A stretch of 64,000 nt of DNA from Erythrobacter litoralis HTCC2594 (GTDB taxonomy: Bacteria; Pseudomonadota; Alphaproteobacteria; Sphingomonadales; Sphingomonadaceae). Shown here in pieces: positions 1 to 64,000 of the stretch. The stretch is taken from NCBI RefSeq assembly GCF_000013005.1, contig NC_007722.1:2547501-2611500 (forward strand), written 5' to 3'. The notes below the pieces were generated by a model. That model was not told the DNA's origin. It worked only from the letters and a program-made list of their open reading frames with translations, and ran no database searches. Numbering within the stretch: the first letter of the stretch is position 1; every line of letters starts with the position of its first letter. The position numbers were made by a program, and so were the translations under genes.

Positions 1-1477
1 ACCCGCCGATGTTGCACTGCGCTTTGGCGACCGTGTCACCAGCTATGCGGAATACGATCGGCACGCGACGCAGATAGCCAACGGCCTTGCCGCGCTCGGC
101 TTCGAGAAAGGCGACAGGATCGCCTATCTCGGCAAGAACAGCGACCATGCCGTCGAGCTGTTCCTCGGCACGGTGCGCGGCGGGTTCGTGTTCGTGCCGG
201 TCATCTGGCGACTCGCCCCGGCCGAGATCGAATTCATCACCAGGGACGCCGGGGCGACCGTATTGTTCGTGGAGGAAGGCTTCGAAAGCGTTCCGTTCGA
301 AGGCCGCAAGATCGTGATGGAGCGAGAGTTTGCGAATTGGCGCGACGCGCAGAGCGAAGACTTGGTCGACACCGACGTCGCGGTCGGCGATGCGATGTTG
401 CAGCTCTATACGTCCGGCACCACCGGCCTGCCCAAGGGCGTCGTGCTGAGCCACGCCAATGCCACCTCGATGCGCCCGATCCTGCGCGCGTCGGGTCTCG
501 ATTGGGCGAGCGCCGATCCCGGCACGTCGATCATCCTCGCCATGCCTTATGGCCATATCGCGGGCGTCGGCCTGGCGGGCGGGGCCGTGCTTGCCGGCCA
601 GCAGTTGATCATCCATGCCGAATTCGATCCGGCAGCAACGATCCGCGACATTCGCGACCACCGGGTCGAGTATATCTTCCTCGTCCCCGCAGCGATCCGC
701 ATCGTGTTGTCGCATCCCGACGCCGCGACCGCCGATTTCAGTTCGATCAAGGGCCTGAACTATGGCGCGAGCCCGATCCCGCTCGACCTGCTGAAGGAGG
801 GCGTCGAGCGGCTCAAGTGCGACTTCGCGCAGATGTATGGCATGACGGAAACCTACGGCACAGTCGTCAGCCTGCCGCCGGAAGACCACAAGCCGGGCCG
901 CGAAAAGGTCATGCGCAGTGCCGGCAAGGCGCTGCCCGGCAACGAGATCCGCATTCTCGACGAGAACCTGCAACCGCTGCCGCCGGGCGAGATCGGCGAA
1001 GTCGCGATCAAGAGCCCGTCCAACATGATCGGGTACTGGAACCGGCCGGAAGAGACCGCCAAGACCCTGATCGGCGATGGCTGGCTGCGCACCGGCGACG
1101 CCGGGATCCTCGACGAGGACGGCTATCTCTACATCCAGGACCGCATCAAGGACATGATCATCTCCGGCGGCGAGAACGTCTATCCCGCAGAAGTCGAAAG
1201 CGCGCTGTTCGGGCACGACGACGTCGCCGACGTTGCCGTCATCGGTGTGCCCGACGAGAAATGGGGCGAAGCGGTCAAGGCGATCGTCGTGGCCAGGCCC
1301 GGCTGCGAGCCGGATGCCGATGCGATCATTGCCCACGCCCGGGAGCGGATCGCGGCCTTCAAATGCCCCAAGAGCGTGGAGTTTGTCGAAGCGCTCCCGC
1401 GCAACCCCTCGGGCAAGATCCTGCGCCGCGAACTGCGCGCACGCTATTGGGAGGGGCAGGAACGCGGGGTGAACTAA
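1..1477 (+). CDS. Class I adenylate-forming acyl-CoA synthetase (5' end outside window)
   Basis: The reading frame is already open at base 2 and runs to TAA at 1475-1477, so the N-terminus is missing. It would activate a carboxylic acid to the acyl-AMP and then the CoA thioester in the cytoplasm. Seen: the phosphate-binding loop [13 protein letters not shown], the YGMTET motif, the GWLRTGD motif followed by [20 protein letters not shown], and the C-terminal catalytic lysine in [11 protein letters not shown]. These define the ANL superfamily; the substrate cannot be read from sequence. A second, unrelated-in-position synthetase lies at 42.6 kb. The gene is followed by a non-coding stretch with tRNA-like sequence. 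Confidence 0.93.
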
Positions 1478-1496
1478 GGCTGGTTCCGCGAAGTAA

Positions 1497-1511
1497 TGGC
1501 GCACCCGACAG
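1497..1511 (-). repeat. Duplicated 3' end of the tRNA-Arg gene
   Basis: These 15 bases are identical to 1628-1642, which hold the encoded CCA, discriminator base, acceptor arm and part of the T arm of the tRNA gene. Identity continues for ATT after one mismatch. The copy is in direct orientation, 131 bases away. It resembles the att duplication left by integrases that target tRNA 3' ends, but no integrase is present. The 116 bases between the copies hold only a hairpin and palindrome-rich sequence. Confidence 0.75.
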
Positions 1512-1592
1512 CATTGCGCTCCGCTTCGCTACGCGCGTCTCCGCCGCATTGCGGCTCCGACTCCGAACCGAGCCTCGAACCTTCATGATACG

Positions 1593-1627
1593 CCAAGGGG
1601 GCGGCCCTCCGTTAAGGACCGCCCCCT

Positions 1628-1630
<3 letters not shown>
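1593..1630 (-). terminator. Strong hairpin at the 3' end of tRNA-Arg
   Basis: A perfect 12-bp inverted repeat (1593-1604 and 1619-1630) with a 14-base spacer. Its right arm includes the TGG that encodes the tRNA CCA end, so the structure starts inside the mature tRNA sequence. There is no clear T-run after it on the minus strand, so efficiency as an intrinsic terminator is uncertain; it may instead guide 3' processing. Confidence 0.55.
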
Positions 1631-1704
<74 letters not shown>

Positions 1705-1806
1705 CTGAGCGAGCGCGCCGCTTAGCAAAGGCTATGCGGCCGCGCCACAGCAAAAAGGCTCCCGGTGCTTGTCAGGGCCGCATCGCGGTGGCTTAGCTGA
1801 CCGGCG

Positions 1807-2763
1807 ATGTCCGCCGACCTGCGCCTCTTCGACTTGCTCCAGCGCTCGGTTGTCGTGACCGGCACGCATTATGCGGCGACAACGGTCGTCGGCTCGCTGC
1901 TGGCGACGGCGCCGGAATTTCACATGCTGCACGAACCGCTCAACCCCGAGCCGACGCGCAGCTACGACTCGATCAGGCCGCCGCATTGGTACGAATATTA
2001 CGACGAAGCGCGCGTCGACGAATTGCAGCGGGGCCTTGTGCGGATGTTCGGGCGGACGGCGAGCGTTTCCGAACTCGCCAAACGGACTGCCGGTGCGCGG
2101 TCGGGACAGGAGCTGATGCGCGCGCTGCGCTATGCCCAGCGGAAACGGCCCTTCGTCACGTCGCCGCGGCCTGCGGTGATAAAGGACCCTTTCATGGCCT
2201 TTTCCGCCGCGACGCTGCAGCAGAAAGCGGGGCTCAAGGTGGTGCTGTGCGTGCGGCACCCGGGAGCCTTTGCCGAGAGCTTCCTGCGCAAATCCGGGCA
2301 GTTCGACTTTCGCCACCTCGCCGGTCAGCCGGCCTTGCTGGAAAAGTTGCCGCGCGACGCCGCGGCCATAAAGGCATTTGCGGCCGATCCGCCTTCCCCC
2401 GAAGAGCAGGCTGCCCTGCTGTGGCGGGTCGTCTATGGCTTTGCCGCCAGCCATCTGCTGGCCGATCCGCGCACCTGCATGATCAGGCAGGAAGACCTTG
2501 CCGCCGCGCGCGAAGCCACGATCGACGGGCTGTTCGCGTTCGCAGGCGCGACCGCCGGGCGGGATACGGCGCGCTTCGTGGAGCGCAATTTCACAAGCGG
2601 TCCTGCAGATCACGAAGGGCGTTCCTACATCGCCCGCGACCCCGAGCAGGCCGCAGGCAAATGGCGCGAACGGCTCGGCCGTCAAGCCATCGAAACCGTC
2701 CGCGCACTTACGGGACCGCTTGCTCGCGATTTCGGCTACGTCGACGCCAGCTGGCCGCATTAG
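1807..2763 (+). CDS. Sulfotransferase-family protein
   Basis: 318 residues resembling P-loop sulfotransferases that move sulfate from PAPS to an acceptor. The N-terminal strand-loop VVVTGTHYAATTVVGSLL (about residues 15-32) sits where the 5'-phosphosulfate loop (usually TGxxRSGTT) is found, and VVLCVRHPGAFAESFLRKSG (about 146-165) matches the 3'-phosphate-binding segment with its arginine and serine. The canonical arginine-serine-glycine of the P-loop is replaced by YAA, so activity needs checking. HEPLNPE follows the first loop as in bacterial family members. It is a single gene; the next gene starts 38 bases later. Confidence 0.72.
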   Translation: MSADLRLFDLLQRSVVVTGTHYAATTVVGSLLATAPEFHMLHEPLNPEPTRSYDSIRPPHWYEYYDEARVDELQRGLVRMFGRTASVSELAKRTAGARSGQELMRALRYAQRKRPFVTSPRPAVIKDPFMAFSAATLQQKAGLKVVLCVRHPGAFAESFLRKSGQFDFRHLAGQPALLEKLPRDAAAIKAFAADPPSPEEQAALLWRVVYGFAASHLLADPRTCMIRQEDLAAAREATIDGLFAFAGATAGRDTARFVERNFTSGPADHEGRSYIARDPEQAAGKWRERLGRQAIETVRALTGPLARDFGYVDASWPH

Positions 2764-2801
2764 CGATTTGGCAAGCGCTGGCGCGCTATGGCCAATGAGC
2801 C

Positions 2802-3203
2802 ATGAATGCCCAGCCCAACACATTGCGGGAATCCCGCTCGCTTCCCGAGAGCCGCAGCTCGGCGCAGTCGCTGAGCGTGCAATGGACGGCGCTGCAGGAT
2901 GCCGCGTCGGCAGTGGCCGCGCTGGCCGGTCTCGCACCCGAGCGCGTTTCGCCCCAGATTCGCAATTTTCCAGCGCTGATCAAGGATATCGGCGGTTGGC
3001 GGTTCGAATTGGCTTGCGACCTGATCGGCGATCTGTCGGCGATCATGCGACCCGGACTGACGGCGCTGCTCGCGGTCAATGCCCGGGGGCAGGATGCCAC
3101 CGCTGCGGCCCTGACGCTGTGGCGCGAATATCATCATGCGCGGGCGGCCGTGCTGGCACTGGTGCCGGAAGGTGGCCAGATGGGCCCGCGCCGCAGCGCG
3201 TGA
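2802..3203 (+). CDS. Hypothetical protein
   Basis: A 133-residue protein that I do not recognise. It has an N-terminal polar region, no signal peptide, and two predicted helical stretches (about 25-55 and 60-115) without membrane character. It begins 38 bases after the sulfotransferase gene on the same strand and ends 49 bases before mmcB, inside whose upstream region its stop codon lies. Codon use matches its neighbours, which supports it as a real gene. No function can be assigned. Confidence 0.6.
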   Translation: MNAQPNTLRESRSLPESRSSAQSLSVQWTALQDAASAVAALAGLAPERVSPQIRNFPALIKDIGGWRFELACDLIGDLSAIMRPGLTALLAVNARGQDATAAALTLWREYHHARAAVLALVPEGGQMGPRRSA

Positions 3204-3216
3204 CGCGCGAACGCGC

Positions 3217-3240
3217 TTGACATGCGTTCGCCCTCTGTTC
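3217..3240 (+). promoter_or_regulatory. LexA (SOS) box in the mmcB promoter
   Basis: GTTC-N7-GTTC, the alphaproteobacterial LexA consensus, is perfect at 3226-3240. A perfect -35 hexamer TTGACA lies at 3217-3222, so the operator occupies the -35/-10 spacer. The chosen ATG of mmcB is only 12 bases after the box, which implies a very short or absent leader in the transcript. Confidence 0.85.
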
Positions 3241-3252
3241 CAATCATGGGAC

Positions 3253-3747
3253 ATGCCAGACGCACCGGTTCTCGATTCAACTCACAACCTTGCGGATGCC
3301 GCCGCGGTCGCTCGCGGGATCATGCGGCTGTTCGCGCGCAACGACATCTGGTGCTTGCCCGAAATGCCCCTGCGCGGCGGGCGCCGGGCAGACCTGATGG
3401 GGGTGGATTCCAAAGGACGCGTTGTAATCGTGGAGATCAAGGTCGCCCGCGGCGATCTGCTGGGCGACAACAAATGGCCCGATTACCTCGATCATTGCGA
3501 CCGGTTCTATTGGGGCGTCGCGCCGCATATCGATCGCGGCCCGCTCGAAGGCGATGGCTACCGACCCGATTGCTGCGGTATCATCGTGGCGGACGGATAC
3601 GATGCGGAAATCCTCCGCCCGGCACCCTCGCACCCGCTGGCCGCCGCGCGCCGCAAGGTCGAGGTGGAGCGCATGGCCCGCATTGCTATGCGGCGCATGA
3701 CCGTGGGGGCCGACCCGGATTGCGAGCCGTGGGGACAGCGCGAATAG
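3253..3747 (+). CDS. mmcB: MmcB-family DNA repair protein
   Basis: 164 residues. MmcB (DUF1052) proteins are SOS-induced in alphaproteobacteria and named for mitomycin C resistance; they have a PD-(D/E)XK nuclease-like fold. Here GGRRADLMGVDSKGRVVIVEIKVARGDLLGDNKWPDY (about residues 44-80) carries the aspartate and the ExK pair of that fold. The ATG at 3253 is chosen over the longer open frame from 3136 because a perfect LexA box and -35 element lie just upstream. It stands as its own transcription unit before the membrane hydroxylase gene. Confidence 0.88.
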   Translation: MPDAPVLDSTHNLADAAAVARGIMRLFARNDIWCLPEMPLRGGRRADLMGVDSKGRVVIVEIKVARGDLLGDNKWPDYLDHCDRFYWGVAPHIDRGPLEGDGYRPDCCGIIVADGYDAEILRPAPSHPLAAARRKVEVERMARIAMRRMTVGADPDCEPWGQRE

Positions 3748-3787
3748 GCCCTGTGCAACCTTTGCGGCTCGCGGCATAAGCACGGCC

Positions 3788-4510
3788 ATGGGTTTCGCGA
3801 TCGCCTTCTCGATACTGGCCATGATCGGCATCGTCGCTGCGCGCTATCTCGCGGCGAGCGGTATCTTCGCGTGGCTGACCGCCAAAGTGCGGCCAGGGTT
3901 CTATACCGGCCTCGACATGCAAATGCGCCGCGAGATCGGCTGGTCGCTGGCCGCGGCGACCATCTACGGTGTGCCTGCAGGCGTGGTGGCCTGGGGGTGG
4001 GACACCCTCGGCTGGACGCTGATCTACAGCGAGTGGAATGCCTATCCGTTATGGTACTTGCCGCTGTCGGTGCTGGTCTATCTGTTTGCCCACGACACCT
4101 GGTTTTACTGGACCCACCGCTGGATGCACCGGCCGCGCGCGTTCAGGCTCGCCCATGCCGTGCATCACGCCAGCCGCCCGCCGACAGCCTGGGCCGCGAT
4201 GAGCTTTCACCCTGTCGAGGCCATCATTGGCGCGGTGATTATCCCGCTCCTCGTCTTCATAATCCCGATCCATGTCGCTATGCTGGCCGCAGTTTTAACG
4301 GTGATGACGGTCATGGGGGTCACCAATCACATGGGCTGGGAGATATTCCCGCGCAGGCTCGTTCATTCCCGCTTAGGGAACTGGCTGATAACCGCCAGTC
4401 ATCACCAGCTTCATCACGAACGCTATTCCTGCAATTACGGACTCTATTTCAGGTTTTGGGATCGCCTATGCAGAACCGACAAGGGGTTGGCCGACGCCTA
4501 CCGGCCTTAG
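3788..4510 (+). CDS. Fatty-acid-hydroxylase / sterol-desaturase superfamily membrane protein
   Basis: 240 residues with about four membrane segments and the diiron histidine boxes of the superfamily: HDTWFYWTH (about 104-112), HAVHH (about 124-128) and HHQLHHERYSCNYG (about 204-217). Family members hydroxylate or desaturate lipids, sterols or carotenoids at the inner membrane using O2. The substrate cannot be read. The stop lies 43 bases inside the following DUF2141 gene, so the two are translationally linked. Confidence 0.87.
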   Translation: MGFAIAFSILAMIGIVAARYLAASGIFAWLTAKVRPGFYTGLDMQMRREIGWSLAAATIYGVPAGVVAWGWDTLGWTLIYSEWNAYPLWYLPLSVLVYLFAHDTWFYWTHRWMHRPRAFRLAHAVHHASRPPTAWAAMSFHPVEAIIGAVIIPLLVFIIPIHVAMLAAVLTVMTVMGVTNHMGWEIFPRRLVHSRLGNWLITASHHQLHHERYSCNYGLYFRFWDRLCRTDKGLADAYRP

Positions 4511-4932
4511 CCATCGCCATGCTCTTGCCGTTGCTTGCGGCGAATGCGCCGGTCGCGCGGCATGATGTCACAGTAACCGTCACCGACCTGCGATCGGGCG
4601 ACGGGAAGGTTCTGGCATGTCTGACCGCCAAGCCCAAGGCGTTCCCCGATTGCGACAGGGATCCGAAAGCCCATGCCGTGACCGTGGATGCCGCCGAAAC
4701 CGTGAGTTTCACGTTCCGCGGCGTTGCTCCGGGCGATTATGCTATCTCGCTGCTGCATGACGAGAACGGCAACGGCAAGGCGGATCGCAGCCTGATGGTC
4801 CCCAAGGAAGGCTTCGGCTTCTCGCGCGATGCAAAGGTGCGTTTCGGCCCCCCGTCCTTCAGCTCCGCGGCATTCGAGGTCCGGGGCGGCGCAACGCACC
4901 AGACGATCCGCATGCGTTATCTGTTCCGCTGA
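4468..4932 (+). CDS. DUF2141 secreted protein
   Basis: The ATG at 4468 gives 154 residues with a signal peptide (charged start MQNRQGVGRR, then a hydrophobic run ending LLAANA). The mature part matches DUF2141: VTVTDLRSGDGKVLACLT, a central FRGVAPGDYAISLLHDENGNGKAD block, and PKEGFGFSRDAKVRFGPPSF. The family is periplasmic or secreted, beta-rich, and of unknown function, often next to carotenoid or lipid genes. It overlaps the preceding hydroxylase gene by 43 bases in another frame. Confidence 0.85.
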   Translation: MQNRQGVGRRLPALAIAMLLPLLAANAPVARHDVTVTVTDLRSGDGKVLACLTAKPKAFPDCDRDPKAHAVTVDAAETVSFTFRGVAPGDYAISLLHDENGNGKADRSLMVPKEGFGFSRDAKVRFGPPSFSSAAFEVRGGATHQTIRMRYLFR

Positions 4933-4971
4933 CCCCGCACGGCCCAAAGAAAGGTCCCGTTTTCGCTACAC

Positions 4972-4987
4972 TTAACGGGATATTTAC
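4972..4987 (+). promoter_or_regulatory. CtrA-like site upstream of the acidic PAS-like gene
   Basis: TTAA-N7-TTTAC (4972-4987), one mismatch from the CtrA consensus TTAA-N7-TTAAC, 51 bases before the start of the next gene. TTAA is rare in DNA this GC-rich. This is a consensus match only. Confidence 0.3.
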
Positions 4988-5037
4988 TACGCGTCGGCAG
5001 AACGCCCCTGATAGCCAGGTAAGGGGCAAATTACGTC

Positions 5038-6912
5038 ATGGATACGCTGCGCGGACCCTTCGGATCGTTTGAAGACGACACCCGCGACGAGGATTACGGC
5101 CTCGAGGCCGACAGCGACGATATCGGTCGCGAAGCGCCGCCAAGCCCGGTCGGGCAGGACGAGCGCCGGATGCAGGTGCGCGCCTACAATCACTGGGCAA
5201 GCTTGCTGCAGGACCGCAATTTCCCCGCCATCGACGCTCTCGATGCCGGCAATCTGCCGGATTTCGGACCGCACAGCGTGCTGCTCGATTTCAGCAACGG
5301 CATCGACAATCCGGGCGTGCGGTATCTCGGCGATGCCATCGCGCTGGAATGCGGGACGGATCAATCGATCGCAACCCTGGACGACGTGCCGAGCCGATCG
5401 CTGCTCAGCCGCATTACCGATCACTACATGCAGATCCTCGCCAACCAGGCGCCGATCGGCTTCGAGGCGGAATTCGTCAATCAGCGTGGCGCGACGATCC
5501 TGTATCGCGGCATCCTGCTCCCCTTCTCCAGCGACGACGAAACCATCGATTTCATCTACGGCGTGATCAACTGGAAGGAAGTCGCCGACCAGCTGACCAC
5601 CGACGAATTGTTGCTGGAAATCGGCCAGGCTCTCAACGAGGAAGACGACGACGAAGACAATTTGCGTTCGCCTGCGCGCAGCCACGATCCGGTGACCGAC
5701 TGGGCCGACGGTCCGGCACTTGGTGGCGGTGAACCTGTCGACGAGGCCGCCGAGCTGTTCGGAGACGAAGAAGACGATGCGTCCGACGACGGCATCCTGT
5801 CGGAATTCGCCCTGCCCGACCTCGGCGATCTCGACGAAGAAGACACGATCGACCAGTCCGCTTACGCTTCGCTCGCTCCGGCAAGCGAGATCGAGGAAAG
5901 CGACGCCGAGCTTTCCGGCCTGTCCGGTCTTTCGGGCCTGCGCAACAAGCCGACCAAGAAACCGCTCGACCTCTCTGGCGCAGATATGCCCGCGCCGGTT
6001 GGTGAGGACGGCGGCGTGCCGGAAGAGGTTTCTTTCACGGACGAGGACGATTCCGCCGACGAAAGCGACCAGTTCGAAGCGCTGCTCGGCAGCGACGATA
6101 TCGACGCACCGGAAGACGCGGATGACTGGTCGACGCCTATTGCCGACCAGATGCCGTCCGAAGATCCGCTGCCGGCACCGGCATTCGATCCCGAGCCGCG
6201 GGTGCCCGCCAACGACGCAAGCGTCGATCCCGTGCCGGAACCCGATATCGAACTGGACGACGGCGATTTCGAGGAAGATGAACTCGCCGCGCCCGGGACG
6301 GGTAGCGCCGAAGGGCTCTACGATACGCTCGCCGAAGCGCGCGAACTGGCGCAGGTCGCCCGCACCCGCGAAGACCGCAGCCGCGCCGCGCTTTATGAGG
6401 CGGTGTCTCGCGCCTACGACGTCAGCCTGGCTGCCGCCGAGTCGCCGGAGGACTTTGCGGAGCTCGTCAAAGAAAACGGCCTGACGACGCAGGATCGCGC
6501 GCCGATGACCCCGGTCGTCAAGCTCGTGTTCGGGGCCAATTACGACAAAACCCGCCTGACCGAATATGCCGCTGTGCTCGATCACGCCCACCGCCACACG
6601 ATCGAACGCGGCGGGCTGTCGGATTTCCTCGCCGGGGCCGAAGGCGGCCTCAAGGGCATGGTCCAGGCCGAACGTCGCCTGCGCCGCGAAGAAGCGGGCA
6701 AGCCGGCGGAAGACAGTGACGCCGTGCGGCCCGCGCTGGCCAAGAAGCTGCGCGCGCTCGACACCTTTTCTCTCGACGCGCTCGACGACGATGGTCCCGA
6801 ATTCGGGGTGGTGATGATCCGCCGTACCGAAAATGGCGACATCGTGCTGCTGGGTGAAGTGCGCGACGACGTCAAGCTGGTCGAAAAGGTCGCCCGCAAG
6901 CTCGTCGGCTGA
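5038..6912 (+). CDS. Large acidic protein with PAS-like N-terminal domain
   Basis: 624 residues. Residues about 40-180 look like a PAS_5-type sensory domain (VRYLGDAIALE, the DHYMQILANQAPIGFEAEFVN region, then GILLPFSSDDETIDFIYGVINWKE). Residues about 195-420 are very acidic and low in complexity, rich in D, E, S and P, with SGLSGLSGL. The C-terminal 200 residues form a helical domain ending EVRDDVKLVEKVARKL. No enzymatic output domain is visible. AAGGGG lies 12 bases before the ATG, and a CtrA-like site lies 50 bases upstream. Role unknown; a scaffold or sensor is a guess. Confidence 0.75.
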   Translation: MDTLRGPFGSFEDDTRDEDYGLEADSDDIGREAPPSPVGQDERRMQVRAYNHWASLLQDRNFPAIDALDAGNLPDFGPHSVLLDFSNGIDNPGVRYLGDAIALECGTDQSIATLDDVPSRSLLSRITDHYMQILANQAPIGFEAEFVNQRGATILYRGILLPFSSDDETIDFIYGVINWKEVADQLTTDELLLEIGQALNEEDDDEDNLRSPARSHDPVTDWADGPALGGGEPVDEAAELFGDEEDDASDDGILSEFALPDLGDLDEEDTIDQSAYASLAPASEIEESDAELSGLSGLSGLRNKPTKKPLDLSGADMPAPVGEDGGVPEEVSFTDEDDSADESDQFEALLGSDDIDAPEDADDWSTPIADQMPSEDPLPAPAFDPEPRVPANDASVDPVPEPDIELDDGDFEEDELAAPGTGSAEGLYDTLAEARELAQVARTREDRSRAALYEAVSRAYDVSLAAAESPEDFAELVKENGLTTQDRAPMTPVVKLVFGANYDKTRLTEYAAVLDHAHRHTIERGGLSDFLAGAEGGLKGMVQAERRLRREEAGKPAEDSDAVRPALAKKLRALDTFSLDALDDDGPEFGVVMIRRTENGDIVLLGEVRDDVKLVEKVARKLVG

Positions 6913-6968
6913 ACCGCCTGTCTATATCCGGCCTATACGGCGCTGCTCTCAATCGCTAGCGCCGGGCC

Positions 6969-8069
6969 ATGCCCTTCGCCCCCCGATCTTCCGTGCGCGT
7001 CCAACCCTATTTCGGACATCGCTCGCGCGAGCGCCTGAGAATATCCGCGCGCGCACTTGCCTCGGGCAAGGCCGGTTTCGATGCCAGCGGGCGGTGGCAG
7101 GCCATGCGCACCATGTTAGCGCAGTTCGCCAGCCGCGAGGTCGAGGGGCTGTCCGTCGAACTCGAGCTCAAGCATCCCGGCGGCGACCGGCTGCGCCATT
7201 CGGCCACCAGCGATGGAGAGGGGTACCTGGATTTCAACATCCGCCTGCCCGGCGAATGGGCGTTGCCCGCGGAGACCAGCTGGGAAGTGGTCGGCCTCCA
7301 TTGGGTTAACGAGGAAGGCGAGCAGTGCGAGGAGGGCTTCGTGCTGGTGCCGGGCACTTCCGCGAAGCTGGGTGTAATTTCCGACATCGACGACACGATC
7401 ATCGAAACCGGAATAACCGGCGGTTTCCGCAGCTTCATGCGCAACTGGCGACGGGTGCTGGCGCAAATGCCCAACGAGCGGGTCGCCGTGCCCGGAGCGG
7501 ACGCATTCTACAATGCCATTGGCGGCGGGGTGACGACGCCCAAGGGGGCCATCCGTCCCGGAATGCAGATCGATGCCGCCAACCGGCCGTTCTTCTACGT
7601 GTCGTCTTCGCCGTGGAACCTGTTCGCCTATCTCGTCGCCTTCAAGCGCGAGCGGCAGATACCGCTCGGGCCGCTGGCCCTGCGCGATTGGGGCCTCAAT
7701 CGCGAGACCTTCGGTTCCTCGAGCCACGGTTCGCACAAGCTCGCAGCCATCCGCGAAATCCTCGACCTCCATACCGACATGCGCTTCGCCCTGATCGGCG
7801 ACGATTCACAGGGCGATGTCACCGCATTCGGCCAGATCGCCGAGGAATACGGGCGGCGCATCGCGGCGGTCTTCATCCGCAATACCGGCGATGCCCATAG
7901 CACGGAGGAAATGGCCGCCATCGCGACCATGCGCGCCGGCGGCGTGCCGCTGTGGATGGGCGAAGAATTCGACAGCGCGGCGGACTTTCTGAGCGCGGCG
8001 GGATTGTCGTATCAAGGCGAGACGGCCCAGATCGTCCGCGCGAAGGTCGCGGTCGGGGACGATGCCTGA
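6969..8069 (+). CDS. App1-type phosphatase (DUF2183)
   Basis: 366 residues. The catalytic domain carries VISDIDDTIIETGI (D139, D141, T143), the DxDxT signature of the HAD fold, then FFYVSSSPWNLFAYLVAF and the motif-IV-like FALIGDDSQGD. The family includes yeast App1, a phosphatidate phosphatase; bacterial members are assumed to act on lipid phosphates. An N-terminal beta-rich domain (about 1-130) precedes it. No signal peptide. Its stop overlaps the start of the esterase gene by 8 bases. Confidence 0.85.
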   Translation: MPFAPRSSVRVQPYFGHRSRERLRISARALASGKAGFDASGRWQAMRTMLAQFASREVEGLSVELELKHPGGDRLRHSATSDGEGYLDFNIRLPGEWALPAETSWEVVGLHWVNEEGEQCEEGFVLVPGTSAKLGVISDIDDTIIETGITGGFRSFMRNWRRVLAQMPNERVAVPGADAFYNAIGGGVTTPKGAIRPGMQIDAANRPFFYVSSSPWNLFAYLVAFKRERQIPLGPLALRDWGLNRETFGSSSHGSHKLAAIREILDLHTDMRFALIGDDSQGDVTAFGQIAEEYGRRIAAVFIRNTGDAHSTEEMAAIATMRAGGVPLWMGEEFDSAADFLSAAGLSYQGETAQIVRAKVAVGDDA

Positions 8070-9039
8070 GCGGGTCATGGGGCGTGAAAGGAATTCGGGC
8101 GTGGGCTGGCTGAGTTGGACGCTGATCGCGTTGGTCGCGCTGGCCCTTGTAGGTGCAGGGCTATGGTGGTGGGCTCTCAGTGCGCAATCGGTCGCGACGC
8201 TCGATCGTGTCGATGCCCTCTTCACCGGCTCGAAGGTCGAACAAAGCGCGCCGATCCCGTTCGGGACCGAGCTTGAGCAAGCGGTAGTGGTCGCCACACC
8301 CCTCGCGCCCTCGGCCGAGCTTCGTCCGGTCGTGCTTTTCGTACATGGCGGCAGCTGGAACAGGGGCAGCGCGGTCGATTACGCTTTCGTCGCACGCAAT
8401 CTGGCGATCGAGGGCTATGTCGGCGTGAGCGCGGGCTACCGGCTGGTTCCGGGCGGCGAGTTTCCTGCCATGGTCGAAGATGCCGCCAGGGCGCTGCGCT
8501 GGACGGTCGATCATATCGCCGATTATGGCGGCGACCCAGACCGGATATACCTGATGGGTCATTCGGCCGGAGCCTATAACGTTGCGATGCTGGCGCTCGA
8601 CGCGCAATGGCTGGAGCATGAGGACCTGCCGATGGATGCGATCAAGGGGGTCATCGGCTTGGCCGGCCCCTACGATTTCCTCCCGCTCGACAGCGACAGC
8701 ACCAGCAACGCGTTCGGCGGGGCGAGCGATCTCGCTGCGACCCAGCCGATCAATTTCGCCCGCAGCGATGCCCCGCCGATGCTGCTGCTCACCGGTTATG
8801 CCGACACGACCGTGCGTCCGCGCAATTCCCGCGCGCTCGCGGCGGCGCTGACCCGGGAGGGGCAATCGACCGAGCCCGTGCTGCTTCCCGGCCTGACCCA
8901 CAGCGGTATCATCATGGCGCTGTCCCGCCCCTTCGAGGGCAATGGCGCGGTGAAGGCGGCGATATTCGGATTTCTCGCGGCGAGGGAGCACGGCGATCGG
9001 GCAACACCTTCATCGCCTATTCAGGCCGCCGGAGGCTAA
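8062..9039 (+). CDS. Membrane-anchored alpha/beta hydrolase (esterase)
   Basis: 325 residues. One N-terminal membrane segment (about 14-36) should anchor the enzyme with its body in the periplasm. The hydrolase domain shows the oxyanion-hole motif VHGGSWNRG, the nucleophile elbow GHSAGAYN, an aspartate in GYADTTVRP and a histidine in LTHSG. This is the BD-FAE / HSL-like esterase layout. It starts inside the end of the App1-type gene, and the next M48 gene begins directly after its TAA, so this looks like one operon. Substrate unknown. Confidence 0.85.
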   Translation: MPERVMGRERNSGVGWLSWTLIALVALALVGAGLWWWALSAQSVATLDRVDALFTGSKVEQSAPIPFGTELEQAVVVATPLAPSAELRPVVLFVHGGSWNRGSAVDYAFVARNLAIEGYVGVSAGYRLVPGGEFPAMVEDAARALRWTVDHIADYGGDPDRIYLMGHSAGAYNVAMLALDAQWLEHEDLPMDAIKGVIGLAGPYDFLPLDSDSTSNAFGGASDLAATQPINFARSDAPPMLLLTGYADTTVRPRNSRALAAALTREGQSTEPVLLPGLTHSGIIMALSRPFEGNGAVKAAIFGFLAAREHGDRATPSSPIQAAGG

Positions 9040-10404
9040 TTGACCGCAATGCGCGCGCTCCTGTATCTCGTCGCCTGCCTGGCTGCGATCACGCTGTCGG
9101 TTCAACCGGCGACGGCACAATCCGTCCTGCGCGATGCGGAAACGGAAGCGCTGCTCGACGACATGGCCGCGCCGCTGGTCGAAGCGGCCGGGCTGCAACC
9201 CGGCAATGTCGACATCGTGCTTATCAACGATCCGTCCATCAACGCCTTCGTGGCGGGCGGACAGATCGTTTACCTCCATTCGGGCCTGATCAACGCCGCC
9301 GATACCGCCAACGAAGTGCAGGGCGTGATCGCGCATGAACTCGGACACATCACCGGTGGACACATTATCCGCACCGGCGAGGGCCTTCAGCAGGCGAGCA
9401 ACATCTCGATCCTCTCGCTGATCCTCGGCGCGGCGGCCTTTGCCGCGGGCGCAGGCGATGCGGGCATGGCCGCGATCCTCGCAGGGCAGCGCGCCGCGCT
9501 TGGCAGCTTTCTCGCGTTCAGCCGGGTGCAGGAAGCCTCCGCCGACGCGGCAGGCGCGGAATATCTGTCCAAGGCCGGGATTTCCGGTCGCGGGTCGCTC
9601 GCCTTCTTCGGCAAGCTGCTCAACCAGGAATTCCGCTATGGCCGCAGCCAAGACGACGAAGCAGCCTTTACCCGCACTCACCCGCTCTCGGGCGACCGCA
9701 TAGCCCGCTTGCGCGAAACCTACAGCGTTGATCCTGCATGGGAAGCGCCCGGCGACGCCGCACTCGAAGCGCGCTTCCAACGGGTCAAGGCCAAGCTCTA
9801 CGGCTACTTGGCGGAGCCTAACCGCGTCGTGCGCGCCTATCCCGAAACCCGGCAGGACGTGCCTGCCCGCTATGCCCGTGCCTACGCCTTTCACAAGGAT
9901 GCCCAGGTCGAACGCGCGCTCGACGAGGCCGAGGGACTGCTGCTGACCGATCCCGACAATCCCTATTTTCTCGAGCTCAAAGGCCAGATCCTGCTCGAAT
10001 CGGGGCGTCCCGACGAAGCCCTGCCCGCCTTGCGGAGCGCCAACGAATTGAGCGGAAATCATCCCCTCATCGCCTCGATCTTCGGCCACGCTCTGATCGC
10101 GACCGAGGACGAAAGCAACCATACCGAAGCCGAGCGCGTGTTGCGCGCCGCAGTCGCGCGCGATCGCCGCAATCCCTTCGCCTGGTACCAGCTCGGTGTG
10201 GTCTATGCCGCGCAGGGCGACATGCCGCGCGCGCGCCTCGCGACAGCCGAGCGGGAAGTGATGACGCGGCAATACGGCCTCGCCCTTCGCAGCGCGCGGG
10301 TGGCCGAAGCGGGGCTGGAAGAGGGTACGCCGGACTGGCTGCGCGCGCAGGATATCCGCCTGCAGGCCGAAGCCGAACTTGAACGCCAGCGCGACGAACG
10401 GTAG
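9040..10404 (+). CDS. M48 metalloprotease with C-terminal TPR domain (BepA/YfgC-like)
   Basis: 454 residues with a signal peptide ending ATAQS. The zinc site is IAHELGH (about 99-103), and the third ligand glutamate is in EASADAAGAEYL. The C-terminal third (about 260-440) is a TPR-like helical repeat. Known relatives such as BepA monitor outer-membrane protein assembly in the periplasm. The start may be TTG at 9040, placed 4 bases after GGAGG, or ATG at 9049, placed 13 bases after it; both keep the signal peptide. It directly follows the esterase stop and precedes a DsbA-like gene. Confidence 0.88.
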   Translation: MTAMRALLYLVACLAAITLSVQPATAQSVLRDAETEALLDDMAAPLVEAAGLQPGNVDIVLINDPSINAFVAGGQIVYLHSGLINAADTANEVQGVIAHELGHITGGHIIRTGEGLQQASNISILSLILGAAAFAAGAGDAGMAAILAGQRAALGSFLAFSRVQEASADAAGAEYLSKAGISGRGSLAFFGKLLNQEFRYGRSQDDEAAFTRTHPLSGDRIARLRETYSVDPAWEAPGDAALEARFQRVKAKLYGYLAEPNRVVRAYPETRQDVPARYARAYAFHKDAQVERALDEAEGLLLTDPDNPYFLELKGQILLESGRPDEALPALRSANELSGNHPLIASIFGHALIATEDESNHTEAERVLRAAVARDRRNPFAWYQLGVVYAAQGDMPRARLATAEREVMTRQYGLALRSARVAEAGLEEGTPDWLRAQDIRLQAEAELERQRDER

Positions 10405-10413
10405 CGCTCGAAC

Positions 10414-11112
10414 ATGGTCCGCAACGCGCTCCTCGTCCTCGCCGCCCTCGTCGCGGGCTTCGCCGGTGCCGGCATATTCAGCTGGTCCGGGCTTGGGGAT
10501 CGCCATGTCGAACGATATCTGGTGGCCAATCCGGACCTGCTGCCGCAAATGATGGCCGCGCTCGAGCGCAAGCGCGCCGAGGACCGCCTGGCCAGTGTCG
10601 GGGGCGATGTGCGCACACCCTATGGCGGGGCCGTGCTCGGCAATCCCAATGGCAGCAAAACGCTGGTCAAGTTCACCGATTACAATTGCGGCTATTGCCG
10701 CGCCAGCGCTGGCGAAGTGCAGAAAATGATCGCCGCCGACCCTGATCTGCGCGTCGTCATCCGCGAATGGCCGATCTTCGAAGGCAGCGACATCGCTGCC
10801 CGCATGGCGCTCGCGGCGGCCAAGCAGGGCAAGTATCGCGAGTATCACCTCGCGCTGTTCGAAAGCGGCGATACCAGCATGGCCGGCCTGGAAGCGGCGG
10901 CGCAGAAAGCCGGCCTCGATCTTGCACGCCTCAAGAACGACGCCGGGAGCGCGGAGATCGGGTTCGAGCTGTCCCGCAATGCGCAATTCGCTCAGGAACT
11001 CGGCTTCACCGGTACGCCCAGTTGGGTCGCCGGTAGCCGGATCATCGAAGGTGCGGTGCCGGCCGAAGCGCTGGCCAGCGCGCTGAGCGAAAGCGCCGCG
11101 AGCGAATCATGA
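10414..11112 (+). CDS. DsbA-family thiol-disulfide oxidoreductase
   Basis: 232 residues. An N-terminal membrane or signal segment (about 5-26) places it in the periplasm. The thioredoxin fold has the active site CGYC (92-95) in KFTDYNCGYCRAS, and the cis-proline loop is TGTPSWV. A short helical region (about 30-60) precedes the fold, as in the Com1/BdbD-like group. It lies between two M48 proteases; its stop overlaps the next start by 4 bases (ATGA), so the three are co-translated. Likely role is disulfide formation or isomerisation in envelope proteins. Confidence 0.88.
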   Translation: MVRNALLVLAALVAGFAGAGIFSWSGLGDRHVERYLVANPDLLPQMMAALERKRAEDRLASVGGDVRTPYGGAVLGNPNGSKTLVKFTDYNCGYCRASAGEVQKMIAADPDLRVVIREWPIFEGSDIAARMALAAAKQGKYREYHLALFESGDTSMAGLEAAAQKAGLDLARLKNDAGSAEIGFELSRNAQFAQELGFTGTPSWVAGSRIIEGAVPAEALASALSESAASES

Positions 11113-12059
11113 TCCGGTTTCTTGTCGGCCTCGGCCTGGCCGCCGGATGCGCGGCCTCGGCCAGTGCCTGGGCGCCTCCGGCCGATTTTCTCGAGCTGCG
11201 CGCAAAGGATGCGCGGGTGGCGCGAATCGGGTTCGAACTTGCGACCGCAAACGCGCCTTTTTGCGACGACAAGGTTCCGGCCACCGGCCTGCTGCTGCAC
11301 GACATGGGCGCTTATGCCGATCCGCAGCAAATGCGGTCTGCACTGGGGCTGACAAGCGATATCGCGGTCCAAGCCGTGGTGCCGGACTCCCCGGCTGCCG
11401 AAGCCGGTCTGGCAACAGATGATTCGATCGTCAGCTTCGACAATGTGCCCGTCTCCGCGCTCCCGAGCGACGAGAATAAGCGCTGGTTCAGGCTCGAACG
11501 GTTGCGCCAGACCATGACCGAACAACTGGCTGAAAGCGGCACGGTGTCGCTGGCCCTACAGGGCGACGAGGCGATCACTTTAAGGGGCGTCGCGGCTTGT
11601 CGTTCGCGTTTCGAGGTCGGCCCGCTCGGCAAACGTGCCGTCGCCAATGGCGAGCGCGTGGTGATCGGCGACAAATTTCCCGGCCACGAATGGCCCGACG
11701 AACTGCTTGCCGCAGTGATGGCACACGAGCTCGCGCACAATGTTCTTCGCCATCGCGCCTGGTTCGATGCCAACGGTCGCCAGCGCAAGTATGTCCGGCT
11801 GACCGAGCGCGAAGCCGATCGGTTGATGCCGTGGCTCCTCGCCAATGCGGGTTATGAACCTTCGGCGGCGGCTCGTTTCATGGAAACCTGGGGCCCCGCG
11901 CATAGCGGCGGCATATTCCGCAAGCGCACGCATGATGGGTGGGACGAACGCGCCGACATGATCGCGGCGGAAGTGGCCCTGGTCGAAGCGCGACTGGCAG
12001 CAGGCGAGCAGGCCGATTGGAAGACGCACTTCAGACGGGAAGACCTTCCCAACCGGTAA
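11109..12059 (+). CDS. M48-like metallopeptidase with PDZ-type domain
   Basis: 316 residues with a signal peptide (cleavage near ASASAWA). Residues about 85-115 (VQAVVPDSPAAEAGLATDDSIVSFDNVPV) form a PDZ-like substrate-binding segment. The zinc motif is MAHELAHNVLRH (HELAH at 206-210), with the downstream ligand in LTEREADRL. It is coupled to the DsbA-like gene and is the second M48-type peptidase within 3 kb. Likely a periplasmic protease; substrates unknown. Confidence 0.85.
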   Translation: MIRFLVGLGLAAGCAASASAWAPPADFLELRAKDARVARIGFELATANAPFCDDKVPATGLLLHDMGAYADPQQMRSALGLTSDIAVQAVVPDSPAAEAGLATDDSIVSFDNVPVSALPSDENKRWFRLERLRQTMTEQLAESGTVSLALQGDEAITLRGVAACRSRFEVGPLGKRAVANGERVVIGDKFPGHEWPDELLAAVMAHELAHNVLRHRAWFDANGRQRKYVRLTEREADRLMPWLLANAGYEPSAAARFMETWGPAHSGGIFRKRTHDGWDERADMIAAEVALVEARLAAGEQADWKTHFRREDLPNR

Positions 12060-12076
12060 GGTGCGTCAGGGAAGCC

Positions 12077-12709
12077 TCAGGCGGCCTCTTCCTCCTCCAT
12101 CGCCTTCGCATACATCGAGTTGAGCGGCCGTTCGAAGACGCGGCGGACCATCGGTTCGAAGAAGCTCAGCGGCTCGCTGTCGTAATCGGGATCGAAGGCG
12201 GCCTGGTCGTATTTCTCGCAGAATTCGGCGCAGGCCCTGTAATGTGGGTGATCTTCGAACCGGTCGCGGATGTTGCGATCCATGCCGAGGTGATGGAAAT
12301 AGTAATAGCCCTGGAACGCGCCGTGGTTCTGGCAGATCCAGTGCAGTTCCTCGCTTACGAAAGGCTTGAGGATCGAGGCCGCGACCTCGGGATGATTGTA
12401 GCTGCCCAGCGTGTCGCCGATATCGTGCAGCAGGGCCATCACGACATATTGCTCGTCGCGCCCGTCGCGATGCGCGCGCGTGGCGGTCTGCAGCGAATGT
12501 TCCAGCCGGTCGACTGGAAAGCCGCCGAAATCGCCGTCGAGCAGCCGCAGGTGGTCGAGCACGCGGTCGGCCAGTCCCTTCGAGAACTCGCGATATTCCT
12601 GCCCGATGATGGCCCAGTCATCCGCCGTGCCTTCCTTCATTTCGCGGAATTTGGCGCGTTCGGCGGCGTGATGCGCCTTTTCGGCGTCGATGCGATCGGG
12701 TGCGTTCAT
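12077..12709 (-). CDS. HD-domain protein
   Basis: 210 residues, cytoplasmic. Metal-binding motifs in order: EHSLQTATRAHRDG, LLHDIGD (the HD pair), NHPEVA, and QNHGAFQGYYYFHHLG. This is an HD superfamily layout; the order and the tyrosine-rich stretch recall the diiron HD oxygenase branch (PhnZ-like) as much as phosphohydrolases, and I cannot decide between them. It is convergent with the M48 gene (17 bases apart) and divergent from the LytS-type kinase gene. Confidence 0.8.
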   Translation of the reverse strand: MNAPDRIDAEKAHHAAERAKFREMKEGTADDWAIIGQEYREFSKGLADRVLDHLRLLDGDFGGFPVDRLEHSLQTATRAHRDGRDEQYVVMALLHDIGDTLGSYNHPEVAASILKPFVSEELHWICQNHGAFQGYYYFHHLGMDRNIRDRFEDHPHYRACAEFCEKYDQAAFDPDYDSEPLSFFEPMVRRVFERPLNSMYAKAMEEEEAA

Positions 12710-12802
12710 GGCAAGGTCTCCTCTTCACAGGCGAAAATAGCGGAATTCCGCGCGATCCGCAAAATATCTGACGTTTGGCCAAATTTGTCCTATCTAGGGC
12801 GC

Positions 12803-14020
12803 ATGGCCATGCTGCCCTTTCGCCCTACGCCGTTCTTCGAGAACAAGAACCGCGCGTTCTGGAACCTGCAATTCGCAGGCTGGACCGGTGCGATCGCGCT
12901 GCGTTCGATCCAGGGCATCTCCAACGGCCAGCCGCCATCCTACCTGATCCTGATGCTGATCGTCGGTATCACCGGTTTTGCCATCAGCACACTGCTGTCC
13001 GTGGTCTATCGCCAGCTCATCAATCGCCCGCCCCTGGTGACCTGGGGCGCGACGGCCGCGGTGCTGGCGATTGCGGTGACGATCTATGCCCTGGTCGAAG
13101 CATGGGTGATCAGCCTCTATTTCGCCGACCGCGATACGACGCTGACGCAGCTGGTGCTGATCTATCTGTTTTTCGATTTCTCGCTGCTCGGTGCGTGGAC
13201 CGGTCTCTATTACGCCATCAACTTCTTCCTGCAGGTGGAAGAGCAGGCCGACCGCCTCGAGCGGCTCGAATTGCAGGCGACGAGCGCGCAGCTCGCCATG
13301 CTGCGCTACCAGCTCAACCCGCATTTCCTTTTCAACACGCTCAATTCGATCAGCACGCTCGTGCTGCTCAAACAGACCGAGCCTGCCAATGCGATGCTGA
13401 CCCGGCTGTCCGGCTTCCTGCGGCATACGCTGATCACCGAGCCAGGCGGCAAGGTCACCGTCGCGCAGGAGGTTGAGACGCTGAAGCTTTATCTCGATAT
13501 CGAGCGCATGCGTTTCGAAGAGCGGCTGCGGACCGAGTTCGACGTTTCGGACGCAGCCGCCAAGGCGATGCTGCCTTCGCTTCTGCTCCAGCCGCTGGTC
13601 GAGAATGCAATCAAATATGCCGTCTCCCCGCAGGAAGAGGGCGCGCGCATTACGCTGGCGGCGCAATTGGTCGGAGAAAGGCTGCGCGTCGTCGTTTCCG
13701 ATACCGGCCCGGGATTGCAAAGGCCCGAAACCCGCGCCAGCCTGCCGCTTGCAATGACGGGCGCATATACCTCCACGGGTGTGGGGCTCGCCAATATTCG
13801 CGACCGGCTTGCCCAGGCCTATGGAGAGGACCACCTGTTCGAAATCCGCACCCCCGATGATGGCGGGTTCACCGTCATCATCGAAATCCCCCACGAATCC
13901 GCATCCAAAGACAGCGGGGAAGCCGATCCCCCACGGCTCTCCGAACCGGGCGCAGCCGCGACCGACACGCTGCCCGACAATGTGGAATCCCTAGCGGCGC
14001 GCCGCGCCACAGGAAGCTGA
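12803..14020 (+). CDS. LytS/AlgZ-type sensor histidine kinase
   Basis: 405 residues. Four membrane segments (about 25-145) are followed by the His_kinase domain with LRYQLNPHFLFNTLNSIS, phosphoacceptor H174, and an HATPase domain with LVENAIKYAVSP and DTGPGL. No periplasmic sensor domain is present, so the membrane segments probably sense directly. The C-terminal 45 residues are proline- and acid-rich. The ATG at 12803 is used; the open frame extends upstream into the M48 gene but without a plausible domain. The response regulator starts 2 bases after its stop. Confidence 0.9.
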   Translation: MAMLPFRPTPFFENKNRAFWNLQFAGWTGAIALRSIQGISNGQPPSYLILMLIVGITGFAISTLLSVVYRQLINRPPLVTWGATAAVLAIAVTIYALVEAWVISLYFADRDTTLTQLVLIYLFFDFSLLGAWTGLYYAINFFLQVEEQADRLERLELQATSAQLAMLRYQLNPHFLFNTLNSISTLVLLKQTEPANAMLTRLSGFLRHTLITEPGGKVTVAQEVETLKLYLDIERMRFEERLRTEFDVSDAAAKAMLPSLLLQPLVENAIKYAVSPQEEGARITLAAQLVGERLRVVVSDTGPGLQRPETRASLPLAMTGAYTSTGVGLANIRDRLAQAYGEDHLFEIRTPDDGGFTVIIEIPHESASKDSGEADPPRLSEPGAAATDTLPDNVESLAARRATGS

Positions 14021-14022
14021 CC

Positions 14023-14820
14023 ATGACAATCCGAACTATCCTAGTCGACGACGAAAAACTTGCCATCCAGGGCCTGCAATTGCGGCTCGAGCCCTTCGAA
14101 GACGTCGAGATCATCGGCACTTGTTCGAACGGGCGCGAAGCGATCCGCAAGATCAAGACCGAGAAGCCCGACCTCGTCTTTCTCGATATCCAGATGCCCG
14201 GCTTCGACGGTTTCAGCGTGGTCAAGGGGATCATGGAGATCGAGCCGCCGCTGATCGTCTTCGTCACGGCTTTCCAGGAACACGCGATCCGCGCATTCGA
14301 GGCCAATGCGGTCAATTACCTGATGAAGCCGGTCGACGAGGAAAAGCTCGCCGACACGATCGAACGGGTGCGGCAGCGCCTGGCCGAGAAGAAGTCGGCC
14401 GACGAGGCAGAAAAGCTCAAGAACGTCCTCACCGAAGTCGCGCCCGAAGCCGCCGAGGAATTCTCCGAAGGCGAGGGCGAGACCAGCGAGCGCTTTGAAA
14501 AGCTGATCAACGTGAAGGACCGGGGACAGATCTTTCGCGTCGAAGTGGAATCGATCGAATATATCGAAGCCGCCGGCGACTATATGTGCATCTACACCGG
14601 CGACAATTCGCTGATCCTGCGCGAGACGATGAAGGATCTCGAAAAGCGTCTCGACCCGCGCAAGTTCCAGCGCGTCCACCGCTCGACGATAATCAATCTC
14701 GATCAGGTCCGGCAGGTCAAGCCGCACACCAACGGCGAATGCTTCCTGCTCTTGGATTCAGGGGCGGAGGTGAAGGTGAGCCGGTCCTATAGGGATGTGG
14801 TCGCCCGCTTCGTGCATTGA
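14023..14820 (+). CDS. LytTR-family response regulator
   Basis: 265 residues. The receiver domain (about 1-120) has D9-D10, phosphoacceptor D55 in VFLDIQMPG, threonine in FVTAF and lysine in LMKPVD. A lysine/glutamate-rich linker leads to a LytTR DNA-binding domain (about 165-263: YIEAAGDYMCIYTG, FQRVHRSTIINL). It forms an operon with the preceding kinase. A structured repeat begins at the base after its stop codon. Targets are unknown. Confidence 0.92.
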   Translation: MTIRTILVDDEKLAIQGLQLRLEPFEDVEIIGTCSNGREAIRKIKTEKPDLVFLDIQMPGFDGFSVVKGIMEIEPPLIVFVTAFQEHAIRAFEANAVNYLMKPVDEEKLADTIERVRQRLAEKKSADEAEKLKNVLTEVAPEAAEEFSEGEGETSERFEKLINVKDRGQIFRVEVESIEYIEAAGDYMCIYTGDNSLILRETMKDLEKRLDPRKFQRVHRSTIINLDQVRQVKPHTNGECFLLLDSGAEVKVSRSYRDVVARFVH

Positions 14821-14910
14821 TTTGCGTTGCGAAAGCGCATCCGCGCTTTCGTCCTCGCTAGATGCGCAGCAAGCTGCGCCCGCTGCGGGCAGGCGGTCGC
14901 CCTTGCGGCC
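14821..14910 (+). repeat. Copy A of the ATCC-loop 3'-flanking structured repeat
   Basis: Begins right after the LytTR gene. Hairpin I: arms GAAAGCGC/GCGCTTTC around loop ATCC (14831-14850). Linker GTCCTCGCTAGA. Hairpin II: GCGCAGC-AA-GCTGCGC. Then GCTGCGGGC and hairpin III, GGC-GGTC-GCC, followed by CTTGCGG. The same order occurs at 44.4 kb with different but still paired stem bases. The remaining bases to 14954 are C/G-rich and hold no gene. Confidence 0.8.
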
Positions 14911-14954
14911 CCTCCCCCGGGGCCGTTTTCCGCAGCCGAGTTGAAAGGCAGCCC

Positions 14955-16322
14955 TTATCCGGGCCGAAACACCGTCTTCAAATTCATGAACTCGTGCAAG
15001 CCGAGGTGCGAAAGCTCGCGGCCGTGGCCCGATTTCTTGATCCCGCCAAAAGGCGCGACTGGGTGGGAGGAGAGGAACTGGTTGATCGCGGTCATGCCGG
15101 ATTCGATGTCGCGCACGAAGCGCTCTTCTTCGTCTGCGTCCTGCGTCCAGACCGACGAACCGAGGCCATAGGGGATCGCATTGGCGATATGGATGGCCTC
15201 GTCGATATCCTGGGCGCGGTAGAGCTGCGCGATCGGGCCGAAGATCTCGGCATTTGCGGTCTCGCTGTCAAGTTCCACCCCGGTGAGGACACCGGCAGTG
15301 ATGAAGGCACCCGCGCCGTCCTGAACCTCGCCGCCGAATTCGAGCGTGGCGCCTTCCTTTTTCGCGGTTTCGATCTGCTCCAGCACCGTCTCGAGCTGGT
15401 CGGTGCTTGATAGCGGGCCCATGTCGATACCATCGTCCATCGGATCGCCCGCCTGCACCGCCTGCATCTGCGCATAGAACGCATCGCGGAAACGCTCGTA
15501 GATATCGGCATGGACGATCATGCGCTTGCCGCAGATGCACGATTGGCCGGTATTCTGCACGCGCGCCAGAACCGCCTGCTCCACCGCCGCGTCGAGATCG
15601 GCCGACGGCATGACGATGAAGGGATCGGAGCCGCCGAGTTCGAGCACGACCTTCTTTAAATGCTTACCCGCCAGTTCAGCAACGGCGCTGCCCGCCTTCT
15701 CGCTTCCGGTCAGCGTGGCGGCCACCACCCGGTCATCGGCGATGATCGATTCGACGGCGTCCGACTTGATGGCGAGGTTCTGGAACAGGCCTTCGGGCGC
15801 GCCGGCCTCGCTCATCATCGCATCCATCATGGCGGCGCAGCCCTGAACGATGCTGGCATGCTTCAGCAGGCCGACATTTCCCGCCATGATCGCGGGCGCG
15901 AGGAAGCGGACGACCTGCCAATAGGGATAGTTCCACGGCATCACCGCCAGCACCGGGCCTTGCGCCAGCCAGCGCCCTTCTGCCGAACCATCGTCGCCCA
16001 GGTCCCAGTGCAGCGGTTCGAGCATTCCCGGTCCGGCCTCGGCCATATGCCGCATCAGGGCGATGCACTTGTCGACTTCGGCCCGCGCGCTCGACAGCGT
16101 CTTGCCCATTTCCAGCGTCGCTTGCCGCGCGAGCGGATCGCGGTGCGCTTCGTAGGCCTCCGCCAGGCTCAGCAGCATGGCGCTGCGCTCGTCGAGCGAC
16201 GACCGTCGCCACGCGGCATAGGCTTCGTCCGCCTTCGCCAGCTTCGCCTCGATTTCCTGCCCGGACAGTTCGGCATAGCTCTCCAGCGTTTCGCCGGTAG
16301 CAGGGTTGGTCGTCGTGATCAT
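14955..16322 (-). CDS. NAD(P)-dependent aldehyde dehydrogenase (succinate-semialdehyde type)
   Basis: 455 residues of the aldehyde dehydrogenase superfamily. VMPWNYPYWQVVRF and the LTGSEKAG loop form the cofactor site, LELGGSDPF carries the general base glutamate, and NTGQSCICGKR the catalytic cysteine. Closest to the GabD/Sad type that oxidises succinate semialdehyde to succinate; the exact substrate is not proved. The start MITTTNPATGE at 16322 is typical of the family; the much longer open frame upstream runs antisense through nadC and is rejected. Confidence 0.88.
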   Translation of the reverse strand: MITTTNPATGETLESYAELSGQEIEAKLAKADEAYAAWRRSSLDERSAMLLSLAEAYEAHRDPLARQATLEMGKTLSSARAEVDKCIALMRHMAEAGPGMLEPLHWDLGDDGSAEGRWLAQGPVLAVMPWNYPYWQVVRFLAPAIMAGNVGLLKHASIVQGCAAMMDAMMSEAGAPEGLFQNLAIKSDAVESIIADDRVVAATLTGSEKAGSAVAELAGKHLKKVVLELGGSDPFIVMPSADLDAAVEQAVLARVQNTGQSCICGKRMIVHADIYERFRDAFYAQMQAVQAGDPMDDGIDMGPLSSTDQLETVLEQIETAKKEGATLEFGGEVQDGAGAFITAGVLTGVELDSETANAEIFGPIAQLYRAQDIDEAIHIANAIPYGLGSSVWTQDADEEERFVRDIESGMTAINQFLSSHPVAPFGGIKKSGHGRELSHLGLHEFMNLKTVFRPG

Positions 16323-16428
16323 CGCAGGGCCTCGCAGTCGGAGTGGCGTTCGCTGTATCAATGGATCGCGCAAGGCCCCGTTCCGCTGCGCTTGAGAATG
16401 CAGGCAAAATCGCGCAGGACGTGCCGCC

Positions 16429-17292
16429 ATGAGCACATTCGACTTGCCCGGCTTCGACCTCGACCGTTTCGTGCGCGACACGCTGGCGGAGGACCTGGGC
16501 GAAGGCCTGCCTGGCGGCGGGCGCGACGTGACCAGCGAGAGCGTGATCCCCGCCGAAGCGCGCTTCGCCGGCGTGATGGACAGCCGCAACCCGATAGTGG
16601 TTGCGGGTCTCCCCGTCGCCGCAGCTTTCTTCCGCGCGCTCGATCCGGCGATGGCGATCGACATTCTGGTCGAGGAAGGCGCCGCAGTCGAACCCGGCGC
16701 GGACCTGATGCGGCTGGAGGGCAATGCCCGCGCCATGCTGACGGCGGAGCGCAGTGCGCTCAACACTGTCCAGCACCTCTCGGGCATCGCCACCATGGTG
16801 CGCGAGTATGTCGATGCGATGGACAATCCCGATTGCACGCTGCTCGACACGCGCAAGACCATTCCCGGCCTGCGGCATCTGGAGAAATACGCCACCCGCA
16901 TGGGCGGGGCATCGAACCACCGCATGGGGCTGTGGGATGCGGCGATGATCAAGGACAACCACGTGCTCGTGGCCGGAAACGTCGGCGAGGCGGTGCGCCG
17001 CGCGGTCGCGGCAGGGGTCGAGGAGATCATCTGCGAAGTCGACCGGCTCGACCAGATCGAACCTGCGCTCCGGGCAGGCGCGACACGGCTGTTGCTCGAC
17101 AATATGGGGCCCGACACTTTGCGTGAAGCCGTGAGCATCGTGGCAGGCCGCGTACCGACCGAAGCCAGCGGCGGGATCACTCTCGACACGATCAAGGCCA
17201 AGGCCGCGACGGGTGTCGATTACGTTTCCGTCGGCCGCCTGACCCAGAGCGCGCCCGCCGCCGATATCGGACTGGATTTCACACCGCTGTGA
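16429..17292 (+). CDS. nadC: Nicotinate-nucleotide pyrophosphorylase (carboxylating)
   Basis: 287 residues. Makes nicotinate mononucleotide from quinolinate and PRPP in NAD synthesis. Family features are visible: EDLGEGLPGGGRDVTSE near the N-terminus, NTVQHLSGIAT, LDTRKTIPGLR, KYATRMGGASNHRMGL, IKDNH and LDNMGPD, then ASGGITLDTIKAKAATGVDYVSVG. Length fits the family. Divergent from the aldehyde dehydrogenase gene. Its TGA overlaps a GTG that opens the RNase T2 frame. Confidence 0.96.
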   Translation: MSTFDLPGFDLDRFVRDTLAEDLGEGLPGGGRDVTSESVIPAEARFAGVMDSRNPIVVAGLPVAAAFFRALDPAMAIDILVEEGAAVEPGADLMRLEGNARAMLTAERSALNTVQHLSGIATMVREYVDAMDNPDCTLLDTRKTIPGLRHLEKYATRMGGASNHRMGLWDAAMIKDNHVLVAGNVGEAVRRAVAAGVEEIICEVDRLDQIEPALRAGATRLLLDNMGPDTLREAVSIVAGRVPTEASGGITLDTIKAKAATGVDYVSVGRLTQSAPAADIGLDFTPL

Positions 17293-18092
17293 GATTTGCC
17301 CTTCTTCATCATCGCGAGCGACGCAGTCGCGTGGCGATCCATGGAGCCGCCGCCGCTTTGCTCGCTTTGAGCCATGGATTGCCGCGGCGCTTAGCGCTCC
17401 TCGCAATGACGGGTTTGTTGATGGGAAGCGCCGCCCCGGGTCTCGCCCAATCCTACCAATGCCGCGTATCCGGCAATCTGCTGGTGCCCGAACAGCGGCA
17501 GGACGGCCCGACGCGGCAGCTGCCCGTCACCGGCTACACGCTGGCGCTCAGCTGGTCGCCCGAGTTCTGTCGCACCCGCCAGTCTTCGCGCCGCGATGCG
17601 ACGCAATGTTCTGGGCGGACCGGGCGCTTCGGCCTGATCGTCCACGGCCTGTGGCCCGACGGGCGTGACATCTGGCCGCAATATTGCGGCACCGCGCGCA
17701 CGGTTTCCGTACCCGAGGCGAAGCGCAACCTGTGCATGATGCCCTCGCCCCGCCTGATGGCACGGCAGTGGCAGAAACACGGCAGCTGCATGGCGCGCCG
17801 CCCGGAAACCTATTTCAAGGTCACGCGCATCCTCTGGAATAGCCTGCGCATCCCCGACTACGACCGTCTGTCGCGACAAGACAACCTCACCGCAGGCGAC
17901 ATCCGCTGCGCCTTCGCCAGCGCCAATGGCACGCACTGGCAGCCCGAAATGGTCGGCGTGAAGCTGAACGAGCGCGGCTGGCTGCAGGAATTGCGCCTGT
18001 GCTACGGCAAGAACTTTATGCCGGTGCGATGCAAACCCCGGCAATTGGGAGTGCGTGACAACATCGAAGCGAAGATTTGGCGAGGATTATGA
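17289..18092 (+). CDS. Secreted ribonuclease T2
   Basis: Up to 267 residues. Both catalytic segments of RNase T2 are present: FGLIVHGLWPDG (CAS I histidine) and RQWQKHGSC (CAS II histidine), with paired cysteines as in the family. T2 enzymes cut RNA through 2',3'-cyclic phosphates, usually in the periplasm or outside. The GTG at 17289 overlaps the nadC stop (GTGA). The region coding for residues about 7-40 is a palindromic repeat (17309-17409) interrupting the signal peptide; ATG at 17406 or 17418 would give a shorter leader ending GLAQS. The true start is uncertain. Confidence 0.85.
   Translation: MRFALLHHRERRSRVAIHGAAAALLALSHGLPRRLALLAMTGLLMGSAAPGLAQSYQCRVSGNLLVPEQRQDGPTRQLPVTGYTLALSWSPEFCRTRQSSRRDATQCSGRTGRFGLIVHGLWPDGRDIWPQYCGTARTVSVPEAKRNLCMMPSPRLMARQWQKHGSCMARRPETYFKVTRILWNSLRIPDYDRLSRQDNLTAGDIRCAFASANGTHWQPEMVGVKLNERGWLQELRLCYGKNFMPVRCKPRQLGVRDNIEAKIWRGL
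17309..17409. repeat. Palindromic repeat inserted in the RNase T2 leader
   Basis: About 101 bases with imperfect inverted ends (TCATCGCGAG at left, reverse complement of TCATTGCGAGGAGCG at right) and an inner pair TCCATGG/CCATGGA. Such elements are usually intergenic in proteobacteria. Here the reading frame stays open through the whole element. Confidence 0.65.
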
Positions 18093-18116
18093 GAGCATCT
18101 ATTGGAGGACTTCGAC

Positions 18117-18482
18117 ATGCGTTTATGGCTCACGGGATTGGCGGCCTTAATGTTGGCGGCCTGCTCTGGTTTAGCCAACGAGGCGGAATCAGAACAGATG
18201 GCAAGTCGCGACTTTGAGAGCCTCAGCGACTTCACAGATGCTCTCGAGCAAACATTCAAGAGCAAGCCTTTGGAATACTCGAGGGCAATTGCGTTGATAA
18301 AGGATGGCGCAGCAGGTCCTGACTGGCTTGCAACGTTCCATGGGCTGCCTGACAACAAATCAGCGTGCGAGGAGATTATTCAACCTTACAATGAAGACCC
18401 GGCGCTGTCTGTGGTGCCTGGTCGTTATAGATGTATAGAGATCGATTCAGGCTTTTCACTTGCCGCAACTGCGGACATGTGA
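18117..18482 (+). CDS. Small putative lipoprotein
   Basis: 121 residues starting MRLWLTGLAALMLAACSG, a lipoprotein signal with lipobox LMLAAC. The ATG at 18117 is chosen because GGAGG ends 8 bases upstream; an in-frame TTG at 18102 has no such support. The rest (SLSDFTDALEQTF, a cysteine pair in SACEE and RYRCIEI) matches no family I know. Base composition is clearly lower in G+C than its neighbours, hinting at recent gain. It is convergent with tadA. Confidence 0.7.
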   Translation: MRLWLTGLAALMLAACSGLANEAESEQMASRDFESLSDFTDALEQTFKSKPLEYSRAIALIKDGAAGPDWLATFHGLPDNKSACEEIIQPYNEDPALSVVPGRYRCIEIDSGFSLAATADM

Positions 18483-18483
18483 G

Positions 18484-18939
18484 TCAGCGCCGCTCCCTGA
18501 AAAACCCACGCAGCATGTCCGCCGCTTCGTCCTCGCCCATGCCTGAATATACCTCCGGAGCGTGCAGGCATTGTGAGTGGTCGAACACCTTGGCGCCGTG
18601 CTCCACAGCGCCGCCCTTGGGGTCGCTGGCCGCGTAATAGAGTCGCGCGATGCGGGCGTGGCTGATCGCGCCTGCGCACATTGCGCAGGGCTCCAGTGTC
18701 ACCCACAGGTCGCAGCCTTCCAGCCGTTCCTGCCCTAGCGCCTTGGCGGCGGCACGAATTGCGGCGATCTCGGCATGGGCGGTGGGATCATGGTCGGTGC
18801 GCGGCGAATTGTGGGCCGCAACGATTACTTTCTCGCCCTTCACCACCACCGCCCCAATCGGGACTTCGCCGGCATCGGCAGCCTTGCGTGCTTCCTCGAG
18901 CGCTAAGCGCATTGGGTCTGGTAATGGCCAGCGGGTCAT
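18484..18939 (-). CDS. tadA: tRNA adenosine(34) deaminase
   Basis: 151 residues. Converts adenosine 34 of tRNA-Arg(ACG) to inosine. The zinc deaminase signature is HAE (55-57) and PCAMC (84-88), with VPIGAVVV and NSPRTDHDPTAHAEI typical of TadA. Length and lack of extra domains match TadA rather than free nucleoside deaminases. Convergent with the lipoprotein gene, one base apart, and divergent from rpmB. Confidence 0.93.
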   Translation of the reverse strand: MTRWPLPDPMRLALEEARKAADAGEVPIGAVVVKGEKVIVAAHNSPRTDHDPTAHAEIAAIRAAAKALGQERLEGCDLWVTLEPCAMCAGAISHARIARLYYAASDPKGGAVEHGAKVFDHSQCLHAPEVYSGMGEDEAADMLRGFFRERR

Positions 18940-18983
18940 GCCAAAGCCGCTACGCGCGCTCGGCCCGGAAGGCCAGACTCGTG

Positions 18984-19012
18984 TTGACGATTCGCCCCTC
19001 CGCCGCTATGCG
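18984..19012 (+). promoter_or_regulatory. Sigma-70-type promoter of rpmB
   Basis: TTGACG (18984-18989), 17-base spacer, TATGCG (19007-19012), 47 bases before the rpmB ATG. It lies between the divergent tadA and rpmB genes and fits a housekeeping promoter. Confidence 0.6.
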
Positions 19013-19059
19013 CGCGCCTTTCCCGGCATTGACCGATATTTTTTGAGAAGAGACGAACC

Positions 19060-19359
19060 ATGTCGCGCATCTGCGAACTGACCGGCAAGGGCCGCCAGGT
19101 AGGCCACAATGTGAGCCACGCCAACAACAAGACCAAGCGCGTCTTCCTGCCCAATCTGCAGAACGTCACGCTGCTGAGCGAAAAGCTGGACCGCGGCTTC
19201 AAGTTCCGTGTGTCGACGCAGGGCCTGCGCTCGGTCGAGCACAATGGCGGGCTGGACAACTGGCTGCTCAAGACCAAGGACGACAAGCTGTCTTCGAATG
19301 CGCTCAAGGTGAAGCGCGAGCTCAAGAAGGCGATGAACGAGGCTGACGCTGCGGCGTAA
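19060..19359 (+). CDS. rpmB: 50S ribosomal protein L28
   Basis: 99 residues, beginning [29 protein letters not shown], the L28 signature, with [23 protein letters not shown]. The length matches the alphaproteobacterial form, which has a C-terminal extension. It is a single-gene unit with its own promoter upstream and a perfect hairpin downstream. It acts in the large ribosomal subunit. Confidence 0.98.
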
Positions 19360-19388
19360 GCGCTCGGCCGTCCGGCCTCACGAAATCT

Positions 19389-19424
19389 GCAAAAGGCGCG
19401 CGGGGCAACTTGCGCGCCTTTTGC
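19389..19424. terminator. Bidirectional terminator between rpmB and the phytase-like gene
   Basis: Perfect 13-bp inverted repeat (GCAAAAGGCGCGC at 19389-19401 and its complement at 19412-19424) with a 10-base loop. A/T stretches sit in the stem ends, so it can serve rpmB and the convergent gene ending at 19430. Confidence 0.85.
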
Positions 19425-19429
19425 TGTGA

Positions 19430-20410
19430 CTAGCGACCGGCGCGACCATCCCAGTAGAGCTGCGCGACGAGCGTGCGCTGGTAGGCGATATCGTTGTCGT
19501 CGGAAATCATCGTGATCGTGACCGGATAGCCGCCATCGGTCGGTTCTACCGCCAGCCCTTCGTAATTGTCGGTCGGGAAGGGGCGGGAGAAGACCGTCAG
19601 CAACTCGCCCGACCAGGTTTCGCCTTCGGCGATCTGCGCCGGATCGGCGACCAGCAGCCCGATCTCGAACCGCGGCGGCAGGCCGAAGACGATCCGCCGC
19701 AGCAGGAAGAGTACCCGCCCGTCGGGCAGGGCAGCGATATCGGTCGGGCGAAAGTCCTCGGGCGCGCTGAAGGCGAAGGACATGCCGGGATCACCTTCGG
19801 CAGGATCGCGCGCAAACAGGACCGCCGGCATGCGATCGTCGGTCCAGCGCGTGGTGCCCTCCCCGATCACGATAAAACGCCCGTCGTCGAAGCGCAGCAT
19901 GGCTTCGGGGCCGCTGTTGCTGCGCCAGTCCTGCATCGACGGCGGACGCACGCGGGTGGGCGAGCGCAGCCGCGCATCGCGCCGCTCGATCGCGTTGAGT
20001 CCTTCGTATGCCGCCCAGACCGTGCCGCTCTTCGGGTCAATCGCAAGCGCTTCGATGTCGGACGCACGTTTTTCGGCGAAGCGATCCTCGCCATTGAAGC
20101 GCGCCATCGGGCCAATGCCGAGGCGGTCGCCCTCTATCGTGAAGCGCAGGACATTGCCGCGATCGCTCGCGGTCAGGAATTCGCCCGGTGCCGTGGCCCG
20201 CAAGGCCGAATAGCTGCCGAACAGGTGATGGTTGCTGTCGAGCTCCCACGCATTGAGCGTGACGAACGGGCCGAGGCGCGGCGGCAGGTCGGTCAGCCGC
20301 GTGATCGCCACGCAGGAATCGTAATCGGGCGGCGGGACGGCGCTGCGCACCCAGGTCCCGGGCGCGAGGCCCAGCGCCACACAGGCGAGCAATATCAGCC
20401 GCCTTTTCAC
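19430..20410 (-). CDS. Secreted esterase-like phytase-domain protein
   Basis: 326 residues. The signal peptide (VKRRLILLACVALGLAPG) is followed by a beta-propeller-like domain of the esterase-like activity of phytase family: FGSYSALRA, FLTASDRGNVLRF, DIEALAIDPKSGTVWAAYEGLN, and NYEGLAVEP near the end. The GTG at 20410, 16 bases after the M23 peptidase stop, is chosen; the upstream frame lies inside that gene. Substrate unknown. Last gene of the xseA-DUF2093-M23 operon. Confidence 0.8.
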   Translation of the reverse strand: MKRRLILLACVALGLAPGTWVRSAVPPPDYDSCVAITRLTDLPPRLGPFVTLNAWELDSNHHLFGSYSALRATAPGEFLTASDRGNVLRFTIEGDRLGIGPMARFNGEDRFAEKRASDIEALAIDPKSGTVWAAYEGLNAIERRDARLRSPTRVRPPSMQDWRSNSGPEAMLRFDDGRFIVIGEGTTRWTDDRMPAVLFARDPAEGDPGMSFAFSAPEDFRPTDIAALPDGRVLFLLRRIVFGLPPRFEIGLLVADPAQIAEGETWSGELLTVFSRPFPTDNYEGLAVEPTDGGYPVTITMISDDNDIAYQRTLVAQLYWDGRAGR

Positions 20411-20426
20411 GGGTCCGCCCGCCGGG

Positions 20427-21362
20427 TCAGTCCATCGGGCCGGTAAAGAGCAGCGGATCGAGCCGCGCATCGCGCCACTTGAGGCTCCAGTGCAGATGCG
20501 GCCCCGTCGCCCGCCCGCTAGCGCCGATATTGCCGAGATACTGGCCTTGCTTGACCACTTGCCCTTCGCTCACCGCGATCTTGGAAAGATGCAGGAAAGC
20601 GCTGTTGAGGCCCTGTCCATGATCGATGATGAGAAGATAGCCCTCGAGCGAGAAGGGCCGCGCCGTCGCGAGCGTCACCACGCCGTCGGCGGGCGCGACG
20701 AAGGGCACGCCGTTGCCCGGTGCGATATCGATGCCCGAATGATAGCTGCCCGGTTCGCCGCGATAGATCCTCTGCGAGCCGAAGCGTCCGGAAATGCGGC
20801 CCCTGACCGGCCAGATGAAATCTTGCGCCCAACCCTGGCTCGGCGCGTCCATGCCCCGCGCGGCATTGATCTGGTCGAGTTCGGGCTTGCGCCGGGACCA
20901 CCAAGCCTCGCTCGCGCCGCCGCGTCTGCGGGCGATGTTCACGCGCTCGATATCCCAGTCCCGCCGTGCGATGGCGAGATCGGTTTCGATGGTGCTGCCA
21001 TTGCGCAGGGTCGCTACGAGCCGCGCGGTCGGCCCCGCGTCGCGATCGAAAGCGGCGAAAAAGCGCCCATCCTCGTCCAGCGTCAGTGCCTGCCCGCCCA
21101 GCCGCGCGCGGAACGTGCCCGCCGGAACCTGTCCGCGGATCCAGCCGCCTTGTTCCAGCTCGCCGCGATAGACGAAATCGCTCGGCCCGTCGGGTTTGGG
21201 CGGAAAGGCAGGAACTTCGACCGGTTGCGCCGCAACCGTTGCGGCGGCGGCGGCGGGCTGGACCGGTGCGGCCGCCGCATCTTCGCGCACGTTGGCCTGG
21301 CAACCGGGCGCTAGGGCGACGACAGCCGCCAACAGCGCGAGGCGCTTCGCAAACGGAGCCAT
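20427..21362 (-). CDS. M23 metallopeptidase lipoprotein (LytM/NlpD-like)
   Basis: 311 residues. The signal MAPFAKRLALLAAVVALAPGC has a lipobox-like end (LAPGC), then an alanine/proline-rich linker. The C-terminal LytM domain has YHSGIDIAPG (zinc histidine and aspartate), LLIIDHGQGLNSAFLHLS and GPHLHWSLKWR, so the catalytic histidines are present. It would cut peptidoglycan cross-bridges or act as an activator. Its ATG overlaps the TGA of the DUF2093 gene. Confidence 0.88.
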   Translation of the reverse strand: MAPFAKRLALLAAVVALAPGCQANVREDAAAAPVQPAAAAATVAAQPVEVPAFPPKPDGPSDFVYRGELEQGGWIRGQVPAGTFRARLGGQALTLDEDGRFFAAFDRDAGPTARLVATLRNGSTIETDLAIARRDWDIERVNIARRRGGASEAWWSRRKPELDQINAARGMDAPSQGWAQDFIWPVRGRISGRFGSQRIYRGEPGSYHSGIDIAPGNGVPFVAPADGVVTLATARPFSLEGYLLIIDHGQGLNSAFLHLSKIAVSEGQVVKQGQYLGNIGASGRATGPHLHWSLKWRDARLDPLLFTGPMD

Positions 21363-21565
21363 CACGCGTCTTGCGTCAGGCGCTGGGTCGCGAGTTCCGC
21401 CGAGGCATAGGCCTCTTGGTAGTGGACGCTCCAGTAGCGCAGGTCTTCCAGCGGAATTTCTTCGCCGCTCACAGCGCAATGGACGAAGCGCCCCGTGCGC
21501 AGGACGCGAAAGCCATTGGGGCCGTATTCGAGCCGCGCGGGCTCGTTTCGAGAGGACATCAACAT
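21362..21565 (-). CDS. DUF2093 protein
   Basis: 67 residues with the family core LRTGRFVHCAVSGEEIPLEDLRYWSVHYQEAYASAELA. The family is small, conserved in alphaproteobacteria and has no known function; the single cysteine and the LEDLRYWS block are its hallmarks. It overlaps the M23 gene start by one base (TGATG) and lies 24 bases after xseA, so all belong to one operon. Start may be ATG 21565 or 21559. Confidence 0.85.
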   Translation of the reverse strand: MLMSSRNEPARLEYGPNGFRVLRTGRFVHCAVSGEEIPLEDLRYWSVHYQEAYASAELATQRLTQDA

Positions 21566-21589
21566 GGGTATCTCTTTAGCAGCACAGGA

Positions 21590-23023
21590 TTAACCGAACA
21601 AATCTTCCTGCGCGCCAGACGTGCCCGGCGGAGGCGATTTTTTCACGCGTTTCGGCGCGGCGGCGGCTTTTCCCGCCGGCACGACATCGAGACTGCCATC
21701 GGCGAATTCGACTGCCAGCCGCGCCTGCTTCGTCGCCTCCCCCTTGGCGCGGACCAGCTTGCCGTCGGCATCGCGCACCAGTGCATAGCCACGCTCGAGC
21801 GGGGCGCGCGGATTGAGTGTGGCCAGCACGCGCGAGAGACCCGCCAGCCGCTCGCCATCGCGCGCCGCGCGCCGCTCCACCAGCGCGGGGGCCAAACGAA
21901 CCTGGTCGAGCTTGCGCCGCGCCTCGCGCTCGGCACGTTGGAGCATAGTGGGCGACAACCGTTGCGTCGCCAACGCCTCGCGTCCCTTCGCCGCGCGATC
22001 CCTGAGCGCACCCCGCAATCGCTCAACCCTTTCGTCGAGCTTTTGCGCCTGTGGCTGTAGCAGGGTTTCGATGGTCGGCAGGCGCTGGACCCGCGCCTCC
22101 AGTCGTTCACGCCCCAGCGATAGCGGCCGCAGCACGCCGCGTTGCTGGCGGGCCGCATAGTCATTGAGCGTCGCGGCCAGTTCCCCCTTCACCGGCACCG
22201 CGATTTCGGCGGCGGCCGTGGGCGTCGGCGCGCGGCGATCGGCGGCATAGTCCGCCAGCGTGGTGTCGGTCTCGTGCCCGACCGCGCTGATCACCGGGAT
22301 CGGGCTGTCGGCGATGGCGCGCACGACCATCTCTTCGTTGAAGCTCCACAAATCCTCAATCGAGCCGCCCCCGCGCGCGACGATCAACAGGTCCGGCCTT
22401 GGGACCTCGCCCCCAGCTTTTATGGCCCCGAAACCCCGGATCGCCGCGCTGACCTGCTCGGCCGCGCCCTGCCCCTGCACCAGCACCGGCCAGACCAGCA
22501 CATGGCTGGGAAAACGATCCGCCAGCCGGTGCAGGATATCGCGGATCACCGCCCCGGTCGGCGAGGTCACGACCCCGATCGTGCGCGGCAGGAACGGCAG
22601 TGGCCGCTTGCGATCACGCGCGAACAGGCCTTCCGCTTCGAGCCGCTGGCGGGTCTTCTCGAGCAGCGCCAGCAATGCGCCCTCGCCCGCCATTTCCAAG
22701 CTTTCCAGCACGATCTGGTATTTCGAGCGACCCGGATAAGTGGTGAGCTTGCCAGTCGCGATCACTTCCAGCCCGTCTTCCGGCTGGAACGCGAGGCGCG
22801 CGGTGGTGCCCTTCCACATCACCCCGTCGATCACGGCCTTCTCGTCCTTGAGCGAGCAATACATGTGACCGCTCGCGGCCCGCTTCACGCCGGACAATTC
22901 ACCGCGCAGGCGGACATAGCCGAAGCGGTCCTCGACCGTGCGCTTGAGCATTTGGGACAAGGCGCTGACGGAAAGCGGCTCGGCGTTGTCGCCTGCGCGA
23001 GATTGAGCGATCAGATCGGACAT
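21590..23023 (-). CDS. xseA: Exodeoxyribonuclease VII large subunit
   Basis: 477 residues. XseA and XseB degrade single-stranded DNA. Seen: an N-terminal OB-fold (FGYVRLRGELSGVKRAASGHMYCSLKDEKAVIDGVMW), the catalytic block TIGVVTSPTGAVIRDILHRL, ARGGGSIEDLWSFNEE and SAVGHETDTTLADYAADRRAPTPTAAAE, then a long arginine-rich coiled coil. The ATG at 23023 (MSDLIAQSRAG) is preferred to an in-frame GTG at 23044. The gene is divergent from purD, with dispersed repeats between. Confidence 0.95.
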   Translation of the reverse strand: MSDLIAQSRAGDNAEPLSVSALSQMLKRTVEDRFGYVRLRGELSGVKRAASGHMYCSLKDEKAVIDGVMWKGTTARLAFQPEDGLEVIATGKLTTYPGRSKYQIVLESLEMAGEGALLALLEKTRQRLEAEGLFARDRKRPLPFLPRTIGVVTSPTGAVIRDILHRLADRFPSHVLVWPVLVQGQGAAEQVSAAIRGFGAIKAGGEVPRPDLLIVARGGGSIEDLWSFNEEMVVRAIADSPIPVISAVGHETDTTLADYAADRRAPTPTAAAEIAVPVKGELAATLNDYAARQQRGVLRPLSLGRERLEARVQRLPTIETLLQPQAQKLDERVERLRGALRDRAAKGREALATQRLSPTMLQRAEREARRKLDQVRLAPALVERRAARDGERLAGLSRVLATLNPRAPLERGYALVRDADGKLVRAKGEATKQARLAVEFADGSLDVVPAGKAAAAPKRVKKSPPPGTSGAQEDLFG

Positions 23024-23067
23024 CGTGGGCGCACTGCTCTCCACACACTTGTGCTCAAAGAAGGACG

Positions 23068-23145
23068 GCCCTTCGACAGGCTCAGGGCGAACGGTTAGGA
23101 GGTGGCTTCTCTACCCGTTCGTGCTGAGCTTGTCGGTAGCGAAGC
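23068..23145. repeat. Inverted pair of dispersed repeats between xseA and purD
   Basis: Left copy 23068-23094 contains CCCTTCGACAGGCTCAGGGC; right copy 23114-23145 contains the complementary GCTGAGCTTGTCGG. Together they can form a hairpin. Related pairs occur at 29.8 and 63.1 kb. Confidence 0.75.
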
Positions 23146-23194
23146 TGGCGCGTACCGCCAACCACTGTCCTTACTTTTGCGCGAGGTTTGCCAC

Positions 23195-24475
23195 GTGAAC
23201 ATTCTCCTCATCGGCTCCGGAGGGCGCGAACACGCGCTGGCATGGAAATTGGCGCAGTCACCCAGCTGCACAAAGCTCTATGCAGCGCCGGGCAATCCGG
23301 GGATTGCCGAGGATGCCGAATGCGTGACGCTGGATGTGGCGGATCATGGCGCAGTGGCAGAATTCTGCACCAATAAGGACATTGCACTGGTCGTCGTGGG
23401 ACCCGAAGCGCCGCTGGTCGATGGGTTGGGCGACAGTTTGCGCGCGGCGGGCATCGCGGTGTTCGGTCCGAACGCCAAGCCCGCCCAGCTGGAGGGCTCG
23501 AAGGGGTTCACGAAGGACCTGTGCGAACGCGCTGGAATTCCGACGGCGGGCTATGTCCGCACGACTTCGCTTGATGAAGCGACGCAGGCACTGGAGCGCT
23601 TCGAGGCACCCCACGTTCTAAAGGCCGACGGACTGGCGGCAGGCAAGGGCGTGGTCATCGCCGAGACGCGCGAAGATGCCCAGGCCGCGCTCGCCGACAT
23701 GTTCGGCGGACAGTTCGGCGAAGCGGGTGCGGAAGTCGTGATCGAGGAGTTCATGGCGGGCGAGGAAGCGAGCTTCTTCGCGCTGACCGACGGAACGGCA
23801 ATCGTGCCCATCGGCACTGCGCAGGACCACAAGCGCATCGGCGACGGCGATGTGGGACCCAATACAGGCGGTATGGGGGCCTATTCGCCCGCACCGATCC
23901 TCACCGACGATTTACAGGCGCGCGTGATGGCCGAGATCATCGAGCCCACCGTCACGACCCTACGCGAAGAGGGCATGCCCTATTCCGGCGTACTCTATGC
24001 CGGGCTGATGCTGACCGAGACCGGCCCAAAACTGATCGAATACAACGCCCGGTTCGGTGATCCCGAATGCCAGGTATTGATGATGCGGCTGCAGGAGGAC
24101 CTCGCAGAGCTGATGCTGGCCTGCGCCGAGGGGCGCTTAGGCGAGTTCTCTGATGCGAAGATGGCTCCCGAAACCGCGCTCACGGTCGTGATGGCGGCCA
24201 AGGGCTATCCCGGCACACCCGAAAAGGGCGGCAGCATCGACCTTGGCCAGGCCCAGGCAAATGGCGCGAAAGTCTTCCACGCTGGCACCAAACGGGACGC
24301 TAACGGCACGCTGGTCGCCAACGGCGGCCGTGTCCTCAACGTCACTGCCACAGGCCCGAACGTGTCCGAAGCCCAGCGCGCCGCCTACCAGGCTGTCGAC
24401 GCGATCGACTTCCCCACCGGCTTCTGCCGCCGCGATATCGGCTGGCGCGAGATCAAGCGGGAGCGGAAAGCCTAG
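23195..24475 (+). CDS. purD: Phosphoribosylamine-glycine ligase
   Basis: 426 residues. Joins glycine to phosphoribosylamine with ATP in purine synthesis. The GTG start at 23195 gives [19 protein letters not shown], the standard PurD N-terminus. The ATP-grasp signatures [43 protein letters not shown] and [12 protein letters not shown] are all present. Its TAG shares the four bases CTAG with the stop of the convergent PfkB gene. Confidence 0.97.
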
Positions 24476-25467
24476 CTCAGCTTCTGAGCCATCAGCGCTT
24501 TCATATCGACCTCGGGGCGCGGGCCGTAGTGGCTGATCACTTCCGCCGCTGCGATTGCGCCGCGCTTGAGGCAGGCCTGCAGGTCTTCGCCCCTCGCATG
24601 GCCCGACAGGAAGCCGGCGGCGAATTGGTCGCCGGCGCCGGTGGTGTCGACGACCTTGTCGATCGGCTCGGCGGCGACTTCGGCGCGGGTGCCGTTAGCG
24701 ACCGCGATAGCGCCTCTTTCGCTGCGGGTGGCGACCAGCACGGGCACCTTGGGCGCGACCATGGCGACGCCCTTGTCGAAATCTTCTTCGCCCGTCAGCG
24801 TCGCGAGCTCATGCTCGTTGACGAACAGGATGTCGATTACGCCGTCGTCGATCATGGCGCGGAAATCGTCACCGTGGCGGTCGATCACGAAGCTTTCGCT
24901 GGCAGTGAAGGCGATCTTGCGCCCGGCAGAGCGCGCCACTTCGATCGCGCGGCGCATGGCCTTGCGCGGCTCTTCCGGATCCCAGAGATAACCTTCGAGA
25001 TAGAGGATGCCGCCGCTGGCGATTAATTCCTCGTCGAGCGCTTCGGCGGGCAGGAATTGTCCCGCGCCGAGAAAGGTGTTCATCGTCCGCTCGCCATCGG
25101 GCGTCACGAAGATCATCACGCGGCCTGTGGCGGGCTCGCCTTCGCGCGCAGGCGTGTCGAAATCGATGCCGGTGGCGCGCATGTCGTGGCGGAAGACTTC
25201 GCCCAGCTGGTCGTCGGCGACCTGGCCGATGAAGGCGCATTGGAGGCCAAGCGTCGAGAGGCCAGCGAGCGTATTGGCCGCCGAACCGCCCGAGACTTCG
25301 CGCGCCGGCGGCATCGCGTCGTACAGTTCCTTCGCGCGCGCTTCGTCGATCAGTGTCATCCCGCCGCGATTGAGGTCGAGCTCGTCGATCAGCTCGTCTT
25401 CGCAGGAAGCGATCACATCGACCACGGCATTGCCGATGGCGATGACGTCGTAGCGGGGCTCAGTCAT
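24472..25467 (-). CDS. PfkB-family sugar/nucleoside kinase (adenosine kinase-like)
   Basis: 331 residues of the ribokinase superfamily. [17 protein letters not shown] (substrate GG loop), [13 protein letters not shown], and the catalytic anion-hole [17 protein letters not shown] (base aspartate) are intact. Overall order and the N-terminal [15 protein letters not shown] resemble adenosine kinase-like PfkB proteins of alphaproteobacteria; the sugar or nucleoside specificity is not proved. Convergent with purD with a 4-base stop overlap; divergent from the EI24 gene. Confidence 0.87.
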
Positions 25468-25606
25468 GGAAAACTCCGTCGATTGCAGCGGGCAAGAAAC
25501 TCGCGCCGCGCCTAGCCGCTTGCCATGCACCGGCCAAGCCCTGTCTTGCGCGCCGCGCGACAATGGCGATTGACACCTTACCACGCGCGACTCACAAGCG
25601 GCCGCG

Positions 25607-26302
25607 ATGATAAGCCTTCCCACCGCATTTGCCCGCGCTGTCGGGCAGCTGGCCGATCCGGCGATCGTGCGAGTGCTGGTGAAGAGCGTGGCGTTGACGT
25701 TGCTCGTTTTCGCCGCTCTGGGCGTCGGGCTGTGGGCGGCGCTCGAACAGGCGCTCGAGAGCTACACCACGGGCTTCAGCGCGGAAATCGCCGCGCTGGT
25801 CTCGATCCTGCTGGCAGTCATCGGCGGCTGGCTGCTGTTCCGCATTGTCGCCATCGCCGTTATCCAGTTCTTTGCCGACGAGATCGTGATGGCGGTGGAG
25901 AAGCGCCATTATCCCGGAGCGCACGCGGTGGCTCGCGACCTCACCTTTGCAGAGAGCCTGCGCGAAAGCCTGAAAGGGCTGGGCCGGGCACTCGGCGCGA
26001 ACCTGCTGGCGCTGCCGGTCGCACTCATCCTGCTGGTGACCGGCATCGGTACGGTGCTGCTGTTTTGGCTGGTCAATGCCTGGCTGCTCGGGCGCGAATT
26101 GCAGGATATCGCCTGGTTGCGACATCGCGCACGCCCGGAAGACGCACCGCCGCTCACGGGTCTGACGCGGTTTCTGCTTGGCGGCACTGTCGCGGCCTTG
26201 TTCGCCGTCCCTTTCCTCAACCTGCTGGCACCGGTAATCGGCGCCGCTGCCGCAACGCATCTCGTCCATGATCGCAAGGAGTCGCTCCCCGATGCGCTTT
26301 AG
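25607..26302 (+). CDS. EI24-domain (CysZ-like) membrane protein
   Basis: 231 residues with about five hydrophobic segments. The pattern of an amphipathic N-terminus, FADEIVMAVEKRHYPG after the second segment, and the closing PFLNLLAPVIGAAAATHLVHD matches the EI24/CysZ family of inner-membrane proteins, some of which transport sulfate. The substrate here is unknown. The next lipoprotein gene starts 11 bases inside its end. Confidence 0.82.
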   Translation: MISLPTAFARAVGQLADPAIVRVLVKSVALTLLVFAALGVGLWAALEQALESYTTGFSAEIAALVSILLAVIGGWLLFRIVAIAVIQFFADEIVMAVEKRHYPGAHAVARDLTFAESLRESLKGLGRALGANLLALPVALILLVTGIGTVLLFWLVNAWLLGRELQDIAWLRHRARPEDAPPLTGLTRFLLGGTVAALFAVPFLNLLAPVIGAAAATHLVHDRKESLPDAL

Positions 26303-26732
26303 TATCGCCCTCTTGCTCGTCCCGCTGCTGGCGGCCTGCACTACCGCCGGCGGATCGACCGCGCCCGGTGCGAGCGCGCCCCCGCCGCGGACCGGCACCG
26401 TGCGCGTCCCGCCGACCCGCCCGCCAGCACCGCCGCCCACCGCAGGGGGCGCTTTTATCGCGCCGCAGGTGATGAATGTGCCTGGCCTCGAAGGTGTGAT
26501 CGGCAGCACAGTCGGCGATCTCCAGCGCCAATTCGGCACCGCGCGGCTCGATGTCTACGAAGGCGATGCGCGCAAGTTGCAGTTCGAGGGCGAAGCCTGC
26601 GTGCTCGATGTCTATCTCTACCCGCTGCGTCCGGGGGCGGAGCCGACCGCGACCTATATCGATGCGCGTCGATCGAGCGATGCGCTCGATGTCGACCGTG
26701 TCGCCTGTGTGCGCGCACTGCGGGGGCGCTAG
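26292..26732 (+). CDS. Proline-rich small lipoprotein
   Basis: 146 residues. The ATG at 26292 gives MRFSIALLLVPLLAACTT with a clear lipobox (LLAAC). A linker very rich in P, A, T and G (about 20-60) leads to a compact domain: GLEGVIGSTVGDLQRQFGTARLDVYEGDARKLQFEGEACVLDVYLYP, with two cysteines. The DLQRQFG/VYEGDARKLQF layout recalls SmpA/OmlA-like small lipoproteins, though I do not claim membership. Coupled to the EI24 gene. Confidence 0.78.
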   Translation: MRFSIALLLVPLLAACTTAGGSTAPGASAPPPRTGTVRVPPTRPPAPPPTAGGAFIAPQVMNVPGLEGVIGSTVGDLQRQFGTARLDVYEGDARKLQFEGEACVLDVYLYPLRPGAEPTATYIDARRSSDALDVDRVACVRALRGR

Positions 26733-26739
26733 CGGCTTG

Positions 26740-26754
26740 GTAACGCCGATTTAA
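26740..26754 (+). promoter_or_regulatory. CtrA-like site upstream of the duplicated protein gene
   Basis: GTAA-N7-TTAA, one mismatch from TTAA-N7-TTAA, 47 bases before the ATG at 26802. Consensus match only. Confidence 0.28.
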
Positions 26755-26801
26755 GGCTATTCCGCCATGGTCGAGGGCTCAGATTTGAGGGGCCTTCTGC
26801 C

Positions 26802-27746
26802 ATGAGTTTCCAGTTCACCGACCTTGCACGCTCCGTCGCGGAAGATGGTCGAGTCACGTCCGATGAAATCCTCTCACTGCGCCGCCTCGGCTGGGGCGAT
26901 GGTGTGATGACCCGCGAAGAAGCCGAAGCCATCTTCGCCATCAACCGACAGATCGTAATGCCCGGCAACGACTGGGTCGATTTTTTCGTCGAAGCGATCA
27001 GCGAATTCGTCCTCAACGGCAGCGAGCCCAAGGGCATGTGCGACCGCGCCGAAGCCGAATGGCTGATCGGAGCAATCGATCACGATGGCAAGCTTGAGAC
27101 GATGGCCGAGCTCGAAGTGCTGGTGCGCATCATCGAGCGCGCGCGCAATGTCGACGATGTCCTTAAGCAATACGCGCTGAAGCAGGTCGAGCACGCCGTG
27201 CTGCACGGCGAAGGTCCGACCCGCTGCGGCGGCGAGCTCGCCTCCTGCCACGTCAGCACCGCCGAATGCCACATCCTGCGCCGCCTGGTCTTTGCCAGCG
27301 GCGGACACGGCCCAGCAGCCGTCAGCCGTTACGATGCCGAGATGCTGTTCCGCATCAAGGATGCGACGCTCAATGCCGCCAGTGCGCCCGACTGGCCGGT
27401 GCTGTTCGTCGACGGCGTCGCCAATTACCTGCGCGGCTTCCAGGCAGCCAATGCCCAGCTGTCGCACGGACGCGTAAAGGAGCTTGAGAGCTTCATCGCC
27501 GACAATTCGGTCAATGTCGGGCGCTTCTTCGGTCGCATGGCGAAAGAAGCGCCAAAGATGGCCAATCACTTCGGCAAGGTCTTCGGCCAGAAGGGCGGGG
27601 GCACGGATTACACCGTGCGCGCGATCGAAGGTGAGGACGTGACGGCAAACGAAGCCAGATGGCTGAACGGTATGATCGAAGCCGACGGCCAGCTCGACCC
27701 GCTGGAAAAAGCGCTGATCGAGCGGATCGAGGCGGAGCTGGACTAA
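26802..27746 (+). CDS. Protein with duplicated A-B-A-B helical modules
   Basis: 314 residues, no signal or membrane segment. I do not recognise the family. Two module types alternate: A (about 18-67, with DEILSLRRLGW and DWVDFFVEAISEFV), B (about 80-112, AEAEWLIGAIDHDGKLETMAELE), A' (about 152-213, AECHILRRLVFASGG and DWPVLFVDGVANYL), and B' (about 281-314, NEARWLNGMIEADGQLDPLEKALIERIE). The B modules look TerB- or EF-hand-like but lack a full calcium loop. Convergent with sufA, three bases apart. Confidence 0.75.
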   Translation: MSFQFTDLARSVAEDGRVTSDEILSLRRLGWGDGVMTREEAEAIFAINRQIVMPGNDWVDFFVEAISEFVLNGSEPKGMCDRAEAEWLIGAIDHDGKLETMAELEVLVRIIERARNVDDVLKQYALKQVEHAVLHGEGPTRCGGELASCHVSTAECHILRRLVFASGGHGPAAVSRYDAEMLFRIKDATLNAASAPDWPVLFVDGVANYLRGFQAANAQLSHGRVKELESFIADNSVNVGRFFGRMAKEAPKMANHFGKVFGQKGGGTDYTVRAIEGEDVTANEARWLNGMIEADGQLDPLEKALIERIEAELD

Positions 27747-27749
27747 CGC

Positions 27750-28109
27750 TCAGACCATAAAGCTCTCGCCGCAGCCGCACGCGCCCTTGGCGTTGGGGTT
27801 TTCGAATACGAATCCGGCGGTGAAGTCGTCTTCCACCCAGTCCATCGTGCTGCCGATCAGGTAGAGCACGCTCGCACCATCGATGTAGAACACCCCACCG
27901 GGCGTCTCGATCTTCTCGTCGAACTTGGCTTCCTCGGTGACATAATCGACCGAGTAAGCGAGGCCTGAACACCCACGGCGCGGCGTCGAGAGCTTGACCC
28001 CGATCGCATCCTCGGGCGCCTTCGCCATCAAGTCAGCGACGCGTTGTTCGGCAGCCGGCGTGAGGATCACGGCGGCCTTCGGGGCGGGGCGGGTCTTGGT
28101 GTCGGCCAT
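27750..28109 (-). CDS. sufA: SufA-type Fe-S cluster assembly/carrier protein
   Basis: 119 residues of the HesB/IscA family: LSTPRRGCSGLAYSVDYV and a C-terminal GACGCGESF supply the three cluster-binding cysteines. It receives clusters from the SufBCD scaffold and passes them to apo-proteins. Last gene of the suf operon. Start ATG 28109 overlaps the sufT stop (TGATG); a GTG one codon upstream is possible. A second A-type carrier, ErpA-like, lies at 62.8 kb. Confidence 0.92.
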   Translation of the reverse strand: MADTKTRPAPKAAVILTPAAEQRVADLMAKAPEDAIGVKLSTPRRGCSGLAYSVDYVTEEAKFDEKIETPGGVFYIDGASVLYLIGSTMDWVEDDFTAGFVFENPNAKGACGCGESFMV

Positions 28110-28621
28110 CACAGCATCCCCAATTCAAGCCGCGCTTCGTCGGTCATCTTGTCGGGGCCCCACGGCGGGTCCCACACGAGATTGACCTCGGCATCGCGTA
28201 CACCCGGCACGCTGGCCGCGCGCAGCTCGACCTCGCCGGGCATGGTTTCGGCGACCGGGCAATGCGGGGTCGTCAGCGTCATGGTGACAGTGACATCGGC
28301 CTCGTCATCGACTTCGACGCCGTAGATCAGGCCGAGATCGTAGATGTTGACCGGGATTTCCGGGTCGTAGATTTCCTTGAGCGCGGCGACGACGGCTTCC
28401 TGCAACTCGCTGCCTGCCCCGCCGGGACCGGCGCTCTCAGGCTTCTTCTGCAGGAAGCCCTCGAGATAATCGCGCTTGCGCTCAAGCTTTTCGCGCGGCG
28501 CCTCTTGCTCCACGGCGTCCTCGACTCTGGCACGCGGCGGCTTGGGCGGTGCTTCGCGCAGCACTTCCTCGTTCGGCGCGGGGGCGGCGACAAAGTCCTT
28601 CTCGTCGCTGGGCTTGTTCAT
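28109..28621 (-). CDS. sufT: SufT-like MIP18/DUF59 protein
   Basis: 170 residues. Residues about 70-170 form the DUF59 domain (VVAALKEIYDPEIPVNIYDLGLIYGVEV, TLTTPHCPVAETMPGEVE, VWDPPWGPDKMTDEARLELGM), with the family's conserved cysteine in PHCP. SufT helps Fe-S protein maturation. About 65 charged, proline-rich N-terminal residues precede the domain and are unusual. It overlaps sufS by 4 bases and sufA by one base. Confidence 0.9.
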   Translation of the reverse strand: MNKPSDEKDFVAAPAPNEEVLREAPPKPPRARVEDAVEQEAPREKLERKRDYLEGFLQKKPESAGPGGAGSELQEAVVAALKEIYDPEIPVNIYDLGLIYGVEVDDEADVTVTMTLTTPHCPVAETMPGEVELRAASVPGVRDAEVNLVWDPPWGPDKMTDEARLELGML

Positions 28622-29934
28622 CCGAAGATCCTCTGGGTTCGTTCAATGCCGCGCAGCAGCGCGTCGATGTCGCTTTCGTCGCTGTAAAGGCCGAAGCTGG
28701 CCCGCGCCGTCGCGGGTACGCCGAGATAGTCCATCAGCGGCTGGCAGCAGTGGTGCCCGGCCCGAATCGCGACATTCTCTTCATCCAATATGGTGCCGAG
28801 GTCGTGCGGATGCACCCCCTCCATGGTGAAAGACAGGATTCCGGCGGAGGATTCGGGGCCGAACAGGCGGATCGAGTTGATCTGGCTCAACACCTCGCGC
28901 GCTTGCCGCACCAGCCCGTTCTCGTGCGCGTAGAGGCTCTCCATGCCAAACTGGGTGGTGTAATCGATCGCCGCATGCAGCGCGATCGCTTCGGTGATCA
29001 TCGGCGTTCCCGCTTCGAAGCGCTGCGGTGGCGGAGCATAGGTGGTTTGTTCGAATGTGACCTTGTCGATCATCGACCCGCCACCCTGGTACGGCGGCAT
29101 GGCATCGAGCAGTTCCTCGCGCGCCCACAGCACGCCGATACCGGTCGGGCCGTATATTTTGTGGCCGGAGAAAACGAAGAAGTCGCAATCGAGCTCGGCC
29201 ATGTTGAGCCGCATGCGCGGGGCCGACTGGCAGCCGTCGAGGAGCAGCTTTGCCCCGACTGCATGCGCTGCCTTGGCCGCGCGCTTCGCGCCCAGTACCG
29301 AGCCGAGCACATTGGAGACATGCGCCAGCGCGACGATGGCATGCTGCTCGGTCAGGTTGGCTTCGAGCCAGTCCAGATCGATCAGGCCATCTTCGGTCAG
29401 CGGACAGACGTCGATTTCTGCGCCGACCCGCTCGGCCACCATCTGCCACGGTACGATGTTGGAGTGATGTTCGAGCTGGCTCAGCATGATGCGGTCGCCG
29501 GCCTTCAGATTCGCAAGGCCCCAGCTGTGCGCGACGAGATTGATCCCCTCGGTCGCGCCGCGCACGAAAACGATTTCATTCTCGCTTTTGGCACCGAGAA
29601 ACTCGGCGGTGCGCTTGCGGGCCGCTTCGTAGGCGACGGTCATGTCGGCCGAGCGCGCATAGACCCCGCGGTGGACCGTAGCGTAATCCTCGCCCAGCGC
29701 GCGGCTCATGGCATTGATCACCGCCTGCGGCTTTTGCGCGGTCGCGGCAGTGTCGAGATAGTGCCACCGCTTGCCATCGGGGGTGACAAGACCCGGGAAG
29801 TCGCACCGTACGCCCACGCCCGTTCGGGCTGAGCCTGTCGAAGCCCAGCCACCGCCTTGCTCCGCGCCCAAGCGTTTCGCCTGCCCTTCGACAGGCTCAG
29901 GGCGTACGGAAGTTGGCTGATCGGTGGTCGTCAC
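28618..29934 (-). CDS. sufS: Cysteine desulfurase SufS
   Basis: 438 residues, a PLP enzyme that takes sulfur from cysteine for cluster assembly. Motifs: YLDTAATAQKP, ATEGINLVAHSWG, LLDGCQSAPRM, FSGHKIYGPTG (PLP lysine) and RAGHHCCQPLM (active-site cysteine). The GTG at 29934 overlaps the sufD stop (GTGA). Residues about 10-36 (SVRPEPVEG, STGSARTG) come from dispersed repeats inserted in frame between the start and the native GVRCDFPGL, making the N-terminus about 30 residues longer than usual. Confidence 0.95.
   Translation of the reverse strand: MTTTDQPTSVRPEPVEGQAKRLGAEQGGGWASTGSARTGVGVRCDFPGLVTPDGKRWHYLDTAATAQKPQAVINAMSRALGEDYATVHRGVYARSADMTVAYEAARKRTAEFLGAKSENEIVFVRGATEGINLVAHSWGLANLKAGDRIMLSQLEHHSNIVPWQMVAERVGAEIDVCPLTEDGLIDLDWLEANLTEQHAIVALAHVSNVLGSVLGAKRAAKAAHAVGAKLLLDGCQSAPRMRLNMAELDCDFFVFSGHKIYGPTGIGVLWAREELLDAMPPYQGGGSMIDKVTFEQTTYAPPPQRFEAGTPMITEAIALHAAIDYTTQFGMESLYAHENGLVRQAREVLSQINSIRLFGPESSAGILSFTMEGVHPHDLGTILDEENVAIRAGHHCCQPLMDYLGVPATARASFGLYSDESDIDALLRGIERTQRIFG
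29819..29909. repeat. Inverted pair of dispersed repeats inside sufS
   Basis: Copies at 29819-29850 (contains GCTGAGCCTGTCGAAGC) and 29883-29909 (contains CCCTTCGACAGGCTCAGGGC) are reverse complements over about 16 bases. They lie wholly within the 5' coding part of sufS and are read as peptide. Confidence 0.85.
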
Positions 29935-30686
29935 AGCGTATCCCCAAGCACGTCGAGCGCGGCTTCGAGCAAACGTTCCTGCTCGGCCTCGTCTCCAATC
30001 GCCACGAAAGCGTCGGCGATGAAAGCGCGGACGAGCAGCTTCTTGGCGGTGTGCGGCGGGATGCCGCGTGCGGCCATGTAGTAGCGGGCCATTTCGTCGA
30101 GCTGGCCGACCGTCGCGCCATGCGCGCATTTCACATCGTCGGCGAAAATTTCCAGTTGCGGCACGGCGTTCGCGCTCGCGCCCTTGTTCAGCAGCAAGCC
30201 CTTGAAATCCTGCGCCGCGTCGGTCTTCTGCGCATCGCGCACGACATCGATCGCGCCGAGGAAATTGCCGCTGCCTTGGTCCCAGTGCACCGCGCGCACG
30301 ACCTGGTTGGAGGTCGCTTCCGGCTCGGCATGGACGGTGTGCGTCACGAATTCGCGCACCGCATCGCCGCCGCCGATGGTGACCCCGCCGAATTCGAAAT
30401 GCGCCCCCTTCGCGAGCCGGACTTCGACTTCGACCCGGCAATAGTCGCTACCCGCGATCACGGTGAACATCTCCGCCCGCGCGCCTTCGCCGATCGTCAG
30501 GCGGACGCGATGCAATTCGGGCGCATCGCTGCCGACGACCATGCAATGGCTGCGCGTCTCGCCCGGCGCGAGGGTGACTTCTTTCCACACATCGAGCGCG
30601 TCCACACCGAGCCGCTCGAGCGCCTCGATATCGGCATAGCGCCACGCCTCGTCACGGCGGGTGGGAAGAGCCGCCACCTCACGCAT
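29931..30686 (-). CDS. sufD: SufD subunit of the SufBCD scaffold
   Basis: 251 residues, shorter than the roughly 400-residue enterobacterial SufD, but with the family core: GSGNFLGAIDVVRDAQKTDAAQDFKGLLLNKGASANAVPQLEIFADDVKCAHGATVGQLD and YYMAARGIPPHTAKKLLVRAFI near the C-terminus. It pairs with SufB on the SufC ATPases to build Fe-S clusters. Overlaps sufC by 8 bases and sufS by 4. Confidence 0.93.
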   Translation of the reverse strand: MREVAALPTRRDEAWRYADIEALERLGVDALDVWKEVTLAPGETRSHCMVVGSDAPELHRVRLTIGEGARAEMFTVIAGSDYCRVEVEVRLAKGAHFEFGGVTIGGGDAVREFVTHTVHAEPEATSNQVVRAVHWDQGSGNFLGAIDVVRDAQKTDAAQDFKGLLLNKGASANAVPQLEIFADDVKCAHGATVGQLDEMARYYMAARGIPPHTAKKLLVRAFIADAFVAIGDEAEQERLLEAALDVLGDTL

Positions 30687-31428
30687 CGGCCATCACCGCG
30701 TCGTAGCCTTCGTCTTCCAGGCGCACTGCGATTTCGGGACCGCCGGTCTGGACGATGCGCCCGGCGGCGAGGATGCTGACCTTGTCGGGCTTCACCACTT
30801 CGAGCAGGCGCTGGTAGTGCGTGATCAGGAGCACGCCCTTGGCGGGATCGCGCATGATCGCATTGATCCCTTCGCCGACGACGCGCAGCGCATCGATATC
30901 CAAGCCGCTATCGGTCTCGTCGAGGACAGCGAAGGTCGGGTCGAGAATGCCCATCTGGACCATTTCGGCGCGCTTCTTCTCGCCGCCCGAGAAGCCGACA
31001 TTCACCTGCCGCTTGAGCATTTCCATGTCGAGCTTGAGCAGCCCGGCCTTTTCCTTGGCAAGCTTGAGGAAATCGCCGCCCGACAGCGGCTCTTCCCCGC
31101 GCGCGGTACGCTGCGCATTGAGCGCTTCGCGCAGGAACTGGACGTTGGAGACGCCGGGGATCTCGACCGGGTACTGAAAGCCGAGGAACAGCCCCGCCGC
31201 CGCGCGTTCGTGCGGTTCCATGGCGAACAAATCCTGCCCCATGAACGTGACCGAGCCTGCAGTCACTTCATAGCCAGGTCGGCCGCCCAGTACATAGGCG
31301 AGCGTGGACTTGCCAGCGCCGTTGGGGCCCATGATGGCATGCACTTCGCCCGCCTGCACTTCCAGCGTCAGGCCGTTGAGGATCTGTTTGCCGTCAATCT
31401 CGGCGTGAAGGTTTTCAATCTTGAGCAT
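30679..31428 (-). CDS. sufC: SufC ABC-type ATPase
   Basis: 249 residues, start MLKIENLHAEIDG at 31428. Walker A is GPNGAGKST (34-42), the signature is FSGGEKKRAEM, Walker B is FAVLDETDSGLD, and the H-loop is LLITHY. SufC is soluble and drives conformational change in SufB/SufD. Separated from sufB by four extra genes, the last overlapping its start. Confidence 0.96.
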   Translation of the reverse strand: MLKIENLHAEIDGKQILNGLTLEVQAGEVHAIMGPNGAGKSTLAYVLGGRPGYEVTAGSVTFMGQDLFAMEPHERAAAGLFLGFQYPVEIPGVSNVQFLREALNAQRTARGEEPLSGGDFLKLAKEKAGLLKLDMEMLKRQVNVGFSGGEKKRAEMVQMGILDPTFAVLDETDSGLDIDALRVVGEGINAIMRDPAKGVLLITHYQRLLEVVKPDKVSILAAGRIVQTGGPEIAVRLEDEGYDAVMADA

Positions 31429-32107
31429 TGTCGAAATCTGCAAGTTCCCGTTGTCCCGCTGCGGCGCAGCGGCGTTGTTCGATCACGATGAGCGAGTTGA
31501 AGCGCTGGAGCTGGCGCTGGTAGGCAAACAGTTCACGCTGGTCGTCTTCGCTGTAGCTGTCCTGCGCATGCACCGCTTCGATGCGGTCGCTATTGTCGGC
31601 CATGAAGGCGCTGCGTTCCTGCGACAGCGCATCGATGCGGGCGACGCAGCGGGCGGTGTCTTCGCTGGCGACGGCGGCCTGGCGGCGGACCTGCCGGTAT
31701 TCCGGCTCCGTCACCAATCGCGCGCGGGTGGCGGAGTCGATGCTCGCGCCGCGTGCCACGTGCAGCGCGCGGATCTGGTCGAACAGCGCCGCAACATCCT
31801 GCGGCGTCATCGCGTCCGAACTGTCGCGACCGGCGAGCACGGCATTGGCCTCGGCCTCCAGCCGCACGCCCTTGTCGGCGCAGCGCGGCAGGTCGTCCTC
31901 GCGATATTGCGCGGCGAAGGTGCGCCCTTCGCCGATCGTGTAGGAGCCTGCCCGCAGGCAATCGTAATACTCACCGACATAGGGCTCGATCACGAAGGGG
32001 TAATCGAGCGTCCAGTCCTCGTCGGAATAGACCGCTTCGACCTTGTCGCTCGCCTGCTGCAGGGCGACAAGCAGAGCTACGGCGCTGGCAATGGAGGTGG
32101 CAATCAT
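31415..32107 (-). CDS. Secreted hypothetical protein in the suf operon
   Basis: 230 residues. A short signal-like N-terminus (MIATSIASAVALLVALQQA) is followed by a helical, charged protein with cysteines at YYDCLRAG, LPRCADK, TARCVAR and QRRCAAA. I do not recognise a family. Its ATG overlaps the previous TGA (ATGA), and its end overlaps the sufC start by 14 bases. Position suggests co-expression with Fe-S assembly, but a direct role is not shown. Confidence 0.75.
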   Translation of the reverse strand: MIATSIASAVALLVALQQASDKVEAVYSDEDWTLDYPFVIEPYVGEYYDCLRAGSYTIGEGRTFAAQYREDDLPRCADKGVRLEAEANAVLAGRDSSDAMTPQDVAALFDQIRALHVARGASIDSATRARLVTEPEYRQVRRQAAVASEDTARCVARIDALSQERSAFMADNSDRIEAVHAQDSYSEDDQRELFAYQRQLQRFNSLIVIEQRRCAAAGQRELADFDNAQD

Positions 32108-32475
32108 GAATCGCTCTCTTCGGTCGGGCCGGACAGGCGATCGATGCGGGCGAGCCAGGCGTCGGCCAGCTCGGCACGCTCGGTGCGGTTGCGGCCGAGC
32201 ATCAGGTCCTTGAGGATACCGATGGTCTTGCCGCGCGCTTTCTCGCGCACCGGCCCGCAATCCTGCTTGGTTTCGCGCGGATTGAGCAGCTTGCCGTCAT
32301 CGTCGTAGAGCGCGATGCCCTGCTCGGTCTGGCGGCAGGTGAGGTAAGGCATCAGGGCCGGCGAGAGTTCCTGCGGGATCGAGACATTTTCGAGCTTTTC
32401 GGGCCGCTGCACCGGCTCGGCGGCAGGCGCGGCCTGCATGGCAAGAACCGTAGCGGCGATCGTCGTTATCATCAT
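32104..32475 (-). CDS. Small secreted hypothetical protein in the suf operon
   Basis: 123 residues with a short signal peptide (MMITTIAATVLAMQAAPA) and two cysteines (LTCRQ, QDCGP) that could form a disulfide. A helical tail (EKARGKTIGILKDLMLGRNRTERAELADAWLARID) follows. No known family. Coupled by ATGA overlaps to the DUF559 gene before it and the next secreted protein after it. Confidence 0.72.
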   Translation of the reverse strand: MMITTIAATVLAMQAAPAAEPVQRPEKLENVSIPQELSPALMPYLTCRQTEQGIALYDDDGKLLNPRETKQDCGPVREKARGKTIGILKDLMLGRNRTERAELADAWLARIDRLSGPTEESDS

Positions 32476-33020
32476 CGTCTTTCCCTTCCCTCTCTCGGCC
32501 CGGTACCCCGGACATCTGTACCTCTTGAATCCGTGCGCCTTTGATGTGTCGAAGGCCTGCTGCGACGGTTTTCCTGTTTCTCGCGGTAGCGCGCATTCAT
32601 TGCCGCGAAGACAGTTTTCATGACGGCTTCCATATCATCGAGAATGTCCTGCGCCGGCAAGCGCAGAACTTCGATCCCGACCGCCGCGAGGCTCTTGTCG
32701 CGGCGTTTCGCAAGTTCGGTATCGTCCGCTTCCTCGATATCGATGGCAAGGCCGAGCGGGTGCGAAGCGAAGTCCATGATCGCCGAGCCGATCACGACCT
32801 GCTTCTGGAACTTGAACTTGCCGAAATCTTCTTTGGCAAAGCGCGCAGCGAGCGCCTTATGCGCCTCGGACGGATGCCGCCGCATCTTTCGCGCGCGATC
32901 ATGCAGCGCATCGAGGCGCTTCTCCGAAATCTTCCAGCCACGGCCCTTCTTGTTAAGGGTCGCAGCGGCGTCATCCTGGTCGGACTCATCGCGAAGTTTG
33001 AGGGTCTTGCGATCGGTCAT
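32472..33020 (-). CDS. DUF559 (Vsr-like) protein in the suf operon
   Basis: 182 residues. Residues about 40-145 match DUF559, related to Vsr endonucleases: RARKMRRHPSEAHKALAARF, then FKFQKQVVIGSAIMDFASHPLGLAIDIEEADDTELAKRRDKSLAAVGIEVLRLPAQDIL. The usual acidic residue plus GQH of the active site is replaced by IEEADD, so nuclease activity is doubtful. The basic 30-residue tail is low in complexity. Linked by 4-base overlaps on both sides. Confidence 0.82.
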   Translation of the reverse strand: MTDRKTLKLRDESDQDDAAATLNKKGRGWKISEKRLDALHDRARKMRRHPSEAHKALAARFAKEDFGKFKFQKQVVIGSAIMDFASHPLGLAIDIEEADDTELAKRRDKSLAAVGIEVLRLPAQDILDDMEAVMKTVFAAMNARYREKQENRRSRPSTHQRRTDSRGTDVRGTGPREGRERR

Positions 33021-33283
33021 TTGGTTTCTTTACAAAGCACCATCACATACTCGGTCTCGATTAAAGGTGAGTCGCCACCGGGGGCTTCGAGTGAGAGTGG
33101 GAAATGATGCACGCTGATGACCTGCAACCCACGAAAGTTCTCCGGATCGCCGTTTTCTGGGTCAATAGCGATGTGGTCGTCAACACGCGGCATAGCGTGA
33201 AACCGATATAGGCCTAACGCTTCACCATCCGCCAAATTGCGGCCGACCACAACTTGGGCTTCGATCACATTCTGTTCGCTCAT
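33017..33283 (-). CDS. Small hypothetical protein after sufB
   Basis: 88 residues, soluble: [35 protein letters not shown], then [11 protein letters not shown]. No family recognised. It overlaps both sufB and the DUF559 gene by 4 bases. Its base composition is slightly more A+T-rich than the suf genes around it. Confidence 0.7.
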
Positions 33284-34761
33284 CCGACACTTCCTTCCAA
33301 ACTAATCGCCAGCAGCTTCTGCGCTTCGACGGCAAACTCCATCGGCAGCTCTTTCAGCACTTCCTTCGCGAAGCCGTTGACGATCAGCGCCATCGCCTGC
33401 TCCTCGTCGAGCCCGCGCTGCATGGCGTAGAAGAGCTGGTCGTCGCTGACTTTGCTGGTGGTTGCTTCGTGTTCGATCTGCGCGCTCGGGTTCTTGACCT
33501 CGATATAGGGCACGGTGTGCGCGCCGCAGAGGTCGCCGATCAGCAAGGAATCGCATTCGGTGCGGTTGCGGACATTCTCCGCATTCGGCCCGACGCGCAC
33601 GAGGCCGCGATAGGTGTTGTTCGACTTACCCGCACTGATACCCTTGGAAATGATCGTGCTGCGCGTGCCGGGCGCGTTGTGGATCATCTTGGTGCCGGTA
33701 TCGGCCTGCTGGTAATTGTTGGTCACCGCAACCGAGTAGAACTCGCCGACGCTGTCTTCGCCGTTGAGCACGCAGCTCGGATATTTCCATGTCACCGCAG
33801 AGCCGGTTTCGACCTGCGTCCAGCTGATCTTGCTGCGCGCGCCCTGGCACAGGCCGCGCTTGGTGACGAAATTGTAGATCCCGCCCTTGCCCTCGGCGTC
33901 TCCGGGATACCAGTTCTGGACGGTCGAATACTTGATCTCGGCATCTTCCATCGCGACCAGCTCGACCACGGCGGCATGAAGCTGGTTTTCGTCGCGCATC
34001 GGCGCGGTGCAGCCTTCGAGATAGCTGACGTAAGAGCCCTTCTCGGCAACGATCAATGTGCGTTCGAACTGGCCGGTATTCTCCGCATTGATGCGGAAAT
34101 AGGTGCTGAGCTCCATCGGGCAGCGCACGCCCTCCGGAATATAGACGAAGGTGCCGTCCGAAAAGACCGCGCAATTGAGCGTGGCGAAGTAGTTGTCGCG
34201 CTGCGGCACGACCTTGCCGAGCCACTTTTTGACCAGTTCCGGATGCTCGCGGATCGCCTCGCTGATGGAGAGGAAGATGACGCCCGCCTTCTTCAGCTCT
34301 TCGCGGAACGTAGTGGCAACGCTGACGCTGTCGAACACCGCATCGACCGCGACCTTGCGCGCGCCCTTGACCCCGGCCAGCACTTCCTGCTCGCCCAGCG
34401 GGATGCCAAGCTTGTCGTAAACTTCCTTGATCGCCGGATCGAGCTCGTCGAGCGATTCCAGCTCGGGCTTCTTGGTCGGTTCGGCGTAGTAATAGGCGTC
34501 CTGGTAATCGATTTTCGGATAGCCGAGCTTGGCCCAGTCCGGCTCTTCCATGGTCTGCCACAGGCGAAACGCCTTCAGCCGCCAGTCGAGCATCCACTGC
34601 GGCTCACCCTTCTTCTCGCTGATGAAGCGAACGGTATCCTCATTCAGGCCCTTGGGCGCGAAGTCCTGCTCGATGTCGCTGGACCAGCCGTGCTCGTAGT
34701 CGGCGGCCTTGGCGGCTGCCTCCTTCGCATCACGGTCCTGGACGTCAATTTCTTCGGTCAT
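33280..34761 (-). CDS. sufB: SufB subunit of the SufBCD scaffold
   Basis: 493 residues. The main scaffold on which Fe-S clusters form. Conserved blocks: [93 protein letters not shown], and the C-terminal [25 protein letters not shown] region. Its ATG overlaps the stop of the Rrf2 regulator gene (ATGA). First structural gene of the operon. Confidence 0.97.
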
Positions 34762-35168
34762 GCCAGTTCTTTCTCGGCTGCAAGCTGCGTCAACGGGATG
34801 CCCGCCAGCGCACCGCGCATTGCATTGTTGATCAGCGGCCAATGGGGTTTGACCGTGCAATTGTGGTCCACCGCGCAGTCGGTGCCATCGATGCAGGCGG
34901 TGAGCGCGATCGGCCCCTCCACCGCTTCGACGATATCCGCCACATTGATCGCCGCCGCCGGCCGCGCCAACTGTAGCCCACCACCTGCCCCGCGCACCGA
35001 GCGCAAGAGGCCGGCCGCAGTCAGCTTGCTGACGACCTTCTGCACCGTCGGCACCGGCAGGCCGGTTTCCGCAGCCAGTTCCGCCGCCGACACGCGTCCG
35101 CCACCGCAATGGCGGGCGGCGTGGCTCATCGTGACCACGGCATAATCGGCAAGGTTGCTAAGGCGCAT
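34758..35168 (-). CDS. Rrf2-family Fe-S regulator of the suf operon
   Basis: 136 residues from ATG 35168 ([18 protein letters not shown]). The winged helix [30 protein letters not shown] and three cysteines in [14 protein letters not shown] fit SUF-type Rrf2/IscR regulators that sense clusters through a [2Fe-2S] or [4Fe-4S] centre. It heads the operon, so it likely regulates its own transcript; a palindrome lies just upstream. Confidence 0.9.
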
Positions 35169-35183
35169 GGGCAAGACTGACTC

Positions 35184-35208
35184 AAATCGGACCAAATCGT
35201 TCCGATTT
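35184..35208 (-). promoter_or_regulatory. Palindromic operator upstream of the suf operon
   Basis: Perfect 8-bp inverted repeat AAATCGGA/TCCGATTT with a 9-base centre that carries a third AAATCG, 15 bases before the regulator start codon. Placement suggests autoregulation by the Rrf2 protein. Confidence 0.7.
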
Positions 35209-35275
35209 CCAGCTAGGCGCGGAATGGCCGGAATTCAACGATTTTTGGCTTGTTGCGAGTCGTTAGCAGCTGCGG

Positions 35276-36229
35276 TCAGGTCTTGCGCTCGAAGTCCTCG
35301 CCATCGGGTTTTTTGACCCGGAAGTTCCTGAGGTCGAGCAGTTCATTGAGGATCGGGTTGTCGTCCCCTCCCAGCCGCGAGGGGGTGCGCCCGACGAACA
35401 AATTGATCTCGCGGATCAGGTGCGACTGGTCGTAGAAAAACTCTGTCACCCCGGCCACTTCCTCTTCCGTAGTGTTCGGGGCCGACAGGAATGCCGCGGC
35501 CCGCACCGCGCGGTATTTGCGCTTCAGCGCCCGCGGGTTGAGCCCGAAATAGCGCTCGACCAGCCTTTGGGTCTGCCGCGTCGAATAGGCGGTCTGTTCG
35601 TAGAGCGCGTCCAGCTCCGGATCGAGCGAGGTGCCGAGCCATTCGACCACTTGCGCAATCAGCGTGGCGTGCCTTTTCGTCACGCGCTTGAGCCGCGGGC
35701 GGATGAAACCGGAAAGCCGGTCGACCATCTCCATCTGCGCGATCGAGCCGTCGGCGTAGGACGTGTGGATCGCATCACAGAACGCGTCGGTTTCAGGCCC
35801 GAAAAAGTCGCGCGCTTCGAAAATGCGGTTGCCGTGCTCGTCGGCACCCAGCCCGCTAAGCGCGGCCCAGCCGAGGGGGGTAAGGGCCGCGCCCAGTGAG
35901 TGAAAACCGCCCTCGAAGCGGAACGGGACCGCCACCGAAGTCGGCGACTGCAGCGAGCATCTGGGGATCGCCTGCGAGCGGCCGTCACGGAAATGCGCCT
36001 CGCCGTCGCCCTTGAGGACGATCATCAGCTTGCCGACGTCGGCCGGCTGGATATCCTCGATTTCCGCCTCGTCGCTGCGGAAGTGAAACAATGTAGTGAT
36101 GTAGGGGCGCAAGTCTTCGGGCGGCGGTATGTAGTCGATCGCGGCGGACTCGTGGTGCGCCGCGGCCGAAGCCGCCCCTTCCGTCACTACCCCTAAAGCG
36201 GACCCCCCCGCTTCCGCCATCCGTTTCAT
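35276..36229 (-). CDS. AraC-family transcription regulator (first copy)
   Basis: 317 residues from ATG 36229 (MKRMAEAGG). The longer frame from 36337 runs through A/T-rich promoter-like DNA and is not favoured. A ligand-type N-terminal domain (PPPEDLRPYITTLFHFRSDEAEIEDI) is followed by two helix-turn-helix units, YEQTAYSTRQTQRLVERYFGLNPRALKRKYRAVRAAAFL and FFYDQSHLIREINLFVGRTPSRL, the AraC C-terminal signature. It is a paralogue of 36642-37553 and of the fragment at 36408-36608. Ligand and targets unknown. Confidence 0.85.
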   Translation of the reverse strand: MKRMAEAGGSALGVVTEGAASAAAHHESAAIDYIPPPEDLRPYITTLFHFRSDEAEIEDIQPADVGKLMIVLKGDGEAHFRDGRSQAIPRCSLQSPTSVAVPFRFEGGFHSLGAALTPLGWAALSGLGADEHGNRIFEARDFFGPETDAFCDAIHTSYADGSIAQMEMVDRLSGFIRPRLKRVTKRHATLIAQVVEWLGTSLDPELDALYEQTAYSTRQTQRLVERYFGLNPRALKRKYRAVRAAAFLSAPNTTEEEVAGVTEFFYDQSHLIREINLFVGRTPSRLGGDDNPILNELLDLRNFRVKKPDGEDFERKT

Positions 36230-36407
36230 GCGACCCACTATTAATATTGTTGCTGCCCCGCCCCCCTTGAAGCTCTTTTCAGCAAGAAAATCCAGCAATT
36301 TCGAGTTGATTGGTATCGTCATCCGGCGCCGATGCACTTGGTCGCCGGGCGAATAGATGCAGACTTCGGTCTCGAGACAGGCCGCAGGAGAGGGAGCCGA
36401 GACTTGT

Positions 36408-36608
36408 TCAGGAGGCCCGGAATTCCTGCAGCCGGGTGAAATTCTTCATTTGCAGCAAAGTCTTGAGTATCGGCTGCTCGTCCCCGCCGAGCCGCGCGGG
36501 CGTATAGCCGCAGAAGCGGCGTATCTCGCGGATCATGTGCGGCTGGTCGTAGAACGCGGTTGCGATCGCGGCTTCCTCGCTGTCCGAAAGGGTCCCTTGC
36601 GACAGCAT
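36408..36608 (-). pseudogene. Remnant of a third AraC-family regulator
   Basis: 66 residues that match only the last part of an AraC protein: LSQGTLSDSEEAAIATAFYDQPHMIREIRRFCGYTPARLGGDEQPIL. This aligns with the C-termini of both flanking AraC genes. Homology begins just before, at FRET, but a TGA stands a few codons upstream and nothing resembling the N-terminal 230 residues follows. It is therefore a truncated remnant, not a functional regulator. Confidence 0.8.
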
Positions 36609-36641
36609 CGTCTCGCGAAATCAAGCATGCGTATTTTTCTC

Positions 36642-37553
36642 TCATTGCCGCTGCGGAATCGGCTGTGCGCGCGTTCCGGATCGATTCCAAGCGCGTTTCA
36701 GCTTCCTCCGCCGAAGAGATCCCTCCGGCCCGAGCGTGTCGCTCGTCACGCTGGGCGCGTCGGTGCGGAAGTGCTTCGGCGTGCGCCCGGTGAACTGGCG
36801 GATGTCGCGGATCATATGGGCTTGGTCGAAGTAGGCCGCTTCAACCTCGTTCCTGGCCGCCGCATCGAGATCGGGCTGCGAAAGCAGCGTGGCCGCGCGT
36901 ATGGCACGGTACCGCTTCACCAGTGTCGCCGGAGGTTTGCCGAAGAATCTCTTGCACAATCGCTGCACCTGCCGGGGGGACAGGGCGGTTGCGCGGGCTA
37001 GTTCCGCCACGTCCGGATTGAAGTCGGCGCTGAGCCAGGCGACGGTGCGCATGATGAAATCCGCATGGTTGTCCGACGGCGGGTTCAGGCTGGTGCGAAC
37101 AATGTCCGCCAGTCGCATGCAGGCATCCTTGGCCTCCAGCTCCCCAGACGCGAAATCGGCGCCAATTGCAGCCATAGCCCGGGCCGACCCTTCCCCCAAT
37201 ACTCGGTCTGCATCGATCCTGCGGTGGCCGAACGTATCGACCGGCAGATCGGCGATGGCCGCCCATCCCAGGGCCGTCAGCGAGACGCCGCAGGCGCGCA
37301 CCGGTCCTTTCATCGAGAAAGGTGCTGCCTGCTGCATCGGGGCAAGAAAGAAGGCATCGCTCGATTCGCCGACATGATCGTCGCCGAACTGCATCCGGGC
37401 GTGGCCCCGGCCGAAAGTGATCATCTGCGCGGAATAGGCCGGCAGGATGTCGTCCAGCCGTTCGCGGTCCGTCTCGAAGACGAACAATGTGTTCACATAC
37501 GGCGCGAGATCGCGGGGCGCAGCGACGAACTCGAACCGGAAAGGGGCATCCAT
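36642..37553 (-). CDS. AraC-family transcription regulator (second copy)
   Basis: 303 residues. The N-terminal sensing domain has RDLAPYVNTLFVFETDRERLDDILPA. The C-terminal double helix-turn-helix is ATALSPRQVQRLCKRFFGKPPATLVKRYRAIRAATLL with AYFDQAHMIRDIRQFTGRTPKHFR. The last 40 residues are a basic tail with no family match, ending near the remnant gene, so the original end may have been replaced. Targets unknown; the DUF885 hydrolase gene lies upstream. Confidence 0.85.
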   Translation of the reverse strand: MDAPFRFEFVAAPRDLAPYVNTLFVFETDRERLDDILPAYSAQMITFGRGHARMQFGDDHVGESSDAFFLAPMQQAAPFSMKGPVRACGVSLTALGWAAIADLPVDTFGHRRIDADRVLGEGSARAMAAIGADFASGELEAKDACMRLADIVRTSLNPPSDNHADFIMRTVAWLSADFNPDVAELARATALSPRQVQRLCKRFFGKPPATLVKRYRAIRAATLLSQPDLDAAARNEVEAAYFDQAHMIRDIRQFTGRTPKHFRTDAPSVTSDTLGPEGSLRRRKLKRAWNRSGTRAQPIPQRQ

Positions 37554-37593
37554 CAGTTACGCAAGTCCTCGAGCGACCCCGTCAAACCCGCGA

Positions 37594-39453
37594 TCACTCT
37601 CCCATAGTCGCCTTGTCCATCATCTTTTCGCGGGCGATCCAGCCGTCGATATTTTCTTCGAGGATCGACAGCGGCACCGGCCCGCTCTTGAGCACGGTGT
37701 CGTGGAAACCGCGTATGTCGAAATCATCGCCCAACTCGGACCGTGCCTTCTCGCGCAGCTCCATGATCTTGAGCTTGCCGATCATGTAGGCCGTGGCCTG
37801 CCCCGGATAGACGATATAGCGCTCGATCGCCTTGCGGATATCGCCATCGGGATTGGGCGTATTGTCGGTCAGGTACTGGATCGCCTTCTCGCGGCTCCAG
37901 CGCTTGTCGTGGATGCCGGTATCGACAACCAGCCGACAGGCTCTCCACAGTTCCATCCCCAGCCGCCCGAAATCGGAATAGGGATCGGTATAGAAGCCCA
38001 TGTCCTTGCCCAATTCTTCCGAATAGAGCCCCCAGCCCTCGGTATAGGCGGTGACGCCGCCGAAGCGGCGGAAAGGCGGCAGGTCGCCGAGTTCGGTCTG
38101 GAGCGCGCGCTGCAGGTGGTGGCCAGGTGAGCCCTCGTGATAGGCGAGCGCTTCCAGCTCGTTTTTCGACATATCGCGCAGATTGTAGAGATTGACGTAA
38201 TAGGTGCCGGGGCGCGATCCATCGGGTGCCGGGCTCTGGTAGAAGGCCTTGCCCGCGCTCTTTTCGCGGAAGGCCTCGACCGGCTTGATGACCATCGGTG
38301 CCTTGGGCAGCACGCCGAAATATTTTGGCAGTTTGGCTTCCATCCGGTCGAGCACCGCATTGGCGTCGGCGAGATAGTCTTCGCGACTGGTGTAGAAGAA
38401 GCGGTCGTCGGTGCGGGTGTAGCGGAAGAAGTCCTGCAGCGAGCCTTCGAAGCCGACCTTGTCCATGATCGCCCGCATCTCGCCATGGATCCGCTCGACT
38501 TCGCGCAGGCCGATATTGTGGATCTCGTCGGCGGTCAGATCGGTGGTGGTGTAATTGGCGAGCAATGCTTCGTAATAGGCCGCGCCGTTGGGCAGGCGCC
38601 AGATTCCGTCCGCATCGGGTGCGGTCGCCTGCTGCCGCTTCATCTCGGCCAGAAGTCGGAGATAGGCCGGTCGCGCTTCGTCGTTCCACGCCACGGCAGC
38701 GGCGTCGACCAGGTCGGCCTTGGCTTCGTCGGCGATCTCGAGCGCCGCGACCTTGGCGGCGAAATCATCGAGGATCGCATTGCTGCTGCCTTCTGCCGTG
38801 AGATTCTCGATATCCGAGATGACGTAGGGATAGACCCAGTCTGGCGGCATCACTCCCATGTCGGCCCGCTCGCGCGCTTCGGCGGTGAGTGTATCCAGCA
38901 CTTCGGCCATGCCTTCTATGCGGCTGACGTAATCCGCCGCATGGCTCTCATCGGCAACCCGGTGGATGTTGATGAGGAAGGCGGGCAGGCGGCTTTGTGC
39001 GCCGTTCATCTGGTCGAAGATGTAGTCGTTGTCGCGGTAGGGCCAAAGCGAGGCGCTGCGCTTGGCCATGGCGTCGAACAGGCGATAGGACAGCGCATCC
39101 TGCTCGCTCAGTTCCGTGACATCGTAAGCGGCACGCATCCGCGCGGCGCTTTCCTGAAGAAGGTCGTACTGCTCCTTCTCGCCGGCATCCGAATAATCGC
39201 CCCACTCGCCGTAATCCTCGTCCCGAATCCCGCGATAGGCCTTGCCCAGCGGGGACAGCTCAAGCTGCGCCGCATCATAGGCATCGAAGAACGCGTTGAT
39301 ATCCTGGGATTGCGCGGCGGGAGCCTCAGTCGCGGCAGTGGCGGTGGCCGTTGCCGAAGCCGTCGCAACCGGCTCGTCCGAGGCGTAGGGGGAAGCGCAG
39401 CCGCCTAGAGCGATCGCTGCTGCGGAAGTGGCGAGAAGGAAAAAAATTTTCAT
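37594..39453 (-). CDS. DUF885 family lipoprotein (putative metallo-hydrolase)
   Basis: 619 residues. Lipoprotein signal with lipobox ALGGC, then an alanine/threonine-rich linker. The DUF885 domain covers most of the rest and contains the metal motif YHEGSPGHHLQRAL with a downstream YTEGWGLYSEELG, an HExxH-like peptidase arrangement (here HEGSPGHH). The family is thought to be peptidases or carboxypeptidases of the envelope. Transcribed toward the AraC genes; start ATG at 39453 after a terminator. Confidence 0.85.
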   Translation of the reverse strand: MKIFFLLATSAAAIALGGCASPYASDEPVATASATATATAATEAPAAQSQDINAFFDAYDAAQLELSPLGKAYRGIRDEDYGEWGDYSDAGEKEQYDLLQESAARMRAAYDVTELSEQDALSYRLFDAMAKRSASLWPYRDNDYIFDQMNGAQSRLPAFLINIHRVADESHAADYVSRIEGMAEVLDTLTAEARERADMGVMPPDWVYPYVISDIENLTAEGSSNAILDDFAAKVAALEIADEAKADLVDAAAVAWNDEARPAYLRLLAEMKRQQATAPDADGIWRLPNGAAYYEALLANYTTTDLTADEIHNIGLREVERIHGEMRAIMDKVGFEGSLQDFFRYTRTDDRFFYTSREDYLADANAVLDRMEAKLPKYFGVLPKAPMVIKPVEAFREKSAGKAFYQSPAPDGSRPGTYYVNLYNLRDMSKNELEALAYHEGSPGHHLQRALQTELGDLPPFRRFGGVTAYTEGWGLYSEELGKDMGFYTDPYSDFGRLGMELWRACRLVVDTGIHDKRWSREKAIQYLTDNTPNPDGDIRKAIERYIVYPGQATAYMIGKLKIMELREKARSELGDDFDIRGFHDTVLKSGPVPLSILEENIDGWIAREKMMDKATMGE

Positions 39454-39508
39454 GTGCTGTCTCCGTCGCGGGTACGAACCGGAATACGGTTATGGCAATG
39501 CGCGGCAC

Positions 39509-39550
39509 AAAAAAAGGGGCGGCCCCCGATAAATCGAGAACCGCCCTTTG
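39509..39550 (-). terminator. Intrinsic terminator of a minus-strand transcript
   Basis: On the minus strand GGGCGG and CCGCCC flank an inner stem (TTCT pairing with GGGG, CGA with TCG, loop TTTA), then C and seven T. It is a strong rho-independent terminator, yet no minus-strand gene precedes it. Confidence 0.85.
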
Positions 39551-39622
39551 AAGTTGAGGAACTCGTTGCATTGCTGCCTCGAGCCCTTCGGGTCGCAGGA
39601 GCTAGCTAGCAAAGCCCCCGAT
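39509..39622 (-). ncRNA. Candidate small RNA upstream of pyrD
   Basis: About 114 bases defined by the strong terminator at its 3' end and a -10-like TACAAT (39629-39634) at its 5' end. In between are two hairpins: CCCCG-ATT-CGGGG at the 5' end and GACCC-GAA-GGGCTC in the middle, then single-stranded sequence with AACGAGTTCCTCAACTTCAA. No convincing open frame with a ribosome site is present. It is antisense to the pyrD leader region. Expression is inferred only from these signals. Confidence 0.5.
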
Positions 39623-39735
39623 TCGGGGATTGTATGGAAACGACAAAACCGAAATTGTCCGGTTTTCCGGGCAATATATCCGCAGCCGGGCCTTGCTCGA
39701 CAGATGCGGAATTGCGGGCCATAGGGCGCGCACGC

Positions 39736-40767
39736 ATGCTTTTTTCGCTCATCCGCCCTGCCATACACGCGCTCGATCCGGAAAGAGCGCACCGGTTTTC
39801 GATCGAAGCGCTCAAGCTGGCGCCGTTGCCGCACAGCCGCCACTCCGACGCTTCGCTGTCCGTCAAAGTCGCCGGCATCCGCTTCCCCAATCCGGTCGGC
39901 GTCGCGGCCGGTTACGACAAGGATGCCGAAGTGCCCGATGCCCTGCTGGGCCTCGGCTTCGGCTTCGTCGAAGTCGGCTCGATCACACCCCGCCCGCAGG
40001 AGGGCAATCCGAAACCGCGCCTGTTCCGGCTGAGCCGCGACCGGGCGGTTATCAATCGCATGGGGTTCAACAATGCGGGGGCCGATGTGGCGGAGCGACG
40101 GCTGAGGGCCCGCGCGGCGAAGGGCGGCGTGATCGGCATCAATGTCGGGGCGAACAAGGATTCGGATGATCGCATCGCCGATTACGCGACCATGGTCCGC
40201 CGCATGGCGCCTTATGCAAGCTATCTCACCGCCAATATCTCCAGCCCCAACACGCCGGGCCTGCGCGCGCTGCAGGACGAAGGGGCGCTGACCGGACTGC
40301 TCGACGCGGTGATGGAAGCGCCCGGTGCCGACGGTCCGCCGGTCTTCCTCAAGGTCGCGCCCGACCTCGAGCCTGCCGATGTCGATGCGATTGCGCGGAT
40401 CGCGATCGACAAGGGCCTCGGTGCGCTGATCGTCTCGAACACCACCATCTTCCGGCCCGATCTCCAATCGCGCGATCGCGACGAGACGGGAGGCCTCTCC
40501 GGCGCGCCCCTCAAACCGCTCGCGCTCCAGCGTTTGCGCGACTTCCGCAGCGCCACTGGCGGAGCTATTCCGCTGGTCGGCGTAGGCGGGATAGCCACTA
40601 TAGACGACGCGTGGGAACGCATTCGCGCAGGGGCGAGCCTCGTGCAGGTGTATTCGGCGATGGTCTACGAGGGCCCCGGCCTCGGGCGCTCCATCGCGCG
40701 CGGGCTTTCGCGCAAATTGCGCGAACACGGCATGGCTTCGATTGAAGAAGCGGTCGGAAGCGAATAG
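39736..40767 (+). CDS. pyrD: Dihydroorotate dehydrogenase (quinone)
   Basis: 343 residues, class 2 enzyme of pyrimidine synthesis, attached to the inner membrane and reducing quinone. MLFSLIRPAIHALDPERAHRFSIEALK is the typical amphipathic N-terminus. NPVGVAAGYDKDAEV, FGFVEVGSITPRPQEGNPKPRLFRL, NRMGFNNAG, ANISSPNTPGLR, KVAPDL, SNTTIFRP and VGVGGI follow in order. ATG 39736 is used; an in-frame ATG at 39634 lies in the small RNA region. Confidence 0.97.
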   Translation: MLFSLIRPAIHALDPERAHRFSIEALKLAPLPHSRHSDASLSVKVAGIRFPNPVGVAAGYDKDAEVPDALLGLGFGFVEVGSITPRPQEGNPKPRLFRLSRDRAVINRMGFNNAGADVAERRLRARAAKGGVIGINVGANKDSDDRIADYATMVRRMAPYASYLTANISSPNTPGLRALQDEGALTGLLDAVMEAPGADGPPVFLKVAPDLEPADVDAIARIAIDKGLGALIVSNTTIFRPDLQSRDRDETGGLSGAPLKPLALQRLRDFRSATGGAIPLVGVGGIATIDDAWERIRAGASLVQVYSAMVYEGPGLGRSIARGLSRKLREHGMASIEEAVGSE

Positions 40768-40778
40768 CACGCCTTGCC

Positions 40779-42509
40779 ATGACAATTCGCCAAATCCTCG
40801 CCTCTCTCGCCGCGCTTGCCCTTGTCGGATGCGCCAATGCCTATGCCGAAGAGCCGGTTGTTGCGCAGCAGGCTGCGCCTGCCTTCGCAGGAACGGTCGC
40901 CTCGGCCGATCCGCGCGCCACGGCTGCGGGGGAAGAGATGTTGCGCCGCGGCGGCAGCGCGACCGATGCCGCCATTGCCACGATGATCGCGCTGACGGTG
41001 GTCGAACCGCAAAGTTCGGGCATCGGCGGCGGTGGCTTCATCGTGCGCGGGTCGCCCGACGGGACCGTCACCAGTTACGACGGGCGCGAGACGGCCCCCG
41101 CAGGAGCGACACCCGACTGGTTCCTCGGCGAAGACGGTGAGCCCCTGCCGGGCCGCGAAGCGGTACTGTCGGGCCTCAGCATCGGCGTGCCGGGCAATAT
41201 CGACGTCGCCCGGCGCGCGCATGACGAGCACGGCAAGCTGCCTTGGGCGACGCTGTTCGAGCCGGCGATCCGGCTGGCACGCGAGGGCTTCGTCCTCAAT
41301 CCGCGCCTCAATGCTTCGCTCGACGGCTATGCCGATCGCGCCGGGCTGACAGAAGGCGGCAGGGCAACTTTTTACGCCGATGACGAGATGCCCAAGGCAG
41401 TCGGCGCGCGCATCGTGCAGGAAGAATTGGCGCAGACGCTCGAAGCCATCGCCGCGAACGGGCCGGAATGGTTCTACGACAGCGAATTCGGCGCAGGCCT
41501 CGCAGAGACCGTTGCCGCCGCCACACCGCGCGAAGGCAAGATGACGACCGAGGACGTCGCGACGTACTCGTCGAAAGAGCGACCTGCCGTTTGCGGCACC
41601 TATCGCCGACACAAGGTCTGCGGCATGGGCCCGCCCTCTTCCGGCGGCATCGCGGTCATCCAGATCCTCAAGCAGCTCGAACGTTTCGACCTTGCGGCGA
41701 TGGGAGCGCAATCGCCCGAAGTCTGGCACCTGTTCGTTGAGTCGCAGCGCCTCGCCTATGCCGATCGCGAACTCTACACCGGCGACAGCGACTTCGTGGA
41801 CGTACCAGTCGAAGGGCTCGTCGCTCCGGCCTATCTTGCCGCGCGCTCGCAATTGATCGATCCCGCAGCGCGCACCGATGAAGTCGAGGCCGGCCAGCCC
41901 CCGCGCGCTCCGCAGGCCCGCGCCACCGGCGAGCACTATCCCGACAGCGGTACGACGCATCTGGTCGCGGTTGGCCCCGACGGCACCATGGTCAGTTACA
42001 CCTCCACCATCGAGGGCGCCTTCGGTTCGGGCTACATGTATGGCGGTTTCTACCTCAACAACGAGCTGACCGATTTCAGCTTCCGCCCGGAACGCGACGG
42101 CGTGCCGGTCGCCAATAGGGTCGAAGGCGGCAAGCGGCCGCGCAGCTCGATGGCGCCGACGGTCGTCTACGATCCGCAAGGCAAGCCGCTGCTCGCCATC
42201 GGGGCCGCCGGCGGCCCGACCATCCCGATCCAGACCGCGCGCTCGATCATCGGCGTGATCGACTTCGGGATGGAGCTGGAAGACGCGCTCGCCCTGCCGA
42301 TGATCATGGCCTTCGGCGACCGGGTCATCGTGGAGGAAGACACGTGGCTGGCCGGGGCGATCCCGGCGCTCAACGCGCTCGGCCACGAGCAGGTCGTCAC
42401 CAGCGGCTTCCTCTTCCGCACCAATGCCGCAATGCGCACGCCGCAAGGCTGGGTCGCGCGGCACGACCTGCGGCTAGACCCGCTGCTGGCCATGCCGGGG
42501 CCAGAGTGA
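40779..42509 (+). CDS. ggt: Gamma-glutamyltransferase
   Basis: 576 residues. Lipoprotein-like signal (LAALALVGC). The pro-enzyme cleaves itself before the catalytic threonine, here T392 in DSGTTHLVAV. ATAAGEEMLRRGGSATDAAIA, SGIGGGGFIV, DGRETAP (gamma-glutamyl site arginine), GGFYLNNELTDFSF and RPRSSMAPTVV are family blocks. It acts in the periplasm on glutathione and related compounds. Eleven bases after pyrD. Confidence 0.94.
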   Translation: MTIRQILASLAALALVGCANAYAEEPVVAQQAAPAFAGTVASADPRATAAGEEMLRRGGSATDAAIATMIALTVVEPQSSGIGGGGFIVRGSPDGTVTSYDGRETAPAGATPDWFLGEDGEPLPGREAVLSGLSIGVPGNIDVARRAHDEHGKLPWATLFEPAIRLAREGFVLNPRLNASLDGYADRAGLTEGGRATFYADDEMPKAVGARIVQEELAQTLEAIAANGPEWFYDSEFGAGLAETVAAATPREGKMTTEDVATYSSKERPAVCGTYRRHKVCGMGPPSSGGIAVIQILKQLERFDLAAMGAQSPEVWHLFVESQRLAYADRELYTGDSDFVDVPVEGLVAPAYLAARSQLIDPAARTDEVEAGQPPRAPQARATGEHYPDSGTTHLVAVGPDGTMVSYTSTIEGAFGSGYMYGGFYLNNELTDFSFRPERDGVPVANRVEGGKRPRSSMAPTVVYDPQGKPLLAIGAAGGPTIPIQTARSIIGVIDFGMELEDALALPMIMAFGDRVIVEEDTWLAGAIPALNALGHEQVVTSGFLFRTNAAMRTPQGWVARHDLRLDPLLAMPGPE

Positions 42510-42595
42510 TCCGGCTTGCCGCTACGGCAGCAGCCCCCTAGAAGCGCCGCGATAGTTACAACAGCAACAATTTTCCTTCGGAGCAGGAGCGCTTG

Positions 42596-44407
42596 ATGGT
42601 GCAACTGGGCGATATCGAAACCGCCGACAATCTCGTCGAACTTTTCCTCAAGCGCGCCGATGGCAAGGGCGACGAGCCGTTCCTCGGCGCCAAGCGCGAC
42701 GGCGCATGGCAGACGCAAAGTTGGCGCGAAGCGGCGGAGAAGGTGTGCATCCTCGCGGAGGGCCTGCGCGGTCTAGGCCTGAAGGATGGCGACCGGGTCA
42801 TGCTGGTCAGCGAGAACCGGCCCGAATGGTGCATCGCCGACCTCGCCATTATGGCGGCAGGCTGCATCACCGTTCCGGCCTACACCACCAATACCCAGCG
42901 CGATCACATGCACATCCTCGACAATTCGGGGGCCAAGGCGGTGATCGTTTCCAACGACAAGCTTTCCGATCCGCTGCTCCCCGCGATCATGCGCACCGGC
43001 ATCGCCGAGCATGTGATCGCCATCGATTCGATCCGCTCGCACCAGTCCGCCGGGTCGGAAATCGTCCATCGGTGGGATAATCTGCTGCAAGGCGATGCGG
43101 CAACGGCGCGCACGGCGGTCGAAGAGCGGATGAAGGGCGTGACGCGCGAGACCACCGCCTGCATCATCTACACCAGCGGCACGGGCGGCGCGCCGCGCGG
43201 CGTGCTGCAGCATCACGGCGCGATCCTGTGCAATGTCACCGGCGCAGCGGAAATCCTGATGAGCGATTTCGGGCTCGACGACGAGGAGCGTTTCCTGTCC
43301 TTCCTGCCGCTAAGCCATGCTTATGAACATACCGGCGGGCAGTTCCTGCCCATCGGCGTCGGCGCGCAGATCTATTATTCCGAAGGACTGGAAAAGCTCG
43401 CCAGCAATCTCGAGGAAACCCGCCCCACCATCATGGTCGTCGTCCCGCGCCTGTTCGAAGTGCTGCGCACGCGCATCATGAAACAGGTCAGCAAGCAGGG
43501 CGGCACGGCCAATTTCCTGATGGACAAGGCGCTGGAGATTGGCGAGCGGCGCGCTGAAGGCCACCGCAAGCTGCTCGACGGGCCCATGAACGCGATCCTC
43601 GAGCGCACGCTGCGCCCCAAGATACGCCAGCGCTTCGGCGGCCGGATCAAGGCGATGGTGTCCGGCGGGGCGCCTCTCAACCCCGAAGTCGGCGTGTTCT
43701 TCGAATCGATGGGGCTGACCATGCTGCAGGGCTATGGCCAGACCGAAGCCGGACCGGTGATTAGCTGCAACAGGCCGCGGGCGGGCCTCAAGATGGATAC
43801 CGTCGGCCCGCCGATGCAGGGGGTGGAGGTCAAAGTTGCCGAGGATGGCGAGCTGCTGGTGCGCGGCGAGCTGGTGATGAAGGGATACTGGCAGAACGAG
43901 GCCGAAACCGAGCGGACGCTCAGGGACGGATGGCTCCACACCGGCGATATCGGCCATCTCGACGACGCCGGGCGCATCGTCATCACCGATCGCAAGAAGG
44001 ACATGATCGTCAACGACAAGGGCGACAACATCGCCCCGCAGAAGGTCGAAGGCATGCTGACCCTGCAGCCCGAGATCGGGCAGGCGATGGTTGCGGGCGA
44101 CAAGCGGCCTTACATCGTCGGCCTTATCGTGCCCGATGCCGAATGGGCGCTCGAATGGGCCAAGGCCAACGACAAAAAGTTTGACCTGAAAGAGCTGCAG
44201 GAACTGCCCGAATTCCGCACCGCCGTGCGCGCCGCGGTAGACCGCACTAACCAGGACCTCAGCGTGATCGAGAAGGTGCGCGGCTTTGCCTTCGCCGACG
44301 AAGCCTTCACCATCGAGAACGAGGAAATGACCCCCAGCATGAAAATCCGCCGCCACGTGATCCGGCAGCGGTACCAGGAGCGGCTGGACGGGTTGTATAG
44401 ATCCTAA
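42596..44407 (+). CDS. Long-chain fatty-acid-CoA ligase type enzyme
   Basis: 603 residues of the ANL superfamily, long form. CIIYTSGTGGAPRGVLQHH is the phosphate loop (a lysine-to-arginine variant), LSHAYEHTGGQ, MLQGYGQTEAGP, GWLHTGDIGHLDDAGRIVITDRKKDMIVNDKGDNIAPQKVE and MTPSMKIRR follow; the last holds the C-terminal lysine. It would make acyl-CoA from long fatty acids. ATG 42596 has AGGAG six bases upstream; a TTG one codon before is less likely. A structured repeat begins just after its stop. Confidence 0.92.
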   Translation: MVQLGDIETADNLVELFLKRADGKGDEPFLGAKRDGAWQTQSWREAAEKVCILAEGLRGLGLKDGDRVMLVSENRPEWCIADLAIMAAGCITVPAYTTNTQRDHMHILDNSGAKAVIVSNDKLSDPLLPAIMRTGIAEHVIAIDSIRSHQSAGSEIVHRWDNLLQGDAATARTAVEERMKGVTRETTACIIYTSGTGGAPRGVLQHHGAILCNVTGAAEILMSDFGLDDEERFLSFLPLSHAYEHTGGQFLPIGVGAQIYYSEGLEKLASNLEETRPTIMVVVPRLFEVLRTRIMKQVSKQGGTANFLMDKALEIGERRAEGHRKLLDGPMNAILERTLRPKIRQRFGGRIKAMVSGGAPLNPEVGVFFESMGLTMLQGYGQTEAGPVISCNRPRAGLKMDTVGPPMQGVEVKVAEDGELLVRGELVMKGYWQNEAETERTLRDGWLHTGDIGHLDDAGRIVITDRKKDMIVNDKGDNIAPQKVEGMLTLQPEIGQAMVAGDKRPYIVGLIVPDAEWALEWAKANDKKFDLKELQELPEFRTAVRAAVDRTNQDLSVIEKVRGFAFADEAFTIENEEMTPSMKIRRHVIRQRYQERLDGLYRS

Positions 44408-44500
44408 TGTTTTGAACCCGCATCCGCGGGTTCGTCCTCGCTAGACGCGCGGCAAGCCGCGCCCGCTGCGGGCGGGCGGTCGCCCTTGCGGTCCGCTGGT
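44408..44500 (+). repeat. Copy B of the ATCC-loop 3'-flanking structured repeat
   Basis: Directly after the ligase stop. Hairpin I GAACCCGC/GCGGGTTC around ATCC (44414-44433), linker GTCCTCGCTAGA, hairpin II GCGCGGC-AA-GCCGCGC, GCTGCGGGC, hairpin III GGGC-GGTC-GCCC, then CTTGCGG. Compared with copy A, stems I and II differ by compensatory base-pair changes. Confidence 0.85.
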
Positions 44501-44550
44501 CGCGTACCGAACCAGCGCTTCTAATTAGGACGTGATGCTTGGTCGCGGCA

Positions 44551-44612
44551 GCCAAAGGCCGACCGGCCGTCGCGCCCACTGGCGCGGAAGCCTAAGGGGC
44601 CGGATGGCCCCG
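44551..44612 (-). repeat. Copy B' (inverted, diverged) of the structured repeat
   Basis: Read on the minus strand, just after the stop of the next gene: hairpin GGGGCC-ATCC-GGCCCC (44596-44611), then further down GGCC-GGTC-GGCC (44557-44568) and TTTGGC. Loops match copies A and B; linkers are diverged. Between B and B' is another short hairpin (GCTGGT/ACCAGC). Confidence 0.6.
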
Positions 44613-44634
44613 CCGGCGCTTGAGGCCAACCAAA

Positions 44635-45162
44635 CTACGCCGCTTCCGCCTCGATAAACTCCGGAAAGAAGCTCGGGGCCTGACTCGACCAGCCGGGCGC
44701 GGTGGCGGCGGCTTCGCTTAAGCTCTGCAGCAGGATCTTGCGGCGTTCGGGGCGGATGTCGGGCAGGGCGGCGGCGCCGACGAAGGCGCTGGGCAGCCAG
44801 GGGCGCACATCGGCGCCGAGCAGGCGTTCGTAGAGGAAACGGAAGGCAGAGAAGCCTTCGAGCTTGTCCTGGCCGAGATCGAAGGTCGCGACATGGATCA
44901 GCGTGCCGAGAAACAGGTCGAGCCGGTCGCCCGGGCCGACATGTGCGAGCTGTTCGCGCAGCGCCTTGAGATCCTGGTAAGCGACATACTGGCTGCGGAT
45001 GGCGATGTTCTCTTCGGCGTCGCGTGCCCACACCTTGAAGGCGTCGCAGCGGCCGAGGCCGATATCGAGGCTGCGGCGGATGTAGCGCTGTTCGCACGGC
45101 GTGAAATTCGCAAACTCGCGCATTTCCGCGATGCTGAGCGACTGGATGCCGGTGGTAGCCAT
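44635..45162 (-). CDS. Hypothetical protein
   Basis: 175 residues, helical, soluble, no signal peptide. Segments include FTPCEQRYIRRSLDIGLGRCDAFKVWARDAEENIAIRSQYVAYQDLKALREQL and IHVATFDLGQDKLEGFSAFRFLYERLLGADVRPWLPSAF. I do not recognise a family. A 7-bp hairpin covers its ribosome site and a CtrA-like motif lies about 40 bases upstream. Convergent with the acyl-CoA ligase gene. Confidence 0.7.
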   Translation of the reverse strand: MATTGIQSLSIAEMREFANFTPCEQRYIRRSLDIGLGRCDAFKVWARDAEENIAIRSQYVAYQDLKALREQLAHVGPGDRLDLFLGTLIHVATFDLGQDKLEGFSAFRFLYERLLGADVRPWLPSAFVGAAALPDIRPERRKILLQSLSEAAATAPGWSSQAPSFFPEFIEAEAA

Positions 45163-45167
45163 GATCG

Positions 45168-45190
45168 AGTTCCCTTGTTGCAGGGGAACT
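45168..45190 (-). promoter_or_regulatory. Hairpin over the ribosome site of the hypothetical gene
   Basis: AGTTCCC/GGGAACT arms (7 bp) with a 9-base loop directly before the start codon. On the minus strand the 3' arm of this hairpin, together with the preceding AA, forms the AAGGGA ribosome site, so pairing would hide it. Confidence 0.45.
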
Positions 45191-45203
45191 GTCGCGCAAG
45201 ATG

Positions 45204-45219
45204 GTTAACAACGCGTTAT
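45204..45219 (-). promoter_or_regulatory. CtrA-like site upstream of the hypothetical gene
   Basis: On the minus strand ATAA-N7-TTAAC, one mismatch from TTAA-N7-TTAAC. Consensus match only. Confidence 0.3.
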
Positions 45220-45249
45220 ACGCATGGCGCATTGTTTGCCGGGCGCACG

Positions 45250-45276
45250 AAAAAGGCCGCCCCCTAAGGAGCGGCC
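45250..45276 (-). terminator. Terminator after csbD
   Basis: Minus-strand hairpin GGCCGCTCC/GGGGCGGCC (with a G-U pair) followed by five T, 27 bases after the csbD stop. Confidence 0.8.
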
Positions 45277-45302
45277 CGTTCTAGCGCAATGGCCGGTTGG
45301 CG

Positions 45303-45473
45303 TCAGACCTTGTCGCCCATCGCGCCCTTGGCTTCGCCCTTCACCGATTGCGCGCGGCCCTTGTTTTCCTGCGCCACGCCTTCTGCCCGCGTTTCGGGAT
45401 CGAAAGACTGCTGCTTCACCTTGCCTGCGGCCTTGTTGGCGGCGCCTTTGGCTTTGTCTTTAAGTTCGCCCAT
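45303..45473 (-). CDS. CsbD-family stress protein
   Basis: 56 residues: MGELKDKAKGAANKAAGKVKQQ, then a middle QSFDPETRAEGVAQENKGRAQ and the tail SVKGEAKGAMGDKV. This small, lysine/alanine-rich, repeat-like helical protein matches the CsbD family, which is induced in general stress in many bacteria; the biochemical role is unknown. An EcfG-type promoter motif lies upstream and a terminator downstream, so it is a single-gene unit. Confidence 0.88.
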   Translation of the reverse strand: MGELKDKAKGAANKAAGKVKQQSFDPETRAEGVAQENKGRAQSVKGEAKGAMGDKV

Positions 45474-45559
45474 GATCGTGCTCCTGTCTTCGGGGGAGCC
45501 GCATCGCGCCTTGGGGAAGCCGGAAGCGGCAGGTCGTCGTATGATCGACCTGCTAATTC

Positions 45560-45584
45560 AATGTTTTAGATCACTGGCCGTTCC
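45560..45584 (-). promoter_or_regulatory. EcfG-like general stress promoter of csbD
   Basis: On the minus strand GGAAC, 16 bases, CATT; the alphaproteobacterial EcfG consensus is GGAAC-N16/17-CGTT, so there is one mismatch. It lies 87 bases before the csbD start, and csbD is a typical general-stress gene. Confidence 0.55.
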
Positions 45585-45619
45585 TGCTCTAGCGACAAGA
45601 TGGGTCTGCAATGCGACGA

Positions 45620-46618
45620 TCAGATCAAACCGGCAAGCGGGCTGGAAGGATCGGCATATTTCCGCGTTGCCATGCGGCCGGCAAGATAGGCCTCGCGCCC
45701 GGATTCCACCGCCAGTTTCATCGCCCGCGCCATGCGCGGCGGATCTTTCGCTTCGGCGATGGCCGTGTTCATCAGCACGCCATCGCAGCCCAGTTCCATC
45801 GCAACGGCGGCATCGCTGGCCGTGCCGACCCCGGCATCGACCAGCACCGGCACACTGGCGCCTTCCACAATCAGCCGGATGGTCACGCGGTTCTGGATAC
45901 CGAGCCCCGAACCAATCGGCGCGCCCAACGGCATGATCGCGACGGCTCCAGCATCTTCGAGCTGCTTCGCCGCAATGGGATCGTCGGTGCAGTAGACCAT
46001 CGGGTGGAAGCCCTCTTTCGCCAGCACTTCGCAGGCGCGGATGGTTTCGACCATGTTGGGGTAGAGCGTGCGCGCTTCGCCCAGCACCTCGAGTTTCACG
46101 AGGTCCCAGCCGCCCGCCTCGCGCGCCAGCCGCAGGGTGCGGATGGCGTCGTCTGCGGTGAAACAGCCGGCGGTGTTGGGCAGGTAGGTGACCTTTTTGG
46201 GGTCAATGTAGTCGGTCAGCATCGGCGCCTTGGGATCGCTGACATTGACCCGCCGCACCGCCACTGTGACGATTTCCGCTCCCGCAGCTTCGACGGCGGC
46301 GGCGTTCTGTTCGAAATCCTTGTATTTGCCGGTGCCGACGATCAGGCGTGAGCGGAAGGTTTGCCCCGCGACGGTCCACGTATCGCTTTCGCCGCGTCCT
46401 GCTCCGTCTTCGCCCCCGCCGACGAAGTGCACGATCTCCAGCACGTCGCCTTCGCTGAGAGCAATATCCTCCAGCTGCGAACGCGGCGCGATGGCGCCAT
46501 TGTGCTCGACAGCCACCTTGGTCGGTTCGAGGTCGAGCTCGCGCACGAGCGCGGCGATGGTGGCGGCGGAGGTGCGGCGGGTGTCGCCGTTGACGGTGAG
46601 TGTCAGCTGGTCGCTCAT
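45620..46618 (-). CDS. thiSG: ThiS-ThiG fusion: sulfur carrier and thiazole synthase
   Basis: 332 residues. Residues 1-69 are ThiS ([21 protein letters not shown] ... [10 protein letters not shown]), the rest ThiG ([33 protein letters not shown] with Schiff-base lysine K175, [31 protein letters not shown]). ThiG makes the thiazole of thiamine from deoxyxylulose phosphate, dehydroglycine and sulfur from ThiS. The GGG that would end free ThiS is followed directly by a linker, so thiocarboxylate formation must differ or need cleavage. No TPP riboswitch is visible upstream. Follows the MerC-like gene by 17 bases. Confidence 0.92.
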
Positions 46619-46635
46619 GGCGAGCGAGATAGCGT

Positions 46636-47019
46636 TCAATGCGCGCGACGCAAGTTGAGGATATGGCCGATCGAGACCAGCACGACGCCGATGATGGTGA
46701 GAACGGCCTCCTGCAGTCCGTGCGGCGCGGCGAGCGCTCCGCCCATGAAGGTGAGGCCGACCATGGCCACGACGAAAGGCGTGCGCTGGCGATGGCGCAA
46801 GGCGCCCCAGCCGATGGCCACGCCCGCGATCACCACCGCGAGGGCGAGACCCCAGCGGTGAATTTCCGGCGCGAGCAGCCACTGCCCGCCGAGGCCAAGT
46901 GTCGCGACGACGGCGATGCTGGCGAGGCAATGCACCAGGCACAGGCTCGACAGCACGATGCCCGCGCGGTCGAGGCGCGCGCGCAGCGATGGCTGGGACG
47001 AGGACGGCGGATGACTCAC
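46636..47019 (-). CDS. MerC-domain membrane protein
   Basis: 127 residues, four membrane segments. [23 protein letters not shown] with its CxxxC-like cysteine pair matches the MerC family, first known as mercuric-ion transporters; chromosomal copies often serve other metals or have unknown roles. The GTG at 47019 ([15 protein letters not shown]) is chosen since the upstream frame crosses the divergent promoter region shared with ctaA. No other mercury genes are present. Confidence 0.8.
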
Positions 47020-47113
47020 GGCGCTCCATCTATGTGATGATGTATCTTTTCGCAAGCTCTGTTGCGCGCAAACCGCCTTGAAACCTGCACCGCGCGCGAC
47101 CATTGGAGAGCGC

Positions 47114-48181
47114 ATGGCGACTTTGTCCCAAGTTCCCCCGGTCTCGCGGAAAGCCCGCGCCGCGCCGATGGCGCTGGCCCGTTGGCTGTGGGTCGTTGCC
47201 GGCCTGGTCGTGACGATCGTCGCAATAGGCGGGATCACCCGGCTGACGGAAAGCGGCCTTTCGATCACGCATTGGAGCGTGGTGTCCGGCATCCTCCCGC
47301 CGCTGTCCGAAAGCGCCTGGCAGGCCGAGTTCGACCTTTATCGCCAGACCGGAGAATATCGCCTCGAGAGCGGGCCGGCCGGAATGGACCTGGCCGCTTT
47401 CAAGTTCATTTATTTCTGGGAATGGTTTCACCGCATCCTGGGGCGGGTGATCGGCCTCGCTTTCCTGCTGCCGATGATGTGGTTCTGGATCAGGGGCATG
47501 ATCCCGGCGGGCTACAGGGGGCGGCTGCTCGCCCTCTTCGCGCTGATCTGCGGGCAGGGTGCGCTCGGCTGGTACATGGTCGCCTCAGGTGTCGGGACCG
47601 ACCTGACCGATGTCAGCCATTTCCGGCTATCGGCACATTTGTTGACTGCGCTTTTCCTGCTTGCGGGGCTGGTCTGGACCGCGCTCGACTTGCGGCGACT
47701 GGCGCGCGTGCCCGATGCGCGGCCTGCGCGCTTCACCGGCGTCGCGTGGATGGCTTCGATCATCCTCTTCATCCAGATCCTGCTCGGCGCATGGGTCGCC
47801 GGGCTCAATGCCGGGCATGCGTCTTACAGCTGGCCGATGATGAATGGCGGGCTCCTGCCGCAGCCCGATCTCACCAGGGGATGGCTGTGGGCACTGACGC
47901 ACGATCCCTTCCTGCTGCATTTCCTCCACCGCTGGTGGGCGTGGGTCGCTGTGATTGCGCTCGTCGTCCTGGCGCGCAAGGTCCGCCCGTTCGACCGCCG
48001 TGCGTCGATCGCGGTGCATTCCGCCTTCGGAACCATGGTCGTGCTCGGCATCGCGACGGTGCTGAGCGAAGTCTCGCTATGGATCGCGGTCGCGCACCAG
48101 CTTACCGGCGCGCTGCTGGTGATCTCGACCGCTTGGGCGGCGCATGCCATCGGCACGGCGCGCAAGACCGAGGCCGCATGA
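47114..48181 (+). CDS. ctaA: Heme A synthase (COX15/CtaA)
   Basis: 355 residues, eight membrane segments. Oxidises heme O to heme A for cytochrome oxidase. IGGITRLTESGLSITHW, FWEWFHRILGRVIGLAF, HLLTALFLL and HFLHRWWAWVAV contain the conserved histidines, with AHQLTGALL near the end. The ATG at 47114 (MATLSQVPP) has GGAG upstream. Overlaps cutA by 4 bases. Confidence 0.94.
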   Translation: MATLSQVPPVSRKARAAPMALARWLWVVAGLVVTIVAIGGITRLTESGLSITHWSVVSGILPPLSESAWQAEFDLYRQTGEYRLESGPAGMDLAAFKFIYFWEWFHRILGRVIGLAFLLPMMWFWIRGMIPAGYRGRLLALFALICGQGALGWYMVASGVGTDLTDVSHFRLSAHLLTALFLLAGLVWTALDLRRLARVPDARPARFTGVAWMASIILFIQILLGAWVAGLNAGHASYSWPMMNGGLLPQPDLTRGWLWALTHDPFLLHFLHRWWAWVAVIALVVLARKVRPFDRRASIAVHSAFGTMVVLGIATVLSEVSLWIAVAHQLTGALLVISTAWAAHAIGTARKTEAA

Positions 48182-48495
48182 GCGCGCTGATCTACGCGCC
48201 CTTCCCCGACCGGGAAACCGCCCGGCAGGTCGCCACGCAATTGCTCGACGAAAAGCTGATCGCCTGCGCCAACCTGCTGGGCGCGATGGAATCGCTCTAC
48301 GAGTGGAACGGCGAGCGCGGGAGCGGCGAGGAAATCGCCGTGCTGATGAAGACGGAAGCCAGCGTGCTGGACGCTGCGGTCGCCCGTCTCGAAAGCCTGC
48401 ATCCTTACGATACGCCCGCCGTGCTCGGGTGGAAATGCGATGCGGCAGGCGCGGCGACCACGGCCTGGCTTGGTGCGCTCAGGCCCGCCCAATAG
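48178..48495 (+). CDS. cutA: CutA divalent-cation tolerance protein
   Basis: 105 residues with the CutA pattern: ALIYAPFPDRETARQVATQLLDEKLIACANLL, YEWNGERGSGEEIAVLMKTEASVLDAAVARLESLHPYDTPAVLGW. It forms ferredoxin-like trimers; linked to copper tolerance in E. coli, general role uncertain. Its ATG overlaps the ctaA TGA, so they form an operon, fitting a copper-related context for heme A synthesis. Confidence 0.93.
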   Translation: MSALIYAPFPDRETARQVATQLLDEKLIACANLLGAMESLYEWNGERGSGEEIAVLMKTEASVLDAAVARLESLHPYDTPAVLGWKCDAAGAATTAWLGALRPAQ

Positions 48496-48537
48496 CACAC
48501 GGTATTATTTTACCTCTCCGCAAACCCGCATGAATGC

Positions 48538-48566
48538 TTGACCTTCAGCGCGTTTGCGACCATTTG
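48538..48566 (+). promoter_or_regulatory. Possible promoter of rplM-rpsI
   Basis: TTGACC (48538-48543), 17-base spacer, CATTTG (48561-48566). The -10 is weak; the location, about 95 bases before rplM after the end of cutA, is suitable. Confidence 0.35.
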
Positions 48567-48658
48567 CCGCGCCCTGAGCGATGCCTCGCAAGAGGATTCG
48601 CGCACCCACGCCGCGGCTCCGGCCCCGGCAGCACGAACACTAAGGAACGAGATCAGCC

Positions 48659-49138
48659 ATGAAGGCTCTTACGAAGACCACCCGGTCGATCAAACCGGCC
48701 GAGGTCGAAAAGAAGTGGCACCTGATTGACGCCGAAGGCCTGGTCGTCGGTCGCCTCGCAGCGATCGTCGCCAGCATCCTGCGCGGCAAGCACAAGCCCA
48801 GCTTCACCCCGCATGTCGATTGCGGCGACCATGTCATCATCCTCAATGCCGACAAGGTGAAGTTCACCGGCAACAAGATGACCGACAAGGTCTATTACAA
48901 GCACACCGGCCACCCCGGCGGCATCAAGGAAACGACCCCGGCCAAGGTGCTGGAAGGCCGCTTCCCCGAGCGTGTGATCGAAAAGGCCATCCAGCGCATG
49001 ATTCCGCGCGGTCCGCTGGGCCGCGACCAGATGCGCGCCCTGCACATCTATGCCGGCACCGAGCATCCGCATGACGGCCAGAAGCCCGAAGTGCTCGACG
49101 TCGCTTCCATGAATCGCAAGAACAAGGTCTCCGCGTAA
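48659..49138 (+). CDS. rplM: 50S ribosomal protein L13
   Basis: 159 residues: [48 protein letters not shown], then [43 protein letters not shown]. Normal L13 of the large subunit. Its TAA overlaps the rpsI start by one base (TAATG), the usual rplM-rpsI operon. Confidence 0.98.
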
Positions 49139-49848
49139 TGGCTGACAAGAAGAAGACCGAAGAGCAGGCGGCCGACACCCCGGCAACCGAGACTCCGGAA
49201 ACCGAAGCTCCCAAGGCGGAAGACGCCAAGGCCGGCGCCAAGGAAGAGGCGAAGGCTGGCGAAAAGCCTGCCGCAGAAGCTCCGGCTGAAAAAGCCGAGG
49301 CAAAGTCCGAGGAAAAGGCGGACGAGAAAGCCGAAGAGAAGAAGACCGACAGCGTCTCCGATCTCGCCGATCTCGGCAATATCGCCGGTGACGCGCCCGA
49401 GGGCGATGCCGCCGCGATCGCTGCCAGCACCGCGCCGCTGCGCGAGCAGGAGCTCGACAAGGAAGGCCGCGCCTACGCCACGGGTCGTCGTAAAGACGCC
49501 GTCGCCCGCGTCTGGATCAAACCGGGCAAGGGCAAGGTCACCGTTAACGGCAAGGAGCAGGAAGTCTATTTCGCGCGCCCGACGTTGCGTCTGATCATCG
49601 ACCAGCCCTTCACCATCACCGAGCGCCAGGGCCAGTACGACGTCGTCGCCACCGTCCGCGGCGGCGGTCTCTCGGGGCAGGCAGGGGCGGTGAAGCACGG
49701 CATCAGCCAGGCATTGAGCAAGTACGAGCCGGAACTGCGCAGCACGATCAAGGCTGCCGGCTTCCTGACCCGCGACAGCCGCGTGGTCGAGCGCAAGAAG
49801 TACGGTCGCGCCAAGGCACGCCGCAGCTTCCAGTTCTCGAAACGCTAA
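49138..49848 (+). CDS. rpsI: 30S ribosomal protein S9 with a long acidic/lysine-rich extension
   Basis: 236 residues. The S9 core starts near residue 111 ([29 protein letters not shown]) and ends in the standard basic tail [17 protein letters not shown], which reaches the P site. Residues 1-100 are an extension made almost wholly of A, E, K, D, P and T, roughly doubling the protein. The shared start overlap with rplM makes ATG 49138 secure. A terminator follows. Confidence 0.97.
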
Positions 49849-49872
49849 GTCTTCGGGCTGCCGAACATCACG

Positions 49873-49901
49873 AAGGGCGGTCCTGTCGGGCCGCCCTTTT
49901 T
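49873..49901 (+). terminator. Terminator of rplM-rpsI
   Basis: AAGGGCGG/CCGCCCTT stem with a 10-base loop followed by TTT, 25 bases after the rpsI stop. Confidence 0.88.
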
Positions 49902-49923
49902 GATTCAAGCCGGGTCGGGAAAC

Positions 49924-50778
49924 CTAGTGAACCGGCGGATCGGTGCGCGGGACCTGCCGTACGGGAGCAACCGGTTCTCCCGGTCGGCGTGGCGGGGTCG
50001 CATCTTCGGGCACGTCCTCGATCATCATGTCGCGGCTCTCGATATCGTCGAGATTGCGCACCCGCACGGTCAGTTCGCTGCCATTCCAGCGCAATTCGTT
50101 GAAGCTGGGCGGGGTCGAGCGGGTCCGCTTCGACAAGGTGCCCGCGCCTATCATGCGCACCGGCCCGCGATCGGTCTGCTCGACGATGTCGAAGGCATCA
50201 TGGACATGGCCGCTGATGACCGCCGCCACCGGGCGCGTCGCCAGTTCGCGCAGCGCCTTCGTGCCGTTGCGTGTCAGCGCCGTGCCTTCGGTGCCGACTT
50301 CGCGCAGCGGATGGTGTACCGCTACCAGCGCCTGCGTGCCTGGCGGAAGCGCGTCCACCGCGGCGAGGCACTTGTCGAGCGCCGTCTGCGTCACCCAGCC
50401 CTTCGACCAGTTCAGTCGCGGCTGCGCCCGGACCGCGGTTTTGAGCGGAACGATCGCAATGTCCGGCAGGTCGATCTCCTTCTCCACCAAGTCCTGCATC
50501 CCGCGAAACCGGCGATAAGGGTCGAAGAACCGCTCGATAGGGTTGAAATAGGGCATGTCGTGATTGCCCACCTCGACCGTGACGGGCACGCCAAGACCCC
50601 TGATCCACTTTGTGGCGGCGTCGAATTCACGGTGGCGGGCGCGCATGGTCAGGTCGCCGGTAATGGCGACGGCATCGGGGCGAAGCTCGGCGATCTCCTG
50701 CTGCACCCAATCGAGCGCCTGGTTGTCCTCAAGCCCGAAGTGGATATCGGACAGGTGGAATATGAGTGCGTCGGTCAT
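49924..50778 (-). CDS. Calcineurin-like metallophosphoesterase
   Basis: 284 residues. The metal-binding blocks are in order: FHLSDIHFG, AITGDLTMRARHREFD, VEVGNHDMP, ALVAVHHPL, and SGHVHDAFD. Family members hydrolyse phosphoesters such as cyclic nucleotides; substrate unknown. The C-terminal tail is rich in proline and arginine. Its start overlaps the stop of the lipid kinase gene by 4 bases. Confidence 0.9.
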   Translation of the reverse strand: MTDALIFHLSDIHFGLEDNQALDWVQQEIAELRPDAVAITGDLTMRARHREFDAATKWIRGLGVPVTVEVGNHDMPYFNPIERFFDPYRRFRGMQDLVEKEIDLPDIAIVPLKTAVRAQPRLNWSKGWVTQTALDKCLAAVDALPPGTQALVAVHHPLREVGTEGTALTRNGTKALRELATRPVAAVISGHVHDAFDIVEQTDRGPVRMIGAGTLSKRTRSTPPSFNELRWNGSELTVRVRNLDDIESRDMMIEDVPEDATPPRRPGEPVAPVRQVPRTDPPVH

Positions 50779-51623
50779 GCGCGCGGTCCAAGCAGCGTCA
50801 CCCCCAGCGGCGCAAGCGAAAATCGCTCTTCCGGCTGGCCTTCGAACCGCTCCCCGTCGATCATCAGCTCGATGCCGTCATCCCGGGTGGACTGAAAGAG
50901 CACCTCTCTTGCAGTGCCAAGATCGTCATGCGGTCCGTCGCGGAAATTGCGTCCGATAATGGCCGCACCTTGCCGCACGAATTCGTCGAGACCTTCGATG
51001 CGATAGGCGCGCACCTGCATACCGGCTTCGGTAAGCGAGAGCAGGATACCGGCATAGCCCGACGCGCGCCCCAGTTCCGGTTCGGTGATGCGGACAAGCG
51101 GCCCGTTGCGGCTGTTGTCGATAGCATCGATCGATTCGGCCGCAGCCGCGAGGATATCGCCGTCGCGCATGTCCTCGCGCACTTCGGCCCAGCGCGCGCC
51201 CGGCCCCGCCAGCACTTCGGCCAGCGCGATCCAGTCGCGCCCTTCGATACATTCGGGCATGCGCGGCACCAATGCCCCGCTGGCCAGCTTCGCCATGATG
51301 GCGGCGCTGTCGCATTCGGACCACCAGCGTTTGCACAGCAGGTTGGAGGTGCCGCCCGGCAACGGCAGGATCGATCCATCCCAGCCCCGCAATTGTCCGA
51401 CAATCGAGTTCATCGTCCCGTCGCCGCCGTGGACGGCCACCAGGTCGAAGCCCTCGGCAGTTACGTAGTCCCGCAGGTCCAGGGTTGCTTCACTGCAGTC
51501 GAGGACCTGGCTCGAAGCGATCCCGGCCGCTGCAAAGCCGTCGAGAAGATCGCGTTCCACGCCCTCCGAATGGCTGCCGCTCCGGCGATTGATAACCAGC
51601 AAAGCGTTTGAAAATCCGGTCAT
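50775..51623 (-). CDS. Diacylglycerol kinase-family lipid kinase
   Basis: 282 residues. INRRSGSHSEG, LVAVHGGDGTMNSIVGQL (nucleotide site GGDGT) and ILPLPGGTSNLLCK are the DAGK catalytic motifs; a beta-sandwich C-terminal domain ends the protein. The enzyme would phosphorylate diacylglycerol or a similar lipid at the membrane. Operon with the phosphoesterase. An acidic pair in the N-terminal part is normal for the family. Confidence 0.88.
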   Translation of the reverse strand: MTGFSNALLVINRRSGSHSEGVERDLLDGFAAAGIASSQVLDCSEATLDLRDYVTAEGFDLVAVHGGDGTMNSIVGQLRGWDGSILPLPGGTSNLLCKRWWSECDSAAIMAKLASGALVPRMPECIEGRDWIALAEVLAGPGARWAEVREDMRDGDILAAAAESIDAIDNSRNGPLVRITEPELGRASGYAGILLSLTEAGMQVRAYRIEGLDEFVRQGAAIIGRNFRDGPHDDLGTAREVLFQSTRDDGIELMIDGERFEGQPEERFSLAPLGVTLLGPRA

Positions 51624-51670
51624 TACCGGCGTTTACTCTCGCGGCGGGGCGGTGTCGCCACCTTAATTCG

Positions 51671-51973
51671 TCACTTGCGGCGCGAGAGGATCATCCACGC
51701 CGCGATCCCGTTGCAGGCGGAATAGAAGCCATAGGCCCAACCGGACATCGGAAATCCCATCCGGGCAAGCGACAGCGCGGCGGCGAGGATGAGGAATTCC
51801 AGCGCCATCGCGATTCGCCTGCCACCTTTGGTCGCAAGCCACGGCACGTCCTGCAGCACCGGGTGGCCGCTCCGCATGACGGCGCTGTGCATCGCGAAAT
51901 TGGCGATCCCGAGCATGAAGACGATGACGATCAACATGCCTGTAGTCTGCCGGAATTGTTCGTCGATTGCCAA
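51671..51973 (-). CDS. Small membrane protein
   Basis: 100 residues with three hydrophobic segments (about 12-30, 55-72 and 76-94), ending in a basic SRRK. FAMHSAVMRSGHPVLQDVPWLATKGGRRIAMALEFLILAAALS is the most distinct part. No family recognised. It precedes the lipid kinase on the same strand by 47 bases. Confidence 0.7.
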   Translation of the reverse strand: MAIDEQFRQTTGMLIVIVFMLGIANFAMHSAVMRSGHPVLQDVPWLATKGGRRIAMALEFLILAAALSLARMGFPMSGWAYGFYSACNGIAAWMILSRRK

Positions 51974-52141
51974 TGGCCTTTGGTCCGGGATTTCGCGCTT
52001 TTGGTCCCGGGCCCAGCCCGTTTGTCGTTTCGATTACGCATGTAGTCGGATTGGCCGTGCAGCGCGTTGCCAGCGCGCGTATTTCAAACCTCGCGAACGG
52101 CATCCCCCCTCGAACAGGCCGTCGCAGACGGAGGAATACAC

Positions 52142-52450
52142 ATGAAGACCCCCATCCTTGCCCTTGCAGCGACCGCTTCCCTGTTGACCGGTGCCCCCGC
52201 GCTGGCCGGCAGTGCCAACGCTGACGCCATGGTCGTGACCTATGCCGATCTCGACCTCAACACCACCGCCGGCCAGAAGACGCTCGAATCGCGCATCGAT
52301 GCCGCGGCGAAGAAATACTGCTCGGTCGGCGTGCACACGACCGGCACCCGCATCACCGCCTCGAAGGCGAAAGGCTGCATTCGCGAAGTGAAACGCCTCG
52401 CCAAGCGGCAATTCGCCCAGGTGATGGACGAAACCCGCTTGGGTGGCTGA
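52142..52450 (+). CDS. UrcA-family secreted protein
   Basis: 102 residues with a signal peptide (MKTPILALAATASLLTGAPALA). The mature part has the UrcA pattern VTYADLDLNTTAGQKTLESRIDAAAKKYC with a second cysteine in KGCIREVKRLAKRQF; the two cysteines may form a disulfide. The family is common in sphingomonads and related groups; function unknown. GGAGGA lies just upstream of ATG 52142 and a strong terminator follows. Confidence 0.88.
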   Translation: MKTPILALAATASLLTGAPALAGSANADAMVVTYADLDLNTTAGQKTLESRIDAAAKKYCSVGVHTTGTRITASKAKGCIREVKRLAKRQFAQVMDETRLGG

Positions 52451-52501
52451 CGCGACCCCAGCTACCCGGAGGCTGCAACCCTAACAGGTTCAGTCACGGA
52501 G

Positions 52502-52538
52502 CCCCGAGCCGGACGCAGTCCCCCGGCTCGGGGTTTTT
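52502..52538 (+). terminator. Terminator of the urcA-like gene
   Basis: Perfect 11-bp stem CCCCGAGCCGG/CCGGCTCGGGG with a 10-base loop followed by TTTTT. Confidence 0.92.
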
Positions 52539-52599
52539 ATGTGGGGCGGGCGGATCGCTTTAGACGCTGGGCTAGGTGGCGGGGTTTCGAGTTTTTGTT

Positions 52600-52685
52600 T
52601 TTCGCACGCCCATCCGGGCGCGCGGTTTCCTCGCTCAAGGGGTCCTGCGGACCTAATCGCTGCGGGCGCGCAGTCGCGCTTGCGG
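52600..52685 (+). repeat. Copy C of the structured repeat
   Basis: Hairpin I GCACGCCC/GGGCGCGC around ATCC (52604-52623; 7 of 8 pairs), linker TTTCCTCGCT, hairpin II GGTCC-TGC-GGACC, GCTGCGGGC, hairpin III GCGC-AGTC-GCGC, CTTGCGG. It lies after the terminator of the urcA-like gene. The 136 bases up to copy D hold C/G-rich, partly palindromic sequence without a gene. Confidence 0.7.
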
Positions 52686-52822
52686 TCGGCTGTGCAGGTG
52701 GCGCTTCGCGCCGTCTGCGCCTTCGGCTTCGACTCCGCCGACCGTGCTCCGCCACACAGTAGTTAGCCTGTTCGAGCGAAAGTCCTTGGTTTGGTCGCGG
52801 AGCACCGGGCCGGCGGAGGCCA

Positions 52823-52917
52823 GGCAAGGGCGACCGCCCGCCCCGCAGGTGCCCGACCGAAGGGAGGACCAGCACCGAGGACGCACCCACGGATGCGGGT
52901 GCGAAAAGCAAAAAACA
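52823..52917 (-). repeat. Copy D of the structured repeat (inverted)
   Basis: On the minus strand, just after the LytTR gene stop: hairpin I GCACCCGC/GTGGGTGC around ATCC (52883-52902), linker GTCCTCGG, then CCTGCGGGGC, hairpin III GGGC-GGTC-GCCC and CTTGCC. Faces copy C, so the two form a large inverted repeat. Confidence 0.78.
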
Positions 52918-52925
52918 AGGGCGCT

Positions 52926-53666
52926 TCAGCGCCCGGCCATCGCCTTGACCTTGGGCAGATAGGTCCGCCCGATCCGCAGCGCTTCGCCGTCTTCCAGTTC
53001 GACCGACCACACGCCGAGGCCGTCGTGGCGCAGGCCGCGGATGCCGTCCTTGCGCAGGATCGTGGAGCGGTGGATGCGGATGAATTCAGCTGGGTCGAGC
53101 CGTTCTTCGAGGCCCGCGATGGTCTGCAGCAGCAGGTAGGTGCGATCGCCGACATAGAGGCGGACGTAATCGCGCTCGGCATCGATGCGCGAGACCTGGC
53201 TTGTCTCGATCCGGATCAATTCGCTGCGGTGCGGGACCCAGAGCTCCTGCAGCCACTCGCTTTCCTTCTCCGGACGAGCCTCGCCGCGCCGCGCAATGGC
53301 GCGCTCGATCGCGCGCTCGAGCCGGTCCTGCGCGACGGGCTTCAACACGTAATCGATTGCTTCGAGGTCGAAGGCCTCGACCGCGAAATGATCGTGCGCC
53401 GTCACGAAGATCACCGCCGGCGGAGCGTCCAGCCTGCCGAGCTTGCGCGCGACCGCGAGCCCGTCGAGGCCGGGCATCGTCATGTCGAGCAGGACAAGAT
53501 CGGGCGTCAGCGCATCGACCAGCCGCAGCGCCGCTTCGCCGTCGCTGGCGGTGCCGACCACATTGAGCTTGGGCAGCTTGGCGCAGATCACCTGCATGCG
53601 CTCGACCGCGAGCGGTTCGTCATCGACGATCAGCGTGCGCAGCGATACATCCTTGTCATCGCTCAT
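52926..53666 (-). CDS. LytTR-family response regulator (second system)
   Basis: 246 residues. Receiver: D15-D16, phosphoacceptor D61 in VLLDMTMPG, FVTAHD, and lysine in VLKPV. LytTR DNA-binding domain about 145-245 (RIDAERDYVRLYVGDRTYLL, FIRIHRSTIL). Its ATG overlaps the stop of the kinase gene (ATGA). Like the regulator at 14.0-14.8 kb it is followed directly by a structured repeat. Targets unknown. Confidence 0.92.
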   Translation of the reverse strand: MSDDKDVSLRTLIVDDEPLAVERMQVICAKLPKLNVVGTASDGEAALRLVDALTPDLVLLDMTMPGLDGLAVARKLGRLDAPPAVIFVTAHDHFAVEAFDLEAIDYVLKPVAQDRLERAIERAIARRGEARPEKESEWLQELWVPHRSELIRIETSQVSRIDAERDYVRLYVGDRTYLLLQTIAGLEERLDPAEFIRIHRSTILRKDGIRGLRHDGLGVWSVELEDGEALRIGRTYLPKVKAMAGR

Positions 53667-54913
53667 GATGCGGCCTTTCTCTCGAGCGGCAGACGCAATT
53701 CGGTGACATAGCCGTCTTCGACCGGGCCTGCCGTGATGGTGGCATCGCGCCCGAACCGCGCTTCGATGCGGTCCTTCACATTGGCCAGACCGATGCCGAA
53801 GCCGGGCTTGGTGCCTTTCGGAACGCCCGGGCCATCGTCGGCCACGCGGATCACCAGCCGGTCGAATTCCTCGTCCGCGCTGACGGTGATGGTGACCGGG
53901 CGATTGACCGGCGCAACGCCGTATTTGACGGCATTTTCCACCAACGGCTGCAGGATCATGCCGGGCACGCGGCAATTTTCCAGCGCCGGCGGCAGGATGA
54001 AGTCGATCTTCAACCGCTCGGGGAAGCGCAATTGCTCGATCTCGAGATAATGCCGCTGCAGTTCGAACTCGTCCGCCAGTTGCACGTCTGCGGTGGTGTC
54101 GTCGGCGAGGCTGTGGCGATAGAAACGCGACATCGCCTGGATCATTTCCTCGGCCCGTTCGGCCTTGCCGGTCATCACCAGCGAGGACAGCGAATTGAGC
54201 GTGTTGAACAGAAAGTGCGGATTGACCTGGTAGCGCAGGCTGCGGAGCTCGGCCGCCTTGGCCGCACTGCGGAAACGCTCGCCGCGCCGTTCGGCCGCGC
54301 GCGCCTGCGCCCCGGCCAGCATGGCGAGATAGAGCGCCGCCCAGGTCAGCAGCAGGTAATAGCGGCTCAGCGAAGCATCGACGAGCGGGAGCCAGCGGGC
54401 ATAGCCCTCCTTCGCCTCTTCGAGCGTGAAGGTGTAGACCGGCGCATCCCGGTCTTCGGCGGCATCTTTGTCGCGGGTCACTTTCCAGTCGCGCGGCTGG
54501 GGAATTTCAACCAGCAGATTGCCCGCCTCGTCGCGGCGCAGGCTCACGCCGCGCTCTTCGGCGAATTTGTTGTACATCCGCTCCTGGATTTCGGCGAACA
54601 TCAGCTGGTTGAACTGCGCGATCATCACCGCCCCGGGGAAGGCCACGATCAGCGCGATCACGATCTTGAGCCAGGTCTTGCTGGCATCGAACAGCCGCAG
54701 CACCAGCCAGATGACGAAGGTGACGGCCACGCCCACCAGGCAGACGGCGGTGCGGCGCAGCAGCAGGTCGGCGTCGAATTCCATGCCAACCAGGGCGCCG
54801 CGGGCCGTGATGAGCAGGAAATAGACCGCCCACAGGCCGACGATCGAACCGACGACATAGCGCAGCGGAAGGCGCACGGCGGACGGATGCGAAGAAGTTT
54901 CGTTTGCAATCAT
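53663..54913 (-). CDS. LytS/AlgZ-type sensor histidine kinase (second system)
   Basis: 416 residues. Membrane segments at about 20-40, 55-75, 85-105 and 185-203, with a roughly 80-residue charged loop (about 106-183) that may be periplasmic. His_kinase domain with LRYQVNPHFLFNTLNSLSS, phosphoacceptor H233, then LVENAVKYGVAP and DDGPGVP of the ATPase. Paired with the following regulator. Unlike the first kinase it has an extracytoplasmic-size loop. Confidence 0.91.
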   Translation of the reverse strand: MIANETSSHPSAVRLPLRYVVGSIVGLWAVYFLLITARGALVGMEFDADLLLRRTAVCLVGVAVTFVIWLVLRLFDASKTWLKIVIALIVAFPGAVMIAQFNQLMFAEIQERMYNKFAEERGVSLRRDEAGNLLVEIPQPRDWKVTRDKDAAEDRDAPVYTFTLEEAKEGYARWLPLVDASLSRYYLLLTWAALYLAMLAGAQARAAERRGERFRSAAKAAELRSLRYQVNPHFLFNTLNSLSSLVMTGKAERAEEMIQAMSRFYRHSLADDTTADVQLADEFELQRHYLEIEQLRFPERLKIDFILPPALENCRVPGMILQPLVENAVKYGVAPVNRPVTITVSADEEFDRLVIRVADDGPGVPKGTKPGFGIGLANVKDRIEARFGRDATITAGPVEDGYVTELRLPLERKAAS

Positions 54914-55020
54914 ATTGTCAGCCTGCCTCTAGGCCCAAACGGCCTGTCGAGGCCAGCACCGTAGTCGACGCGATTCTGCCGCTGGTCGAGCGAGATGGCG
55001 CGCTCGACGGCCCTGCGCCG

Positions 55021-56547
55021 TTAGCCGTCGGCCAGCAGCTTTTCGTCGGCTATCCGCTGCTTCCACTTGGCAGGGGCAAGCGTGTGGACGTTGTTTCCTT
55101 GGCTGTCGACGGCCACCGTCACCGGCATGTCCTTGACGGTGAATTCGTAGATCGCCTCCATTCCGAGGTCTTCGAAGCCGACGACCCTGGATTCCTTGAT
55201 CGCGCGCGCCACGAGGTAAGCCGCGCCGCCCGTCGCCATGAGGTAGGCGACCTTGTAGCGGCTGATCACTTCCACCGCGTCATGGCCGCGTTCGGCCTTG
55301 CCGATCATCGCCAGCAGGCCGAGGTCGAGCATCATCTCGGTGAATTTGTCCATCCGCGTAGCGGTGGTCGGGCCGGCGGGGCCGACGACTTCGCCCATCA
55401 CCGGATCGACCGGGCCGACGTAATAAATCGCGCGGCCCTTGAAATCGACCGGCAGCTCTTCGCCCTTGTCGAGCATGTCCTGGATGCGCTTGTGGGCAGC
55501 ATCGCGCCCGGTCAGCATCTTGCCCGAGAGCAGCAGCCGGTCGCCATGCTCCCAGCTATTGACCTCTTCCTGCGTCAGGTTGTCGAGATCGACGCGCTTT
55601 GCAGCGCTGTCGGGCTGCCAGTCGACCTTGGGCCATTGGTCGAGATCGGGCTGTTCGAGGTAGGCCGGGCCGGAGCCATCGAGCGTGAAATGGGCGTGGC
55701 GCGTGGCGGCGCAATTGGGGATCATCCCGACAGGCTTACCTGCCGCATGGCAGGGCGCGTCGAGAATCTTCACGTCGAGCACAGTCGACAGCCCGCCCAG
55801 TCCCTGCGCCCCGATCCCCTGGGCGTTGACCGCATCGAAAATGTCGATCCGCAATTGCTCGAGATCGTTCTGCGCCCCGCGCTGCTTGAGCTGGCCCATG
55901 TCGATCGGCTCCATCAGGCTCAGCTTGGCGAGCCGCATGCAATGTTCTGCCGTGCCACCGATGCCGATGCCCAGCATGCCCGGCGGACACCAGCCCGCGC
56001 CCATGCTGGGCAGCTGTTCGACCACCCAGTCGACGATATTGTCGCTGGGATTCATCATCTTGAACTTGGACTTGTTCTCGCTGCCGCCGCCCTTGGCCGC
56101 GACGTCGATCTCCACCATGCGGCCCGGCACCATCTCGACCGACAGCACACACGGCGTGTTGTCGCGGGTGTTGCGGCGGGTGAACGCCGGATCGGCGAGG
56201 ATCGAGGCGCGCAGCTTGTTGTCAGGATGATTGTAGGCGCGGCGCACGCCTTCATCGACGACATCCTGCAGGCTCCGCCTAGAGACGAGCCGGCAGTCCT
56301 GCCCCCATTTCACGAACACGTTGACGATGCCGGTGTCCTGGCAGATCGGTCGATGCCCCTCGGCGCACATGCGGCTGTTGGTAAGGATTTGTGCGATCGC
56401 ATCCTTCGCCGCCGGGCCCTGCTCCGCCTCGTAGGCATCGCCCAGGGCGCGGATGTAATCCATCGGGTGATAGTAGGAGATATATTGCAGCGCGTCGGCG
56501 ACGCTTTCGATGAGATCGTCTTCGCGTATCGTGGTCATGTCGCTCAT
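55021..56547 (-). CDS. Class I (Fe-S) fumarate hydratase
   Basis: 508 residues. Converts fumarate to malate in the TCA cycle with a [4Fe-4S] cluster. N-terminal alpha domain: HRPICQDTGIVNVFVKWG, TPCVLSVEMVPG, KGGGSENKSKF, GWCPPGMLGIGIGGTAEHCM; the cluster cysteines are among these. C-terminal beta domain: LSGKMLTGRDAAHKRIQDML, YYVGPVDPV and GPAGPTTATRMD. Start MSDMTTIRED at 56547; a second ATG is three codons on. Depends on Fe-S assembly by the suf genes. Confidence 0.95.
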   Translation of the reverse strand: MSDMTTIREDDLIESVADALQYISYYHPMDYIRALGDAYEAEQGPAAKDAIAQILTNSRMCAEGHRPICQDTGIVNVFVKWGQDCRLVSRRSLQDVVDEGVRRAYNHPDNKLRASILADPAFTRRNTRDNTPCVLSVEMVPGRMVEIDVAAKGGGSENKSKFKMMNPSDNIVDWVVEQLPSMGAGWCPPGMLGIGIGGTAEHCMRLAKLSLMEPIDMGQLKQRGAQNDLEQLRIDIFDAVNAQGIGAQGLGGLSTVLDVKILDAPCHAAGKPVGMIPNCAATRHAHFTLDGSGPAYLEQPDLDQWPKVDWQPDSAAKRVDLDNLTQEEVNSWEHGDRLLLSGKMLTGRDAAHKRIQDMLDKGEELPVDFKGRAIYYVGPVDPVMGEVVGPAGPTTATRMDKFTEMMLDLGLLAMIGKAERGHDAVEVISRYKVAYLMATGGAAYLVARAIKESRVVGFEDLGMEAIYEFTVKDMPVTVAVDSQGNNVHTLAPAKWKQRIADEKLLADG

Positions 56548-56677
56548 CGAAGCGATACTCCTTCTCGTAGAACCGGCGTCCCCATAGGCCCGCGAGCCGC
56601 TACCCGTCAAAAGGCAAAGACGGCATTCGCAGCCGCATAAGCGCTTGGCCTGTTCGGGCCATATCGGTAAGGGGGAA

Positions 56678-56705
56678 TTGACGAACTGTATTGTCGGTGT
56701 AATAC
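56678..56705 (+). promoter_or_regulatory. Promoter of the PCMT-tolC genes
   Basis: TTGACG (56678-56683), 16-base spacer, TAATAC (56700-56705), 16 bases before the ATG at 56722. It is overlapped by a palindromic operator. Confidence 0.8.
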
Positions 56706-56707
56706 AG
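56686..56707 (+). promoter_or_regulatory. Perfect palindromic operator over the PCMT-tolC promoter
   Basis: CTGTATT and AATACAG, 7-bp arms with an 8-base centre, covering the spacer and the -10. This position is typical for repression by a dimeric regulator; no regulator gene is adjacent. Confidence 0.7.
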
Positions 56708-56721
56708 CTACAGGATTTCCC

Positions 56722-57321
56722 ATGATCGATACTGCCACCCGCCCCATCGACTATGCCGCCGCCCGTCGCGCGATGATCGACAGCCAGCTGCGCACCAGCG
56801 GCGTCAATTCGACCGCTGTGCTGGCTCGGATGCTGTCCGTACCGCGCGAGGATCACGTGCCCGCGAGCGCCAGGGGCCATTGCTACATGGACCGCGCGAT
56901 CGCGCTCGATAATGGCGGCACGCTGGCACAGCCGGTCTCGCACGGCAAGATGCTGAGCGAAGCGCGGCCGAACCTCGAAGACAGCGCGCTGATCGTCGAG
57001 AACGGCTCGGGCTACCTCGCGGCGCTGGTCGAACCGATGGTGGCGAAGCTGGACACTGTTTCGGCCGAAGATGCCGCAACGGGCAAGAAGCGCGGCAGCT
57101 ACAGCCTGATCCTGATCGACGGCGCGATCGAAGCCTGCCCTGCGGCCCTGGCCAAGCGGCTCGACGAGAACGGTCGCATGGTCACTGGCCTGATCGAAGA
57201 CGGCGTGACCCGCCTCGCGATCGGCAAGCGGCAGGGCAAGGACATGGCATTCCTCCCGGTCGCCGACGTTGCGCTACCGCGCCTCCCGGCTTTCGATAGC
57301 CCGAAAGGCTGGAGCTTCTGA
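56722..57321 (+). CDS. PCMT-like protein (probably inactive methyltransferase)
   Basis: 199 residues. The first part matches protein-L-isoaspartate O-methyltransferases (DYAAARRAMIDSQLRTSGVNSTAVLARMLSVPREDHVP, LAQPVSHGKML). The SAM-binding motif is degraded (VENGSGYLAAL) and about 40 residues that normally carry the acidic SAM ligand are missing before SLILIDGAIEACPAAL. Methyl transfer is therefore doubtful. It lies directly before tolC, a pairing seen in other alphaproteobacteria, under a clear promoter. Confidence 0.82.
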   Translation: MIDTATRPIDYAAARRAMIDSQLRTSGVNSTAVLARMLSVPREDHVPASARGHCYMDRAIALDNGGTLAQPVSHGKMLSEARPNLEDSALIVENGSGYLAALVEPMVAKLDTVSAEDAATGKKRGSYSLILIDGAIEACPAALAKRLDENGRMVTGLIEDGVTRLAIGKRQGKDMAFLPVADVALPRLPAFDSPKGWSF

Positions 57322-57323
57322 CC

Positions 57324-58793
57324 ATGAAACGTCTCGGGAGGTATCCTGCCCTGCTGTGCGGAGCGTCGCTGCTGGCGGCGAGTCCGGCGCAGGCCGATAC
57401 CCTGCGCGAGGCGCTGGTCGAGGCCTACCAGACCAATCCCACACTGCAGGCCGCCCGCGCCAACCAGCGCGCCGAGGACGAGAACCCCAATATCCAGCGC
57501 GCGCAGGGCCTGCCCAGTGTCACCGCCACCGCGCAATATATCGAATTCCTCAAAACCTCGCCCAACAGCTTCACCGCCCCTACCCGCACACTGCAGGTCG
57601 GTCCCGATCTGACGGTGCCGCTCTATGCCGGCGGCGCGGTCAAGAATTCGGTCCGGGCGGCTAAGGAACGCGTCGCGGCAGGGCAGGCCAGCCTGCGCGG
57701 GACCGAATCGGCCATTTTCAGCCAGGTCGTCGCCGCATACATGGATGTCCTCCGCGCTCAGGCGCTGGTCGGGCTCAACCTCAATCAGGTGCAGGTGCTG
57801 ACGATCAACCTCGAAGCGACCAGCGACCGCTTCGAGATCGGCGACCTGACCCGCACCGATGTCGCGCAATCGCAATCGCGGCTGGCGCTGGCCCGCGGCG
57901 ATCTTCGCAATGCAGAAGCCAATTTGATCCAAGCCCGCGAGTCCTATGCGCAACTGGTCGGCTCGGGCCCGGACGATCTGCAGCCGCCACCGCCGCTACC
58001 CAATTTGCCGGACGACCCGATCGTCGCGGTCGAAACCGCGCTCGAAAGCAATCCCGATCTCCTAGCCGCGCGCGAGCGGGCGCAGGCGGCGGGCTTCGAT
58101 ACCGAAGTCGCCGGTTCGGGCCGCCTGCCGACGGTCGGCCTGTTTGCAGGCGGCGACTATACCGACTATTTCGGCACCCTCGCGAGCGGCGTCACCGGCG
58201 TGTCGCAGAGCGAAACTACCGCCAATGCCGGGATCCGCCTCACCGTCCCGATCTTCCAGGGCGGACTTCCCGCGGCGCGCCAACGCCAGGCGGCGGCGCG
58301 CGAGACGGCTGCGCTCGAACAGGTGATCCAGGCCGAGCGCGAAGTGATCGCCACCACACGAGCGGCTTTCTCCAGCTACGAGGCTTCGCTCGCGGTCATC
58401 GAAAGCTCGCAGCTCGCGGTCCAGGCGGCCGAACTCAGCCTCGAGGGCGTGCGCGCGGAAAATTCGATCGGCAACCGCACCATCCTCGACGTGCTCAACG
58501 CCGAGCAGGAACTCCTGCAGGCCCGCGCGCAGCTGGTGACGGCGCGGCGCAACGCCTATGTCGCCGGCTTCACCCTGCTGGCCGCCATGGGCAGGGCGGA
58601 GGCGCGCGATCTCGGCCTCGAAGGCGGCGTGCTCTACGATCCGGTCACCAATTATGAGCGAGTCGACGGCCGTATCTGGGACTGGGACCGCGATCCCACA
58701 CCTGCCGCGCAATCGACCAGAACCGTTGACATTCCGCCCGCAAATGCGGATGTCCCGGGTGACGTCACGGCTTCGGACGACCCGCAACCGTAG
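57324..58793 (+). CDS. tolC: TolC-family outer-membrane efflux protein
   Basis: 489 residues with a signal peptide ending SPAQA. Two long helical repeats typical of TolC: LREALVEAYQTNPTLQAARANQRAEDEN in the first, and EVIATTRAAFSSYEASLAVIESSQLAVQAAELSLEGVRAENSIGNRTILDVLNAEQELLQARAQLVTARRN in the second. TolC trimers form the outer-membrane exit for type I secretion and RND pumps. Starts 2 bases after the PCMT-like gene. The last 60 residues are a non-conserved tail. Confidence 0.94.
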   Translation: MKRLGRYPALLCGASLLAASPAQADTLREALVEAYQTNPTLQAARANQRAEDENPNIQRAQGLPSVTATAQYIEFLKTSPNSFTAPTRTLQVGPDLTVPLYAGGAVKNSVRAAKERVAAGQASLRGTESAIFSQVVAAYMDVLRAQALVGLNLNQVQVLTINLEATSDRFEIGDLTRTDVAQSQSRLALARGDLRNAEANLIQARESYAQLVGSGPDDLQPPPPLPNLPDDPIVAVETALESNPDLLAARERAQAAGFDTEVAGSGRLPTVGLFAGGDYTDYFGTLASGVTGVSQSETTANAGIRLTVPIFQGGLPAARQRQAAARETAALEQVIQAEREVIATTRAAFSSYEASLAVIESSQLAVQAAELSLEGVRAENSIGNRTILDVLNAEQELLQARAQLVTARRNAYVAGFTLLAAMGRAEARDLGLEGGVLYDPVTNYERVDGRIWDWDRDPTPAAQSTRTVDIPPANADVPGDVTASDDPQP

Positions 58794-58813
58794 CGCTTAA
58801 GGGGGTTTGCAGC

Positions 58814-59284
58814 ATGCGCCAGCAAGGCGAGGCTTCGGTCGAAGAAATTCTCGAATCGATCAAGAAAGTGATTGCACGCGACAATCGTGCGGGCGCTATG
58901 GAAGCGCGTCGTCGTCGCGAAAGCGAAGCTGCGGCCGACGATATGCCGGAACCCGTCGACGACGACGAAGCCGAAGAAGTGCTCGAACTCGGAACCGACG
59001 CCATGGTCGAGGACGTGACGTCGGAAGTCGGCGATCATGCCGAGGACTCGCTGCTCGGCGATGCCGTGCGAGACGCCATGCGCGACAATCTTGCCACGTT
59101 GGCGATGCTCGCCGAACCCGGTGCCAGGCCGCAGATCGTCCGCTCGGGAGAGACCTCGCTCGAAGGCATGGTGCGCGACATGCTGCGCCCGATGCTGGCC
59201 GAATGGCTGGAAAAGAACCTGCCCGGCATGGTCGAGGATATGGTCCGTAACGAGATCGCCCGTATCGCCGGCAAGCGCGGCTGA
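58814..59284 (+). CDS. PopZ-like polar organising protein (DUF2497)
   Basis: 156 residues. The N-terminal helix SVEEILESIKKVIARDN and the C-terminal block SLEGMVRDMLRPMLAEWLEKNLPGMVEDMVRNEIARIAGK are the two conserved ends of PopZ, separated by an acidic, disordered middle (DDDEAEEVLELG). PopZ forms cell-pole condensates that hold chromosome and cell-cycle factors in Caulobacter. Likely same role; co-oriented with tolC, 20 bases downstream. Confidence 0.9.
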   Translation: MRQQGEASVEEILESIKKVIARDNRAGAMEARRRRESEAAADDMPEPVDDDEAEEVLELGTDAMVEDVTSEVGDHAEDSLLGDAVRDAMRDNLATLAMLAEPGARPQIVRSGETSLEGMVRDMLRPMLAEWLEKNLPGMVEDMVRNEIARIAGKRG

Positions 59285-59343
59285 CTTTCACGAACATTCG
59301 AAAGACCTTGCGCCCGCGCACCGAGCGCGTATCCCTGCGCGCC

Positions 59344-61527
59344 ATGAACCGATATCTCGCGACCGCGGCGGCCTGTGGCCTTCTCGCAACTGCCATCGCC
59401 GCAACTGGCGCCCCGCTCCACGCCCAGGATAGTCCCGCGCCGATACCGGCCATGGAGACGGCGGAGCCGATGACGGCGCGCGACCTCGTCACCATGCCGC
59501 GCCTTGGCGCGCCGACAGTAACGGGTGACGGGCGCTATGCCGTCTTCGCAATTACCGTCACCGATGACGAGACGCTCAAGCGTACGAGCGAATTGCACCT
59601 GCGCGACCTGACCGATCTCGATGCAGCGACCACAAAGCTCGACCTCCTCGGATCGGCGCGGTCCGCCGCGTTCGGCCCTGACAACTGGCTGTATTTCCTG
59701 TCGGACCGCGAAGGCGCCGGGACGGGAAGCAAGGCGGGATCAGTGCAGGTCTGGCGCGCTTCGCTGGAAGCGGACGGAAGCGTCAAGGGGCCGCTGCCCG
59801 TCACCGATTTCGGTACCGACGTCGATGGCTTCTCGCTTTCGCCCGCAGGCGATGCGATTGCCGTGTGGGCGGAGATCGCCCGCGATTGCCCGCGCTTCGG
59901 CTGCGACGGCGATGGCACTGCGCACCTGCCCAGCCCCGGCAATGGCAGGCTCTACGACGGCGCCGACGGCTTTTATCGCCACTGGGATACATGGGAGACG
60001 CCGGGCACCTTCAGCCGCGTCTTCGTGTTCGGGCTGGAGAACGGCAAGACGGTCGGTGACGGCAAAGCGCTCGACGGGCCGCCGGGCGATGGCGCATCCA
60101 TCACCGGCGACACGCCGACCAAGCCGTTCGGCGGCGGCGAGGATATCGCGTGGGCCGCCGACGGTTCGGCCATCTATTTCGTCGCCCGCAAGGCCGATGG
60201 CGACGAACCGACATCGACCAATCTCGACATCTATCGCTCCGATCTCGACGGCGGCGCACCCGAGAACCTGACCGCAGGCAATCTCGCCACCGACACGTCG
60301 CCCGTACCCTCGCCCGACGGCAGGTATCTCGCCTATCTCGCAATGGCGCGACCGGGTTACGAATCCGACAAGCTCACCGTCATGCTGCGCGATCTTGCCA
60401 GCGGGGAGAGCCGCGCGCTTACTCCCGACTACGACCGCAGTTTCCATTCGCTCGCGTGGACGCCCGATTCGCGCTGGCTCGTCGCGACCGCACAGGATGT
60501 GCTCGACACGCCTGCCTTCCGGATCGATCCGCAGACCGGCGCGGTCGAGAAGCTCGACCTGATGGCCGGCAACGAAGCGCATATTGCCAATGTCATGCCG
60601 CTGCCGGGCGAGCGCCTGCTCTTCGCCCGCGATTCGATCGGCTCGCCGTCGCACCTCTTCCTCTCCGACGGCTGGCAGCAGGCCAAGCCGCTGGTCCTGG
60701 TGGGCGGACCCGAGGTCGGAGCCATGGCTTCGGTGCAGACCACGCGCTTCAGCTTCGCCGGTGCGGGCGGCGACACGGTGTGGGGCCAGATCACCAAGCT
60801 CGAAGGGGCCGACGGGCCTATGCCGGCAATCCTCTACATTCACGGCGGCCCGCAAGGCTCGTTCAACGATGGCTGGTCGAGCCGCTGGAACCCGCGGGTG
60901 CTGGCGAGCCAGGGCTATGCGGTGATCTCGGTCGATTTCCACGGGTCGACCGGATACGGGCAGGCCTTTACCGACAGCATCAACAGGGACTGGGGCGGCA
61001 AGCCGTTGGAGGACTTGCAGAAAGGCCTCGCCGCCGCGCTCGCACGCGACCCGCAGATCGACGGCAACCGTGCCTGTGCAATGGGGGCGAGCTATGGCGG
61101 CTACATGGTCAACTGGATCGCCGGCAACTGGCCAGACCGGTTCAAGTGTCTCGTCCAGCACGACGGGCTCTTCGACATGCGCAGTTTCTACTACACCACG
61201 GAAGAGCTGTGGTTTCCGCGCTGGGATTTCGGCGGCTCCTACGCCGAAGCCGTAGAAACCTACGAGCGCTGGAACCCCGTCAATTACGTAAACAATTGGC
61301 AGACCCCGATGCTGGTGGTCGCCGGCGAGCGCGATTTTCGCGTGCCCTATACGCAGGGGCTTGCCAGCTTCACTGCGCTACAGGAACGCGACATTCCATC
61401 GCAGCTGCTGGTGTTCCCGGACGAGAACCACTGGGTGCTCGGCGGGAAGAACTCACTGCAATGGCACGAGACGGTGTTCGCCTGGCTCGATCGCTGGCTG
61501 AAGGAGGACGGCGAGGCAGGCGAATGA
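59344..61527 (+). CDS. S9-family serine peptidase (prolyl oligopeptidase type)
   Basis: 727 residues from ATG 59344 ([27 protein letters not shown], a signal peptide). An N-terminal beta-propeller ([45 protein letters not shown]) is followed by an alpha/beta hydrolase domain: [13 protein letters not shown], nucleophile serine about 583 in [11 protein letters not shown], aspartate in AGERDFRVP and histidine about 696 in DENHWV. It would cut short peptides in the periplasm. Overlaps the ferredoxin gene by 4 bases. Confidence 0.93.
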
Positions 61528-61892
61528 CGTCGGAAAAGAAGCTCGACAAGGCGCGCCGCGCGCTGCGCTCGATCGCGGGCGAGCGGGTCGAGCGCCATAT
61601 CTTTCTTTGCGCGCTGAGCGAGAAGCAGAAATGCTGCAAGCTCGACGAGGGCGAGCGGGCCTGGAAATATCTCAAGAGCCGCATGAAGGAACTGGGGCTG
61701 CCCAAGGCGGGGGTGGCCCAGCGCACGAAGGCCGATTGCCTACAAGTCTGCGCCGCCGGGCCGGTGGCGGTCGTTTATCCCGACCAGGTCTGGTATCACT
61801 CCTGCAACGAAGACGTGCTCGAGCGGATTATCCAGCAGCACCTGATCGGCGGTGAGCCGGTGGAGGAGTTCAGGCTCCGCAGCCCTGTCTAA
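61524..61892 (+). CDS. Thioredoxin-like [2Fe-2S] ferredoxin
   Basis: 122 residues. [15 protein letters not shown], then [39 protein letters not shown]: the cysteine layout (first pair near the N-terminus, CLQVC later) is that of thioredoxin-fold [2Fe-2S] ferredoxins. An electron carrier; partner unknown. Its ATG overlaps the peptidase stop (ATGA), and its TAA overlaps the stop of the convergent membrane protein gene by 3 bases. Confidence 0.88.
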
Positions 61893-62179
61893 TCGTCGTT
61901 GCGCGGCAGGCGGTTGTCGACCGACTCATCGTGTCCGGTACCGTTCGACAGGAACACCAGACCCATCAGCGCGCTCATCAGCATCATCGAAAAGCCGATC
62001 CCCAACGCGACGGCAATAAAGAAATGCGGTGAGACCATGCCATTCTGCGCATAAAGCAGCGCCAGCGCGATAATCACCACGCCGACAGTCGCCAGCATCA
62101 TGAAACGCATCAGCCGCTTGTAGCGCGCCCACGCAAAAGCCGCCTTGTCCGGATCTTCGAGCGGGGACTTGGGAAGCAT
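61889..62179 (-). CDS. Small membrane protein
   Basis: 96 residues with two membrane segments (about 25-45 and 52-76) and a charged tail. The N-terminus [21 protein letters not shown] is conserved-looking. I do not recognise the function. Convergent overlap with the ferredoxin gene; divergent from the CBS-domain gene. Confidence 0.75.
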
Positions 62180-62290
62180 GATACGATCCTGATACAGCGG
62201 GCTGCGCCGGGCTGCGCGTGGTAAATGCCCCGACTCGCCAAACTTGCCCTTTCATGGCATGTTCCGCACCAGCGAAAAAGGAGGCCCGCC

Positions 62291-62722
62291 ATGGAAGTCG
62301 CACATCTCATCGAGAGGCGCGCCGCAGCTGATGTCATAACCTGCGATGCCCATCAACCTGTCCGAGAGGCCATAGCGCTGCTTGCGAGCAAGCGTATCGG
62401 GGCCGTGCCGGTCATGGAGAACGGCAGCATCGCCGGGATTTTCTCCGAACGCGACGTGATCTACCGCATGGCCGAGGAAGGCACGTCCTGCCTCGACAAG
62501 CTGGTCGGCCAGGTCATGACCGCGCCCGCCATCACGGTCGAGAAATCCACCAAGGTCGACGAGGCGCTGGCGCTGATGACGAAGCGCCGCATCCGCCATT
62601 TGCCGGTGACTGACAACGGCGCGTTCGCGGGGTTCGTTTCCATCGGCGACCTCGTCAAAAGCCGGATCGACGAGGTTGAAAACGAAGCGCAGGCGATGCG
62701 CGATTATATCCAGCACGCTTGA
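62291..62722 (+). CDS. CBS-domain protein
   Basis: 143 residues made of two CBS domains (about 10-62 and 74-128: DVITCDAHQPVREAIALLASKRIGAVPVMENGSIAGIFSERDVIY; MTAPAITVEKSTKVDEALALMTKRRIRHLPVTDNGAFAGFVSIGDLVK). Stand-alone CBS pairs bind adenosine nucleotides and regulate partner proteins. ATG 62291 is preferred to the longer frame, which overlaps the divergent promoter region. Partner unknown. Confidence 0.92.
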   Translation: MEVAHLIERRAAADVITCDAHQPVREAIALLASKRIGAVPVMENGSIAGIFSERDVIYRMAEEGTSCLDKLVGQVMTAPAITVEKSTKVDEALALMTKRRIRHLPVTDNGAFAGFVSIGDLVKSRIDEVENEAQAMRDYIQHA

Positions 62723-62753
62723 GCGGGGCCGGGCGCATCCCTACATTGCTGTA

Positions 62754-63107
62754 ATGAGCGAAACGCTGACCCCCGCTGCCGAAAAAATTCCGGCGCTGAC
62801 AGAAGCCGCCGCCGCGCGCGTGCGCTGGATTGCGGAAAAGCAGGGCAAACCGGCGATCCTGCGCCTCGCGGTCGAAGGCGGCGGATGCTCGGGCTTCCAG
62901 TACAAGTTCGAACTGGCCGATGCGCCCGAGGATGACGATCTGCAAAGCGAGACGGAAGGCGTCGCGCTAGTTGTCGATCCGGTCAGCCTCGAGCTGGTCG
63001 AAGGCAGCACGGTCGATTTCGTCGAATCGCTCGGCGGGGCAGCGTTCCAGGTTACCAACCCGCAGGCCGCCGCGGGATGCGGCTGCGGATCCTCTTTCGG
63101 GATCTGA
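62754..63107 (+). CDS. erpA: ErpA-like Fe-S insertion protein
   Basis: 117 residues of the HesB/IscA family: AVEGGGCSGFQYKFEL with the first cysteine, and GCGCGSSF with the other two. A-type carriers deliver clusters to essential targets. The ATG at 62754 (MSETLTPAAEKIPALTEAAAARVRWI) follows the CBS gene by 31 bases. It is the second A-type protein in the window, after sufA, outside the suf operon. Confidence 0.9.
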   Translation: MSETLTPAAEKIPALTEAAAARVRWIAEKQGKPAILRLAVEGGGCSGFQYKFELADAPEDDDLQSETEGVALVVDPVSLELVEGSTVDFVESLGGAAFQVTNPQAAAGCGCGSSFGI

Positions 63108-63118
63108 ATTCCAATTTT

Positions 63119-63195
63119 CCGTTCGCCCTGAGCTTGTCGAAGGGCCGTACTTTCTTTTAGCGCAGTACCCGAAGGTACGAGCATGGCTTCGACAA
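63119..63195. repeat. Dispersed repeat pair between erpA and xth
   Basis: 63119-63150 contains CGCCCTGAGCTTGTCGAAGG; 63173-63195 contains a partial reverse copy (GGCTTCGACAA). Followed by an inner palindrome (ACCCCGGATCGGGTCCGGGG). Same family as at 23.1 and 29.8 kb. No gene lies in 63108-63238. Confidence 0.7.
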
Positions 63196-63238
63196 CCCCG
63201 GATCGGGTCCGGGGCCGAACCGTCCCGGGGGTGAGAGC

Positions 63239-64000
63239 GTGAGAATTGCCACTTTCAATATCAACGGCATCAAGGCCCGCCTGCCGCGCCTCATCGAATG
63301 GCTCGAGGAAACGCGGCCGACGGTCGCCTGCCTTCAGGAAATCAAGAGCCAGGACGACGGCTTTCCCGCCGACGAATTCGAGAAGATCGGCTATCACGCC
63401 ATCTGGCACGGGCAGAAAAGCTTCAACGGCGTCGCCATCCTGGCCGACGGGGTGAAGCCGGAAGAGACCCAGCGCGGACTCGGCGTGGACGGGCCCAAGG
63501 AAGGCGAGGGCGAGCAGGCGCGTTATCTCGAGGCCCACGTGAACGGCGTGCGCATCGCTTGCCTTTACCTGCCCAACGGCAATCCGCATCCCGGGCCAAA
63601 ATTCGACTACAAGCTCGCTTGGATGGAAAAGCTGCGCGCCCGCATGCGCGAATTGTGGCAGAGCGAACAGCCGACGATCGTCACCGGCGATTTCAACGTC
63701 ATCCCGCATGACGACGATGTCTGGTCGCCCAAGGCGATGCAGGACGATGCGCTGATGCAGCCGGAATCGCGCGATGCCTACCAGCGTCAGCTGGCCGACG
63801 GCTGGACCGATGCGGTCCGCACACTCAACCCGCGCGGCGGCGTGTGGACCTTTTGGGATTACCAGCGCGGTGCCTGGCAGCGCGACCACGGCTTCCGCAT
63901 CGACCATTGCCTGCTGTCGCCCGAACTGGCCGATCGCCTGACCGCAGTCGGCGTCGACAAGGACTATCGCGGCCGCGAGAAGGCCAGCGATCACACGCCG
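63239..64000 (+). CDS. xth: Exodeoxyribonuclease III (3' end outside window)
   Basis: At least 254 residues, open to the window end. GTG start 63239 gives VRIATFNINGIKARLPRLIEWLEETRPTVACLQEIKSQDD, the ExoIII N-terminus with metal ligands N and E. Further: IACLYLPNGNPHPGPKFDYKLAWMEKL, IVTGDFNVIPHDDDV, FWDYQRGAWQRDHGFRIDHCLLSPELA, and KASDHTP with the catalytic aspartate-histidine. An AP endonuclease and 3' exonuclease in base excision repair. Confidence 0.94.
   Translation, partial: MRIATFNINGIKARLPRLIEWLEETRPTVACLQEIKSQDDGFPADEFEKIGYHAIWHGQKSFNGVAILADGVKPEETQRGLGVDGPKEGEGEQARYLEAHVNGVRIACLYLPNGNPHPGPKFDYKLAWMEKLRARMRELWQSEQPTIVTGDFNVIPHDDDVWSPKAMQDDALMQPESRDAYQRQLADGWTDAVRTLNPRGGVWTFWDYQRGAWQRDHGFRIDHCLLSPELADRLTAVGVDKDYRGREKASDHTP

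What the first reader, a model, noticed from the sequence alone, without database searches (positions are those of the whole stretch)
14821..52917. A family of 3'-flanking elements with covarying hairpins and fixed loops
Copies A (14821), B (44408), C (52600) and D (52823, minus) share a hairpin with loop ATCC, a (G)TCCTCGCT-type linker, GCTGCGGG and a hairpin with loop GGTC or AGTC ending CTTGCG; a weaker copy B' (44551, minus) keeps both loops. Stem I differs in each copy yet stays paired: GAAAGCGC/GCGCTTTC, GAACCCGC/GCGGGTTC, GCACCCGC/GTGGGTGC, GGGGCC/GGCCCC. Stems II (A versus B) and III (B versus C) also change on both sides. Compensatory change means the structure is conserved, as RNA or as cruciform DNA. 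I know no named element like it.
Basis: seen in the sequence. Interest (0 to 1): 0.8.

Follow-up and report, generated by a model that had tools for sequence, protein, structure and literature searches.

The report
Hairpin-array DNA repeats between genes
These are about thirty scattered copies of a roughly 100-base stretch of DNA that folds into four hairpins; the hairpin stems keep changing letters while staying paired, and the pattern of change suggests that DNA, rather than RNA, is what does the folding.

Summary
Copies A-D belong to a repeat with 33 arms at E<1e-4 in this 3.05-Mb genome. A family model matches 12 of 24 sampled genomes of the own family and 0 of 16 from other families of the order. 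An arm is a T-rich lead, hairpin I (loop NTCC), TCCTCGC, hairpin II, GCTGCGGGC, hairpin III, TTGCGG and usually hairpin IV, about 100 bp. Adjacent arms mostly face inward (43 +-, 1 -+, 6 tandem). Stem I covariation beats every shuffle.

The RNA/3'-UTR reading is weakened: single arms between co-directional genes lie both ways (43 same, 30 opposite); G.T pairs are no commoner than A.C; C and D lie behind terminator-like sites.

Best reading: a REP/BIME-like element acting as folded DNA, inserted in units by an unknown enzyme (no Y1 transposase in the 10 carriers tested), then kept in place. B' is 85-92% identical across three genera where neighbouring genes are 74-80%. It matches no Rfam family (window at gathering scores) and lacks defining marks of GTAG and CGTC REPs.

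The parts
14821..14925 (+). Copy A, single arm with hairpins I-IV; hairpin I 14831-14850 (loop ATCC 14839-14842); just after a LytTR response regulator gene
   Evidence: (model match 14827-14912); hairpin IV read from sequence
44410..44495 (+). Copy B, arm with hairpins I-III; hairpin I 44414-44433; just after an AMP-binding enzyme gene
44541..44637 (-). Copy B', diverged arm of the third class facing B; stem I GGGGCC/GGCCCC 44596-44611; kept at the same site in G015 and G016
   Evidence: not matched by models R1 and R2
52600..52755 (+). Copy C, left arm of an inverted pair; hairpin I 52604-52623; hairpins I-III to 52689, then hairpin IV with extra sequence in it
   Evidence: hairpin IV extent read from sequence
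52786..52909 (-). Copy D, right arm of the pair; hairpin I 52883-52902
   Evidence: model match 52825-52906; outer part read from sequence
52521..52538 (+). Terminator-like site before copy C
   Evidence: stem 52521-52533 then T run
52909..52934 (-). Terminator-like site directly before copy D
   Evidence: stem 52934-52919 then T run

Best explanation
A REP/BIME-like interspersed DNA element found mainly in Erythrobacteraceae. Its unit is an arm of about 100 bp made of up to four hairpins in a row. Shown: the anatomy, the copy number, the lineage limits, the inward-facing pairing, the both-ways orientation, the avoidance of divergent gaps, stem covariation that is almost purely Watson-Crick, and retention at orthologous sites. 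Inferred: single units insert into gaps near gene ends, with a short target duplication, by an enzyme that is not a Y1/RAYT transposase. The arms fold as single-stranded or extruded DNA, for example during replication. A protein reads the fixed loops and linkers plus the hairpin shape, so stem letters are free to change as long as they pair, helped by hairpin-templated copying (template switching). In the host the arm sits as a tolerated or mildly useful spacer at the ends of transcription units.
For: Copies: 33 arms at E<1e-4 in the own genome, matches in 12 of 24 family genomes. Covariation; compensatory differences between orthologous copies. DNA rather than RNA: in 110 distinct stems I 697 Watson-Crick pairs, 13 G.T, 29 A.C, 31 other; in 101 stems IV 624, 11, 16, 28, whereas tRNAs of the same loci have 29 G.U in 500 drawn pairs; single arms in co-directional gaps 43 same, 30 opposite; both orientations in one gap. 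REP-like placing: divergent gaps 4 of 147 against 140 of 533 background gaps, convergent 54 of 147 against 91 of 533; adjacent arms 43 +-, 4 --, 2 ++, 1 -+. Insertion: full and empty sites L040 vs L065 and L038/L065 vs L040, L137, L135, L042, with ATGAT on both sides in L038 and GATGG on both sides in L040. No Y1 transposase in the 10 carriers tested. Constraint: B' 85-92% identical among three genera, flanking genes 74-80%.
Against: The target duplication rests on two sites, one of them altered in one of its two species (L065), and a third comparison (L038 tolQ-tolR-like site) shows none. No enzyme was found; only Y1 transposase and reverse transcriptase families were tested. Orientation is not exactly even (43:30, p 0.16). 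A.C exceeds G.T (29 vs 13 in stem I; 54 vs 7 single changes between orthologous-site arms), mostly A on the 5' side in the outer half of the stem, which could mean wobble on the bottom strand. The high conservation of B' would also fit an RNA or protein-binding role. Two pairs in the own genome lie in gaps called divergent.
Confidence: 0.58

Rival explanations
1. A structured RNA element in 3' untranslated regions (terminator, mRNA stabiliser or sRNA source), as the title of the finding suggests. The stems are kept by selection on the RNA.
For: In the window every copy follows a gene end; copies avoid divergent gaps; B' is more conserved than its coding neighbours; REPs are known to stabilise mRNA in either orientation (recalled).
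Against: 30 of 73 single arms in co-directional gaps are in the opposite orientation; G.T not favoured over A.C; C and D stand behind terminator-like sites of their own genes; no Rfam match; folding energies near those of shuffled sequence.
Confidence: 0.14
2. A decayed or neutral repeat whose stems are kept paired only by template switching at imperfect hairpins during replication, without selection on the structure.
For: Almost pure Watson-Crick pairing. Between arms at the same site, 348 of 875 stem I cells differ on both sides and stay paired, against 104 with a single change (many of these arms are of different classes, so not strictly homologous). Template switching is known to make compensatory multi-base changes in one event (PMC8794818, abstract and opening read).
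Against: Fixed loops and linkers: TCCTCG in 181 of 197 arms; B' is kept better than coding neighbours; unrelated stems around the same loop would need repeated replacement.
Confidence: 0.2
3. An Erythrobacteraceae branch of an already described alphaproteobacterial repeat: CGTC-tagged REPs, or the long Caulobacter intergenic repeats (CIR).
For: Shared with CGTC REPs: stems mostly of 8-9 bp (125 of 198), loops of 4, inverted dimers, no associated transposase, alphaproteobacteria (PMC3733652, passages and part of Results read). The core module also occurs in Glycocaulis and Woodsholea.
Against: CGTC directly beside hairpin I in 3 of 198 arms (overlapping the stem end in 43), GTAG in 3 of 198, A-T outermost pair in 27 of 198. 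Units are about 100 bp with four hairpins, not 20-40 bp. Palindromes that look like classic CGTC REPs (recognised by eye) lie separately near our element in L061 and L163. CIR could not be compared: the paper is not held.
Confidence: 0.1

Closest known systems
REP/BIME elements and REPINs (GTAG REPs with RAYT)
   Same: Interspersed intergenic palindromes, singles and inverted dimers, absent from promoter gaps, stems that covary, loops fixed
   Different: Arms of about 100 bp with up to four different hairpins; no GTAG tag; no Y1/RAYT transposase in the 10 carriers tested; almost no G.T pairs, while GT pairing is reported as frequent in GTAG REPs (PMC3733652)
CGTC-tagged REPs of alphaproteobacteria
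   Same: Stems of 8-9 bp, loop of 4, inverted dimers, no dedicated transposase
   Different: No CGTC tag beside the hairpin, no A-T start of the stem, four hairpins per unit; CGTC-REP-like palindromes occur separately in L061 and L163
Caulobacter intergenic repeats (CIR, Chen and Shapiro 2003; recalled, paper not held)
   Same: Long (over 100 bp) intergenic repeats with inverted-repeat organisation in alphaproteobacteria
   Different: Not compared; CIR are defined by association with CcrM methylation sites, which I did not test
Integron attC sites (recalled)
   Same: A DNA site recognised by its single-stranded hairpin shape, with stem letters free to vary
   Different: No integrase or cassette context looked for or seen; several hairpins in a row; similarity of working principle only, not membership

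Membership tests
GTAG REP | Unpaired GTAG at one end of the hairpin | tested here: not met
   GTAG within 6 bases of hairpin I in 3 of 198 arms; other hairpins not tested
GTAG REP / REPIN | Mobilising RAYT (Y1 transposase, PF01797) in the genome | tested here: not met
   0 in the own genome and 0 in the 10 carriers among the 24 genomes; carriers G015 and G016 were not in that call
CGTC REP | Unpaired CGTC (or TGTC, CCTC) at one end of the hairpin | tested here: not met
   CGTC directly beside hairpin I in 3 of 198 arms, overlapping the stem end in 43; CCTC does follow hairpin I after a few bases, within the linker
CGTC REP | A-T pairs at the first and second stem positions | tested here: not met
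   Outermost pair A-T or T-A in 27 of 198 arms; second pair not counted
CGTC REP | Stem 8-9 bp, loop 4-5, inverted dimers | tested here: met
   Stem I 8-9 bp in 125 of 198; 4-base loop by construction of the search; 43 of 50 adjacent arms +-; head and tail naming not tested
CGTC REP | Unit of 20-40 bp, one hairpin | tested here: not met
   Arms of about 100 bp with up to four hairpins
Caulobacter CIR | Sequence match to CIR1-4 and a CcrM site in the repeat | not tested
   Paper not held
Rfam RNA families | Match to a covariance model | tested here: not met
   window, gathering; 52590-52930, E<=1
Retrotransposed (SINE-like) repeat | Reverse transcriptase available in the genome | tested here: not met
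   PF00078: 0 in the own genome; 3 of 10 carriers tested have a match

The most novel reading that the evidence does not exclude
A mobile DNA unit read by shape: a multi-hairpin single-stranded DNA substrate for an unknown enzyme other than a Y1 transposase, which recognises fixed loops and linkers while ignoring stem sequence. It inserts with a target duplication, pairs up face to face, and is afterwards kept by the host at gene ends across genera. That would be a RAYT-free answer to how transposase-less palindromic repeats of alphaproteobacteria spread.
Probability: 0.2. Interest if true: 0.78.

Novelty: new variant of a known kind. Interest (0 to 1): 0.55.

Why it matters
Compensatory change is normally taken as strong evidence of a functional RNA. 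Here a family with very strong covariation shows no G.U preference and no clear strand preference, so it is a good case for separating RNA selection from DNA-level causes (shape-reading proteins or template switching). It also gives a countable, site-conserved system for asking how palindromic repeats without a known transposase spread and why hosts keep them.

Tried and rejected
RNA terminator / 3'-UTR element: weakened by orientation, the G.T versus A.C count and the terminator-like sites already in place.

REP with RAYT: no Y1 transposase in the carriers tested. Retro-element: no reverse transcriptase in the own genome. Other transposase families were not tested.

Whole-arm alignment by MAFFT put the 8-bp and 9-bp classes of stem I one column out of register, so no model was built from it. 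Model R2 was built from a model-fitted alignment instead, and the main covariation test was done without an alignment. In that call my first pattern, which allowed mixed loops, caught wrong loops in own arms and gave a lower figure (0.513 vs 0.370).

Hidden partner arms near single arms were sought and mostly not found: 6 of 127 examined had a candidate, against 3 of 127 in each of two controls.

The C-D pair folded as one DNA strand gives a long imperfect hairpin (z -3.6), but the covariation is within arms, so this was not used as evidence.

A.C excess: at first it suggested that the bottom strand folds; most of it is A on the 5' side in the outer half of stem I, so only the lack of a G.T excess is claimed.

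Counts of same and opposite orientation between orthologous-site arms (174 and 133) mix the two arms of inverted pairs and were not used.

Two parses of tRNA output failed; its brackets may leave out A.C pairs, so only its G.U share is used.
Full report
WHAT IS THERE. Copies A (14827-14912), B (44410-44495), C (52600-52689) and D (52825-52906, minus) are as described. A covariance model (R1) of their hairpins I and III, searched over the own genome (3,052,398 bases, one contig), gives 51 matches at E<=10, of which 33 have E<1e-4 (150 of 6548 first-look candidates were scored). Nine pairs of matches span 225-321 bp, first on the plus and then on the minus strand (one partner only at E 0.006), and a tenth has a weak partner (E 2.6); I see none the other way round in that list. 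C and D are one of these pairs. B' is not reached by the models.

ANATOMY. Reading all arms in one direction: a T-rich lead such as TTTTTGTTTT (at least 6 T in the 12 bases before stem I in 136 of 197 arms, against 5 of 197 for a control stretch); hairpin I, mostly of 8-9 bp, with loop NTCC; a linker with TCCTCG (181 of 197); hairpin II in several flavours (AGACGTGCGGCAAGCCGCACCC, CAAGGGGCCTGCGGCCCAAT, CATGCGACCTGAAGGTCGCGT, GGTGC...GCACC); GCTGCGGGC; hairpin III (GGGC/GCCC, GCGC/GCGC or GGCC/GGCC around GGTC or AGTC); TTGCGG; hairpin IV (for example GGTCGGCTGGTCGCCGACC, GGCCCCTCCGCCGGGGCC, GCGCTACGCGC); and often GTGCTCCGC and a spacer (GCTCCGC after hairpin IV in 43 of 197). Flavours are combined like modules. 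The foreign loci were fetched by a pattern over hairpin III, so conservation of that part is partly by selection; the own-genome set is not.

COVARIATION. For ATCC-loop stems, pairing is 0.887 in 21 distinct own arms against 0.541 (sd 0.043) when 3' arms are dealt anew, and 0.776 against 0.485 (sd 0.030) in 48 foreign ones. Stem III alone is weaker: 0.841 vs 0.696 in 11 own stems (equalled by the best of 1000 shuffles) and 0.766 vs 0.636 in 16 foreign stems (best shuffle 0.797; same call). On a model-fitted alignment of 104 distinct rows, 94.7% of cells pair, the covariation score is 0.493 against 0.110 shuffled and at most 0.056 slid, and all nine stem I pairs change on both sides; in stem III two of four pairs do. 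Between L089 and L106 (84% identical over 7.9 kb) the left linker up to hairpin III differs at one base, while stems I and III of both arms and stem IV of the right arm differ on both sides.

WHICH NUCLEIC ACID. If RNA pairing were selected, G.T should be tolerated and A.C not. In 110 distinct stems I there are 697 Watson-Crick pairs, 13 G.T, 29 A.C and 31 other; in 101 stems IV 624, 11, 16 and 28; in 16 stems III 52, 3, 5 and 4. The A.C surplus is mostly A on the 5' side in the outer half of stem I; it is also seen between arms at the same site in different genomes (54 A.C, 7 G.T, 43 other single changes, 348 double changes, 422 unchanged and 1 other in 875 cells). That surplus would be G.T on the bottom strand, so a bottom-strand role is not excluded. 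tRNAs in the same loci have 29 G.U in 500 drawn pairs. Single arms between co-directional genes are 43 with and 30 against transcription (p 0.16). In the gap that I read as hisB-hisH (names from the translated ends, not from a call) the arm is in plus orientation in L194, L202 and L047, in minus orientation in L135, L086, L042, L068, L038 and L065, and missing in L137. C and D stand behind terminator-like sites at 52521-52533 (+) and 52934-52919 (-); three such sites were found in that stretch against 0.7 expected (sd 0.9). None was found near A; B was not scanned.

WHERE. Of 189 elements (42 pairs, 147 single arms) 147 could be classified; 23 were at locus ends or ambiguous and 19 were far from, or overlapped, a called gene. 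Gaps: 89 co-directional, 54 convergent, 4 divergent, against 302, 91 and 140 of 533 background gaps of at least 60 bp. Gene calls come from a simple codon model trained on the window, and orthologous sites are counted more than once, so the p-values are too strong.

PERSISTENCE AND TURNOVER. Several own-genome sites are shared with same-genus relatives whose flanks are roughly 73-90% identical. The C-D gap holds a full pair in G016, a compact one in G001 and remnants in G003; I saw none in the stretch printed for the other 13 genomes (by eye). B' is kept in G015 and G016 at 91.8% and 87.6% identity to the own copy (84.7% to each other), while the neighbouring genes are 74-80% identical, and the G016 copy differs by paired changes in stems II and III. 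Arm B was not seen at that site in the 17 relatives printed (by eye). Full and empty forms of one site: L040 versus L065 (flanks 91-93%) and L038/L065 versus L040, L137, L135, L042. In the latter the arm entered the end of a gene (HIT-like by eye), and ATGAT stands on both sides in L038; the right copy is altered in L065. L040's site (tolQ-tolR-like by eye) has GATGG on both sides; L038's arm at that site shows no clear repeat.

DISTRIBUTION. R2 (built from 139 foreign arms) matches 12 of 24 genomes of the own family and 0 of 16 from other families of the order. In a class-wide sample it matches 5 of 289 genomes: 4 of the 5 family members listed and one other at E 3.7e-4 (stricter filters). 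With the core pattern at up to one mismatch, 4 of 385 match, all among the 5 family members. The core, without an obvious hairpin I, also occurs in Glycocaulis profundi and Woodsholea maritima. Some genera (L061, L163, L173, G006) have tandem arrays and shorter units.

ENZYME. PF01797 is absent from the own genome and from the nine other carriers tested; PF00078 is absent from the own genome. Other transposase families were not tested.

WHAT IS KNOWN. Papers: PMC3733652 (passages and one part of Results), PMC3116915 (abstract and outline), PMC8794818 (abstract, opening and outline), PMC1273637 (two passages). Chen and Shapiro 2003 was not held and is cited from recall. No description of this repeat was found by searches of the held library; four of these returned nothing and one (57) two papers that I did not open, so this is weak evidence of novelty.

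VERDICT. A real, sizeable family of hairpin-array repeats, undescribed as far as searched; mechanistically REP/BIME-like but outside the tagged REP families as tested; covariation best explained at the DNA level.

Noticed in passing
window 14023-14820 and 52926-53900: Copies A and D each follow a LytTR response regulator gene; in relatives the two genes appear as a strong and a weak (33-40% identity) match to the same query.
   Followed up: no
stem I, outer half, many copies: A recurrent A.C mismatch with A on the 5' side (25 AC against 4 CA and 13 G.T in 105 distinct stems; 33 unpaired of 101 at one column pair). It might mark strand or orientation, like the stem irregularities of other folded DNA sites.
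   Followed up: partly
L046, L123, L134, L140: The core module without hairpin I lies in Glycocaulis profundi (once in L046, twice in tandem in L123) and Woodsholea maritima.
   Followed up: no
L061, L163: Palindromes of the form CGTCATGCCGGACTTGATCCGGCAT-like sequence, which look like classic CGTC REPs (recognised from recall), lie near tandem arrays of our element.
   Followed up: no
own genome, places: At E<1e-4 the element sites look unevenly spread: about 7 in the first half of the contig and about 18 in the second (counted by eye, pairs as one site).
   Followed up: no
L137 and L065, gap read as hisB-hisH: Both carry extra sequence that looks like a small ORF in this gap; L065 has it plus an arm, L137 without an arm.
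   Followed up: no
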